Assembly: GCF_001953305.1 (NCBI RefSeq)
Contig: NZ_MTFE01000010.1
Span: 4,365,289-4,407,321, forward strand
Length of the DNA: 42,033 nucleotides
Reading direction: 5' to 3'
Source: Cnuella takakiae
GTDB lineage: Bacteria > Bacteroidota > Bacteroidia > Chitinophagales > Chitinophagaceae
Part shown: one piece after another, positions 1 to 42,033 of the stretch
How the letters are laid out: every line of letters begins with the position of its first letter
Position numbering within the stretch: position 1 is the first letter of the stretch
The notes under the pieces: model-generated
Databases searched by the model: none
Told to the model about the DNA's origin: nothing
The model's input: only the letters and a program-made list of their open reading frames with translations
Made by a program: the position numbers and the translations under genes

Positions 1-20
1 TTTCAGGGGGGACAGGGGCA
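1..20. repeat. Partial family-A palindromic repeat arm
   Basis: The first 20 bases match the outer half of the family-A repeat (AGGGGGACAGGGGG), with one extra G and a changed end. It touches the citrate synthase stop codon directly (stop at 21-23). The rest of the element lies off the left edge. Full arms are at 6163-6196, 6447-6481, 12094-12126, 12205-12238, 14431-14463 and 14563-14597. Confidence 0.75.
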
Positions 21-1346
21 TTACTCTCCCCAAATCTCGCCTTCGCCTTTGATCCATTCTTTCACCAGGTCGGTGGTTACGGACTTGGGACGCTCGATGG
101 CAAAACCAAGGGCACGGTCCCAGATGAGGGAAGCCAGTACACCCAGGGCACGGCTTACGCCAAACAGAACGGTGTAAAACTCGTATTCCACCATGCCGTA
201 GTGTACCAAAAGGGCACCGCTGTGGGCATCCACGTTGGGCCAGGGGTTTTTAATTTTACCCAGGCTCTGCAAAATGGGCGGAACAGCATCGTAAATATTC
301 CAAACGGTTTGCACCAGCGGGTCGTCGGGCATATGCTTTTTGCCAAACTCCATTTGTGCGGTAAAGCGGGGATCGGTTTTGCGCAGCACCGCATGGCCAT
401 AACCGGGAACAACTTTTCCGCTGCTCAGGGTCTTTTGCACATATTCCGCAATCTGCTCTTTGCTGGGTGTTTCGGTACCCAGTTCTTCACGCATCTCGAA
501 AATCCATTTGATCACTTCCTGGTTGGCCAGGCCGTGCAGGGGACCGGCAAGGCCGTTCATACCGGCGGCAAAGCTCAGGTAAGGATCGCTAAGGGCCGAA
601 CCTACCAGGTGGGTGGTATGTGCCGACACATTGCCGCCTTCGTGGTCGGCGTGGATGGTGAGGTACAGGCGCATCAGCTCTTTGAAGCCGTCATCGCTGT
701 AACCCAGCATGTGGGCAAAGTTACCGGCCCAGTCGAGCAGGCCATTGGGCTGGATATGATCGCCGCCCTTGTATTTGCGGCGGTAGATATAAGCGGCAAT
801 GCGGGGCAAACGAGCGATAAGGTCCATCGAGTCGTCGAACACCGCATCCCAATATTCCTTTTTATTCATGCCGTCGGCATAGCGGCGGGCAAAAGAGCTT
901 TCCGTTTGCAGGGCCATTACTCCCACCACAAACTGGGTCATGGGATGGGTATTAACCGGCAGTGCTTCGATGGTATCGAAAACGTGGTTGGGCACATGGC
1001 TGCGGCGTTGCCACAGCGCAGTGATGTGGTGGGCATCCGCATCGGTGGGCAGGTCGCCTACCAGCATCAGGTAAAAAAGCCCTTCGGGCAAGGGCTCGGA
1101 GCCGCCTTCGATTTTGGGTAAAAGGTTCTGGAGCTCGGGAATGGAATACCCGCGGAAACGGATACCATCCTGTGCATCCAGCAGGGAGGTTTCGGACACC
1201 AGGCCGGTGATGCCGCGCATACCCTGGTAGATCTGGGAAAGCTGTACTTCCCCTATTTTCTTACTGCCGTGTTCTTTTAAAATATCCTTGATCTCTGCTG
1301 CCTGGTCATCGGCTTTTGCTTTGAACCGTTCTTTTAACACACCCAT
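21..1346 (-). CDS. gltA: Citrate synthase, mitochondrial (eukaryotic) type
   Basis: Condenses oxaloacetate and acetyl-CoA to citrate, the entry step of the TCA cycle, in the cytoplasm. The 441 residues include the family's catalytic residues by motif: His271 in GPLHGLANQE, His318 in GYGHAVLR and Asp373 in NVDAHSG, with the HADHEGGNVSAHT block near 232-244. Sequence style and length resemble the mitochondrial (type I, short) enzyme rather than the NADH-regulated E. coli form, a type known from Bacteroidota. The start ATG at 1346 opens with a charged helix, as expected. The stop abuts a repeat arm at 1-20. A weak -7-like box (TATCTTTA) lies upstream on the minus strand, with one mismatch. The 110-nt gap to the next gene holds nothing else clear. 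Confidence 0.96.
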   Translation of the reverse strand: MGVLKERFKAKADDQAAEIKDILKEHGSKKIGEVQLSQIYQGMRGITGLVSETSLLDAQDGIRFRGYSIPELQNLLPKIEGGSEPLPEGLFYLMLVGDLPTDADAHHITALWQRRSHVPNHVFDTIEALPVNTHPMTQFVVGVMALQTESSFARRYADGMNKKEYWDAVFDDSMDLIARLPRIAAYIYRRKYKGGDHIQPNGLLDWAGNFAHMLGYSDDGFKELMRLYLTIHADHEGGNVSAHTTHLVGSALSDPYLSFAAGMNGLAGPLHGLANQEVIKWIFEMREELGTETPSKEQIAEYVQKTLSSGKVVPGYGHAVLRKTDPRFTAQMEFGKKHMPDDPLVQTVWNIYDAVPPILQSLGKIKNPWPNVDAHSGALLVHYGMVEYEFYTVLFGVSRALGVLASLIWDRALGFAIERPKSVTTDLVKEWIKGEGEIWGE

Positions 1347-1456
1347 TTGATGATTTTATTATCCTGGAAGAAGGGTTTACCTAACCCCCTAAAGATATGT
1401 ATTGACAGTGAATTGCATTTGCAAAAATAAAGGCTCACAAACCCCTTCCTTCTTTT

Positions 1457-2542
1457 TCACTTGGGTGCTTTACGGTAAATGTAAAGCGCAACAAATGAGA
1501 AGAATATATTGGGCAGCCAGGCAGCCAATAATGGTGGCAGGTTGCCTTTGACTGAAAACACCGTGGAGAAACGATCCGATACAATGAATACGGCTGCAAT
1601 GATGATTCCAATGGCCAGGTGCAATCCACTTCCGCCCCTGTTCTTCCGGCCCGCTACAATGGCACCAATAAGGGTAAGCAGTACCACGCTAAAGGGCGTG
1701 GCCGATCGCCTGAACTTTTCCACCTTCAACGCATTCAAACCTTCAGTACCCCGCAGTTCCTCCACTTTGATATAACGGGAAAGATCAGGTGTAGTCATCC
1801 GGTCCTTGGCGTAATCATCTTTCCGGAGTTCTTCGGGATGCAGGTTGAGGGGCATGCGCATGGAGTCTTTAAATACTACCTGTTCGCCCATGGTACCCAA
1901 CTTACGTTCTACCACGCTGGTGAGCAGCCATTGGTTGCGGGTAGTATCCCACTGCATGCGGCCGGCCCTTACATTGTACACCAGCTTACCACCCTGTATG
2001 CGGTCGAGGAAAAAATTGCCTGCCGTTTTGGTCGTGGTATCGTAGTACTTAACGCCGATATAAGTATTGGTATCAATACGGAGGTAATGGGCTGGCTGCA
2101 GGCCCTGGTTGCTGTTGCCTTTTCCCAGGTGTTTTACTTCAAAAGTGCTCCGCAGTTCGTTGGCTTTTGGAATATAGTACTGGTTGGCTACCCATAATCC
2201 TGCCCCGAAAAAAATGCCACCCAACAAATAAGGGCGCAGCCAACGGTTGAAACTGACACCCGCCGCAAGGATGGCAATGATCTCGGAGCGGAGCGCCATC
2301 TTGGAAGTAAAGAAGATAACCGAGATAAAAACAAACAGCGGGTATAGCAGGCCCCAGATAAAAGGCACAAATCCAAAATAGTACTGCCGGATGATCTCGC
2401 CGGTAGACAAACCGGTATTCACAAAATCATCGGTTTTCTCGCTGCTGTCTACCGCAACGGCAATTACCGTAAACAACAACATCGAGAAAACGAAGGTGGT
2501 GATGAACTTGCGTAATATGTACCAGTCGATCTTTTTGATCAT
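1457..2542 (-). CDS. LptF/LptG (YjgP/YjgQ) family permease
   Basis: An inner-membrane subunit of the lipopolysaccharide export ABC transporter. The family works as an LptF-LptG heterodimer with LptB and passes LPS to LptC/LptA. The 361 residues show the family layout: hydrophobic segments near residues 12-32, 56-78 and 95-118, a long periplasmic beta-rich stretch (about 125-275), then three more hydrophobic segments to the end. The N-terminus begins with a basic WYILRKF helix typical of the family. Which of LptF or LptG it is cannot be decided from sequence alone. It lies downstream of tgt on the same strand, across a word-repeat hairpin (2581-2774). TTACTTCG, a near match to the -7 box, lies just before the ATG, so it may have its own promoter. 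Confidence 0.92.
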   Translation of the reverse strand: MIKKIDWYILRKFITTFVFSMLLFTVIAVAVDSSEKTDDFVNTGLSTGEIIRQYYFGFVPFIWGLLYPLFVFISVIFFTSKMALRSEIIAILAAGVSFNRWLRPYLLGGIFFGAGLWVANQYYIPKANELRSTFEVKHLGKGNSNQGLQPAHYLRIDTNTYIGVKYYDTTTKTAGNFFLDRIQGGKLVYNVRAGRMQWDTTRNQWLLTSVVERKLGTMGEQVVFKDSMRMPLNLHPEELRKDDYAKDRMTTPDLSRYIKVEELRGTEGLNALKVEKFRRSATPFSVVLLTLIGAIVAGRKNRGGSGLHLAIGIIIAAVFIVSDRFSTVFSVKGNLPPLLAAWLPNIFFSFVALYIYRKAPK

Positions 2543-2580
2543 TGCAGTGCGAAGTAAGGAGTTTTAAGGGTAACAGAAGG

Positions 2581-2774
2581 TTAAGGGTTTGGAGTTTGGG
2601 GTTTGGGGTTTGGAGTTAAGAGTTTGGGGGTTGGGGTTAAGCCTTTGAAGAAACAGTTTACCTGAAGTAGCCACATGCATCTCGCTTCAGTATTTGAAAT
2701 ACCAGAATTCGTTAGAACAGTTCATTCCAAAGAACACCAAACCCCAAACTCCTAACTCCAAACCCCTAACTCAT
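2581..2774. repeat. Inverted word-repeat pair (GTTTGGAGTTTGGGG family)
   Basis: The left arm (2581-2640) is a degenerate array of words such as GTTTGGGGTTTGGAGTT. The right arm (2735-2774) is the complementary array (CCAAACCCCAAACTCC and CTAACTCC words), so the two can fold into a long imperfect stem around about 95 nt. The TGA stop codon of tgt (2771-2773) lies inside the right arm. The same family recurs at 16316-16446. Confidence 0.85.
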
Positions 2775-3910
2775 AATCTTGTTTTCAACACCGGCACCAG
2801 CTCGTTTTTCCAGCTCATAAAATCACCGGCAAGGATATGCTTGCGGGCTTCGCGTACCAGCCACAGGTAGAAAGCAAGGTTTTGAACCGAAGCAATGGTA
2901 TAACCCAACAACTCGCCGGCCTTGAACAGGTGCCGCACATAAGCCTTGGAGTAGTATTGGCTCCATTCGTTTTCAAGCCCCGGGTCGATGGGTGAAAAGT
3001 CGCGCTCCCACTTTTTATTATCGATATTGATCACGCCCTTTGTTGTAAACAACATGGCATTGCGGCCATTGCGGGTAGGCATTACGCAGTCGAACATGTC
3101 CACACCCAGCGCAATATTTTCCAAAATATTCCAGGGTGTACCCACTCCCATCAGGTAGCGGGGTTTGTCCTTGGGCAGGTGCTCGCAGCAAAGGGCCGCA
3201 ATTTCATACATCACTTCCTCGGGTTCGCCCACGCTCAATCCGCCAATGGCATTGCCGGTAGCGCCTTTGGACGCTATGTATTCGCAGGAAGCCTTGCGCA
3301 GGTCGTGGAAAACCGCCCCCTGCACAATGGGAAACAGGTTCTGCGTATGACCGTATCTATCAGGTGTGTTATTGAAATGATTCCAACAGCGGTCCAGCCA
3401 GCGGTGGGTCAGGTGCATGGAGTTCTCCGCATACTTAAAGGTGCTGTTGGCAGGCGGGCACTCATCGAAAGCCATCATGATGTCGGCACCGATGCTGCGC
3501 TCGATGTCCATCACCTTTTCAGGAGTAAACAGGTGCTTGTTGCCATCGATATGGCTGCGGAAGGTCACGCCTTCCTCATTGATCTTGCGGGTGCCGGCCA
3601 GCGAAAAAACCTGGTAGCCGCCACTGTCGGTGAGGATGGGGCGGTCCCAGTTCATCAAGCGGTGCAGCCCACCTGCCGCCTCCATGGTTTCCATGCCAGG
3701 CCGCAGGTACAGGTGATAGGTATTGCCCAAAATGATCTGTGCCTGCACATCCGTCTTCAGCTGCTGCTGGGTCACCCCCTTCACGCTGCCCACGGTGCCC
3801 ACCGGCATAAAGATGGGTGTCTGGATGGTACCATGATCGGTGGTGATGGTGCCTGCGCGGGCTGCAGAGGCGCTATCGGTATGTTCGAGGTTGAATTGTA
3901 AGGCTGCCAT
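2771..3910 (-). CDS. tgt: tRNA-guanine transglycosylase lacking the zinc ligands
   Basis: Exchanges guanine-34 of GUN-anticodon tRNAs for preQ1, in queuosine synthesis. The start is set at 3910 (MAALQFNLEH) because the longer frame to 4003 only reads through an inverted repeat. This gives 379 residues, the usual length. The substrate block DSGGYQVFSL and the nucleophile region DMFDCVMPTRNGRN are intact, so the active site looks complete. The structural zinc site of bacterial TGT (C-x-C-x2-C and a His 26 residues later) is gone: the equivalent positions are Leu312, Asn314, Ser317 and Gln343, with spacing preserved. From memory other Bacteroidota enzymes may share this; not verified. The promoter box TACTTTTG at 3919-3926 is 8 nt from the ATG. 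Confidence 0.96.
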   Translation of the reverse strand: MAALQFNLEHTDSASAARAGTITTDHGTIQTPIFMPVGTVGSVKGVTQQQLKTDVQAQIILGNTYHLYLRPGMETMEAAGGLHRLMNWDRPILTDSGGYQVFSLAGTRKINEEGVTFRSHIDGNKHLFTPEKVMDIERSIGADIMMAFDECPPANSTFKYAENSMHLTHRWLDRCWNHFNNTPDRYGHTQNLFPIVQGAVFHDLRKASCEYIASKGATGNAIGGLSVGEPEEVMYEIAALCCEHLPKDKPRYLMGVGTPWNILENIALGVDMFDCVMPTRNGRNAMLFTTKGVINIDNKKWERDFSPIDPGLENEWSQYYSKAYVRHLFKAGELLGYTIASVQNLAFYLWLVREARKHILAGDFMSWKNELVPVLKTRL

Positions 3911-3918
3911 AAAGGGCG

Positions 3919-3926
3919 CAAAAGTA
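3919..3926 (-). promoter_or_regulatory. -7 box of the tgt promoter (TACTTTTG)
   Basis: Perfect match to the Bacteroidota -7 consensus TAnnTTTG on the minus strand, 8 nt before the tgt ATG (3910). No clear -33 TTG at the usual spacing. Such a short distance predicts a leaderless or near-leaderless mRNA. Confidence 0.7.
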
Positions 3927-4206
3927 ATCGCAGATTGTGGGATTGGGGAAGGATTTCGCTGATTGCAACATATAGATGATTGGATTGGGCGGGGATTTAA
4001 CAAATAGATGCATTACGTTCAATACCTACTCATAAATTGGAAATAAAAAGATACCGCATATAGGAGCGGTTTAGCTCACTCTTTATCATGGCACAAAAGC
4101 CTACCGTTTTTATCTATTCATTTCAATTCATCATTAAAATCATAGGGGCTTATCAACTTATTGTTCCCAATCAGCGAAATCCTTCCTTAATCCCATCATC
4201 TGCGAT

Positions 4207-4214
4207 TACTTTTG
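4207..4214 (+). promoter_or_regulatory. -7 box of the glycosyltransferase promoter (TACTTTTG)
   Basis: Perfect TAnnTTTG match 7 nt before the ATG at 4222. It is the mirror copy of the tgt box, because it sits at the end of the right arm of the inverted repeat 3917-4216. No -33 element is obvious. Confidence 0.7.
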
Positions 4215-4221
4215 CCCACCT

Positions 4222-5337
4222 ATGCCGCCCCTGGGACTACTACTTTTTATCTTGCTGACACTGGTATGCCTGGTTCAACTATACTATTACGGTTATTTTT
4301 TCCGCAGGCTGGCCTTTTATAAAGAGCCTGCACCGAGGCAGCAATCATTACAACACCCCGTATCGGTGGTGATCTGTGCCCGTGATGAAGCAGGCAATCT
4401 TACCCGCAATCTGCCGGGTGTGCTGTTGCAGCAATATCCCACTACCAATGAAGTGATTGTGGTCAACGACAACTCCGTCGACGAATCACGGTACGTACTG
4501 GCCGAACTGCAGAAAACTTACCGCAAGCTCCAGATCATTGAGCTTACGCAGGAAGCCAAATTGATTGACGGCAAGAAGTTCCCCCTCTCAATAGGCATCA
4601 AGGAAGCCCGCCACGAAGTGATGCTGCTTACCGATGCCGATTGCGTGCCCGCCACCGAACACTGGATGTTTCGGATGCAGGATGCATTTGCGCCGGGTAT
4701 AGAAGTGGCCCTGGGTTATGGCGCCTACCACAAACAACCGGGTGTCCTCAACAAATTAATCCGCTTTGAAACCTTTCATACCGCCTTGCAGTACCTGAGT
4801 TATGCCCTTGCGGGCAAACCTTATATGGGCGTTGGCCGAAACCTGGCTTATCGCAAGGGCACTTTTTTGCGCAACAAAGGTTTTGCTTCCATCAACCACA
4901 TTCCAAGTGGCGATGACGACTTGTTTGTAAACAAGGTGGCCACAAAAGAAAATACCACCGTTGTGATCGACCCGGATGCCTTTACCCTTTCGGCGCCCAA
5001 GCAAAGCTGGACCGAATGGCGCAAGCAGAAAGCAAGGCATTATACGGCAGGCAAGTATTACAAAGCCGGTCACAAAGCGCTACTGGCAACTTATACGGCA
5101 ACTTTCCTGCTTTTCTATCCCCTGTTTATAGCTTCGCTGCTGCTTTTTGACTGGCGGCTGGCCCTGATACCGTTCCTGTCTCGCCTCATCGTTCAGGGAA
5201 TTGTTTGGAAAAAAGCCATGACCCGCCTGCAGGAAGCCGACCTCTTCGCCATCTATCCCCTGCTCGACTTGTGGATGTTTTTTTACTACCTCGTATTTAT
5301 ACCTACGCTGTGGAAGAAGCCGGGGAAGTGGAAGTAA
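4222..5337 (+). CDS. Membrane-anchored family 2 glycosyltransferase
   Basis: Transfers a sugar from a nucleotide-sugar donor to an unknown acceptor at the cytoplasmic membrane. The 371 residues start with a membrane helix (about 5-25), followed by the GT-A fold: VSVVICARDEAGN near 47-59, VVNDNSVDES near 80-90 and the metal-binding D-x-D (Asp138, Asp140 in LLTDADC). A GDDD motif lies near residue 230 and a Q-K-A-R-H segment, the usual place of QxxRW, near residue 270. Two or more hydrophobic segments form the C-terminus (about 285-365). The product cannot be predicted. A neighbouring sugar cluster is absent. It is transcribed divergently from tgt, from a mirrored promoter. The stop codon is followed without a gap by a family-B repeat arm. 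Confidence 0.9.
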   Translation: MPPLGLLLFILLTLVCLVQLYYYGYFFRRLAFYKEPAPRQQSLQHPVSVVICARDEAGNLTRNLPGVLLQQYPTTNEVIVVNDNSVDESRYVLAELQKTYRKLQIIELTQEAKLIDGKKFPLSIGIKEARHEVMLLTDADCVPATEHWMFRMQDAFAPGIEVALGYGAYHKQPGVLNKLIRFETFHTALQYLSYALAGKPYMGVGRNLAYRKGTFLRNKGFASINHIPSGDDDLFVNKVATKENTTVVIDPDAFTLSAPKQSWTEWRKQKARHYTAGKYYKAGHKALLATYTATFLLFYPLFIASLLLFDWRLALIPFLSRLIVQGIVWKKAMTRLQEADLFAIYPLLDLWMFFYYLVFIPTLWKKPGKWK

Positions 5338-5490
5338 AGCCCACCCCAACGGCCCTCCCCAACCCCTCCCGTTGGAAGGGGCTTTGATTGCCGACAACAC
5401 TTAGCTTCTTGTTGTCATTTGCTCATAATTAGAGCACCAATTGCTGTGGGGTACTTAAGCCCCTCCCTTCGGGAGGGGTTGGGGTGGGCT
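5338..5490. repeat. Family-B REP-like inverted pair
   Basis: Arms 5338-5384 and 5457-5490 share AGCCCACCCCAAC at their outer ends and CCCCTCCC...GGGAGGGG inner palindromes. The right arm forms a perfect 8-bp hairpin (CCCCTCCC TTC GGGAGGGG). The left arm starts on the base after the glycosyltransferase stop codon. The right arm ends 24 nt before the rsmG ATG, and its GGTTGG supplies a TTG at 5479-5481, 17 nt before the -7-like box TATCTTCG (5499-5506). The 72 nt between the arms show nothing else. Confidence 0.88.
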
Positions 5491-5514
5491 GCCTTTCCTA
5501 TCTTCGCAGCCGTT

Positions 5515-6162
5515 ATGGATATCCTCCTCAAGTATTTCGCCGACTTTAGTGAAAAGCAGCAGCAGCAGTTTGCTGCTTTGAACGCCTTGTATAAAGACTG
5601 GAACGCCAAGATCAATGTCATTTCCCGCAAGGACATTGATTCCTTATATGAAAAACATGTGCTCCACTCCCTCGCTATAGCAGCGGCTTTTGATTTTCCC
5701 AAAGGCAGCCATATCATTGATATTGGCACCGGTGGTGGCTTCCCCGGTGTGCCCCTGGCCATCTTCTTCCCGGAGGTGCGTTTTCACCTGGTGGACAGCA
5801 TCAACAAAAAGTTGAAGATCATCGATGCAGTGAAAGAAGCCATTGGGTTGGATAATGTCACCACACAACATTCCCGTGCCGAGGACATCAAGAATATCAA
5901 GTTTGACTTTGCCGTTTCCCGCGCCGTTGCGCCCTTGAAAGACTTGTGGGGCTGGGCCAAGCCTTTGCTCAAAAAACGCGATTTTACTGTGGAAGCCGAT
6001 GGCGGCTATACCGTTTTCCGCTCCGGCCTGATCTGCCTCAAGGGCGGTGACCTGGCGCAGGAAATTTTTGAAAGCGGCACCAAACCCCAGATGATTGAAC
6101 TGAGCCGGTTGTTTGAAGAAGAGTACTTTGAAACGAAGTATATGTTGTATGTGCCGGCATAA
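5515..6162 (+). CDS. rsmG: 16S rRNA (guanine527-N7)-methyltransferase RsmG
   Basis: Methylates N7 of G527 in 16S rRNA using S-adenosylmethionine. The start is taken at 5515 (MDILLKYF), giving 215 residues. The longer frame to 5419 translates only repeat DNA. The GidB/RsmG signature is clear: NVISRKDIDSLYEKHVLHS near residues 35-55, the SAM loop DIGTGGGFPGVPLA near 70-83 and SRAVAPL near 140. The TAA stop is followed at once by a family-A repeat arm. Expression probably comes from the near-consensus TATCTTCG box 8 nt upstream of the ATG, which follows the family-B repeat. Confidence 0.95.
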   Translation: MDILLKYFADFSEKQQQQFAALNALYKDWNAKINVISRKDIDSLYEKHVLHSLAIAAAFDFPKGSHIIDIGTGGGFPGVPLAIFFPEVRFHLVDSINKKLKIIDAVKEAIGLDNVTTQHSRAEDIKNIKFDFAVSRAVAPLKDLWGWAKPLLKKRDFTVEADGGYTVFRSGLICLKGGDLAQEIFESGTKPQMIELSRLFEEEYFETKYMLYVPA

Positions 6163-6240
6163 ACACCCCCTGTCCCCTAAAGGGGGAACTTAGGTCGAAG
6201 CAATTTATAGTAGTTGATAGGGTCCTGTTAATTGAGTTTT

Positions 6241-6316
6241 GATGGGAACACGGATTGAACGGATAAAACAGATTTTCGTTCTTATCTGTTTCATCCGTTC
6301 AATCCGTGTTCCTATC
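6241..6316. repeat. Long hairpin repeat (GGAACACGGATTGAACGGAT)
   Basis: Left arm 6245-6272 and right arm 6285-6312 pair over 28 nt with a single A/C mismatch around a roughly 10-12 nt loop. Pairing extends about 4 nt further outward with one mismatch. The word resembles dispersed Bacteroidota repeats of the type 'ATCCGTTCAATCCGTGTTCC' (from memory). No coding potential. Confidence 0.9.
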
Positions 6317-6392
6317 CCCTTGCCGAAGAGCGATGAGCAAGTACAAGTGTGCGACGCAACCAGGTTTCATAGTAGTACAATAGCCTGGTTCA

Positions 6393-6436
6393 TTAAACAA
6401 CAAAGCCACTCCGGATAGAGTGGCTTTGTTGTTTAA
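6393..6436. terminator. Bidirectional terminator, 19-bp perfect stem
   Basis: TTAAACAACAAAGCCACTC (6393-6411) pairs perfectly with 6418-6436 around the loop CGGATA. A and T runs at both ends suit termination of both rsmG (plus) and the M1 peptidase (minus), which converge here. Confidence 0.88.
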
Positions 6437-6485
6437 AACAATGTATGACCTAAGTTCCCCCTTTAGGGGGACAGGGGGTGTGGTA

Positions 6486-8426
6486 TTACCACTGCAACTC
6501 CAGCTTATTATTCTTTCGCTCCAAATCAGCCATGCGCTGGCTGGGATCGATTTCCACACGAACAATGTCGGTCAGCTTGCGGCTGGTGCTGATGGTGTAA
6601 GTAGGATGGGTCCATTTCCACGACTCATATACCTTGCGGCTTTCCTGGCCGGCTTCGGCGGGCTTGCTGCCAAACATCAGGTACATGGGTACATAATGCC
6701 ATTCGCTGCTGCCATCCTTGAAGGTGATCTTCACATCCATGGGCATGGGCATCTGGCCAATGCGGCGCAGGCGCACCTGGGTGGCATTACCTTCTTCCCA
6801 CAGGCTGTCGATACCGTAGTCGATGGTCTTGGTGCTGTTTACAAAATATTCCTTGTACCAGTCCAGCACCAGTCCGCTTTCCTTTTCCGCCAGGCGCACG
6901 AAATCATTTACGTTGGGATGCTTGAAGCGCCACTGGCGGTAGTACTCCAGCAGGATGCGGTCGCGAACGGGTGCGCCCACTACATAACCCAGTTGCTCCA
7001 TAAATACATTGCCCTTGCTGTAAGAGGCAATGCTATACGCAAAGTTGGTATTGAAATGATCGGCATGGGTGGTGAGGGGTTCTTCTCGGCCGCTCTTTAC
7101 CAGTTGGAAATAACCGCCATAATTACCGGCATGGTACAGGGGCAGTTCGGCAGTGGCAATAGAGTCACTTTTACGTGCTTCGGCAGGATTGCTGGTACGC
7201 ATTTGCTTCACGCCTTGCTGGCGGTAAAACTCTTCCACTAGGTTGGTGGCATACTCCGTAAAGCCTTCATCCATCCAGGGGTACTGGGCTTCATCGGTGC
7301 CCATCAAACCCTGGTACCAGGTATGCATCCACTCGTGGAAAGCAGTACCCAGGCTTGAGGAAGCCAGCATGGTACTCATGGGGTATTCCATACCACCATC
7401 CCCGCCGTGCAGGAAGGAGTACTGCTGCCAGGGGTATGCACCGAAGTTCTTTTTAATAAAAGGGTAAACCGTTACAGCGGCATCGGCTATACGGTTCCAG
7501 GCCGCATCTTCTGCAGGGTTGTTTGCATTGTTTTTATACAACACATGGATGGTAGGGCCATCGGCCATATCGCGGCTGATGTGTTTGTAGTTGGGATCGG
7601 CGGCCCAGGCAAAATCGTGCACATTGGGCGCTGTAAAGTGCCAGGCCAGTTTGGCACCCGCCGGGCGGGTAACCTTTGCACCTTTAGCCTCATAACCATA
7701 ACCAATGCTGTTGGCGTTTTGCAGGTAACCGGTACCACCCAGAATATAGGTCTTGTCGATATTGATGGTCACATCGTAATCGCCCCACACACCGTAAAAC
7801 TCACGGGCAACATAGGGGTTGGGATGCCAGCCATCATAATCATATTCCACCATCTTGGGATACCACTGCGTCATGGTGTAGCGTACGGTGGTCTGCGGGT
7901 TGTCGCGGCCACTGCGGCGTACCTGCAGGGGCACCTGTGCATCCCATGCCAGGTCAAACTGCACCTTGGTTTTGGGCAGGATGGGTTTATCTAAAATCAC
8001 TTCCAGGATGGTTTCGTGCAGTTTGGTTTTCTGCACCCGGCCATTCAGCTTGATGGTAGCTACATTCTGGTAGCCCACTTCATCAGGCTTGAGCTTGGAG
8101 ATGCGGTCGCGTACGCGGGCATCCCAGTCGCCCACATCATTGCCGTTGCGGTCTTTGCGCAAAGACACGGAACCCTGGCGGAGGCTGCGGGCATCCATCA
8201 TGCTACCGGGCTGAAACGCATTCCAGTACAGGTGAAAAAACACACGATCCAGTGTATCGGGCGAATTGTTCCAATAATCGAGTTGGGTTTTACCGGCCAG
8301 CTTATTGGTTTGTACATCCACATCTACATTCATGGTGTACTTCACCTTTTGCTGCCAGCGGTCGGGCTGGGCCTGCGCTACAAAAGCAGCAAAAGCCAGC
8401 AAAAAGAAAAACGATCTTTTCATCAT
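6486..8426 (-). CDS. Secreted M1-family zinc metallopeptidase
   Basis: A gluzincin aminopeptidase-like enzyme exported to the periplasm or outside. A signal peptide covers about residues 1-20 (basic MMKRS, hydrophobic run, AQAQ end). The GxMEx-type exopeptidase loop reads GGMEYP near 344-349. The zinc site is HEWMH (His364, Glu365, His368), with the third ligand Glu387 exactly 19 residues after His368, inside WMDEGFTEY. All catalytic elements are therefore present in the 646 residues. The family commonly scavenges peptides in Bacteroidota; the substrate here is unknown. No operon partner is evident: the upstream PepSY-like gene ends in its own terminator. The start is 8426, or the adjacent ATG at 8423. 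Confidence 0.94.
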   Translation of the reverse strand: MMKRSFFFLLAFAAFVAQAQPDRWQQKVKYTMNVDVDVQTNKLAGKTQLDYWNNSPDTLDRVFFHLYWNAFQPGSMMDARSLRQGSVSLRKDRNGNDVGDWDARVRDRISKLKPDEVGYQNVATIKLNGRVQKTKLHETILEVILDKPILPKTKVQFDLAWDAQVPLQVRRSGRDNPQTTVRYTMTQWYPKMVEYDYDGWHPNPYVAREFYGVWGDYDVTINIDKTYILGGTGYLQNANSIGYGYEAKGAKVTRPAGAKLAWHFTAPNVHDFAWAADPNYKHISRDMADGPTIHVLYKNNANNPAEDAAWNRIADAAVTVYPFIKKNFGAYPWQQYSFLHGGDGGMEYPMSTMLASSSLGTAFHEWMHTWYQGLMGTDEAQYPWMDEGFTEYATNLVEEFYRQQGVKQMRTSNPAEARKSDSIATAELPLYHAGNYGGYFQLVKSGREEPLTTHADHFNTNFAYSIASYSKGNVFMEQLGYVVGAPVRDRILLEYYRQWRFKHPNVNDFVRLAEKESGLVLDWYKEYFVNSTKTIDYGIDSLWEEGNATQVRLRRIGQMPMPMDVKITFKDGSSEWHYVPMYLMFGSKPAEAGQESRKVYESWKWTHPTYTISTSRKLTDIVRVEIDPSQRMADLERKNNKLELQW

Positions 8427-8513
8427 GTGAACGGCTGAGTTTTAAGGAGGGCTAAATTTCGGTGAAACCCTGTTAGGAGAAAAACAAAAGTTTAAAGCAA
8501 CCGGGTTAAAAAG

Positions 8514-8538
8514 AAAAAAGCTGCATCGCTGCAGCTTT
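8514..8538 (-). terminator. Terminator of the PepSY-like gene
   Basis: On the minus strand AAAGCTGC pairs with GCAGCTTT over 8 bp around a 6-nt loop, followed by a run of T. It stands 27 nt after the stop of the 8566-9018 gene. Confidence 0.8.
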
Positions 8539-8565
8539 GAAATAAGGTAGAATCAAAAAGTGGTG

Positions 8566-9018
8566 CTAAAGTGTGATGGTTTCACTCACCAGTTTGCCGG
8601 TACCGGTAAAGAACAGGTACTTCTTCTGTACTTCGTTTTTTTGCACCTTAATGCGATACAGGGTTTTGTTTCCAGGGCGGGTGATGATCTTGGTTTCGGT
8701 TACCTCCCACTCATCGCCGCTGTACTTGCTTTTTTCAAATCCATCCTGCACATCGGCTTCCAGCTTTTCAAACTCCCAATCCTGCTCAGTCTCGCGCCAC
8801 ATGCCCTTGTTGTTGTAGCTGGCTACTTTCTTATTGCCGCCTTCGGCAAAATGCACCTGCACGCTTACAACCTTGTCCAGGTACTCGGGCGACTCTGCAT
8901 TTGGGTATTGGGCAGCAAAGGCTTCCTTCACAGCAGCCGGTATCTCACGTAATTGGGCAAACGAAAATTGGGAAACGGCAATGGTCAATACGAACATCAA
9001 AATTATTCTGCGCATCAT
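8566..9018 (-). CDS. Secreted PepSY-like small protein
   Basis: 150 residues with a clear signal peptide (MMRRIILMFVLTIAVSQFSF, then AQ). The mature part (AAVKEAFAAQYPNAESPEY, then two or three amphipathic strand-helix units) matches the pattern of the PepSY-like family (PF11396) common in Bacteroidota periplasm. That family has no settled function. Two imperfect repeat halves seem present (residues about 27-90 and 92-150, each with a K..W.. or Y pattern). It has its own terminator and no obvious operon partner. Either of two adjacent ATG codons (9018 or 9015) may start it. The 188-nt gap upstream holds nothing recognisable. Confidence 0.8.
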   Translation of the reverse strand: MMRRIILMFVLTIAVSQFSFAQLREIPAAVKEAFAAQYPNAESPEYLDKVVSVQVHFAEGGNKKVASYNNKGMWRETEQDWEFEKLEADVQDGFEKSKYSGDEWEVTETKIITRPGNKTLYRIKVQKNEVQKKYLFFTGTGKLVSETITL

Positions 9019-9206
9019 GGTCCGGTGGTTTGATTCAAAAAACGAAGAAAAGGCAGAAAAATTTTAAGGAGTGTTAAAGTGATTTCGAAGGAGGGATTTC
9101 GGCAGTTGCTTATAGGTGGGATTACGTTGAAGGCTTAGCGGAGGGTTGAAGTTCAGGGTACCTCAGTTTAGCTTATAGGTGAGGTCGAATGCATTACAGC
9201 AGCTAA

Positions 9207-9401
9207 TCATCTATCCTTCAGCCCGCCTTTTGCCAAACCGCTGTCGGGCGAAGTGCTTCCTTTGGATGATTGCTTGGTGGTCTTACGAGCCACCTTCTTC
9301 TGCTTGTCAATCTTGATCCAATCGCTGATAAGGGCAAAGTCCTGCTCTGTCAACTGGCGTCCGGTAGTTATAAAATCTACGTTCTTCGCTTCTTTGATCA
9401 T
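9207..9401 (-). CDS. Small basic protein paired with a GNAT-like protein
   Basis: 64 residues, no family that I can name with confidence. The N-terminal half (KNVDFITTGRQLTEQDFALI, then SDWIK) looks folded and helical. The C-terminal half is a lysine- and serine-rich, probably disordered tail (KQKKVARKTTKQSSKG). The ATG at 9401 stands 9 nt after the stop of the GNAT-like gene, so the two are almost certainly cotranscribed. A small charged protein linked to an acetyltransferase-like partner recalls toxin-antitoxin or modifier pairs, but gene order is the reverse of the classical TacAT type. Function is unknown. Confidence 0.65.
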   Translation of the reverse strand: MIKEAKNVDFITTGRQLTEQDFALISDWIKIDKQKKVARKTTKQSSKGSTSPDSGLAKGGLKDR

Positions 9402-9410
9402 AGCTGTAAT

Positions 9411-9935
9411 TTACTGATTTTGTGAAAAATACCGTGTCACCAACTTGGCCGCAGCACGTGTGTCAATAGCCATAATATTGCCAAAAAGTACAGTTGCTCC
9501 CAATGACTGCCGATAGTGCTCGATCAACCTGCTCTTACTCTCAAAAGAAACATATCCGTTATATCCCATTTCAAAGGAGTACTTACAGGCAAATGCCACC
9601 AAATTACCTGGCACACCTAAATAGACCTTTTTAGCACCGCGGTTGAACTTGGCACTTTCAATCAATGCCATAAAAATGTGGTCGCCCCGGTCTTGTAACG
9701 AGACCAGTCCTTGAATGATGTCGGGATTCCCTTTTATGACCAGCTTGTAAATTTGCCGTTCAGGCTGCTTTCCTTCTCGTTTCCAATCGAAAAGCCATTC
9801 TGCTTTTTTAAGCTTACGCCGGTCAGTTTCGGTCAGTGGAAGTACATCAGTTTGGAAGAGGTCACCGGTAATAGCGTTTTCTACAGATCGGGTCAGTTTA
9901 TCAATTTTAATGTCGAAGGGCTGATCCTTAGGCAT
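9411..9935 (-). CDS. GNAT-like protein of unknown function
   Basis: 174 residues. The C-terminal half follows the N-acetyltransferase pattern: a strand (IFMALIESAK), then VYLGVPGNLVAFACKYSFEM (about 110-129) where the CoA loop would be, and an ending YGYxxF...LIEHYRQSLGA that matches the usual 'Y-x-x-G-F/A' close. The CoA loop is degenerate (GVPGNL in place of Q/R-x-x-G-x-G/A), so catalysis is uncertain. The first half (DVLPLTETDRRKLKKAEWLF) is basic and not recognised. It forms a two-gene unit with the 64-residue gene downstream. A dyad AGCAA-ATC-TTGCT (9946-9958) overlaps the likely -7 region (AAGATTTG, one mismatch), which could allow self-regulation. Confidence 0.7.
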   Translation of the reverse strand: MPKDQPFDIKIDKLTRSVENAITGDLFQTDVLPLTETDRRKLKKAEWLFDWKREGKQPERQIYKLVIKGNPDIIQGLVSLQDRGDHIFMALIESAKFNRGAKKVYLGVPGNLVAFACKYSFEMGYNGYVSFESKSRLIEHYRQSLGATVLFGNIMAIDTRAAAKLVTRYFSQNQ

Positions 9936-9945
9936 ATTCTAATGT

Positions 9946-9958
9946 AGCAAATCTTGCT
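9946..9958. promoter_or_regulatory. Small dyad before the GNAT-like gene
   Basis: AGCAA ATC TTGCT is a 5-bp-arm palindrome 10 nt upstream of the ATG at 9935. It overlaps a one-mismatch -7 box on the minus strand. It could be an operator, but so short a dyad can occur by chance. Confidence 0.3.
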
Positions 9959-10040
9959 TACGGACTCTTGCAGATCGCGGACGCCGCATTTCGCCCAACA
10001 TTACCCTTTGCTACTTCCCGAAACCCCACATCCGACATTC

Positions 10041-10709
10041 CTACATCTCCTTGCCGCCCACTACCAGCACTATCTCTCCTTTAACCGTTTTCTGGCGGAA
10101 ATAATCCGCTACTTCCTTCAGGGTGCCGCGTTTGGTTTCTTCAAACATCTTGGTGAGCTCGCGGCTTACGCTGCAGGGGCGGTCGGGGCCAAAGTACTGG
10201 GCCAGGTCGTCGAGGGTTTTTACCAGCCGCATGGGCGATTCGTAAAATACGAGGGTGCGCTCTTCCTCGGCCAACTTGGTAAAAGCGGTATGCCGGCCTT
10301 TTTTCAAGGGCAAAAAACCTTCGAAGGCAAATCGGTGGATGGGCAGGCCGCTGTTGACCAGGGCGGGCACAAAGGCTGTGGCGCCGGGCAGGCACTCTAC
10401 CCTGATGTCCTGTTCGGCACAGGCCCTTACCAGCAGAAAGGCAGGATCTGAAATACCGGGTGTACCGGCATCGGTAACCACGGCCATCTTTTTACCGGCC
10501 AGCATCTGGTCTACCAGGTGCTGCAATACCTTGTGCTCGTTGTGCTGGTGAAAAGGGCTGAGCGGCTTGTTGATATTATAATGATTGAGCAGCCGCGACG
10601 AGTTGCGGGTATCTTCCGCCAGGATCACATCCACTTCCTGCAACACTTCCAGTGCGCGGAGGGTAATGTCTTTCATATTGCCGATGGGTGTGGGAACAAG
10701 GTAGAGCAT
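10041..10709 (-). CDS. rsmI: 16S rRNA (cytidine1402-2'-O)-methyltransferase RsmI
   Basis: Adds the 2'-O-methyl of C1402 in the ribosomal P site. The 222 residues show the tetrapyrrole-methylase fold signatures of RsmI in order: LVPTPIGNMKDITLRALEVL at the start, AEDTRNSSRLLNHY near 35-50, VTDAGTPGISDPAF near 80-95 and PGATAFVPALVNSGLP near 110-125. The start is placed at 10709 (MLYLVPTPIG), because the family begins just before this motif; six extra residues from 10727 are possible. purS lies upstream on the same strand but ends in a terminator (10774-10797), so rsmI probably has its own promoter. Confidence 0.95.
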   Translation of the reverse strand: MLYLVPTPIGNMKDITLRALEVLQEVDVILAEDTRNSSRLLNHYNINKPLSPFHQHNEHKVLQHLVDQMLAGKKMAVVTDAGTPGISDPAFLLVRACAEQDIRVECLPGATAFVPALVNSGLPIHRFAFEGFLPLKKGRHTAFTKLAEEERTLVFYESPMRLVKTLDDLAQYFGPDRPCSVSRELTKMFEETKRGTLKEVADYFRQKTVKGEIVLVVGGKEM

Positions 10710-10745
10710 AACAAGTACGAAGTACAAGGTTAGAAATACGAAGTT
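10706..10745. repeat. Short word repeat (AAGTACGAAGTACAAGG)
   Basis: Degenerate words around GTACGAAGTACAAGG and AAATACGAAGTTGG immediately upstream of rsmI. This looks like another small member of the word-repeat class that fills gaps in this window. No complementary arm is obvious. Confidence 0.45.
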
Positions 10746-10773
10746 GGGACAATTACCGGCAATTGCTGGTATG

Positions 10774-10797
10774 AAAAAAGGCAGCCGAAGCTGCCGG
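10774..10797 (-). terminator. Terminator of purS with a TTCG tetraloop
   Basis: On the minus strand GGCAGC-TTCG-GCTGCC followed by six T residues forms a classic intrinsic terminator. It lies downstream of the purS stop at 10888. A second weak dyad (TACCGGCAATTGCTGGTA, 10754-10771) follows it. Confidence 0.88.
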
Positions 10798-10827
10798 GAA
10801 TATGAGATTGTTTGCGTGGTGCAAAAG

Positions 10828-10862
10828 GGAAAGCTGCAAGCTTTTAGCTACAAGCTACAAGT
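10828..10862. repeat. Dispersed repeat GCTGCAAGCTTTTAGCTACA
   Basis: The same word, with a few extra bases, occurs as the third unit of the tandem array at 17532-17559 and, inverted, at 19862-19892. It lies between purS and its terminator. Confidence 0.8.
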
Positions 10863-10887
10863 GAACTTTACCGCGATGCAAGACTGC

Positions 10888-11133
10888 TTAACCTACAGTG
10901 ATTTCGTAGTACTCCATCACCTGGTTGGCCAGCAGTTTCCTGGCAGCTTCATCGGCTACGGCTTTGGCGGCATCTTCGCTGTCGGCCTCTACCTGCAGGG
11001 TAATGTTTTTGCCTACCCGAACGTCGGCAACATTTTTCAAACCCAGGTTCCCCAGGCCGCTCATTACGGCTTTACCCTGTGGATCGAGCAGTTCTTTCAG
11101 CGGCATTACTTTTACCTGTACAGTGTAGGTCAT
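10888..11133 (-). CDS. purS: Phosphoribosylformylglycinamidine synthase subunit PurS
   Basis: Small subunit of the PurSLQ complex that makes FGAM in purine synthesis. The start at 11133 (MTYTVQVKVMPLKELLDPQG) gives 81 residues, the standard size; a longer frame to 11250 carries an unrelated N-terminus. The family pattern V.V...LLDPQGKAV...L..LG...V.DVRVGK is complete. No purL or purQ is in the window, so the complex genes are dispersed. A perfect -7 box (TAGGTTTG, 11170-11177) lies 36 nt upstream and a strong terminator follows. Confidence 0.93.
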   Translation of the reverse strand: MTYTVQVKVMPLKELLDPQGKAVMSGLGNLGLKNVADVRVGKNITLQVEADSEDAAKAVADEAARKLLANQVMEYYEITVG

Positions 11134-11169
11134 AGCTCTGTATTTAGCGATTGGTGGTTTAAAGTTGCG

Positions 11170-11177
11170 CAAACCTA
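11170..11177 (-). promoter_or_regulatory. -7 box of purS (TAGGTTTG)
   Basis: Perfect TAnnTTTG on the minus strand, 36 nt before the purS ATG. No clear -33 TTG found at 17-21 nt spacing. Confidence 0.55.
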
Positions 11178-11301
11178 CGAAAGAACCGGGAACCGCAGAT
11201 TTGTATGATGGAAAATGATTGATAGGATACAGTTCCCTGCTTGTATCCACCGTTTGTTGGCCCCGAATGTTACCTATTGATAAACGCCAACAGCTTCTGC
11301 T

Positions 11302-12159
11302 CTAAACCTTATTTACACTTTGATGTATGGCTTTTTCTTCTTTACTGAAAAAAGAAATCACCAGGTACAGCACAAAGATCACCGGAACAGCAAGCCATTT
11401 CAGGATGACAAGGGCTACCAGTGATACTGCCAGCAGGATGTATTTCAGCAGATTGTTCTGGAAAGAAAAATCGCTGAACTTAAGTGCCATGAACCGGCGG
11501 TTGCAGGTCATGAGGTAGGCCAGCACCAGAATCACCGCATAAAGGAACCATTGGTTGATGAACAGCTGCTGGATGCCGAATTTGTCGAACCATATAATAA
11601 GCGGAAAGGAAGCCACGAACAAGCCGGCTGCAGGCGAAGGCACGCCGATAAAGCTGGTGCTTTGGTTGGTGGCAATATTGAACTTGGCCAACCGCCAGGC
11701 CACCGCTCCTGAAAACAGGAATGCAGGCACAAAAAGCAGCATGGAAGTATCCAACCCATTTTCACCCTGCGCATAGGATAACCGCAGCAACTGGTAGAGG
11801 ATCATTCCGGGTGCCACACCAAAGCTCACCACATCACTCAGCGAATCGAGTTGCTTGCCCATCTCCGAACTGGCCTTGAGCATACGCGCCAGGAAGCCGT
11901 CCAGGAAATCAACAACAGCAGCAGCAAAGAGAAAGATGGCACCCCAGGTCATTCTTTCGGGCATTACCACTTGTGTAGCACCGGTATTTTCCAGCACCAC
12001 AATGGTTTCACCGGTTTGCAGGATGAACACAATAGCAATACAGCCAAACACCAGGTTGAGCAGGGTGAAGAGATTGGGGATCTGCCCAACAATACCCCCT
12101 GTCCCCCTGAAGGGGGAACTTAGGCCGGAATTACTGCTATTTTTATCACTTGTATCCAA
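11302..12159 (-). CDS. pssA: CDP-diacylglycerol-serine O-phosphatidyltransferase, repeat-encoded N-terminus
   Basis: Makes phosphatidylserine from CDP-diacylglycerol and serine, the route to phosphatidylethanolamine. The CDP-alcohol phosphotransferase signature D-x2-D-G-x2-A-R-x8-G-x3-D-x3-D is complete (DFLDGFLARMLKASSEMGKQ, then LDSLSD). Six to eight membrane segments follow. The conserved start of the family is at QIPNLFTLLNL, yet no ATG, GTG or TTG stands directly before it. The only canonical start is TTG at 12159, and the codons between (SGLSSPFRGTGGIV) are a family-A repeat arm read in frame; a stop lies further upstream in the partner arm. The protein therefore seems to carry a repeat-derived N-terminal extension of about 25 residues. 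An AUU start is a less likely alternative. Confidence 0.92.
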   Translation of the reverse strand: MDTSDKNSSNSGLSSPFRGTGGIVGQIPNLFTLLNLVFGCIAIVFILQTGETIVVLENTGATQVVMPERMTWGAIFLFAAAVVDFLDGFLARMLKASSEMGKQLDSLSDVVSFGVAPGMILYQLLRLSYAQGENGLDTSMLLFVPAFLFSGAVAWRLAKFNIATNQSTSFIGVPSPAAGLFVASFPLIIWFDKFGIQQLFINQWFLYAVILVLAYLMTCNRRFMALKFSDFSFQNNLLKYILLAVSLVALVILKWLAVPVIFVLYLVISFFSKEEKAIHQSVNKV

Positions 12160-12238
12160 GACAATATTTTTTAGATGAACGCTTACATTTAAACCGGGTT
12201 GTTTGACCTAAGTTCCCCCTTTAGGGGGACAGGGGGTG
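12094..12238. repeat. Family-A inverted pair at pepP/pssA
   Basis: Arms 12094-12126 and 12205-12238 are inverted copies of the CCTAAGTTCCCCCTT/AGGGGGACAGGGGG repeat. The right arm ends 5 nt before the aminopeptidase P stop. The left arm lies inside the pssA reading frame. The 78 nt between contain the pssA start region and no hairpin terminator. This junction is co-directional, unlike the other two complete family-A pairs. Confidence 0.93.
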
Positions 12239-12243
12239 AGGTT

Positions 12244-13530
12244 TTATTTCATCTTCGCCTCTATCTCCTCCACCGTAATAGGAATACCGGTGAACAGGTC
12301 AATGTTCCCGTTTTCGGTGATCCAGAAATTGTTCTCGATGCGGATGCCCATACCTTCTTCTTCGATATAAATACCGGGCTCAATGGTAAAGAGCATACCA
12401 GCCTGGATGGGTTCGGTGCGGGTACCCAGGTCGTGCACATCAATGCCCAAGTGGTGTGAAATACCATGATACAGGTATTTGCGGTAAGCGCGGCTGTCCC
12501 TGTCTTCATTCTTCACATCGCCTTCGCTGAGCAGCCCGATTTTTACAAACTGCGTCGTGGCTTCCTCGCCTACTTGATCGGTATAATCCAGGATGGAGAT
12601 GCCGGGCTTCAGGATGCTTTTGGCGTAGTTGTGCAGGTGCAGGCAGGCATTGTACACCTCGGCCTGGCGCTTGGTGAACTTGCCATTCACCGGAACGGTG
12701 CGGGTGAGGTCGGCAGCATAGCCGCCATAGTCGGCGCCAAAATCCATCAGGATCAGTTCACCGTCCTTGCACTCCTGGTTGTTGCTTACATAGTGCAGGG
12801 TGCGGGCCCGGTCGCCGGAAGCAATGATGCTGCCATAAGCCTGTCCGCTTGCCCGCTGGCTGAGAAAGGAATGCAGGATTTCCGCTTCTATTTCATATTC
12901 CATCACACCCGGCTTGATAAAGCGCAACAGGCGGTCGAAGGTATTGCCGGTGATCTCGATGGCTTTTTTTACCACCTCGATTTCCATAGGCGTTTTGATG
13001 GCCCGCAGGTCTTTCATCAGCCTGGCTGCCCGCTCGTAGTTGTGCAACGGATAGCGGCTGCGCATATCATCCACAAAGCGGTAGTCGCGGGTACGCAGCA
13101 GGCTTGCCTTGCGGTCGTTCTCGTTGGTATCGAGGTAAATATTGTCTGCCAGGTGCACCCAGGTTTGGAGCATGGCATCGAGGGTGTCCAGCCACACAAT
13201 GGATTGGATACCGCTGATGGCCGTTGCTTCCTCGCGGCGCAGGCGTTTGCCATCCCACTTTTCCTTTAGCTCGTTGGGGCGTACCAGCACCAGCACTTCC
13301 CGGAACTTGGGATCGGGGTTATCGGGGAAAAGCACCACCATCGAATCTTCCTGCATGATGCCGGAAAGCCAGTACAGGTCGCTATTCTGGCGGAAATGAA
13401 ACAAGGCATCCCCGTTGGTAGGCACTTCATCGTTGCTTACAAAGATGGCAATGCTATTGGGCTTCATGCGTTCCACAAAACGCTGGCGGTTGGTGATAAA
13501 GATCTGCGGGTCGAGGGGCAAGTGCTTCAT
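12244..13530 (-). CDS. pepP: Aminopeptidase P family (Xaa-Pro) metallopeptidase
   Basis: Releases an N-terminal residue preceding proline; cytoplasmic, dimetal (Mn). 428 residues with an AMP_N domain (about 1-150, including QNSDLYWLSGI and EKWDGKR) and an M24B catalytic domain. The five metal ligands are visible: two Asp in MDFGADYGGYAADLTRT, His in HHLGIDVHD, Glu in TIEPGIYI and Glu in GIRIENNF. It is first in a minus-strand run (pepP, pssA, purS, rsmI). The 314-nt gap to the divergent DUF922 gene holds a word-repeat array and a poor promoter-like TTACTTTG. The symbol is by family. Confidence 0.94.
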   Translation of the reverse strand: MKHLPLDPQIFITNRQRFVERMKPNSIAIFVSNDEVPTNGDALFHFRQNSDLYWLSGIMQEDSMVVLFPDNPDPKFREVLVLVRPNELKEKWDGKRLRREEATAISGIQSIVWLDTLDAMLQTWVHLADNIYLDTNENDRKASLLRTRDYRFVDDMRSRYPLHNYERAARLMKDLRAIKTPMEIEVVKKAIEITGNTFDRLLRFIKPGVMEYEIEAEILHSFLSQRASGQAYGSIIASGDRARTLHYVSNNQECKDGELILMDFGADYGGYAADLTRTVPVNGKFTKRQAEVYNACLHLHNYAKSILKPGISILDYTDQVGEEATTQFVKIGLLSEGDVKNEDRDSRAYRKYLYHGISHHLGIDVHDLGTRTEPIQAGMLFTIEPGIYIEEEGMGIRIENNFWITENGNIDLFTGIPITVEEIEAKMK

Positions 13531-13598
13531 GCAAACTATGTTTATCCTGCCGGGCAGGGTGATGATTCAAGGTTGAGCAAAGTAAGGGAAAAGGATGA

Positions 13599-13655
13599 TT
13601 GGGTATTAGGAATTGGGTATTGGTGAGTAGTGATTGGTGATTGGTGATTTCATTG
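13599..13655. repeat. Word-repeat array (GATTGGTGATTGGTGATT)
   Basis: Degenerate 7-8 nt words (ATTGGGTATTAGG, TATTGGTGAG, GATTGGTGATTGG) fill the middle of the gap between pepP and the DUF922 gene. A weak complementary segment (ACCACCAATCGTCACCACC) lies at 13822-13841 just before the next gene. The rest of the 314-nt gap shows nothing I can name. Confidence 0.7.
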
Positions 13656-13844
13656 GTGGGCAAAAAATCATCCCCGCAGAAAGGGGCTTCGCCGTACAAA
13701 AATCCATGCTTAACGTTTTTTAGCAATGCTTTGAATTGCGAATGAATGGCTGTGCTTAATTTAGGGCAACAGCAAAAGAAAAAGCCACCTTTCCAAGCTG
13801 TTGTATCCTTTTTTTTGAAAAACCACCAATCGTCACCACCGGCT

Positions 13845-14429
13845 ATGAACCACCTCATTCACCTGTTTACCGCACTGCTCTTGCTGTTGCAGTACCATGC
13901 TGCACCGGCTGCCTACAATTCAACTCCCAAGCACGTTGTATTTAACGACGGCGAAGACGAAGAACACCTGCCCTGGCGCTTCAACCGCAAGCTTACCTGG
14001 GAAGACTTCAAGTGTGTCCCGGTTCGCAATACAGAAGCCGTAGCACTTACCAGCACCTCGCTCGGCATTACCTACAAAGTGAAGAACCGCCAGTTTATTT
14101 ACGACATCAACTGTGCCTTTGCCAAGCAGCACTCCTGGGGCCTGATGAAAACTCCGTACATACTAGCACACGAGCAGGGCCATTTCGATATCACCGAGAT
14201 TTATGCCCGCAAACTGCACCAGCAACTGCAGGATTACCGTTTCAACGAAAAGTCTTTTAAGCAGGACATCAGTAATATTTACCAGCAAATTGTAAAAGAG
14301 AAAGAAGCCTGCCAGGAACGCTACGACCATGAGACCGATCATAGCCGTAAAAAGGTAAGGCAGGAAGAGTGGCAGGTGCGTATTGAGGCTTTGCTGGAGG
14401 ATACCGATGGATACCGGAATTATCCGTAA
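13845..14429 (+). CDS. Secreted DUF922 protein with an HExxH motif
   Basis: 194 residues when started at 13845 (MNHLIHLFTALLLLLQYHAA), which gives a proper signal peptide ending near AAPAA; the longer frame from 13746 would bury it. The mature part matches DUF922, described as predicted secreted zinc-dependent protease: LTWEDFKCVP near 50, HEQGHFDI at 109-116 (His109, Glu110, His113), and the C-terminal YDHETDHSRKKVRQEEWQ block. The substrate is unknown. It converges with the deoxynucleoside kinase gene, and one base separates its stop from a family-A repeat arm. Confidence 0.85.
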   Translation: MNHLIHLFTALLLLLQYHAAPAAYNSTPKHVVFNDGEDEEHLPWRFNRKLTWEDFKCVPVRNTEAVALTSTSLGITYKVKNRQFIYDINCAFAKQHSWGLMKTPYILAHEQGHFDITEIYARKLHQQLQDYRFNEKSFKQDISNIYQQIVKEKEACQERYDHETDHSRKKVRQEEWQVRIEALLEDTDGYRNYP

Positions 14430-14430
14430 T

Positions 14431-14597
14431 ACCCCCTGTCCCCCTGAAGGGGGAACTTAGGTCAGACATAACTATATACAACAGCGCCCCTCCAAAGCAG
14501 AGGGGCGCTGTTGTATATTAAAACTTCGCGTTAATGCATGTTGCAGATGGAGCAGGCACTCTGGCCTAAGTTCCCCCTTCAGGGGGACAGGGGGTGT
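14431..14597. repeat. Family-A inverted pair bracketing a terminator
   Basis: Arms 14431-14463 and 14563-14597 are near-identical inverted copies of the family-A repeat. The left arm starts 1 nt after the DUF922 stop and the right arm ends 8 nt before the kinase stop. A 19-bp terminator lies between them, the same layout as 6163-6481. Confidence 0.93.
14474..14518. terminator. Bidirectional terminator, 19-bp perfect stem
   Basis: ATATACAACAGCGCCCCTC (14474-14492) pairs perfectly with 14500-14518 around a 7-nt loop. It serves two converging genes. Confidence 0.9.
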
Positions 14598-14605
14598 CGG
14601 GTTAT

Positions 14606-15238
14606 TTAAAACAACCCATACAATTCCGCGTCAATAGCATTGATGATCTTACCCAAGTCTTCGGTGTTGTGGGGAAAACGGTTATCGTCTACATTGATGA
14701 TAAGCAGTGGGCCTTCTTTGTAACCATCAATGAACTTATTATAATATTCGTTCAGCCGCTTGAGGTAGTCGAGGCGGATATTCTCTTCGTACTCCCGGCC
14801 GCGGTTTTGAATCTGGCCTACCAGGGTAGGCACAGAGGCCTGCAGGTAGATCAGCAGGTCGGGCGGCTGCACGGTAGACTTCAGTGTTTCGAAAAATGAA
14901 AAGTAGTTATCAAAGTCACGTTTGCTCATCAACCCCATCTCGTGGAGGTTGGGCGCAAAGATCATTGCATCTTCATAAATGGTTCGATCTTGAATTACCG
15001 TTTGCGAACCACGATGAATCTCAATCAGCTGGCGGATACGGCTGTTCAGAAAGTATATCTGCAACTGGAAACTCCAGCGGGGCATGTCTTCATAAAAGTC
15101 GTTGAGGTAGGGATTATGATCCACATCCTCGAAGTGGGGCAACCACTTGTAATGCTTACTCAACAGCTCGGTAAGGGTGGTCTTACCGGCACCTATGTTG
15201 CCGGCAATGGCAATATGCTTTGGTTTTTTATTCGGCAT
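14606..15238 (-). CDS. Deoxynucleoside kinase (dNK/dGK-dAK family)
   Basis: Phosphorylates a deoxynucleoside for dNTP salvage. 210 residues with P-loop GNIGAGKT near 13-20, the DRS-like motif QDRTIYED near 88-95 and a lid region with NRGREYEENIRLDYLKRLNE near 142-160, all typical of the dNK family. The preferred nucleoside cannot be read from this. It lies 63 nt downstream of trpS on the same strand with no terminator between, so an operon is likely. Confidence 0.92.
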   Translation of the reverse strand: MPNKKPKHIAIAGNIGAGKTTLTELLSKHYKWLPHFEDVDHNPYLNDFYEDMPRWSFQLQIYFLNSRIRQLIEIHRGSQTVIQDRTIYEDAMIFAPNLHEMGLMSKRDFDNYFSFFETLKSTVQPPDLLIYLQASVPTLVGQIQNRGREYEENIRLDYLKRLNEYYNKFIDGYKEGPLLIINVDDNRFPHNTEDLGKIINAIDAELYGLF

Positions 15239-15301
15239 AAATAATTGGATACAAGATGAAAATTTCCGGCTGTTGTATAGGGTAGGGTGTGGTTGATTGT
15301 A

Positions 15302-16300
15302 TTAGCCAAGATAGTTCAGTCCCATCATCGCCCTTGCTTCACGGATGGTTTCCTGCGCACTGGCCCTTGCCTTTTCGGCGCCCTGCTGCATTACTTTTTT
15401 CAAATAAGTTTCATCTGCGCGGATGGCTTCGGCTTTTTCGCGGATGGGTGCAATAAAACGCACCATATCTTCCGCCAGTTGCTTTTTCATATCGCCATAG
15501 CGGATATTGGCAGCATTGAAATCATCCCTGAACTTTTGCAGGGTATTTTCTTCGCTCACCAGCGACATCAACTGGAAGATGTTTTGAATATAATCCGGCA
15601 TTTCAGAATTGGGCTCGGTTGGACCACTGTCGGTCTTTGCCTTCATCACCTTCTTGCGAATCAATTCATCGGTGTCGGCGAGGTATAGCGTAGCCAGTTG
15701 GTTTTCGCTTTTGCTCATCTTACCGGTACCATCCAGCGAAGGCACTTTCACCAGTTCGTTGCCAAAGTTAAAGGCATGCGGCTCGGGGAAGAGCTCGCCA
15801 TAACGGTGGTTGAACCGCTGCGCAAAGTTGCGGGCCATTTCCAGATGCTGCTCCTGGTCTTTACCCACGGGTACGTACTTGGCGCGGTGGATGATGATAT
15901 CGGCAGTTTGCAACACAGGATAGGTCAGCAAACCGGCATTCACGTTCTCGGGATGCTGGCGCACCTTTTCTTTAAAGGTTACCGTTTTCTCCAGCTCGCC
16001 TTTATAAGCCAGCATATTAAGGTAGAGGTACAATTCCGAAATCTCGGGGATGGCACTTTGCACATAAAGGCACGCCTTCTCGGGATCGAGGCCGGCAGCA
16101 ATGTTTTCGGCCAATACACGGAGCACGCTGTCCTGCAGCTCTTTTGTATCGGGGTGGGTGGTGAGGGAATGCCAGTCGGCCACGAAAAAGTAACAGTCAT
16201 ACTGCTCCTGCATGCGCACATAATTGCGCATGGCGCCAAAGTAGTTACCCAGGTGTAAAAAGCCTGTGGGCCTGATGCCGCTGACAACAATTTCCTTCAT
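15302..16300 (-). CDS. trpS: Tryptophanyl-tRNA synthetase
   Basis: Charges tRNA-Trp. The start is at 16300 (MKEIVVSGIRPTGFLHLGNY), giving 332 residues, the normal size. An open frame extending to 16780 only reads across the divergent gatC gene. The class I signatures are present: the HIGH equivalent HLGN near 16-19 and KMSKS in DGTGKMSKSENQ near 190. Transcription is divergent from gatC. The -7 box TATCTTTG (16309-16316) lies 8 nt before the ATG. Confidence 0.97.
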   Translation of the reverse strand: MKEIVVSGIRPTGFLHLGNYFGAMRNYVRMQEQYDCYFFVADWHSLTTHPDTKELQDSVLRVLAENIAAGLDPEKACLYVQSAIPEISELYLYLNMLAYKGELEKTVTFKEKVRQHPENVNAGLLTYPVLQTADIIIHRAKYVPVGKDQEQHLEMARNFAQRFNHRYGELFPEPHAFNFGNELVKVPSLDGTGKMSKSENQLATLYLADTDELIRKKVMKAKTDSGPTEPNSEMPDYIQNIFQLMSLVSEENTLQKFRDDFNAANIRYGDMKKQLAEDMVRFIAPIREKAEAIRADETYLKKVMQQGAEKARASAQETIREARAMMGLNYLG

Positions 16301-16308
16301 AAGAGCGG

Positions 16309-16316
16309 CAAAGATA
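16309..16316 (-). promoter_or_regulatory. -7 box of trpS (TATCTTTG)
   Basis: Perfect TAnnTTTG on the minus strand, 8 nt from the trpS ATG. The upstream -33 region lies inside the GTTTGGAGTTTGGGG word repeat. Confidence 0.7.
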
Positions 16317-16446
16317 GTTGGGAGTTGGGAGTTTGGGGTTTGGAGTTTGAGGTTTTTCCAAGAGCCACCACAACTACGGGTAAACAAACAGCCTATACCG
16401 GTCTCCAACCACTCAACACCAAACCCCCAACTCCAAACCTCAAACC
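16316..16446. repeat. Inverted word-repeat pair between trpS and gatC
   Basis: The left arm (about 16316-16356) is built of GTTGGGAG and GTTTGGGGTTTGGAGTTTGA words. The right arm (about 16411-16446) carries the complementary words (CCAAACCCCCAACTCC, AAACCTCAAAC). Pairing is imperfect, roughly three quarters in my alignment. The same family is at 2581-2774. Here it occupies a divergent promoter region. Confidence 0.8.
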
Positions 16447-16449
16447 GTT

Positions 16450-16457
16450 TATATTTG
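16450..16457 (+). promoter_or_regulatory. -7 box of gatC (TATATTTG)
   Basis: Perfect TAnnTTTG only 5 nt before the gatC ATG at 16463, implying a leaderless mRNA. Confidence 0.7.
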
Positions 16458-16462
16458 TCTAT

Positions 16463-16753
16463 ATGCAAGTAGACGATGCCCTGGTAGATAAACTGGCCAC
16501 CCTGGCCCACCTGCACTTCAACACCGAAGAAAAGGAAGCCATCAAAGGCGATCTGCAGAAAATGATCGGTTTTATCGACAAGCTGCAGGAACTGGACACC
16601 ACCGGCGTGGAGCCCCTGATGCATATGAGCGATGCGGTAAACGTGTTGCGCGAAGATGTACCGGGCGCCATGCTCACCACCGGGCAGGCCCTGCAAAATG
16701 CAGCCAAGCACGATGGCCATTATTTCCAGGTACCCAAAGTCATCAAAAAATAA
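16463..16753 (+). CDS. gatC: Asp/Glu-tRNA amidotransferase subunit GatC
   Basis: Small stabilising subunit of GatCAB, which converts Glu-tRNA(Gln) to Gln-tRNA(Gln). The start at 16463 (MQVDDALVDKLATLAHLHFN) gives 96 residues, the usual size; a longer frame from 16325 crosses repeat DNA. The pattern LA.L..L.F...E......DL..M..FID.L and the C-terminal LREDVP region are typical. gatA and gatB are not in the window. The next gene, an ABC ATPase, follows 9 nt after the stop, so they are probably cotranscribed. Confidence 0.93.
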   Translation: MQVDDALVDKLATLAHLHFNTEEKEAIKGDLQKMIGFIDKLQELDTTGVEPLMHMSDAVNVLREDVPGAMLTTGQALQNAAKHDGHYFQVPKVIKK

Positions 16754-16762
16754 CGCTGTTTC

Positions 16763-17470
16763 ATGTCGGGCATCATCCACCTCGAAGGCATCCGCAAAAA
16801 CTACTACCTGGGCAAACAGGTGATCGAAGTACTGAAGGGTATTTCGTTGGAAATTTATAAAAACGAATATGTGGCCCTGATGGGTCCTTCAGGTTCAGGC
16901 AAGAGTACCCTGATGAATATCCTTGGCTGCCTCGACACGCCTACCGCCGGCACCTATGTGCTTAATGGCAAGGACGTAAGCCGCATGAGCGATAACGACC
17001 TCGCCGAAGTGCGCAACCAGGAGATTGGTTTTGTATTCCAGCAGTTCAACCTTCTCCCCCGCCTTTCGGCAGTAGAGAATGTTGCCCTGCCGCTGGTGTA
17101 TGCCGGTGTGGGTAAAAAAGAGAGGCTTGCAAAAGCCATGATGGTACTGGAAAAAGTAGGTCTTGCCGACCGCAGCCACCACCGGCCCAACGAAATGAGC
17201 GGTGGACAAAACCAGCGTGTGGCCATTGCCCGGGCATTGGTAAACGATCCTTCCATCATCCTCGCCGATGAACCTACGGGTAACCTTGATACAAAGACCT
17301 CGTACGAGATCATGGATATCTTTGAAAAGATCCATGCAGGTGGCAACACCGTAGTACTGGTTACCCACGAAGAAGATATTGCCAACCACGCCCGCCGCAT
17401 CATCCGCCTGCGCGACGGCCTGCTGGAAAGCGACCGGCAGACGGAAAGAGCTGCAGCTGTTACCGTGTAA
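16763..17470 (+). CDS. ABC transporter ATP-binding protein, MacB/LolD type
   Basis: 235 residues. Walker [10 protein letters not shown] near 41-49, Q-loop FQQFNLLP near 92-99, signature [15 protein letters not shown] near 143-157, Walker [13 protein letters not shown] near 169-180 and the switch histidine in LVTHEED near 202-208. These are the hallmarks of the MacB/LolD/FtsE group. The signature has Met and Asn where LSGGQQQ is usual. No permease gene is adjacent: the protein sits behind gatC, so its partner must be encoded elsewhere. It ends in a perfect-stem terminator after a 28-bp tandem array. Confidence 0.9.
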
Positions 17471-17475
17471 AGAAA

Positions 17476-17559
17476 GCTGCAAGCTGTTAGCTGCAAGTAT
17501 TTGGCTGCAAGCTGTTAGCTGCAAGTATTTGGCTGCAAGCTTTTAGCTACAAGTGTTGG
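17476..17559. repeat. 28-bp tandem repeat, three units
   Basis: Two identical 28-bp units (17476-17503 and 17504-17531; GCTGCAAGCTGTTAGCTGCA then AGTATTTG) are followed by a third with about six changes (17532-17559). The unit itself is made of near-repeats of AGCTGCAAG. It starts 5 nt after the ABC ATPase stop. The third unit resembles the dispersed copies at 10828-10862 and 19862-19892. Confidence 0.93.
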
Positions 17560-17614
17560 CGCTTAGGCTATAGCCATCAGGTAGAAGATAATAGGTCTTA
17601 AAATAGTATAATGT

Positions 17615-17656
17615 ACAAATAAGACAGGGAAGCCAACGCTTCCCTGTCTTATTTGT
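17615..17656 (+). terminator. Terminator, 19-bp perfect stem
   Basis: ACAAATAAGACAGGGAAGC (17615-17633) pairs perfectly with 17638-17656 around CAAC. It ends the gatC-ATPase transcript. Confidence 0.9.
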
Positions 17657-17713
17657 TTCCTGCCGGTGGGTTTGTTATTGTTCAAAAAGAAGAATAGCCA
17701 ACCAAGGAATCTT

Positions 17714-17798
17714 GTCATGCCGACGCATGTCGGCATCTCCATCCGTCGTCAAACATCTTGGCTTTAGTGGGGATGCCGAAACAAGTTCGGCATGACAG
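17714..17798. repeat. REP-like inverted pair (GTCATGCCGA family)
   Basis: Arms 17714-17740 and 17769-17798 share outer GTCATGCCGA and inner GGCATC(T/C)CC ends in inverted orientation. Each arm holds its own ATGCCGAC/GTCGGCAT-type dyad. Similar words (TCATGCCGAACTTGTTTCGG) are seen in many bacteria, from memory. With the tandem array and terminator it accounts for most of the 448-nt gap 17471-17918. Confidence 0.88.
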
Positions 17799-17918
17799 CG
17801 TTTGATTAGACTAGTTTACTTTGATTAAATGCGTCAAAGGCATTGTGGAAAAATGCCTGCTACTTTTCCGGCAACTTGTTTCCTAACCCGCGACTTTTGC
17901 TTTTCCCAACATCAACTT

Positions 17919-18479
17919 ATGGCATTCAAAATATATACAAAGACCGGTGATGCCGGCCACACAGGATTGATTGGCGGTACCAAGGTGCCCAAGAACGATT
18001 TGCGTATTGAAACTTATGGCACGGTAGACGAACTGAACTCCTGGATGGGTATGGTGAACGACCAGTTCAACCACCCGGAACTGAAAGCGGAAATCAAGGA
18101 AATACAGGACCGCCTGTTTACCATCGGCTCCTTGCTGGCAACCGACCATAGCAAGCAAACAAAGATGGCCCTGCCCGACCTGCACGAAAGCGACGTGCAG
18201 CTACTGGAAAGCCGCATTGATATTATGACAGACCAACTGCCGGAAATGAAGTCTTTTATTCTCCCGGGTGGCCATCCTACTGTTTCGTCTATTCATGTTG
18301 CCCGCTGTGTTTGCCGTCGTGCTGAACGACTAGCCGTATCGCTGCAGATGCACGATGTACCGGTAGAAGCACTCGTAATTCAATACCTCAACCGCCTAAG
18401 CGATTACCTGTTTACCCTTGCCCGTTATGCCGGCATGGTGCTGGGTGCGGAGGAGATTCCGTGGAAAGCGAGGGTATAA
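17919..18479 (+). CDS. PduO-type cob(I)alamin adenosyltransferase
   Basis: Transfers the adenosyl group of ATP to cob(I)alamin to make coenzyme B12. The start at 17919 (MAFKIYTKTGDAG) gives 186 residues, standard for the single-domain PduO enzyme. The ATP-binding N-terminus YTKTGDAGHTGLIGG, then YGTVDELNSWMG near 38-50, RCVCRRAERL near 125-135 and LNRLSDYLFTLARY near 155-168 are all present. No other cobalamin genes are nearby. The near -7 box GACTTTTG (17892-17899, one mismatch) stands 19 nt upstream. The stop abuts the word repeat 18480-18565. Confidence 0.94.
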   Translation: MAFKIYTKTGDAGHTGLIGGTKVPKNDLRIETYGTVDELNSWMGMVNDQFNHPELKAEIKEIQDRLFTIGSLLATDHSKQTKMALPDLHESDVQLLESRIDIMTDQLPEMKSFILPGGHPTVSSIHVARCVCRRAERLAVSLQMHDVPVEALVIQYLNRLSDYLFTLARYAGMVLGAEEIPWKARV

Positions 18480-18565
18480 TGTGCTAATTAGTTAATGTGA
18501 TAATGTGCTAAAAAATGAAGCTTGTATTTCATTAGCACATTAGCCAATTATCCCATTAGCTAATT
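18480..18565. repeat. Inverted word-repeat pair (TTAGCTAATTAGCACA family)
   Basis: The left arm (18480-18520, GTGCTAATTAGTTAATGTGA words) pairs imperfectly with the right arm (18531-18565) around a short loop, between converging genes. It begins right after the adenosyltransferase stop. The right arm contains the lolD-like stop codon (18556-18558) and encodes its last residues Val-Ile-Ser. The same family is at 32340-32438. Confidence 0.88.
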
Positions 18566-19215
18566 ACTTTCCCGTCCTTCATCACCACCGTCCTATCACT
18601 CAGTTGCGCCAGTTCTTCGTTGTGGGTAACAATGAGGAAGGTTTGATTGAACTGCTTGCGCAGGTCGAAAAAGAGTTGGTGCAGGTCGCGGGCATTGGCC
18701 GAGTCGAGGTTGCCGGTGGGCTCGTCGGCAAATACCACACTGGGTTTGTTGATGAGGGCACGGGCAACGGCTACTCTTTGCTGTTCGCCGCCCGATAGGG
18801 CGCCGGGTTTATTTTCCAGCCGGTGCGAAAGCCCCAGCATCTGGAGCAGCTCTTCGGCTCTTTGCCTTACTTCTGCTTTACGCCCGCCGGCAATCCAGCC
18901 CGGGATACAAACATTTTCCACGGCGCTGAACTCGGGCAGCAGGTGGTGAAACTGGAACACAAAACCAATGTGCCGGTTGCGGAAATTGGCCAGCTTCCGG
19001 CCATCAAGGCGGGTAATGGTTTCGCCGGCAAGGGTAACGGCACCGGCATCGGCACGGTCGAGGGTACCCAGGATGTGGAGCAGGGTACTTTTGCCGGCCC
19101 CTGAAGAACCGACGATGCTCACAATTTCGCCTTGCTCCACGCTGATGTCAACGCCCTTGAGCACTTCTACAGCGCCATATCTTTTGTGTATGTCCTTTGC
19201 GGTAAGTATTGCCAT
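18556..19215 (-). CDS. lolD: LolD-like lipoprotein-releasing ABC ATPase
   Basis: 219 residues: Walker A GSSGAGKST near 36-44, FQFHHLLPEFSAVENV near 90-105 (a LolD-style Q-loop), LSGGEQQRVAVARAL near 140-154, Walker [13 protein letters not shown] near 164-175 and LIVTHNEEL near 196-204. The FHHLLPEF segment and length favour LolD, the ATPase of the LolCDE complex that frees lipoproteins from the inner membrane. The permease is not adjacent. The last residues (VIS) and stop are encoded by the repeat arm. A related MacB-like ATPase lies only 1 kb away on the other strand. Confidence 0.88.
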   Translation of the reverse strand: MAILTAKDIHKRYGAVEVLKGVDISVEQGEIVSIVGSSGAGKSTLLHILGTLDRADAGAVTLAGETITRLDGRKLANFRNRHIGFVFQFHHLLPEFSAVENVCIPGWIAGGRKAEVRQRAEELLQMLGLSHRLENKPGALSGGEQQRVAVARALINKPSVVFADEPTGNLDSANARDLHQLFFDLRKQFNQTFLIVTHNEELAQLSDRTVVMKDGKVIS

Positions 19216-19359
19216 GAATAAGGGAATGGCTGTAAATATCCGGAATGTTGGTTAAAGGCTGCCTACAGAAAGGACGGCATTGTCAAAGCATGGTGCCTGC
19301 TCTGTACAACAAAGGTTTGCCTGGCGCAGGTTTCCGCTGCCCTGTTGAAAAAAGGTGCA

Positions 19360-19390
19360 TTTGGAATTTTGCCCAATACAATTACATTTG
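19360..19390 (+). promoter_or_regulatory. Complete Bacteroidota promoter (TTTG-N19-TACATTTG)
   Basis: The -33 TTTG at 19360-19363 and -7 TACATTTG at 19383-19390 are separated by 19 nt, a full match to the Bacteroidota primary-sigma consensus. It drives the DUF2795 gene with an 87-nt leader. It is the best promoter in the window. Confidence 0.85.
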
Positions 19391-19477
19391 CCGAAATTTG
19401 CGGCCGGAATCTATGCTAAAACTGGCATAATAATTAGGCTTCAAACCAAAACAATAACAGCATAAAACATCCATACA

Positions 19478-19699
19478 ATGTTCTGGACACTTGAACTGGC
19501 CTCCTACCTCGAAGACGCTCCCTGGCCTGCTACCAAAGATGAATTGATTGACTACTCGATCCGTTCCGGCGCTCCCATCGAAGTGGTGGAGAACCTGCAG
19601 GAGTTGGAAGACGAGGGTGAAGTGTATGAAAGCATTGAAGACATCTGGCCCGACTACCCTTCCCAGGAAGACTTCCTATTTAACGAGGACGAGTACTAA
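19478..19699 (+). CDS. DUF2795 small acidic protein
   Basis: 73 residues. The N-terminal part (ASYLEDAPWPATKDELIDYS, then IRSGAPIEVVENLQELED) matches DUF2795, a small family of unknown function found in many bacteria. The C-terminus is very acidic (Glu and Asp rich, DFLFNEDEY). It is monocistronic: a complete promoter upstream (19360-19390), an 87-nt leader, and an intrinsic terminator 20 nt after the stop. High expression would fit this tidy unit, but this is inference. Confidence 0.88.
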   Translation: MFWTLELASYLEDAPWPATKDELIDYSIRSGAPIEVVENLQELEDEGEVYESIEDIWPDYPSQEDFLFNEDEY

Positions 19700-19718
19700 T
19701 TCAAGAGATATATTTTTC

Positions 19719-19749
19719 AAAGCCGCTTCTTTAGGGAGGCGGCTTTTTT
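19719..19749 (+). terminator. Terminator of the DUF2795 gene
   Basis: AAGCCGC (19720-19726) pairs with GCGGCTT (19739-19745), with further TTC/GAG pairing inside, followed by six T. Confidence 0.88.
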
Positions 19750-19754
19750 CATTT

Positions 19755-19952
19755 CACGCAAAGGCGCCAAGGAGCAAAGACGCAAAAGAAATTGCACGCA
19801 ACGATACAACGGAGCCACGGCGCAACTATATTTTATTTATGGATTGCCTCACCATGTATCACTTGCAGGTTGTAGCTAAAAGCTTGCAGCTTGTCTTTGC
19901 GTCTTTGCTCCTTAGCGCCTTTGCGTGACAATCGTTGCGTCGTTGCGTGCAA
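19755..19952. repeat. Two-module inverted word repeat (CACGCAAAGGCGC family)
   Basis: Left side: module 1 at 19755-19787 (CACGCAAAGGCGCCAAGGAG, CAAAGACGCAAA) and module 2 at 19793-19811 (TGCACGCAACGA, CAACG). Right side: module 1 inverted at 19894-19927 and module 2 inverted at 19931-19952. The module order is not mirrored, so the two sides are not a simple single stem. Between them lies an inverted copy of the GCTGCAAGCTTTTAGCTACA repeat (19862-19892). This fills the 307-nt gap between DUF2795 and fabI; no gene is there. Confidence 0.88.
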
Positions 19953-19955
19953 ATA

Positions 19956-19987
19956 AAAAACCCGCAACAGGAGCCTGCTGCGGGTTT
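19956..19987 (-). terminator. Terminator of fabI
   Basis: On the minus strand AACCCGCAGCAGG pairs with CCTGTTGCGGGTT (one G-T pair) around a very short loop, followed by six T, 19 nt after the fabI stop. Confidence 0.88.
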
Positions 19988-20006
19988 GTAAAATTGCTAT
20001 ACTAGC

Positions 20007-20828
20007 TTATTGCTGTCCTTCTTCAATGGTTTTTACCACCGCTTCGCTTACACCCACAAAGGAGAAACCGCCATCGTGGAAGAGGTTCTGCATGGTGATA
20101 TAGCGGCTCATATCGCTGAACATAAATGCGCAGTAGTTGGCGCAGTCATCGGCGGAAGCATTACCCAGAGGGCTCATTTTTTCCGCATAATCGATAAAGC
20201 CGTCAAAGCCTTTTACGCCGCTGCCTGCCGTGGTGCGGGTGGGGCTTTGCGAAATGGTGTTTACCCGCACTTTGTTGCGCACACCATAATGGTAACCAAA
20301 GCTGCGGGCCACGCTTTCCAGCAGGGCCTTGGCATCGGCCATTTCATTGTAATCGGGGAAAACACGCTGGGCAGCGATATAGCTTAAGGCTACTACCGAC
20401 CCCCACTCGCTGATGGCGTCCATATCCCATGCAGTGCGCAGTACGCGGTGCAGGCTCATGGCCGAAATGTCCAGCGACTTTTGGTTCCACTCGTAGTTTA
20501 TCTCGGTGTAGTGCTTGCCCTTGCGTACGTTCAGGCTCATACCAATGGAGTGGAGTACGAAATCGATCTTGCCGCCAAAATGGGCCTGCGCCTGCTCAAA
20601 CAGGTTCTTCAGGTCGTCCATATTGGTAACATCGGCAGGGATAACAGGAGCGTTAACGGCTTCCGCCAATTTATTGATCTCACCCATGCGCAGCGCAACG
20701 GGTGCATTGGTCAGTACCAGCTGGGCACCCTGCTCGTGGCATTTGAGTGCCGTTTTCCAGGCGATGGATTTTTCGTCGAGGGCACCAAAAATGATCCCTC
20801 TCTTTCCCTGCAAAAGGTTGTTAGCCAT
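20007..20828 (-). CDS. fabI: Enoyl-ACP reductase FabI
   Basis: NADH-dependent reduction of enoyl-ACP, the last step of the fatty acid elongation cycle. 273 residues. The cofactor region GKRGIIFGALDEKSIAW (about 8-24) and HSIGMS near 93-98 are typical. The catalytic Tyr150, Tyr160 and Lys167 match E. coli Tyr146, Tyr156 and Lys163 with a constant offset. The glycine of HSIGMS, the classic triclosan/diazaborine resistance position, is the sensitive-type Gly. The promoter box TACTTTTG (20875-20882) gives a 46-nt leader and a terminator follows. Confidence 0.96.
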   Translation of the reverse strand: MANNLLQGKRGIIFGALDEKSIAWKTALKCHEQGAQLVLTNAPVALRMGEINKLAEAVNAPVIPADVTNMDDLKNLFEQAQAHFGGKIDFVLHSIGMSLNVRKGKHYTEINYEWNQKSLDISAMSLHRVLRTAWDMDAISEWGSVVALSYIAAQRVFPDYNEMADAKALLESVARSFGYHYGVRNKVRVNTISQSPTRTTAGSGVKGFDGFIDYAEKMSPLGNASADDCANYCAFMFSDMSRYITMQNLFHDGGFSFVGVSEAVVKTIEEGQQ

Positions 20829-20874
20829 ATTCAGATATTAAAAATGATTCAGTACAGTTGATTTATTGCGGGCT

Positions 20875-20882
20875 CAAAAGTA
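20875..20882 (-). promoter_or_regulatory. -7 box of fabI (TACTTTTG)
   Basis: Perfect TAnnTTTG on the minus strand, 46 nt before the fabI ATG. No -33 TTG at standard spacing. Confidence 0.6.
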
Positions 20883-20904
20883 GTGGTTTTGCACCTTACC
20901 ACGC

Positions 20905-22167
20905 CTAGCGGAACAAACCCGTCCAGTTATAGACGATGAAACCCACGAGGTAAATGGTAAACAGCACCAGGCTGCCGGGCAGGAAAAACATACCGGCAAA
21001 AGCAGTGGCACCCAATACTACCAGCGCCAATGCGATCTTTTGGGCCCTGGTAGTTCCGCGCCAGCGGAGCGGGTAAGGCAGCTCGCCCAGGGGCAGTGCC
21101 AGCGTGAGCAGCGTAAGGGCACCAAAGAAAATAGTATTGGCATAAGCTGTTCCGTCAAACAGGTTTGTAAACAAGCCCAGTCCCAGCAAGGTCAAACCCG
21201 AAACCATGGCACTTACCACCGTTATGGCCGACCATTTTTCCGCGGCTGAAATAGCGTGTTTACCTAAAGGATGAAACAGCAATACAAAATTGGCAATGGG
21301 GTTAATGGTCCAGGAGGTCATCACCAGCAAGAGGTACAGCCCAATAGGCAGGAACACCAGTTCTTTGGGTGCGCCGGCGGCACTCAGGCCGGCAGACGCC
21401 AACCGGAACAGGATGTATAAAACGATGGGCGAACCGGTACGCCACTTCTTGCCTTTGTTGTGCAGCCAGAAATGGTACTGGAGCAGCCAGCGGTAGGGTG
21501 CCACGTTGGACTTGAGGGCTTCCTTCAAACCGGTCCGGGCATTATCGCTGTTGGGATTGAGGCGGAGCGCTTCGCGGAAATGGTGCTGGGCTTCCTTGTG
21601 GTTGCCTTTTTCCAGGTAGTTCCATGCAACGGTGGCATGGGTCATTTCGTTGTGCGGGTCGAGTGCAAGGGCATCCTGCATGGTTTCGATGGCCTCACCA
21701 TTGCGGCGCATTTTATTGAGTGCCCGGCTGCGTGCATTCAGGCAGGTAAGGTTGTCGGCCTCCCAGTAAAGCCCTTCATCGGCCTTTTCGAGTGCGGGCT
21801 CCCACTGTTGCTGGGCCAACAGCACAAAAGACTGCAAACCGTAGTATTCGGCAATATCGGGATGAATGGACTGGGCCGTTGCCAGGTAATCAACCGCGGT
21901 GGCATATTCGCCCAACTGGTAGTGACCAAAAGCAAGCAGGTAGTAGTAAAAGCTGTGTTCGGGACGCAGGGCAAGGGCCTCGCTGATAAAGCCCATACCA
22001 TCCTTGAAGTGGCCGCCTTCGTAGGCACAGCGGCCCAACAGTGCAAGGGCCATATCGTTGTATGGTTCCCGCGACAGCACTTCGCGTGCCGCCACTTCAG
22101 CATCGTGCACACGTCCCTGCTCCAGCAACAGGCTTGCCCGGTCCAGCAGCACCCCGGTATCTACCAT
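20905..22167 (-). CDS. TPR protein with a polytopic membrane domain
   Basis: 420 residues, not a named family that I recognise. Residues 1-215 are about six tetratricopeptide repeats (for example ALLGRCAYEGGHFKDGMGFI, DYLATAQSIHPD, ALDPHNEMTHATVAWNYLEK), with no signal peptide, so this half is predicted cytoplasmic. Residues about 248-416 form six membrane segments. Its ATG shares one base with the TAA of the AAA-ATPase gene (TAATG), so translation is coupled. The pair suggests that the ATPase acts at the membrane through this TPR platform, perhaps in protein quality control or complex assembly; this is inference. Confidence 0.88.
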   Translation of the reverse strand: MVDTGVLLDRASLLLEQGRVHDAEVAAREVLSREPYNDMALALLGRCAYEGGHFKDGMGFISEALALRPEHSFYYYLLAFGHYQLGEYATAVDYLATAQSIHPDIAEYYGLQSFVLLAQQQWEPALEKADEGLYWEADNLTCLNARSRALNKMRRNGEAIETMQDALALDPHNEMTHATVAWNYLEKGNHKEAQHHFREALRLNPNSDNARTGLKEALKSNVAPYRWLLQYHFWLHNKGKKWRTGSPIVLYILFRLASAGLSAAGAPKELVFLPIGLYLLLVMTSWTINPIANFVLLFHPLGKHAISAAEKWSAITVVSAMVSGLTLLGLGLFTNLFDGTAYANTIFFGALTLLTLALPLGELPYPLRWRGTTRAQKIALALVVLGATAFAGMFFLPGSLVLFTIYLVGFIVYNWTGLFR

Positions 22168-23486
22168 TATTTCTTCAGCTTTAGGTATTGCAGAATTTCG
22201 TCGTACAGCCCGGCCTCATTGGCATACAGGGCGTAGTTACGTGCCGATGCCAGCCACTCCAGGGTGGTGGCGCGATGCTGTTTGGCTGCCTTCAGCAGGT
22301 CTTTGGTTTCAATAGGCTGAATGGCGCCCTTGGCCAGTGAATCCTGCAGTTTTTCTTCGATGGCGATATCGATTACCGCTTTCAGGTCGGCACCGGAGTA
22401 ATTATCGGTAGCCGCGGCAACTTTGGCGGCTTCAATTTTACCTACCGGCTTTTCGGCCAGCATCTGGTCCAGCATCTGGGTGCGGGCTTCCTTGTCGGGC
22501 GGCGCCACAAAGATTACCCGGTCGAAGCGGCCGGGGCGGCGAAAAGCGGCGTCTACGTTCCAGGGGGCATTGGTAGCCGCCAAAACCAGCACGCCTTCGT
22601 TGCTGCTTGCCACGCCGTCCAGTTCGGCCAGGAACTGGTTGATGACATGCCGGAGGGCATTGCCCTTCATATCGCTGCGGCTGGCACCCATGGCGTCCAC
22701 TTCATCAATAAAGAGCACGCAGGGCGCATTGCGGCGGGCGATTTCAAAAATTTCGTGGAGGTTCTTTTCGCTGTTGCCCATCCACATATCCAGTATGTCG
22801 TGTAGACCGATGGAGATGAACTTGGCGTCAATTTCACCTGCGGTGGCTTTTGCAATAAATGTTTTGCCACAACCCGGAGGGCCATACAGCAGGATGCCGC
22901 CACCGGCTTTTTTGCCAAAAGCCTTATACAGATCGGGGTTGCGGAGGGGTTCGATGATCTTCATCGAAATTTCTCGTTTCACCCTTTCCATGCCACCCAC
23001 ATGACTGAAGTTGACATCAGGCTTTTGCAAAAACCAGGTGTCGTCTTCGGGGAGCAGGCCGTCGTCTTCGTCGAAATCGAAGGGCGACTGTGCCGGCATG
23101 CGCAACTGGTTGTCCAGTTCGGGGTCGCTGAAGCCGGGATGCATGGCCAGTACCCGCTGGTAGAGGTCAACGGCATGGGCAATGCTTTTTTCCTGCACCA
23201 GGCATTTGATAAACCGGATTTGGTCGGTCAGGGGCAGCTCGTCGGCAAGCTGCTCGTAAATGATGGTGGCAGCAGAGTACTTGCCTGTTTCGTAATAACA
23301 GGCAGCCAGGCCCAACTTTGCCTCGCGGTTGCCATAGCTGATTTCGAGCACCTGCTGGTACTGCTCACCGGCATCGGCATAAAGTCCGTCCTGCAACAAC
23401 AGGCTGGCCACATGCATGCGCAGGGGTATATTTTCCGGCGAAATCGCCAGTGCGTCGAGGAGGTTTTGAATGATATCGTTTTTCAT
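22167..23486 (-). CDS. AAA+ ATPase with N-terminal TPR repeats
   Basis: 439 residues. Residues about 3-117 form three TPR-like repeats, followed by an acidic linker (DEDDGLLPEDD, about 138-149). The classical AAA domain has VGGMERVK near 163-170, Walker A GPPGCGKT 202-209, pore-loop MWMGNSEKNL near 234-243, Walker B CVLFIDEVDA 256-265, sensor 1 Asn306 in AATNAPW, arginine fingers near 317-323 (RPGRFDR) and sensor 2 SGADL near 364. It resembles Cdc48/Vps4/SpoVK-type unfoldases. The aromatic pore residue (Trp235) argues for substrate threading. It is coupled by a TAATG overlap to the TPR membrane gene. Substrate unknown. Confidence 0.92.
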   Translation of the reverse strand: MKNDIIQNLLDALAISPENIPLRMHVASLLLQDGLYADAGEQYQQVLEISYGNREAKLGLAACYYETGKYSAATIIYEQLADELPLTDQIRFIKCLVQEKSIAHAVDLYQRVLAMHPGFSDPELDNQLRMPAQSPFDFDEDDGLLPEDDTWFLQKPDVNFSHVGGMERVKREISMKIIEPLRNPDLYKAFGKKAGGGILLYGPPGCGKTFIAKATAGEIDAKFISIGLHDILDMWMGNSEKNLHEIFEIARRNAPCVLFIDEVDAMGASRSDMKGNALRHVINQFLAELDGVASSNEGVLVLAATNAPWNVDAAFRRPGRFDRVIFVAPPDKEARTQMLDQMLAEKPVGKIEAAKVAAATDNYSGADLKAVIDIAIEEKLQDSLAKGAIQPIETKDLLKAAKQHRATTLEWLASARNYALYANEAGLYDEILQYLKLKK

Positions 23487-23766
23487 AAGCAGCCTGAACC
23501 GCAGATTTCTATGATTTTAAAAGATTTGTAAGATGACTGCAGCCAATACCTGCCTACATTATCTACAGGCTTGCAAATAAAAAGGACGATGCCTTAAAAC
23601 CTGCAGTTTGCCTGTAGCGGAAACCCTACAAACGAATACTTAATGATACGAAATTACGGTTGTTCAGTAAAGGGTATTAAAGACTTGCCATTTCGATAGG
23701 GCTAAAACAGCCCGCAAACAGGAATGCAGTAGGATTTAAGTTCATACAAATCATTCCCTGATCATA
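23487..23766. other. Intergenic gap without a recognised element
   Basis: 280 nt between recN and the AAA-ATPase gene. AACCGCAGATTTCTATGATT near 23499-23518 echoes the 'GCAGATT' words seen at 3930 and 11193. No perfect TAnnTTTG box, terminator or gene was found here. Confidence 0.5.
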
Positions 23767-25425
23767 TTAATCTGCGGTCACCATTTCGCGTGCATTTTCC
23801 AGCGCCGCCGCCGAAGGCTTCTCGCCACTCATCATTTGGGCAATGGCCACAATGCGTTCGTCGGTACTGAGCATGCGCACACCCGTGGTCACGGTATCGG
23901 CCTTGGTATTTTTATACACAAAGAAATGCGCATCGGCACGGCCTGCAATCTGCGGCTGGTGCGTGATACAGATTACCTGGCGTGTACCTGCCAGGTCTTT
24001 CATGATGATGCCCACCTGCTTGGCGGCTTCCCCCGAAATACCGGTATCGATCTCGTCAAAGATCAGGGTGGGCAGGTCGATGCTTTGCGCGACCAGCGAC
24101 TTGATACACAACATCAGTCGGCTCAGTTCACCACCCGATGCCACTTTCCGCAAGGGATTGAAATTGTTGCTCCGGTTGGCATCAAACAAAAACTCCACTT
24201 CATCAAAACCGGTGGCATTGAGCCCAACTTTCTTGATGTCCACGCGGATGCGGGCATTGGGCATCCCCACCTGCCGCAGCATGGCATCCACTTTTTCCTG
24301 GAGCGGTGCCACCACCTTTTTACGGGCGGCTGAAATCTTTTCGGCAGCAGCTTCGGCTTCGGACAGCAGGTGCTTGTATTCTGCTTCCGCCTTTTGGATG
24401 GCCTCGTCGATATTGAGTACCGCCTGTAGCTTTTCGTTCAGCGCATCGCGGATGGCCAGGAGTTCGTTGGTGGTTTTCACCCCATGCTTTTTCAGGAGCT
24501 TATAACCCAAAGAAAGCCGGTCGTTCAGTTGCTCAATGGTGGCGGGGTCAAAATTGATATCGCCATGTACGCGGTCTACTTCGTCGGCAATATCCTGCAG
24601 TTCGATATAGGCCGACTCAATGCGCTTTACCAACTCGGGCAGCAGCGGGTGCAGCTCGGCATATTGCTGCAGGGAAGCGTACAAAGCTTTTAGTTGGCGG
24701 GTAACGGGTTCCTCGCTCTCAGCCAGCTCGTAATAGCCTTTAGCCAGTGCTGTTTTGATGCCCTCGGCGTTGTTGAGCAGCTTCAGTTCTGTTTCACTTT
24801 CTTCCAGTTCGTCGGGACGAAAACCAGCTTCATCCAGCTCGCTGAACTGAAACTGGTGGTAGTCGAACTCTTTGTCAAATTGAGTCTTTTGCTCGCGGAG
24901 GGCCTCAAACCTGCGGCGGGCAGCCTGCGCATCGGTGTAAAGACGCTGGTAAGCTTTTATAGCGGCGGCATTTCCGCCAAGTGCATCCAGCACTTCGCGC
25001 TGAAAATCGCTTTCGCCCAGCTCCAGGGTATCAAACTGCTGGTGCAGGTCTACCAGCATATTGGTTACCTGCTGCAGCTGCGACAGGTTTACAGGTGTAT
25101 CGTTTACAAAAGCGCGGCTCTTGCCGCTGGGTTGTATTTCGCGGCGTACCACCACTTCGGCTTCTTCGGGGTCGAGGTCGGCTTCGCGGAGCAACTCGGC
25201 CACGCCATCATTATCGTTGGAAAAAACACCTTCCACCACGCACTTGCGTTCGCGGTTGCGCAGCGAGCCGGTTTCGGCACGCTGTCCCAGGATCAGGCCG
25301 AGGGCGCCCATGATGATGGACTTACCCGCACCAGTTTCACCTGTAAGTATGTTGAGGTTGCCGGAAAAGTCAATTTCCAGCTCGTCGATGATGGCGTAAT
25401 TGTTTATCAGCAGTTTCTTTAGCAT
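23767..25425 (-). CDS. recN: DNA repair protein RecN
   Basis: SMC-like ATPase acting early at double-strand breaks. The start is 25425 (MLKKLLINNYAIIDELEIDF), giving 552 residues, the standard RecN length; the longer frame from 25482 adds an unlikely Cys/Phe-rich head. Walker A GETGAGKS lies near 31-38. A long coiled coil fills the middle (about 150-360). The C-terminal half has SGGELSRLMLCIKSL (signature), LIFDEIDTGISG (Walker B) and ICITHQPQIA (H-loop). No operon partner is apparent. Confidence 0.96.
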   Translation of the reverse strand: MLKKLLINNYAIIDELEIDFSGNLNILTGETGAGKSIIMGALGLILGQRAETGSLRNRERKCVVEGVFSNDNDGVAELLREADLDPEEAEVVVRREIQPSGKSRAFVNDTPVNLSQLQQVTNMLVDLHQQFDTLELGESDFQREVLDALGGNAAAIKAYQRLYTDAQAARRRFEALREQKTQFDKEFDYHQFQFSELDEAGFRPDELEESETELKLLNNAEGIKTALAKGYYELAESEEPVTRQLKALYASLQQYAELHPLLPELVKRIESAYIELQDIADEVDRVHGDINFDPATIEQLNDRLSLGYKLLKKHGVKTTNELLAIRDALNEKLQAVLNIDEAIQKAEAEYKHLLSEAEAAAEKISAARKKVVAPLQEKVDAMLRQVGMPNARIRVDIKKVGLNATGFDEVEFLFDANRSNNFNPLRKVASGGELSRLMLCIKSLVAQSIDLPTLIFDEIDTGISGEAAKQVGIIMKDLAGTRQVICITHQPQIAGRADAHFFVYKNTKADTVTTGVRMLSTDERIVAIAQMMSGEKPSAAALENAREMVTAD

Positions 25426-25566
25426 AGGAAGTACCCGAAAGGTGCCGGCAATAAAGCTTTTGCAGAAAAAACAGGATTGCAAATGCCCGCTGCAACCACC
25501 TTTTTGCGGAGCGGCAAATTAATCAAAGCACCCCATATTGGCGGGTGCAATTCGATAGAGATATGA

Positions 25567-25594
25567 TAAAAAAAGCCGCTCCCAATGGAACGGC
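25567..25594 (-). terminator. Terminator of the zinc-ribbon gene
   Basis: On the minus strand GCCGTTCC pairs with GGAGCGGC (one G-T pair) across a short loop, followed by seven T. It stands 54 nt after the stop at 25648. Confidence 0.8.
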
Positions 25595-25647
25595 CCTATA
25601 TTATCTGCACGGATCCCGAAACCAGCAACTGGCAACCGGAAGTCCGC

Positions 25648-26403
25648 TTATTTTACTTCGATGCTGTCGTTAAGGTCGGCATCAACCAGGATGCGGCCAC
25701 AGTTTTCGCAAACCATGATCTTTTTGCGCTGTTTGATCTCGCTCTGCTTTTGGGGAGGGATGCTGTAGAAGCAACCGCCGCAGGCATCACGCTCAACGGG
25801 CACAACAGCAAGGCCATTGCGGTAGTTGTTGCGAATTTTGATATAAGAAGCCAGCAGGCGTGGATCTACGTCTTTGCTCGCGGTTTCAGCCCTAGTGCTG
25901 TACTGGGTTTCTTCCTCTTCGGTAGAAGCGATGATTTTTTCCAGCTCGCCTTTTTTGCTGTTGAGTACACCTTCTTTGCTGGCGATGGCCTTTTTAGCTT
26001 TTTCCAGCAGCACGGCTTTCTCGGAAATCTCCTCGTTGGCGTCTTTGATGTGCTTTTCGCAAAGCTTCACTTCCAACTGCTGCATTTCGATTTCCTTGTT
26101 AATGGCTTCGAACTCGCGGTTGTTTTTTACGTTTTCGCTTTGCTTTTCGTATTTAGCGATCAGCTCCTGGGCGTCCTTAATCGCGTTGCGCTTTTGCTCA
26201 ATGAACTCGGTAATACCGTTTATCTCTTCTTCCACACGCAGCTGGCGGGCATGCAAGCCCTGGATCTCGTCTTCGAGGTCGGCCACTTCAATGGGAAGCT
26301 CGCCTTTCAGGATACGGATTTCATCCAGCTTGGATTCGATTTTCTGCAGCGTCACCAGGGAAGTGAGCTTTTCTTCAACCGAAAACTCTTTTACGTTAGC
26401 CAT
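25648..26403 (-). CDS. Coiled-coil zinc-ribbon protein (DUF164/CT398 type)
   Basis: 251 residues. About residues 10-180 form a long alpha-helical hairpin coiled coil, rich in Glu and Lys. The C-terminus is a C4 zinc ribbon: CGGC near 208-211 and CENC near 234-237. This is the layout of the DUF164/CT398 (CdsZ) family. Members have been linked to secretion and sigma-54 contacts in Chlamydia, but the role in Bacteroidota is not settled. It follows the NIF3-family gene on the same strand, a pairing that recurs in other bacteria, across a word-repeat hairpin. Confidence 0.9.
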   Translation of the reverse strand: MANVKEFSVEEKLTSLVTLQKIESKLDEIRILKGELPIEVADLEDEIQGLHARQLRVEEEINGITEFIEQKRNAIKDAQELIAKYEKQSENVKNNREFEAINKEIEMQQLEVKLCEKHIKDANEEISEKAVLLEKAKKAIASKEGVLNSKKGELEKIIASTEEEETQYSTRAETASKDVDPRLLASYIKIRNNYRNGLAVVPVERDACGGCFYSIPPQKQSEIKQRKKIMVCENCGRILVDADLNDSIEVK

Positions 26404-26434
26404 ATTGGGAATGTGTGTTTTTGTTGTCGTGAAA

Positions 26435-26525
26435 CGTGAATGGGCAATGGTAAATGGTCAATTGTCAATGGGAACCAAGGTATTGGGAATGTATTACATT
26501 CACCATTCCCGATTCACCATTCACG
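26435..26525. repeat. Inverted word-repeat pair (AATGGTGAATGG family)
   Basis: The left arm (26435-26470, CGTGAATGGGCAATGGTAAA words) pairs imperfectly with the right arm (26497-26525, CATTCACCATTCCCGATTCA). The stop codon of the NIF3 gene (TGA, 26521-26523) is inside the right arm. Confidence 0.82.
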
Positions 26526-27618
26526 AAAAATACCGCACCGGATTGGTATCCACGCTTGTTTTAAGGACGGCAAAGGTAGGGATTTTTCCTACCAAAAGGT
26601 CATACAGCAGGTCGACGGTAAACTGCTCGCTTTCGTAGTGACCGATATCAGCCAGCACCATGCGGCCTTCGGCATCGAAGAACTCGTGGTATTTAACATC
26701 GGCCGTAATATAAATATCTGCGCCCTGTGCAAGTGCAGTCCCGGAAAGGAAAGAACCGGCACCACCGCAAACGGCTACCTTTTTTATGGGCTTGCCCTGC
26801 AGTGCAGTATGACGCACCACCGGCACCCGGAAGGTTTCTTTTAGTTGTTTTAAAAAAGAAGCTTCATCCATGGCTTCCGGCAGTTCGCCAATCACCCCAG
26901 AACCGATACCCTGGTGTACGTTTTCCATGGTAAAAATATCGTAGGCTACCTCCTCGTAGGGATGGTTGTCTTTTAACGCCTTGATGATCTGGTACTCGAG
27001 GTAATAGGGATAAACAATTTCGATCTTGGCTTCCCGTTCTTCGTGCCGCTTGCCCACTTCACCCACATAGGGATTGGCGCCTTCCTCCGCCTTGAAGGTT
27101 CCGGTGCCTTCACTGTTGAAACTGCATTCGGCATACTGGCCAATATGGCCGGCGCCCCCGGCAAAAAGGGCCTGCCTAACGTCTTCAGCTTTATCAAGGG
27201 GCGCAAAAGTGATGAGGCGGCGGAGCACCTTTCGCTTTGGGCTGAGGATGGTTATATTTTCTAAACCCAGCTTTTCGGCAATTTTTCCATTTACCCCCAG
27301 CACCACGTTATCGAGGTTTGTATGGGCTGCATAAATGGCAATATCCCCTTTGATGGCTTCGATCACCGCCTGCTCGATATAGTTTTTGCCATTAAGCTTT
27401 TTGAGTCCTTTGAAAACAATAGGATGATGGGCAATAACGAGGTTGCAGCCTTTTTGCACCGCCTCGCGGATCACCTCCACGGTAGCATCGAGGCAGATAA
27501 GGGCACCGGTACATGCCCAGCCCCGCTGCCCGGTAATCAGGCCTGCATTGTCCCAGTCCTCCTGCAGTTCGGGAGCCGCAAATCGTTCTATATGCAGCAG
27601 GATATCATTGATGTTCAT
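26521..27618 (-). CDS. Nif3-like dinuclear metal center protein (YqfO type)
   Basis: 365 residues from the start at 27618 (MNINDILLHIERFAAPELQE); the longer frame to 27645 is not needed. The NIF3 metal-binding histidines and acids are visible: VIAHHPIVFKGLK near 64-76, YAAHTNLDN near 105-113 and LADIGHYESEQF near the C-terminus. The size includes the central PII-like insert (about 125-235) of the YqfO subgroup. Family biochemistry is uncertain, although GTP cyclohydrolase I type 2 names are used. The promoter box TACTTTTG lies at 27647-27654 with a 28-nt leader. The stop codon is contained in a repeat arm. Confidence 0.93.
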   Translation of the reverse strand: MNINDILLHIERFAAPELQEDWDNAGLITGQRGWACTGALICLDATVEVIREAVQKGCNLVIAHHPIVFKGLKKLNGKNYIEQAVIEAIKGDIAIYAAHTNLDNVVLGVNGKIAEKLGLENITILSPKRKVLRRLITFAPLDKAEDVRQALFAGGAGHIGQYAECSFNSEGTGTFKAEEGANPYVGEVGKRHEEREAKIEIVYPYYLEYQIIKALKDNHPYEEVAYDIFTMENVHQGIGSGVIGELPEAMDEASFLKQLKETFRVPVVRHTALQGKPIKKVAVCGGAGSFLSGTALAQGADIYITADVKYHEFFDAEGRMVLADIGHYESEQFTVDLLYDLLVGKIPTFAVLKTSVDTNPVRYFS

Positions 27619-27646
27619 CGGGCTGGTATTGGTTTTAGCTATCAAT

Positions 27647-27654
27647 CAAAAGTA
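27647..27654 (-). promoter_or_regulatory. -7 box of the NIF3 gene (TACTTTTG)
   Basis: Perfect TAnnTTTG on the minus strand, 28 nt before the ATG at 27618, in the divergent gap with the M32 gene. Confidence 0.6.
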
Positions 27655-27671
27655 AAGGGAAACCCCGGAGT

Positions 27672-27708
27672 ATCGACCATGGACTATGGACCATTGTCCA
27701 TGGTCGAT
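27672..27708. repeat. Palindromic word repeat (GACCATGGAC...GTCCATGGTC)
   Basis: ATCGACCATGGAC (27672-27684) pairs perfectly with 27696-27708 around 11 nt. Related words (CCCATTGTCCATTCCC) follow to 27725. It lies between the two divergent -7 boxes of the NIF3 and M32 genes. Confidence 0.88.
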
Positions 27709-27745
27709 TTCCCATTGTCCATTCCCTTGCAAACATCCAACCCCT

Positions 27746-27753
27746 TAGTTTTG
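27746..27753 (+). promoter_or_regulatory. -7 box of the M32 gene (TAGTTTTG)
   Basis: Perfect TAnnTTTG only 4 nt before the ATG, with a TTG 16 nt upstream (27727-27729). This predicts a leaderless mRNA. Confidence 0.7.
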
Positions 27754-27757
27754 CCCC

Positions 27758-29260
27758 ATGTCAAATACCCGGGAGCTTTACCAGCAGTATCAGGAAGAAA
27801 TGGCCCAGCTGGCCGATGTGCGTTTTACCGGTGCCGTTTTGCAGTGGGACCAGGAAACCTACCTGCCCGCCAAAGGCGCGGAGTTTCGTGGCCGGCAGCT
27901 TAGCACCTTGTCCGAAATTGCCCACCGCATGGCCACCTCCGAAAAGCTGGGCGCCCTGCTGCATGAACTACAGGGCAGCGATGGCTTGACACCTGCAGAA
28001 CAGAAAAATGTGCAACTCACCTGGGAGGACTTTTCCAAACAACAGAAATACCCCGCGGCATTTGTACGCCAACTGTCCGATGCCATCAACAAGGCCTTTC
28101 ACGCCTGGATGGAAGCCCGAAAGGCCAACAACTTTGGCGTTTTTGAAAAAGACCTGGATGCCTTGCTGCAGTTGAAAAAGCAGGAAGCAAGCCTGCTGGG
28201 TTATACAGGCCACCCCTACAATGCCTTACTCAATGAGTATGAAAAAGGCGCTACCGTAGAGGGGATCGACCGGAGTTTTGCAGCCATCCTGCCGCAGCTT
28301 AAAAACCTGTTGGACCGCATCACCAGCCGTCCACAAGTAGCGGATGCATTTTTGCAAAAAACTTACCCCAAAGACAAGCAATGGGAATGGGGTATGTGGC
28401 TGGTGCAGCAACTGAACTATGACCTGGCGGCTGGACGGCAGGATATCAGCGAACACCCGTTCTCTACTTCCTTCAACCCGCAGGATGTGCGCATCACCAC
28501 CCGGGTAGATGAACAGGATTTTGCCAACATGACCTGGAGCACCATCCACGAAGTAGGTCATGCATTATACGAACAAGGCTTGCCCACGGAAGGTTATGGG
28601 CTGCCCTCAGGAGAAGCCTGCTCCTACTCCATTCATGAATCGCAATCGCGGTTATGGGAAAACAATGTCGGCCGCAGCCGCGGCTTCTGGCAGCACTTCC
28701 TGCCCGAACTGAAACGTTATTTTCCAGATCAGTTAGGGGATATTGACCTTGATACTTTTTACCGGGGCATCAACAAAGTACAGCCATCGCTTATCCGCAC
28801 GGAAGCCGACGAAATCACCTATCACTTTCATGTAGCCATCCGGTACGAACTGGAAAAGCAACTGCTGGATGGCAGCCTGGCTACTGCCGATATACCGGCA
28901 TACTGGAACGAGCACTATCAAAAGTACCTGGGCATCACCGTACCGGACGATAAGCGGGGTTGCCTTCAGGACGTACACTGGAGCCATGGTTCCTTTGGCT
29001 ACTTCCCTACCTACAGTTTGGGTTCCTTTTATGCCGCACAATTCTACCACGCCGCAACGGAGGCCAATGCGGGTTTGGTAAGCGAAATCAAAAACGGAAA
29101 CACCGCCAACCTGCTGTCCTGGCTACGCGAAAAAGTACATGCCAGCGGGAGGTTGCATACGAGCGAGGAACTATGTACCCAGGTTAGTAGCAAGGCTTTG
29201 GATGCCAGTGTTTTTCTCCACTACCTGGAGACCAAATACCAGTTTATCTATGGCCTTTGA
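27758..29260 (+). CDS. M32 family metallocarboxypeptidase
   Basis: Removes C-terminal residues from peptides; cytoplasmic and zinc- or cobalt-dependent. The 500 residues carry all M32 marks: HPF at 233-235, DVRIT at 243-247, the zinc motif HEVGH (His264, Glu265, His268) and HESQSR at 293-298 with Glu294 as third ligand. Length is standard for the Taq carboxypeptidase family. It is divergent from the NIF3 gene and 63 nt upstream of the peroxiredoxin gene with no terminator between, so partial cotranscription is possible. Confidence 0.95.
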   Translation: MSNTRELYQQYQEEMAQLADVRFTGAVLQWDQETYLPAKGAEFRGRQLSTLSEIAHRMATSEKLGALLHELQGSDGLTPAEQKNVQLTWEDFSKQQKYPAAFVRQLSDAINKAFHAWMEARKANNFGVFEKDLDALLQLKKQEASLLGYTGHPYNALLNEYEKGATVEGIDRSFAAILPQLKNLLDRITSRPQVADAFLQKTYPKDKQWEWGMWLVQQLNYDLAAGRQDISEHPFSTSFNPQDVRITTRVDEQDFANMTWSTIHEVGHALYEQGLPTEGYGLPSGEACSYSIHESQSRLWENNVGRSRGFWQHFLPELKRYFPDQLGDIDLDTFYRGINKVQPSLIRTEADEITYHFHVAIRYELEKQLLDGSLATADIPAYWNEHYQKYLGITVPDDKRGCLQDVHWSHGSFGYFPTYSLGSFYAAQFYHAATEANAGLVSEIKNGNTANLLSWLREKVHASGRLHTSEELCTQVSSKALDASVFLHYLETKYQFIYGL

Positions 29261-29323
29261 TACTTTTTATTTTACAACTTAATTCAGGCAATAATTGTTG
29301 CTTGAACAAATAATGCAATCAAT

Positions 29324-29800
29324 ATGGCAATTCAAATCGGTCAGCAAGCACCCGACTTTACCCTCGTAAACATTGAAAAACAACCGGTAAGCCTTTCCTC
29401 TTTTAAAGGGCAAAACGTGGTACTCCTGTTTTTCCCCCTGGCTTTTTCTTCGGTGTGCACCGCGGAACTGTGCAGTGTTCGCGATGAAATGGCGCGTTAC
29501 AACAACCTGGAAACAAAGGTGATCGGCATTTCCATTGATTCGCTGTTTACCCTCGCCAAGTACAAAGAAGACCAGCAATACAATTTCGAGCTGCTCAGCG
29601 ATTTCAATAAGGAGGTTTCTGCGGCTTATGGCGCCCTGTACAGCGAGTTCTTTGGCATGAAAGGTGTGTCAAAAAGAGCAGCATTTGTTATTGACCGCGA
29701 AGGAGTGGTACGCTACGCCGAAGTATTGGAAGATGCAGGCCAACAGCCCAATTTTACACTAATCCTTAAAACACTTGAGGAATTACCCTTAACTGTTTGA
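29324..29800 (+). CDS. Peroxiredoxin (AhpC/TSA or PrxQ-like)
   Basis: Thiol peroxidase of 158 residues. The peroxidatic site reads PLAFSSVC with Cys45, and Cys50 lies five residues on, the C-x4-C arrangement of PrxQ/BCP-like atypical two-cysteine enzymes. The S replaces the usual Thr of PxxxTxxC. A thioredoxin fold runs through FKGQNVVLLFFP and the C-terminal VIDREGVVRYAEV. Closer assignment to AhpE or PrxQ is not certain. No signal peptide. The start at 29324 lacks a Shine-Dalgarno sequence, like its neighbours. Confidence 0.92.
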   Translation: MAIQIGQQAPDFTLVNIEKQPVSLSSFKGQNVVLLFFPLAFSSVCTAELCSVRDEMARYNNLETKVIGISIDSLFTLAKYKEDQQYNFELLSDFNKEVSAAYGALYSEFFGMKGVSKRAAFVIDREGVVRYAEVLEDAGQQPNFTLILKTLEELPLTV

Positions 29801-29884
29801 CAAAATCTTCTACTTTTTCGGCAAACCCTTTGCACTTGTATGCAAAAAATCTAATTTGCTCATAATAAACCAAGAGGGGGTTCG

Positions 29885-30220
29885 TTGAAGAGAGTTTTAC
29901 TTATACTGTCCGTTTTACTGATAACCGTTTTTAACCTGGCTGCCCAGCCCAAAACCTCAGGTTTTGATGCGGCGCCCATTTTGAGGTTCTATCCCAACCC
30001 GGCTACCAGTATCGTGTCGTTCGACTTTCAGAAAAGTTACGACCGTGGTTATTCCATTCAGGTATATAGCTTTTTGGGCAAGAAAATGTTTGAAGCGAGT
30101 AATATCAGTTCCAAATCAACCATCAACCTGAACGATTTTAATCGCGGCATCTATATCTACCAATTATATGATAAAGCCGGAAAGCTGGTGGAGTCGGGAA
30201 AGTTCCAGGTGAGCAAGTGA
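29885..30220 (+). CDS. Mini-protein made of a type IX sorting domain
   Basis: 111 residues from a TTG start (29885); no ATG is available in frame. A signal peptide ends near residue 20-22 (LLITVFNLAAQ). After about 10 residues, the rest is the Por/type IX secretion C-terminal sorting domain, type A: ILRFYPNPATSIVSFDF, then YSIQVYSFLGK, and the ending NRGIYIYQLYDKAGKLVESG, KFQVSK. There is no cargo domain. It could be a decoy, a regulator, or a remnant of a larger protein, but the frame is intact. The stop codon lies inside a GAGTGATGA word-repeat arm. Upstream CTAATTTG is only a weak -7 box. Confidence 0.85.
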   Translation: MKRVLLILSVLLITVFNLAAQPKTSGFDAAPILRFYPNPATSIVSFDFQKSYDRGYSIQVYSFLGKKMFEASNISSKSTINLNDFNRGIYIYQLYDKAGKLVESGKFQVSK

Positions 30221-30359
30221 GATGGTGAGTGATGAGTAATGAATGATGAATAGTTAAAGCAAATGTTTGAAGATAAAAGAAGAGGTCGGCAGATAACTGC
30301 CGGCCTCTTCTTTTATCTAGGTTTTCATCACTCATCACTCACTACTCCTCACTCCTCAC
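30217..30359. repeat. Inverted word-repeat pair (GAGTGATGAG family) bracketing a terminator
   Basis: The left arm (30217-30253, GTGAGATGGTGAGTGATGAG words) pairs imperfectly with the right arm (30326-30359, CATCACTCATCACTCACT). Each arm contains the stop codon of its neighbour: TGA at 30218-30220 for the sorting-domain gene and at 30356-30358 for the methyltransferase gene. A 22-bp terminator lies in between. Confidence 0.9.
30271..30318. terminator. Bidirectional terminator, 22-bp stem
   Basis: AGATAAAAGAAGAGG plus TCGGCAG (30271-30292) pairs with 30297-30318 around ATAA, with one G-T pair. A and T runs lie at both feet, between two converging genes. Confidence 0.9.
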
Positions 30360-31528
30360 CCCACCTGCACAATCAAAAACTTCAGGTAGTGCGTGTTTTC
30401 CATACCCCAGATGATGGGGTGGTCGGAAGACTGGTTCTGAAAGGTCACCTGGCGGATGGGCCTGCGGGCATCCTTGGCAGCCATCTCGATGGTTTGTAAA
30501 AACAGCTCCTGGTTTACCAGGTTGGTACAGCTGGAAGTAACCAGGAAACCACCTTTTTTCACCAGCTTCATTCCCCGCAGGTTGATCTCCTTGTAACCCG
30601 TAATAGCCTTTTGGATATTAGCGCGGCTCTTGGTAAAAGCTGGCGGATCGAGCATTACCACGTCGTACTGGCGCCCGTCTCTACCCCACTGCTTCAGCAC
30701 GTCAAAAGCATTGGCGGTTTCAAATTTCACCACATCCTGGAGTCCGTTGAGGGCGGCATTCTTGTTTGCCTGCTGCACGGCATTTTCCGAAATATCCAGT
30801 CCCAATACGCTCTTTGCGCCGTAGAAACCGGCGTGTATTTCAAAAGTGCCGGTATAGGTAAAAGCGCCCAGCACATCGGCGCCTTTTACAATATGCTGGA
30901 TGGCGCGGCGGTTGTCCTGCTGGTCAAGGAAATAGCCGGTCTTCTGGCCATTTTCAATGTCCACATGAAACTTCAGGCCATTTTCGTTGATGATGATCTT
31001 GGTATCGAAAGGCGCAGACAGGAAACCTTTTTGCTGGGGCAAACCTTCCAATTCGCGTACCGGCACGTCGTTGCGTTCGTAGATGCCCTTGGGTTGGAAA
31101 ACGGTATTCAGCGCTTTTACAATCGCCGGCTTCCATTTGTCAATACCCAGTGCAAGGGTTTGGATCACGAAATGATCATTGAATTTATCAATAATCAGTT
31201 GGGGCATGCCATCGGCTTCGCCAAAAACAAGGCGGCAGTTTTCAACATAACCCAGTTGCTGGCGGTAGGTCCAGCACTCCTGTATTTTACGGAGGAAATA
31301 TTCCTCGTTTACCACATCGCTCTTTTCGCGGGTAAGCAGGCGCACCATGATCTGGCTCTGCTCGTTGATATAACCCTGGCCGGCAAACTTGCCATCGTGG
31401 TATAAAACCGGCACCACGCTACCCGGCTCGGGGTTGCCTTCAACACGTTCCACTTCGTTGGCAAAGATCCAGGGATGCCCGTTGGCGATCCGCTGGGCGA
31501 TTTTTCTTTTTAAATGTACGGTTGCCAT
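30356..31528 (-). CDS. RlmI-like class I rRNA methyltransferase
   Basis: Probable SAM-dependent 23S rRNA cytosine-C5 methyltransferase of the RlmI/RlmK family. The start at 31528 (MATVHLKRKIAQRIANGHPW) gives 390 residues, the family length; the extension to 31594 is not supported. An N-terminal PUA domain (about 1-75) is followed by the EEHGM-type middle and the Rossmann domain: GAFTYTGTF near 240, GLDISENAV near 262-270, the catalytic DPPAFTKS near 312 and SSCTNLV near 350. The SAM motif differs a little from the usual NxFxYTGGF (Gly for Asn, Thr for the second Gly). Its stop codon is within a repeat arm. Confidence 0.9.
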   Translation of the reverse strand: MATVHLKRKIAQRIANGHPWIFANEVERVEGNPEPGSVVPVLYHDGKFAGQGYINEQSQIMVRLLTREKSDVVNEEYFLRKIQECWTYRQQLGYVENCRLVFGEADGMPQLIIDKFNDHFVIQTLALGIDKWKPAIVKALNTVFQPKGIYERNDVPVRELEGLPQQKGFLSAPFDTKIIINENGLKFHVDIENGQKTGYFLDQQDNRRAIQHIVKGADVLGAFTYTGTFEIHAGFYGAKSVLGLDISENAVQQANKNAALNGLQDVVKFETANAFDVLKQWGRDGRQYDVVMLDPPAFTKSRANIQKAITGYKEINLRGMKLVKKGGFLVTSSCTNLVNQELFLQTIEMAAKDARRPIRQVTFQNQSSDHPIIWGMENTHYLKFLIVQVG

Positions 31529-31713
31529 AAGGGCGCAAAGGAACCACCAATTTGCAGGATTATAAAAGGATTTTTGGAAAAGGGGGGTTGGCACCTGTTA
31601 AAATGCACGGGCACCCCTACCTGACAGCAGAAGCCAGTCAAAGCTTTTTACGGCTTCTTTCCTGACACGAAGAACGGAAAGCCGTTAAGTTTACAGGTTC
31701 TGCCGCCGCATTC

Positions 31714-31726
31714 GGACAATTTGTCC
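31714..31726. promoter_or_regulatory. Perfect palindrome upstream of grpE
   Basis: GGACAA-T-TTGTCC is a perfect 6-bp-arm inverted repeat, 13 nt upstream of the likely -33 element of grpE. It is not CIRCE (TTAGCACTC-N9-GAGTGCTAA). It could be an operator for the grpE-dnaJ unit or for the divergent methyltransferase gene. Confidence 0.4.
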
Positions 31727-31738
31727 CAACCCATACCA

Positions 31739-31766
31739 TTGGCAAACCATTTGACCGCTACCTTTG
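31739..31766 (+). promoter_or_regulatory. Promoter of grpE (TTG-N17-TACCTTTG)
   Basis: The -7 box TACCTTTG at 31759-31766 matches TAnnTTTG perfectly, with a TTG 17 nt upstream (31739-31741). It gives a leader of about 15-20 nt. The rest of the 259-nt divergent gap holds the GGACAATTTGTCC palindrome and a weak AGAAGCC/GGCTTCT dyad. Confidence 0.65.
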
Positions 31767-31787
31767 CACTCAATTTTTTGTTTTGAT

Positions 31788-32339
31788 ATGAAGCACCAGG
31801 AATTCCAGGAACAAGAGACCAACGGAACAGAAAACAATACTGCCGCAGAGACCACGGAAGATACCCAGGCACCTGCCGCCGAGCAAAGCATTGACGAAAC
31901 GGCGCAGCTGAAAGCTCAGGTAGATGAACTGAAGGACAAATACCTGCGCCAGGCTGCGGAGTTCGACAACTTCCGGCGCCGTACCGCCAAGGAACGCATC
32001 GAGCTGATTCAAACCGCCAGCAAGGACGTAGTAACCGACCTGCTGGAAGTACTCGACGACTGCGAGCGTGCCGAGCGGACCATGGACAAAGCCGAAGACC
32101 TGGGCCCCATCAGGGAAGGCATCCAGCTGGTGTTCAACAAGCTGCGCCAAACACTTACCAATAAAGGTGTAAAACCCATGGACGCTAAAGGCCAGGAGTT
32201 CAACGCCGACCTGCACGAAGCCATCACCGAAATTGAAGCCGGTGCGGAACTGAAAGGCAAGGTGGTAGATGAAGTGATCAAAGGTTATTACCTGCACGAT
32301 AAAATCATCCGTTACGCGAAAGTGGTGGTAGGTAAATAA
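31788..32339 (+). CDS. grpE: Nucleotide exchange factor GrpE
   Basis: Releases ADP from DnaK. The start at 31788 (MKHQEFQEQETNGTENNTAA) gives 183 residues. The acidic disordered N-terminus (to about 45), the long coiled coil (KAQVDELKDKYLRQAAEFDN, then FRRRTAKE) and the C-terminal beta domain (GQEFNADLHEAITEI) are typical. It precedes dnaJ, so they form a co-chaperone unit without dnaK. The stop is followed at once by a TTAGCTAATTAGC-family repeat that separates it from dnaJ. Confidence 0.95.
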   Translation: MKHQEFQEQETNGTENNTAAETTEDTQAPAAEQSIDETAQLKAQVDELKDKYLRQAAEFDNFRRRTAKERIELIQTASKDVVTDLLEVLDDCERAERTMDKAEDLGPIREGIQLVFNKLRQTLTNKGVKPMDAKGQEFNADLHEAITEIEAGAELKGKVVDEVIKGYYLHDKIIRYAKVVVGK

Positions 32340-32438
32340 TTTGATAATGTGCCAATTAGCCAATGTGCTAAAAAGCAACTACAATCAACGATTCCCGATC
32401 ATTAGCTAATTAGCACATTAGCTAATTGGCTAATTAAC
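32340..32438. repeat. Inverted word-repeat pair inside the grpE-dnaJ unit
   Basis: The left arm (32341-32377, ATAATGTGCCAATTAGCCAA) and right arm (32400-32438, ATTAGCTAATTAGCACATTA) belong to the same family as 18480-18565. It starts right after the grpE stop and ends about 6 nt before the dnaJ ATG, so a long mRNA hairpin would sit between two cotranscribed genes. Confidence 0.88.
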
Positions 32439-32443
32439 TTTTT

Positions 32444-33616
32444 ATGTCTAAAAGAGATTACTACGAAGTATTAGGTGTTGGCAAAACAGCCGCCGCGGAC
32501 GAGATCAAGAAAGCGTACCGCAAGGTGGCCATGCAATACCACCCCGACCGCAACCCCGGGGATAAAACTGCCGAAGAAAAATTCAAGGAGGCTGCTGAAG
32601 CCTACGAGGTGCTCAGCGATGCCGACAAGAAAGCGCAATACGACCGCTTTGGCCATGCCGGCGTTAGCGGCAACGGCCGTGGTAATGGCGGTTATGGCGG
32701 CGGCATGAACATGGACGACATCTTCAGCCAGTTTGGCGACATCTTTGGCGAAGACGTGTTCGGCTCCTTCTTCAACGGCGGCGCAAGAGGCGGCGGTGGC
32801 CGTGGCAGCCAGCGTGCCCGTGGCACCCGTGGTTCCAACCTCCGCATCAAGCTTAAACTTACTTACGAAGAAATTGCCAAGGGTGTAACCAAAAACATCA
32901 AGGTAAAAAAATATGTAGGCTGTACTACCTGTAACGGCAGCGGCGCAAAGGACAGCGGCAGCGTACAAACCTGCGGCACCTGCGGTGGCAGTGGCCAGGT
33001 ACGTAAGGTTACTAGCACCTTCCTGGGACAGATGCAAACCGTAACCACCTGCCCTAACTGTAACGGCGAAGGCAGCACCATCACCGCCAAATGCGGCAGC
33101 TGTAAAGGCGAAGGCCGCGTGTACGGCGAAGAAACCGTTACCATCGACATCCCGGCGGGTGTGCAGGAAGGTATGCAGCTCAATATCAGCGGCCGCGGCA
33201 ATGCCGGCGAACGTGGCGGTGCTCCCGGCGACCTCATCATCCTGGTAGAGGAAGAACCACACAAGGAACTCCAGCGGGAGGGCCTCAACGTAGTATTCGA
33301 CCTGCACCTCTCCTTCCCCGAAGCAGCCTTTGGCGCCAACGTGGAAGTGCCTACCATCGATGGCCGGGCCAAGATCAAAATTCCCGCAGGCACACAAAGT
33401 GGTAAGATCTTCCGCCTCAAAGGCAAGGGCTTCCCTGCGGTAAACAGCTACGAGAAAGGCGACCAGCTGGTACACGTAAATATCTGGACGCCCCAGGAGC
33501 TGACGAGCGAAGAAAAGTCGATGCTGGAAAAGCTGGCGAAATCGCCCAATTTCCAGCCCAATCCCGACAAGAATCAAAAATCGTTTTTCGATAAGGTTCG
33601 GGAAATGTTCCAATAA
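32444..33616 (+). CDS. dnaJ: Chaperone DnaJ
   Basis: DnaK co-chaperone, 390 residues. J domain about 5-70 with the HPD motif, a Gly-rich linker about 75-135 ([17 protein letters not shown] is longer and more basic than usual) and four complete CxxCxGxG zinc repeats: [32 protein letters not shown]. The C-terminal substrate domain follows. It lies directly behind grpE and ends in an 11-bp terminator shared with the converging histidine kinase gene. Confidence 0.97.
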
Positions 33617-33620
33617 ATTG

Positions 33621-33646
33621 AAAAAGAGGCCTGAGGGCCTCTTTTT
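33621..33646. terminator. Terminator of dnaJ
   Basis: AAAAAGAGGCC (33621-33631) pairs perfectly with GGCCTCTTTTT (33636-33646) around TGAG. Symmetric A and T runs make it usable from both strands. Confidence 0.92.
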
Positions 33647-33725
33647 AGTTTCGGATATTAGGTTGGCTATTGTTGCCAGTTTACCATGGGCATTCAACCA
33701 ATTCAGCAACCAACTCGCAGCAAGA

Positions 33726-36700
33726 CTACCGGGGCAGCACCACTGTAAAGGTGGCACCACGCCCTTCCACTCCCACTGCCGTAATGGTGCCACCATGCCG
33801 CTCCGCGATTTTCTTACAAAGCGCCAAACCAAGACCATTGCCTTCAAAATCATCTTTGGAATGAAGTCGGGTAAAGGTGTTGAATATCTGGCCGGCATAC
33901 TGCTGGTCAAAGCCAATGCCGTTATCTGCAACCTTTATAATAGCTGCTGGAGATTTGTGAAGGGTACCGGTTTCGGCTGTAATGGTAATAATGGGAATAA
34001 CACCTGTTCGGGTAAACTTCAAGGAATTATTGATCAGGTTATAAAATAATTGATAAAGTAAAAGCGGTACGCCTGATACGTTAGGCATTTGCCCTACTTC
34101 CAGGATAGCTCCTTTTTCCTGCATGGGCAGTTCCAGATCTGCGCCTATTTGTTCCAGGATTACATTCAGGTTAACAGGCTGGAAAGTTTCTTCTACCGCA
34201 TTGAAAGTAGAATAGGCCAATACACCACTGATCATGGAAAACATACGGTCGGTGGCGCTATTCATTTTTTCAAAATAGGTTTTGGCCCTTGCACTCAGGT
34301 TTTGGCCCAACTCCATTTCCAGCATGGAACTAAATGTCTTCATTTTGCGCACAGGCTCTTTCAGGTCGTGAGAGGCCACATGAGCAAACTGCTGCAGGTC
34401 TTCATTGGAGCGTTGCAGGGCCCGGGTACGTTCTTTCACCAGGGCTTCTAGCTGCACCGCCATGGTTTTACGGTCGTGAATGTCGGTGATGGTACCCAAC
34501 CATTTGATGATGTTGCCCTTTTCATCATGCAGTGCCTGGCCCCTGTTGAGGTACCAACGGTAAACACCATCATGGCGGCGTATACGCGATTCCACTTCGT
34601 AGTACTGCCCGGTAGCTACCGACAGGTTCCAGCTGGCGAGGGCAACTTCCAGGTCATCGGCATGAACCCAGTGGTGCCAGCCTGCGCCGAAAGCGGCTTC
34701 CGAAGGGCTGCCGGTGAATTCTTCCCACCTTTTATTTATGTAATCCAACAATCCCGCCTTGTTGGCCGTCCACACGATCTGTGGCTGAAAGTCGGCCAGC
34801 ACCCTTAGCTCCGATTCGCTCTGGCGCAAAGCCTGCTGGGTTTCCAGCTGCTCATTGATATCAGTGTTGGTACCAATCCACTGCACCACTTTGCCCTCCG
34901 CATCTTTGATGGGATAGGCACGGGTGAGAAACCAGCGGTACACCCCATCGTGCCGGCGCAAGGGGAAAGTAAGCTCCCAGGGTTCATCCTTTGTCCAGGC
35001 AGCCTGTACAAAACTTACCACCCTGCTTACATGATCGGGGTGGTGCACCTGCTGCCAGCCCCAGCCCTGCATGATTGCTAAATCGGAACCGGTATATGCA
35101 TACCAGCGGTCGTTGTACCAGTAAATAAACCCATTGGCATCGGCCATCCAGGCCAGTTGGGCACTGGAATTACCCAGGGTGCGAAACCGCTCTTCGTTAG
35201 CAGCAAGTGCCTGTTCCGATTGTTTGCGTTCGGTAATATCTACACAGGCGCCGGTCAGAAAAAGCGGCTTGCCGTCAGCACTGGTCAGGGTCTTTCCCTT
35301 GTCTGCCAGCCAATGGATACTGCCATCGGGCCATACTACCCTAAACGATTCATCAAAATCGGCGGCTTCAAGAGCACAGCGCCTACAGGCGGCTGCTACC
35401 CTATCGCGATCGCCAGGATGCACACAGCTCATAAACTCATCCAGGTTTTGCACCTTTTCGCCCTGCCGCAGGCCAAACAAGCGGTCCAGGTTTTCATCCC
35501 AGCTCAGCTCGTTGGTTTGAATATTCCACCGGAAAGTACCTGTGTTGGAAGCATTAAGCGCAGCCTGCAGCCTTTCGCGACCTTCTTGCAACTGGGCCAT
35601 TATTTCTTTATAACGCGACACTTTCTGCACCACACCAATAAAGCGGCGGGGCTGACCGGTTTCATCAAAAAATACCCTGCCCCTGGAACGTATCCAACGA
35701 ATCTGCCCATCCTGCAGGTGCACTACCCGGAACTCTTCGTCGAAATTGCCTCCGCTGCCGAATTGCATGGCCCCGGTGGTGGTGGCAACGATGCGGTCGC
35801 GGTCATCGGGATGGATAGCCTTGTAAAAGAGTTCGAGAGTAACGGGAGCCTCGAAATCCACACCAAAAAAGCTCCGCGTCTTTTCGCTCCACACCACCTG
35901 CCCACTCTGGAGGTAAAAATCGTAGGTACCCAGTTCGCCGCCTTCAAGAGCCAGGGAGAGATGCTCTTCCTTGGCTTTCAACTGTTCTTCCACCAGCTTC
36001 TGCTCAGTGATATCGATGCTGATCCCTGTTACGGCAAGGGCTTCACCTTTTTCGTTAAACTGGTATTGACCTACCGACCGTATCCAACGCCGACTACCGC
36101 CTGCAGGCTCAATGCGATAGGTAGCATTGAACTGTAACCCTTGCGCTTTGGATTGTTCCATCAGGGCCAGCACCTCGCCCTGGTCGGCTTGGTGTATGCA
36201 GTTGTGCCAGTCGGCAAATACAAACCCGCTACGGTCTTCGGGATAGCCCCACATCTTTTTATGGAGTGCCGACCACTCCAACTCACCCGTTTGCACATTG
36301 TACCACCAGGTGCCCACATTGGCCGAATCGGTAGCAAGCTGTAGTTGGGTTGCCAGCTTACGCTGTTCCAACTCAGTCTTCTTTATTTCCGTGATATCGG
36401 TGGAGATGATCAGTACAGAATCAACTGCACCATTTTCATCCAGCTCGGGTGTGAAGCGTGAAAAAACATGGCGGTTGTCGCCAGGCATACTGTAGGAAAC
36501 CTGGTGCTTGCGGCCAGTACTGAAAACATAAGCAAGGGCTTCGTCAAAAACACGGCAGAGGGAATCAGGGAAACCCACTTCCTGGTAACTGCGGCCAAGG
36601 AACTCTTCGGGTTTATGGCCGGTATAGCTTTCAATTTGTGGGCTTACATAGAGGTAGTGAAAATCCCGCCCATGGCGGGTGATCACATCTGGCGAATTTT

Positions 36701-37577
36701 CGGCCAGTGACCGGAAGCGTCGTTCGCTGGCTTCCAGTTGTTGCCTGATCTCTTCCTGTTCTGTAATATCAATATTAATCCCGCTGATATAGACCAGGTT
36801 ACCGGAAGGATCAAAAGAAGTGCGCGACCGGGCTTGTAACCACCGCAGGGCACCATCCGCCCGCCTGATCCGGAACTTGTAGGCATAATCGGTGGTTGCT
36901 GCCTGGATTCCTTCCTGGCTTTCGTACATCTGCTGCAGGTCTTCGGGCAATACAAAGCGGTGGAAATCGGCTACCCTGTTGATACCGGTGTGATCGGTGA
37001 GGCCAAAAAGCTGCAACTGTTCCTGGCTCCAACTCAGGGTATCGGTAAGAGCATCCCAGTACCACAATCCTACCCTTCCGGTGTTGATGCCCAACTCCAT
37101 TTGCTCCTTGGCTTTTTGCAACAGTTCCTCCCTTTGCTCGTTGCGCTTTTTTGCCTTTACCGTTTCCGTTACATCATAACCTGACACCAGCAAACCGATG
37201 GTTTGGCCCTGTTCATCCTGCAGGGGCTGAAACCGCGTATTGAAATAACCATGGTACAGCACGCCGTTTACCAGGTAGGATGCCGGGTTCTCTTCTATTT
37301 GTTCGGCTATACCGGTGCGCATCACCCGCTGATGAATTTCATCAATACCGCTGCCTTTCAGTTCGGGGTAAATGGAAAAAAGCGATTTACCCAAAACATC
37401 GGAAGCGTTTTTGCTAATGAGCTGGCAATAGGCGGGATTTACAAAATCAACAACCTGGGAAGGTCCCAGGAATACTGCCACAGCTACAGGCAAAAGGTTG
37501 AAGTAGCCATACACTTTTGCCAGCTCTGCCTGTGTTGCCGGAGTGCTTTCACCCACAAAAATCGGATGGTCTGTCAT
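33726..37577 (-). CDS. Soluble histidine kinase with about eight PAS domains
   Basis: 1283 residues with no membrane segment or signal peptide. About eight PAS/PAC modules run from about residue 20 to 1038, most ending in the PAC tail D-I-T-E: about 20-145, 160-275, 287-400, 410-528, 542-660, 672-787, 795-912 and 924-1038. Then come a short coiled coil, HisKA with phosphoacceptor His1070 (VASHDLKEP), and HATPase_c with N box YNLINNSLKF near 1179-1188, G1 DNGIGFD near 1219 and G2 GNGLGLALC near 1247. All catalytic boxes are intact. No response regulator is nearby (orphan). Ligands are unknown. The WYNDRW and HPDD/HPGD motifs are common in PAS sensors of redox or small molecules. Confidence 0.93.
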   Translation of the reverse strand: MTDHPIFVGESTPATQAELAKVYGYFNLLPVAVAVFLGPSQVVDFVNPAYCQLISKNASDVLGKSLFSIYPELKGSGIDEIHQRVMRTGIAEQIEENPASYLVNGVLYHGYFNTRFQPLQDEQGQTIGLLVSGYDVTETVKAKKRNEQREELLQKAKEQMELGINTGRVGLWYWDALTDTLSWSQEQLQLFGLTDHTGINRVADFHRFVLPEDLQQMYESQEGIQAATTDYAYKFRIRRADGALRWLQARSRTSFDPSGNLVYISGINIDITEQEEIRQQLEASERRFRSLAENSPDVITRHGRDFHYLYVSPQIESYTGHKPEEFLGRSYQEVGFPDSLCRVFDEALAYVFSTGRKHQVSYSMPGDNRHVFSRFTPELDENGAVDSVLIISTDITEIKKTELEQRKLATQLQLATDSANVGTWWYNVQTGELEWSALHKKMWGYPEDRSGFVFADWHNCIHQADQGEVLALMEQSKAQGLQFNATYRIEPAGGSRRWIRSVGQYQFNEKGEALAVTGISIDITEQKLVEEQLKAKEEHLSLALEGGELGTYDFYLQSGQVVWSEKTRSFFGVDFEAPVTLELFYKAIHPDDRDRIVATTTGAMQFGSGGNFDEEFRVVHLQDGQIRWIRSRGRVFFDETGQPRRFIGVVQKVSRYKEIMAQLQEGRERLQAALNASNTGTFRWNIQTNELSWDENLDRLFGLRQGEKVQNLDEFMSCVHPGDRDRVAAACRRCALEAADFDESFRVVWPDGSIHWLADKGKTLTSADGKPLFLTGACVDITERKQSEQALAANEERFRTLGNSSAQLAWMADANGFIYWYNDRWYAYTGSDLAIMQGWGWQQVHHPDHVSRVVSFVQAAWTKDEPWELTFPLRRHDGVYRWFLTRAYPIKDAEGKVVQWIGTNTDINEQLETQQALRQSESELRVLADFQPQIVWTANKAGLLDYINKRWEEFTGSPSEAAFGAGWHHWVHADDLEVALASWNLSVATGQYYEVESRIRRHDGVYRWYLNRGQALHDEKGNIIKWLGTITDIHDRKTMAVQLEALVKERTRALQRSNEDLQQFAHVASHDLKEPVRKMKTFSSMLEMELGQNLSARAKTYFEKMNSATDRMFSMISGVLAYSTFNAVEETFQPVNLNVILEQIGADLELPMQEKGAILEVGQMPNVSGVPLLLYQLFYNLINNSLKFTRTGVIPIITITAETGTLHKSPAAIIKVADNGIGFDQQYAGQIFNTFTRLHSKDDFEGNGLGLALCKKIAERHGGTITAVGVEGRGATFTVVLPR

Positions 37578-37880
37578 GTTTGCGTATGCCTTAGTATAAG
37601 GGTTAGTAGGCTGTATGCTGCTAAATTAAAGGCATCGGCCCTCCATACGTACAGCGGTCAGCTACATTGCAGGCTAAACATCAAACTTTTTTTTACTACT
37701 TTAATTTTGTTTGATTTTCACCAATATTAAAAGGGTTCAAATCGAAACAATATTTTAGAGGACTACAAACTCGCCACAAAAAACGTAGTTGAAAAATCTG
37801 TTGCAGCCCTGGTCACCCAACGTTTGGATGCAAATAGGAGCAGCCTTTTTTTTGTTGGTTTCTTGTATCAAAACTGTTGG
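37578..37880. other. Gap upstream of the kinase and pseudogene
   Basis: 303 nt, AT-rich in the middle. A perfect TAnnTTTG match (TAATTTTG, plus strand, 37702-37709) has no -33 partner and lies 170 nt from the nearest reading frame. GCAGCCTTTTTTTT near 37841-37854 may be the remains of a terminator. No gene was found. Confidence 0.5.
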
Positions 37881-38325
37881 ATGAAATACCGATGCTTGTA
37901 CAGCTTGGTTGTGGTTGCACTGACAGGTTATAATTGCAAAACACCCGCCACTACCACCGCACCTACTGCCAGCAAGAACCCCAACACGCCTACCGAAAAG
38001 TATTGGAAGCTAGTTGAACTCAACGACTAACTGATAACCATAGCCGAAGACGGCAAGCGCGAACCGCATTTTATTTTGCATAAGGCCAACCAACAGGTGG
38101 CCAGCAGCGGCGGCTGCAATGTTTCCAGCGACAGCAATGAACTGCAACCCAACAACGGGATAATTTTTTCCCAAATAGCCATTAACTGCATGACCTATTG
38201 CGGCCTAGAGGTGGAGACCAGGATAATGGATGTTCTCCATACTGCAGGGAGATAATACCTATGGAGATAGCCTGCACCGTGCCCCGTTGGCACCTTTGGC
38301 CAGATTGGTAGCGGTAAAATTTAAG
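37881..38325 (+). pseudogene. Broken META-domain (HslJ-like) lipoprotein gene
   Basis: Translation gives a signal-like start (MKYRCLYSLVVVALTGYNC) and then the META family pattern in broken form. Frame 1 reads TEKYWKLVELND, a TAA stop at 38028-38030, then LITIAEDGKREPHFILHKAN, QQVASSGGCN and ELQPNNGIIFSQIA. A frameshift near 38240-38253 moves to the next frame, which continues DNTYGDSLHRAPLAPLARLV and ends AVKFK. Intact relatives read continuously through YW.L.ELNG...GGCN...MEVE...ADNY...APLARFVAV. One stop and one frameshift mark it as dead. A lipobox with Cys at the end is present but spaced badly. It converges with the von Willebrand gene. Confidence 0.85.
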
Positions 38326-38360
38326 AATGTACATCAGGCCATTAGCAGAGCCTTTGGCGA

Positions 38361-40100
38361 TTATTTCCGCTTTTTCCTTTTACCATATATATGCCTTGCC
38401 TGCTGCACGAGCGTGATGAACTCCAGTTGGGAAGGATTGCCGTTGCCAAGGGCAGGTCTTGCCAGTCGCAGTACATCTTCAAAATCAAGGTTGCGGGTAT
38501 AACGGCTATTGCGCAGCAGCATGCCAAACAGCGCAACCGAACCTGCCAGTTGGTACTCCTTTTCCAGGGCAGTCCACGGGATGAAATTAATAGGCTTAGC
38601 AAAATCCCGCTGCAGCATTTTGCCGTCCCCCGGCAAGTGGTACTGTATATGAAAACGGGCGGGAATGGTTTGGTGCAGATCGGCTACCTGGGGCTCCAGT
38701 TCAAACAGCAGCAGGGAGGCATAGGCCGAGCCAATCTCGCCACCTTCGATGGTAGCCAGCGGGTCGTGGATGGCGCCTACTTTATTATCAAAACCAATCA
38801 GTCGGTAGTGCTTTACAAAAGCCGGGTCGAAGTGAACGGTAAAGGAGGCATTATCCGCAACGGTATAAAGGGTTTGCATGAACTCGTGTAGCAGCACCTT
38901 TTCGGCTTCGGCATAGCTGTCGATGTAGGCAAAATTGCCGTGCCCTTTTTGCGCCAGGGCCTGTATCCTTGAATCCTTGTAATTGCCCATACCCACGCCC
39001 AGGCAGGTAAGGTATACCCCCGCACGGGTTTGGGTAGCAATCAGGTTTTCCAGTTCTGCTTCGGAGCGGAGGCCTACGTTGAAATCGCCATCGGTGGCAA
39101 GGATCACCCGGTTGTTGCCGTTTTTGATAAAATGATTTTGGGCCACACTGTAGGCCAGTTTTACCCCCGACTCACCCGGCGTAGATCCGCCCGGCTCCAG
39201 GCTGTCAATTGCCCGGAAAATTTTTTCTTTTTCATTGCCCCCGGCAGTGGGTAGCCACACCCCTATCGTTCCGCCATACACCACGATGCTTACAGAGTCT
39301 TTGTCGCGGAGGTTTTGCACCAGGCTACGAAACCCTGACTTCAGCAGGGGCAGGCGGTTGGGCATATCCATACTTCCGGAAACATCTATTAGAAAAGTAA
39401 GATGGCTTGGCGGCAGGCTGTCGGGAGCGATTTTGCGGGAGGCCAACTGAACCAGCATCAGCTGGTTCTGGCTGTTCCAGGGGCAGTTGGTGAGTAGAGA
39501 TTTGACGGAAAAGGTTTCTCCAGGCGGCGGCTCTTCGTACCGGAAATTAAAGTAATTGATCATTTCCTCAATGCGCACCGCATCGGGCGGAACGGGAGTA
39601 TTCATTTTCAGGAAACGTCGCACATTGCTGTAAGAGGCGCGGTCCACGTTGAGGCGTATACCGGTGGATGGAAAAGCACCCGAAGGCACAAAGCCATTTT
39701 CCACCAACGAAACATAGGTCTCATTACCGGTAAGCCAGGGCTGCTGAAAATCGCGGGAAAGATTCTGGGTAAAAGAGGCCAACCGGCTCATGGAGCCCGC
39801 CGTGGCGGGTTTGCGCTTCAGCTCCACTTTAAGGTATTCGTTGGCCCGGGCAGGGAGCCGGCGACTCAGAAAGCCATCCATGCTGAAGGTAAGCGTATCT
39901 ACATGCCTGTTGGAAAGAATACCAAAGCCACCGGCTGCACCGGCACGAATAACATAACCCGTACTGTGCTGCAAAATGGCCACGTTGGCCAGGGGCTTTC
40001 CGTGCTCGTCGGTCACCTCGCCACGGATATATACCTGCTGGCCAAAACCCCAAAAGGGCAGCAGCAAACAACAGAGCCATAACGGTAGGCGGTTATTCAA
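38361..40100 (-). CDS. Secreted von Willebrand factor A protein, YfbK type
   Basis: 579 residues from a TTG at 40100 (MNNRLPLWLCCLLLPFWGFG), which gives a clean signal peptide. A longer frame from TTG 40190 would start inside the repeat 40161-40232 and bury the signal. After the signal comes a carboxypeptidase-regulatory-like beta domain (VYIRGEVTDEHGKPLANVAI, about 21-100), then the YfbK N-terminal region (NVDRASYSNVRRFL, PPDAVRIEEMINYF), a vWA domain with a complete MIDAS (DVSGSMD, a later Ser/Thr loop and ATDGDFNVG), and a DUF3520-like C-terminus. The fusion of the regulatory-like domain to YfbK is typical of Bacteroidota. Function is unknown. Confidence 0.86.
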   Translation of the reverse strand: MNNRLPLWLCCLLLPFWGFGQQVYIRGEVTDEHGKPLANVAILQHSTGYVIRAGAAGGFGILSNRHVDTLTFSMDGFLSRRLPARANEYLKVELKRKPATAGSMSRLASFTQNLSRDFQQPWLTGNETYVSLVENGFVPSGAFPSTGIRLNVDRASYSNVRRFLKMNTPVPPDAVRIEEMINYFNFRYEEPPPGETFSVKSLLTNCPWNSQNQLMLVQLASRKIAPDSLPPSHLTFLIDVSGSMDMPNRLPLLKSGFRSLVQNLRDKDSVSIVVYGGTIGVWLPTAGGNEKEKIFRAIDSLEPGGSTPGESGVKLAYSVAQNHFIKNGNNRVILATDGDFNVGLRSEAELENLIATQTRAGVYLTCLGVGMGNYKDSRIQALAQKGHGNFAYIDSYAEAEKVLLHEFMQTLYTVADNASFTVHFDPAFVKHYRLIGFDNKVGAIHDPLATIEGGEIGSAYASLLLFELEPQVADLHQTIPARFHIQYHLPGDGKMLQRDFAKPINFIPWTALEKEYQLAGSVALFGMLLRNSRYTRNLDFEDVLRLARPALGNGNPSQLEFITLVQQARHIYGKRKKRK

Positions 40101-40160
40101 AGCAGACAGATTAACTGCCAAAGTACAAAATAGCGGGGAAGTGAGTGGGAAGGCGTCTTT

Positions 40161-40232
40161 GGTGTTTAGTTTATGGTTTTTAGTTAACAACTGCTTGTCT
40201 AACTAAAAACCATAAACCAAAAACTATAAACC
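40161..40232. repeat. Hairpin word repeat (AACTAAAAACCATAAACC family)
   Basis: GTTTATGGTTTTTAGTTA (40169-40186) pairs perfectly with 40200-40217 over 18 bp around a 13-nt loop. Related words continue on both sides. The right end lies about 4 nt from the hpt stop codon. Confidence 0.9.
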
Positions 40233-40236
40233 TACA

Positions 40237-40770
40237 TTAAGCAAGTTGGTAAATCTCCTTCAAATTCCGTCCCAGTCCATCGTAGTCGAGGCCATAGCCT
40301 ACCACGAACTTGTTGGGGATGGCAAAGCCCACGTAATCGATCTGGAGCGGAAACTGTGTTGCCTCGGGTTTATGCAGCAGGGCGGCAATACGCAGCGATG
40401 CCGGTTGCTGGTGCTGCAACTGTGGCAGGAAGTGGTGCAGGGTCTTGCCTGTGTCCACGATGTCTTCCACGATGATCACGTCGCGGGCATAGAGGTCCTG
40501 TTCCAAACCGATGGCCGTGATCACGTTGCCACTGCTCTTCATGCCTTTGTAGGAGGCCAGTTTGATAAAGGATATTTCCGCATCGATATTGATTTGTTTG
40601 AACAGGTCGGATGCAAACATAAACGACCCGTTGAGGATGGCGATAAACAGGGGCTTTTTGCCTGCATAATCGCGGTTGAGCGCATCGGCCAACTCCTTTA
40701 CTTTCGCTGCGATGACCGCCTCGGTAAGGTAGGGGCCAAACTCCTTGTCTTTTACACGTACTTTTTCCAT
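40237..40770 (-). CDS. hpt: Hypoxanthine phosphoribosyltransferase
   Basis: Makes IMP or GMP from the free base and PRPP. The start is 40770 (MEKVRVKDKEFGPYLTEAVI), giving 177 residues; the extension to 40830 lies inside the upstream gene. The PRPP motif VIIVEDIVDTGKT near 95-107 and the base-binding region KFVVGYGLDYDG near 153-164 are intact. The ATG shares a base with the TAA stop of the LysM gene (TAATG), so translation is probably coupled. Confidence 0.96.
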   Translation of the reverse strand: MEKVRVKDKEFGPYLTEAVIAAKVKELADALNRDYAGKKPLFIAILNGSFMFASDLFKQINIDAEISFIKLASYKGMKSSGNVITAIGLEQDLYARDVIIVEDIVDTGKTLHHFLPQLQHQQPASLRIAALLHKPEATQFPLQIDYVGFAIPNKFVVGYGLDYDGLGRNLKEIYQLA

Positions 40771-42033
40771 TATTTCCGGATGCGAAGTGCCTGACCGCTG
40801 CGCAGGTTCATGTCCTGCATGTCGTTCCACTTCATGATTTCTTCAATGCTTACAGAATATTTCCTGGAGATGGCGTAAAGGGTCTCTTTGGGCTGAACAA
40901 TGTGTTCGGTATAGGAGCCACCTGTGGGCTCACTGGCTTGCAGGGGCACCATATTGACGGGCTGCGCGGGGCCACCGGCCTGCTGCACCGATTGCTGCAC
41001 TACCTGGGGCAGGTCGGCCTTGGCCATAGTAGTTGCAAGGCGGGGCATGCCGGCAGCTTTGTGTTTGAGATAAAGGGTTTCACCAATTTCGGGCTGCTGG
41101 CTAGGCTGGAGGTGGTTGAGTGCCAGCAGGCTTTCCAAACGGATGCCTTCTGACTGGGCAATGCTGTACAGGGTTTCGCCAAAACCAACTTTGTGGGTTT
41201 CGTTGTTGCCCGACTTGCGCTTACGCTGCAGGTACAACAGGCCATCGGCATCAGCAGTTTCCTGGGGCGCCATATCGTTGAAGTCGAACAGGCGCGAAAG
41301 CGGCATATTATGTTCCTCGGCTACCTGGAGGTAAGATGTGCCTTTGGTGATATACTTAACCTTGGTATCGTTGATCCGGAAAACACCCGATGGATACAGG
41401 GGCATGATGGGTGCAGGGAGCGCTGCCGGTTCGGCAACCACGGTGCGGGCAACCGCAGCCACCGGCTGGCTTGCAGCGGGCGTGGTGATGCCCTGTGCCC
41501 ATAGCACATCCGGGCCCTCGGTTTTCTGCCCCATGGCCACAAGGGTATAATCGTGGAGGTTGTAATCGCGAATCAGCTTGATGAGGATCTGCGGGTATTT
41601 GGGGTTGGTGGCATAGCCAGCCTTTTTGAGGCCATAAGCCCAGCTTTCATAATCGGTAGGATCGAGCGAAAACAGGGCATTGTAGTGCTTGCGGGTTTTC
41701 AGGAAATCCGAATGATCGCGGTAAGAATCAAAGGCATTGTCGTATTTACGGAAACATTCCTGCGGTGCATCATCATCGTGGTTTACCGAGGCACCCGTCC
41801 AGGTTTCTTTGCACTTGATACCAAAATGGTTATTTGATTTGCGCACCAGCACCGAGGTACCGGCCATCGTTTCGTGAATACCCTGCGCCAGCGTGATGGA
41901 TGCCGGCACACCGGTGCGTTTCATTTCTTCGATTGCAATATCCTTGAATTGGGTAACGTAGGAACGGATCACGGAAGCCGGTTGGGCAAAGCTTGCTTGA
42001 GCGGCCATTAAAATACCGAGGAATAGCGGCAGG
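40770..42033 (-). CDS. LysM glucosaminidase, 5' end cut by the window edge
   Basis: A peptidoglycan hydrolase of the glucosaminidase (PF01832) type, exported. The frame stays open to the right edge. The upstream codons LPLFLGIL, then MAAQASFAQP, look like the hydrophobic core and cleavage zone of a signal peptide, so the true start is off the window and the ATG at 42008 is internal. The catalytic region ITLAQGIHETMAG lies near the start, followed by NNHFGIKC and YDNAFDSYRDHSDFL. Two LysM-like domains occupy the C-terminal half (one near KVGFGETLYSIAQSEGI, one at HIVQPKETLYAISRKYSVSI). It is coupled to hpt by a TAATG overlap. Confidence 0.93.
   Translation of the reverse strand, partial: LPLFLGILMAAQASFAQPASVIRSYVTQFKDIAIEEMKRTGVPASITLAQGIHETMAGTSVLVRKSNNHFGIKCKETWTGASVNHDDDAPQECFRKYDNAFDSYRDHSDFLKTRKHYNALFSLDPTDYESWAYGLKKAGYATNPKYPQILIKLIRDYNLHDYTLVAMGQKTEGPDVLWAQGITTPAASQPVAAVARTVVAEPAALPAPIMPLYPSGVFRINDTKVKYITKGTSYLQVAEEHNMPLSRLFDFNDMAPQETADADGLLYLQRKRKSGNNETHKVGFGETLYSIAQSEGIRLESLLALNHLQPSQQPEIGETLYLKHKAAGMPRLATTMAKADLPQVVQQSVQQAGGPAQPVNMVPLQASEPTGGSYTEHIVQPKETLYAISRKYSVSIEEIMKWNDMQDMNLRSGQALRIRK

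Follow-up and report, generated by a model that had tools for sequence, protein, structure and literature searches.

Background

MITEs are nonautonomous elements with terminal inverted arms, whose short copies are free of genes and whose gene-bearing form has like arms. The distance rule for REPs is said to originate in the E. coli 15-nt study, and Dassa reportedly described in 2009 fractured genes and a group of Vsr-like homing endonucleases. According to excerpts of PMC3733652, the REPs situated between convergent genes are in most cases less than 20 bp away from each of the two 3' ends, and REP termini often supply the stop codon; the E. coli 15-nt rule is restated in an excerpt of PMC12306157. 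G-rich heptamer arrays are located very near stop codons, or overlapping them, in excerpts of PMC4692102, which also report that heptamer repeats able to form G4 structures are more often the place where Xanthomonas transcripts start or stop than control repeats are. TAACTGA heptamers are placed mostly ahead of start codons in the described Beggiatoaceae genome and are also present in some Bacteroidetes (PMC4679880, in excerpt). For VsrA of Caulobacter, a solitary Vsr-like DUF559 protein, excerpts of PMC12907096 propose a role in mismatch repair; the terms 'palindrom' and 'inverted repeat' are absent from that paper.

We analyzed the intergenic repeats of a 42,033-nt stretch of the Cnuella takakiae genome (the window), together with samples of the remaining genome and related genomes. 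A first reading of the window, made from the sequence alone, had proposed that repeats of many unrelated families abut stop codons by a rule without described precedent. The placement as such is already in print for REPs and G-rich heptamer arrays, as the excerpts of PMC3733652 and PMC4692102 indicate.

Repeat classes and features of the window

The inverted repeats of the sampled genome were divided into three classes: class A, made of C-rich palindromic arms and chiefly of family F1; class B, made of inverted pairs of 7-9-mer tandem arrays; and a remaining class ("other"). The features of the window are as follows.

1..20: degraded F1 copy (class A), present here with its right end, which touches the stop of citrate synthase (gene 21-1346, - strand); its left part lies outside the window, as the sequence of locus L310 beyond the window start shows
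2580..2770: 7-mers of the GTTTGGA type, forming a class B inverted pair that ends at the stop of tgt
5338..5489: inverted pair of class A with arms of a non-F1 family (CCCTCCCCAACCCCTCCC..GGAAGGGG), following the stop of the glycosyltransferase gene (5337)
6163..6481: long-form F1 unit separating rsmG (stop 6162) from M1 peptidase (stop 6486), with arms, a nested GGAACACGGAT hairpin (6241-6316) and a terminator-like hairpin (6393-6436)
12094..12237: hairpin-free F1 unit, with the stop of aminopeptidase P (12244, - strand) on one side and the gene for CDP-alcohol transferase (starting near 12051) on the other
14431..14595: F1 unit with 36-nt arms, between DUF922 (stop 14429) and dNK (deoxynucleoside kinase, stop 14606), with a terminator-like hairpin (14474-14518)
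16317..16445: GTTTGGA-type inverted pair of class B; the gap is divergent, with no adjacent stop
18480..18566: TAATGTG/TAATTAGC-type inverted pair of class B, separating the adenosyltransferase gene from the ABC (lolD-like) gene and overlapping the stop of the ABC gene
19754..19928: CGCAAAGG-type inverted pair of class B, not abutting: the stops of its convergent gap are 54 and 78 nt away
26435..26525: GTGAATG-type inverted pair of class B, whose right arm overlaps the stop of NIF3
30221..30355: terminator-like hairpin of 22 nt (30271-30318) flanked by GAGTGATG-like text (array text by eye), in the gap that separates the sorting-domain gene from the RlmI-like gene
32336..32445: TAATGTG/TAATTAGC-type inverted pair of class B, in the gap separating a grpE-like from a dnaJ-like gene
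40155..40231: GTTTTTA/GTTTATG-type text (7-mer unit by eye) arranged as an inverted pair, beside the hpt-like stop (40237, - strand)

Stop abutment in the window is real, and the distances agree within a few nt with those first read, although it does not extend to every family. By pairing, the repeat lies 0 nt from the stop at rsmG and tgt, 1 at DUF922, 4 at M1 peptidase, 6 at aminopeptidase P and 10 at dNK; the stop codon falls within the arm at NIF3 (-9) and lolD (-11). At grpE and adenosyltransferase the distance by pairing is 5, yet the repeat text begins right at the stop, and at hpt it is 5 by one pairing and 12 by another. GAGTGATG-like text adjoins both the sorting-domain and the RlmI-like stops by eye, where the finder scored the intervening hairpin instead. 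The number of families had been overcounted: six of the ten stops listed as abutted (citrate synthase, rsmG, M1 peptidase, aminopeptidase P, DUF922 and dNK) belong to F1 only, and the glycosyltransferase repeat has C-rich arms similar to those of F1. What stands is a placement common to two dissimilar classes, A and B.

Placement of repeats relative to stop codons

Inverted repeats are present in gaps far above chance: at a score of at least 26 they were found in 75 of 242 gaps of a first sample, compared to 1 of 242 dinucleotide-shuffled gaps, and in 98 of 266 gaps of a second sample (0/266 shuffled). When elements were placed at random within each gap, the window alone gave no excess of stop-facing ends at 8 nt or less (7/18, 9.0 expected), because the elements fill their own gaps. 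Outside the window, with loops of at least 8 nt and the F1 gaps of the second sample excluded, the same comparison gave 38 of 114 stop-facing ends (25.2 expected, P 0.0002), and start-facing ends near the start numbered only 5 of 88, for 15.4 expected.

This excess is carried by class B (26/57 stop-facing ends at 8 nt or less, 16.0 expected, P 0.0002). The 'other' class shows none (14/65, 13.9 expected), so that a rule common to all families was not borne out. For class A, sliding the element within its own gap is uninformative (17/32, 21.3 expected), because class A fills that gap; its placement is seen in F1 (below). Only classes A and B show stop placement. In sister genomes the stop-abutment excess is absent, both in G015 (4/11, 2.9 expected) and in G003 (7/15, 7.0 expected); start-facing arrays within 8 nt were observed in 2 of 4 cases in G003.

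In class B, periods of 7 and 14 prevail, and 8 and 9 are also common, so that only part of the arrays are heptamers. Array ends lie near a stop in 12 of 44 cases (4.9 expected) when no inverted partner is required. Read inward, G exceeds C (0.278 vs 0.168), a figure which covers all 110 non-F1 pairs with a loop of at least 8 nt and not class B alone.

The possibility that arms are stop-rich by design was not supported. Stop triplets number 423 inward vs 242 on the opposite strand, and the same letters reversed give 485 vs 252, so the bias is mostly one of base composition; against shuffled arms the excess is mild (423 vs 379.8, sd 13.6).

The F1 unit

F1 repeats as an entire unit, about 167 nt long in an alignment of 11 copies, with 55 forward and 49 reverse arm cores compared to 0 in the control. 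Its palindromic units occur as inverted pairs dispersed between genes (37 pairs examined), and its short copies consist of terminal inverted repeats without a gene. Among the genome's own F1 arms, 60 of 75 either follow a stop codon within 25 nt or hold the stop (50 begin 0-23 nt behind it and 10 contain it), the two arms of one unit not being independent; in repeat-free gaps 11.4% of positions lie within 25 nt of a stop. The 37 pairs comprise 23 in convergent gaps, 13 in codirectional gaps, one unresolved and none in divergent gaps, compared to 70 convergent among 462 other gaps. F1 arms are also found against start codons: in other genomes, 8 of 14 start-facing arms are within 8 nt. No clear target duplication was seen in the flanks read by eye, the empty and filled junctions compared being from different species. 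Searches of Rfam gave no match at the gathering score for the window, and all matches to the F1 unit fell short of the gathering score of the family concerned.

Between their arms, 19 of 20 convergent units enclose a terminator-like hairpin, vs 6 of 18 others (P 8e-5), with a cut-off set after the sequences were seen and with 38 of the 62 F1 junctions scorable. The hairpin shows paired changes, and F1 units without it are found inside apparent nuo and cys operons. These hairpins may end transcription. The proposal that the arms act as a portable 3' end for genes is supported for F1, whose unit looks like such an end, with its hairpin in convergent units and a stop codon held by the arm in 10 own and 8 foreign cases; it is not supported as a rule for all families.

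In relatives, some F1 junctions are nearly gapless, and other empty orthologous junctions are longer (75, 114 and 123 nt). At one junction, a short F1 in the genome of the window corresponds to a decayed DUF559 gene between F1 arms in Flavisolibacter BIN11 (L071, L097). Junctions common to several species may reflect plain vertical descent.

Association of F1 arms with DUF559 nuclease genes

At six distinct loci, F1 arms stand on both sides of a gene for a DUF559 (PF04480, Vsr-like) nuclease, which carries an internal stop at two of them. Flanking arms were found for 25 of 39 distinct standalone DUF559 genes vs 1 of 93 control genes, with controls from three genomes and with 14 of the 39 lacking arms by the threshold used. 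In a genus set, 20 of 29 DUF559 genes have arms, four of these having been seen before, and the F1 arm is on one side only at four loci. DUF559 is also found within the frames of LeuRS, MetRS, MetH, chorismate synthase and HsdR, and no intein or intron domain was present among the Pfam matches of 9 such host frames. The residues Q47, D56, E67 and H73 are present in 92 of 92 uninterrupted DUF559 sequences. The domain matches the structure PDB 3hrl (E 1e-11), and the mobile intron protein 3r3p only at E 0.15; no relative in viral contigs was confirmed with the query used. A limited literature search, covering a minority of the papers on DUF559, returned no printed account of a link between DUF559 and repeats. 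As far as our searches show, this link with F1 arms, the presence of DUF559 in LeuRS, MetRS and MetH frames, the distribution of the hairpin by site type and the near absence of a gap at some of these junctions in relatives are new.

Proposed origin and use of the elements

We consider the chances even that two kinds of elements are found at gene ends, a DUF559-linked mobile element (class A) and the class B arrays, short F1 serving as a shared 3' end. Class A (F1 and its relatives) would be a mobile element with REP-like inverted arms, whose full form would encode a Vsr/PD-(D/E)XK-type DUF559 nuclease that moves the arms, and of which the short units of the window would be gene-less derivatives. 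Copies would survive where both neighbours remain readable, that is at junctions, some nearly gapless in relatives, or as an open frame inside proteins. Between convergent genes, short F1 would provide a bidirectional terminator-like hairpin and sometimes a stop codon, and so serve the two genes as a common 3' end. Class B sits at stops and not at starts, like the heptamer arrays of Xanthomonas and Nostoc, probably because promoter regions exclude arrays and because structure at a 3' end does no harm or is even of use. We put forward more tentatively, at somewhat less than an even chance, that DUF559 proteins are the moving enzymes of widespread undescribed mobile elements with C-rich REP-like arms, which enter junctions and, in frame, conserved proteins, and whose nuclease-less derivatives become shared terminators and stop codons.

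Survival alone might produce a similar picture, if elements land anywhere, insertions in genes or promoters are lost and the copies behind stops remain, with neither targeting nor use. The scarcity of start-facing ends near starts is consistent with this, as are the codirectional repeats, closer to the stop in 49 of 60 cases, and the absence of F1 from divergent gaps of the sample. Even landing would favour long gaps, yet 22 of 23 convergent F1 sites leave at most 24 nt besides the unit, and convergent gene pairs of the sample overlap or are less than 20 nt apart in only 4 of 77 cases; moreover, repeats of the 'other' class in this genome show no abutment. Survival by itself seems fairly unlikely. 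Arms of any origin could instead have been selected as 3'-end devices, terminators or RNA-protecting hairpins, where transcripts must end. The concentration of the hairpin in convergent units, the excess of F1 in convergent gaps and the transcript starts and stops at G4-forming heptamer repeats of Xanthomonas (excerpts of PMC4692102) argue for such a use; the hairpin-less units in apparent nuo and cys operons and against start codons do not, and we judge this explanation unlikely.

That the element picks stop codons, for instance TAA, as its DNA target is suggested by the stops ahead of the genome's own F1 arms, which are TAA at 43 of 50, compared to 59% among 604 genes (P 0.0001). However, TAG and TGA are found as well, start-facing arms are edged by CAT or other text, and the preference for TAA may track expression level; we judge such targeting very improbable. 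It is also very unlikely that F1 is an ordinary RAYT-driven REPIN: it has REP-like hairpin arms in inverted pairs, and the genome contains two Y1_Tnp genes, but both Y1_Tnp loci bear other inverted arms and none of F1, and RAYT as the engine of F1 is not supported. Moreover, no GTAG or CGTC tag was found at the ends of the 37 units (0/37), and the gene between F1 arms is DUF559 and not Y1_Tnp.

Should the link to DUF559 hold, this domain, so far without a known function, would gain a role, and a group of C-rich intergenic repeats would gain a likely engine apart from RAYT. The mobile DUF559 element would then show how a selfish element becomes a regular 3' end of host genes, and would explain why some proteins end in, or contain, repeat-encoded stretches. 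The stop placement extends the reports on REPs and heptamer arrays to Bacteroidota.

Comparison with described systems

Like REP, BIME and REPIN elements, F1 consists of short, dispersed palindromes that come in inverted pairs, lie close to 3' ends and sometimes supply the stop codon; it differs from them by the lack of a GTAG/CGTC tag and of an adjacent RAYT, by the DUF559 nuclease found instead, and by the hairpin between its arms. With MITEs it shares terminal inverted arms and gene-free short copies, and the DUF559 loci with like arms may be its gene-bearing form, whereas no clear target duplication was seen in the F1 flanks and the gene between the arms is a nuclease of unknown function and not a known transposase. 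The DUF559 form is comparable to Vsr-like homing endonuclease genes in that a small Vsr-like nuclease lies within conserved proteins, but the 9 host frames show no intein or intron domain, the arms are inverted and REP-like, and many like-armed copies occupy unrelated sites. Caulobacter VsrA belongs to the same domain family as the DUF559 of F1, with the difference that its proposed role is in mismatch repair. Class B arrays are close to the G-rich heptamer arrays of Xanthomonas and Nostoc, both being tandem arrays near or overlapping stops; class B is heptameric in part and may likewise be G-rich on the gene strand, although it comprises several unit families of 7, 8 and 9 nt arranged in inverted pairs. 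TAACTGA repeats, like part of class B, are tandem heptamers in gaps, but in the Beggiatoaceae genome described they lie mostly before start codons.

Repeats in intergenic gaps

A purpose-written gene caller and inverted-repeat finder were run on the window (4365289-4407321 on the main contig, genome size 5.7 Mb), on 20 stretches of 20 kb at even spacing (sample 1) and on 20 further stretches (sample 2). Because 11 of the 20 sample 2 stretches were chosen for containing F1, the chief family of C-rich palindromic arms (class A), F1 gaps of sample 2 were excluded from the placement tests; they were kept in the class counts. Inverted repeats scoring at least 26 were present in 75/242 gaps of the window and sample 1 (1/242 shuffled) and in 98/266 gaps of sample 2 (0/266 shuffled).

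Placement relative to stop codons

The sequence-only reading had proposed that intergenic repeats of many unrelated families all abut stop codons. Expected values were obtained by sliding each repeat inside its own gap. With loops of at least 8 nt, 38 of 114 stop-facing outer ends were within 8 nt of the stop (25.2 expected, P 0.0002) and 5 of 88 start-facing ends within 8 nt of the start (15.4 expected); in codirectional gaps the repeat was nearer the stop in 49 cases and nearer the start in 11. This excess over random placement is seen in the samples but not in the window alone (7/18, 9.0 expected), because the window repeats fill their gaps, nor in either sister genome (G015, 4/11 vs 2.9 expected; G003, 7/15 vs 7.0).

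The rule holds for two classes of repeats and is untrue of the third. Class A occupies 19 gaps (13 convergent, 6 codirectional, 0 divergent) at a median of 3 nt from the stop. Class B, tandem arrays of 7-, 8- or 9-nt units in inverted pairs, occupies 54 gaps, with 26/57 stop-facing ends within 8 nt (16.0 expected, P 0.0002) and 1/51 start-facing ends (10.3 expected). Arrays sought without requiring an inverted partner numbered 43 in 508 gaps, compared to 4 in shuffled gaps, and again favoured stops (12/44 stop-facing, 4.9 expected, P 0.0007); in G003, two of the four arrays facing a start were no further than 8 nt from it. The remaining inverted repeats ("other", 54 gaps) show no excess (14/65 stop-facing ends, 13.9 expected). 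They include, in the window:

3911-4221: 48-nt inverted pair in a divergent gap
23487-23766: ACCGCAGATTT-type pair

Read inward, the arms contain little C and hence many stop triplets (423 vs 242). Reversed triplets are equally biased (485 vs 252), so no meaning was given to this richness.

The F1 element

Alignment of 11 F1 copies defines a unit of about 167 nt, with 36-nt inverted arms, a central hairpin showing paired changes and a conserved stretch before the right arm. A count of the arm core gave 55 forward and 49 reverse copies (none in the control), and the same arm is found in named genomes of Chitinophagaceae and other Bacteroidota. The many unrelated families are overcounted: six of the ten abutting stops listed by the sequence-only reading belong to F1, including that of citrate synthase, whose copy begins outside the window. 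Just left of window position 1 (L310), a ten-A run breaks the F1 arm beside this gene.

The 37 F1 pairs examined comprise 23 convergent, 13 codirectional and no divergent sites, plus one with an unresolved side; other gaps are convergent in 70/462 cases (P 5e-10). Among 75 F1 arms, 61 face a stop: 50 start 0-23 nt after the stop codon, 10 include it and 1 is far away, compared with a baseline of 11.4% of positions within 25 nt of a stop in gaps without repeat. Read in other frames, the arm itself provides the stop, giving protein ends ..PLSP* (8 own, 7 foreign) or ..GGT*/GET* (2 own, 1 foreign). At 45 F1 loci of other genomes, the distance to the stop falls in the range -30 to +8 nt for 42/46 stop-facing arms (median 1), and 8/14 arms facing a start are no more than 8 nt away from it. 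Apart from the unit, 22 of the 23 convergent F1 sites in the own genome contain at most 24 nt; only 4/77 convergent pairs there overlap or are less than 20 nt apart.

A hairpin between the arms (stem of at least 10 pairs, a cut-off fixed after the units had been seen) is present in 19/20 convergent units and 6/18 others (P 8e-5; 38 of 62 F1 junctions scorable). The own-genome figures are 18/18 and 5/12; none is present in the units that separate nuoL-like from nuoM-like and cysD-like from cysN-like genes (named by eye). As read from the alignment, a GGAACACGGAT hairpin is nested in 8/37 units, in a place like that of window 6241-6316. It is also found alone elsewhere.

Association with DUF559 nuclease genes

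DUF559 is a Vsr-like nuclease domain (PF04480). Residues Q47, D56, E67 and H73 are present in 92/92 uninterrupted sequences, and the closest solved structure is 3hrl, endonuclease-like (E 1e-11). F1 arms flank DUF559 on both sides at six distinct loci (L107, L236, L238, L200, L294, L297), two of these genes having an internal stop; at four more an F1 arm was found on one side only. At L107 the intact gene lies behind a ychF-like gene. The own genome has four DUF559 matches, three with inverted arms and a fourth, weak match with none; one armed copy has F1 arms, 0 nt from the stop of a radC-like gene.

Counting any arm family, arms occur at 28/50 DUF559 loci (26/46 distinct). For distinct standalone genes the figure is 25/39, compared to 1/93 like-sized genes from three genomes; in a genus set it is 20/29 loci, four of these seen earlier. 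All these loci are a subset of the matches, namely the best-scoring ones and hand-picked small-frame ones. A high C content and a short C-G palindrome mark most arms (exceptions L271, L300, L305). In ten distinct armed standalone genes a long frame ends no more than 15 nt from the left arm; in others it does not.

DUF559 also occurs in frame with leucyl-tRNA synthetase in different genomes, by Pfam in three cases and by eye in L207, L217 and L222:

L218:526-3318: leucyl-tRNA synthetase frame with DUF559
L221:472-3312: the same
L209:91-3318: the same

By eye, the frames of L207, L217, L218, L221 and L222 seem to share an insertion point after a GKSxGAEI motif. Other in-frame partners are methionyl-tRNA synthetase (L214), methionine synthase (L208; L216 by eye), chorismate synthase (L206), M23 peptidase (L219) and HsdR, with a GIY-YIG domain (L203:106-3318). 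In the own genome (L199:1393-2412, C1:794292) DUF559 is in one frame with the final portion of MetH's activation domain, an armed element apparently splitting metH. Arms surround the domain in L199, L206-L209, L218, L219 and L221; none above the threshold used was found at L203, L214, L216, L217 and L222.

Orthologous junctions

One junction carries a short F1 in the own genome (L071); in Flavisolibacter BIN11 it has F1 arms enclosing a decayed DUF559 (L097, the same coordinates as L294). The ychF-like junction contains DUF559 in both L107 and L236. One stop codon has F1 behind it in the own genome (L067) and an array of class B in G003 (L089:13452-13617). Junctions lacking the element can be short. 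Aligned ends are 17 nt apart in L087 (gap 14 nt) and L014; at dNK/DUF922, three of five relatives have 5, 8 and 14 nt (37 and 60 in the rest); at adenosyltransferase/ABC, three of six have 6, 11 and 14 nt, the others 82, 106 and 141 nt, the last of these including a like array. Longer element-free junctions measure 75, 114 and 123 nt.

Proposed mechanism and known systems

We think that class A elements move with the aid of the DUF559 nuclease, which would cut DNA, and that copies persist where both neighbouring genes remain readable. Between convergent genes the enclosed hairpin would be retained, probably ending transcription as a terminator for both.

The sequence-only reading named REP/BIME elements but knew of no described system in which many families follow the placement rule. 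Published work already describes closeness to stop codons for REPs (PMC3733652, PMC12306157) and for heptamer arrays (PMC4692102). In the limited literature searched, no paper joining DUF559 to such repeats was found. Two Y1_Tnp genes, resembling the REP transposase RAYT, exist in the own genome, each with its own inverted arms (L052:1351-2206, L053:1294-2119). To the eye, the arms of L053 look like a dispersed repeat found in L010, which is not placed against stops. F1 differs from REPs in having neither REP tags nor a link to RAYT.
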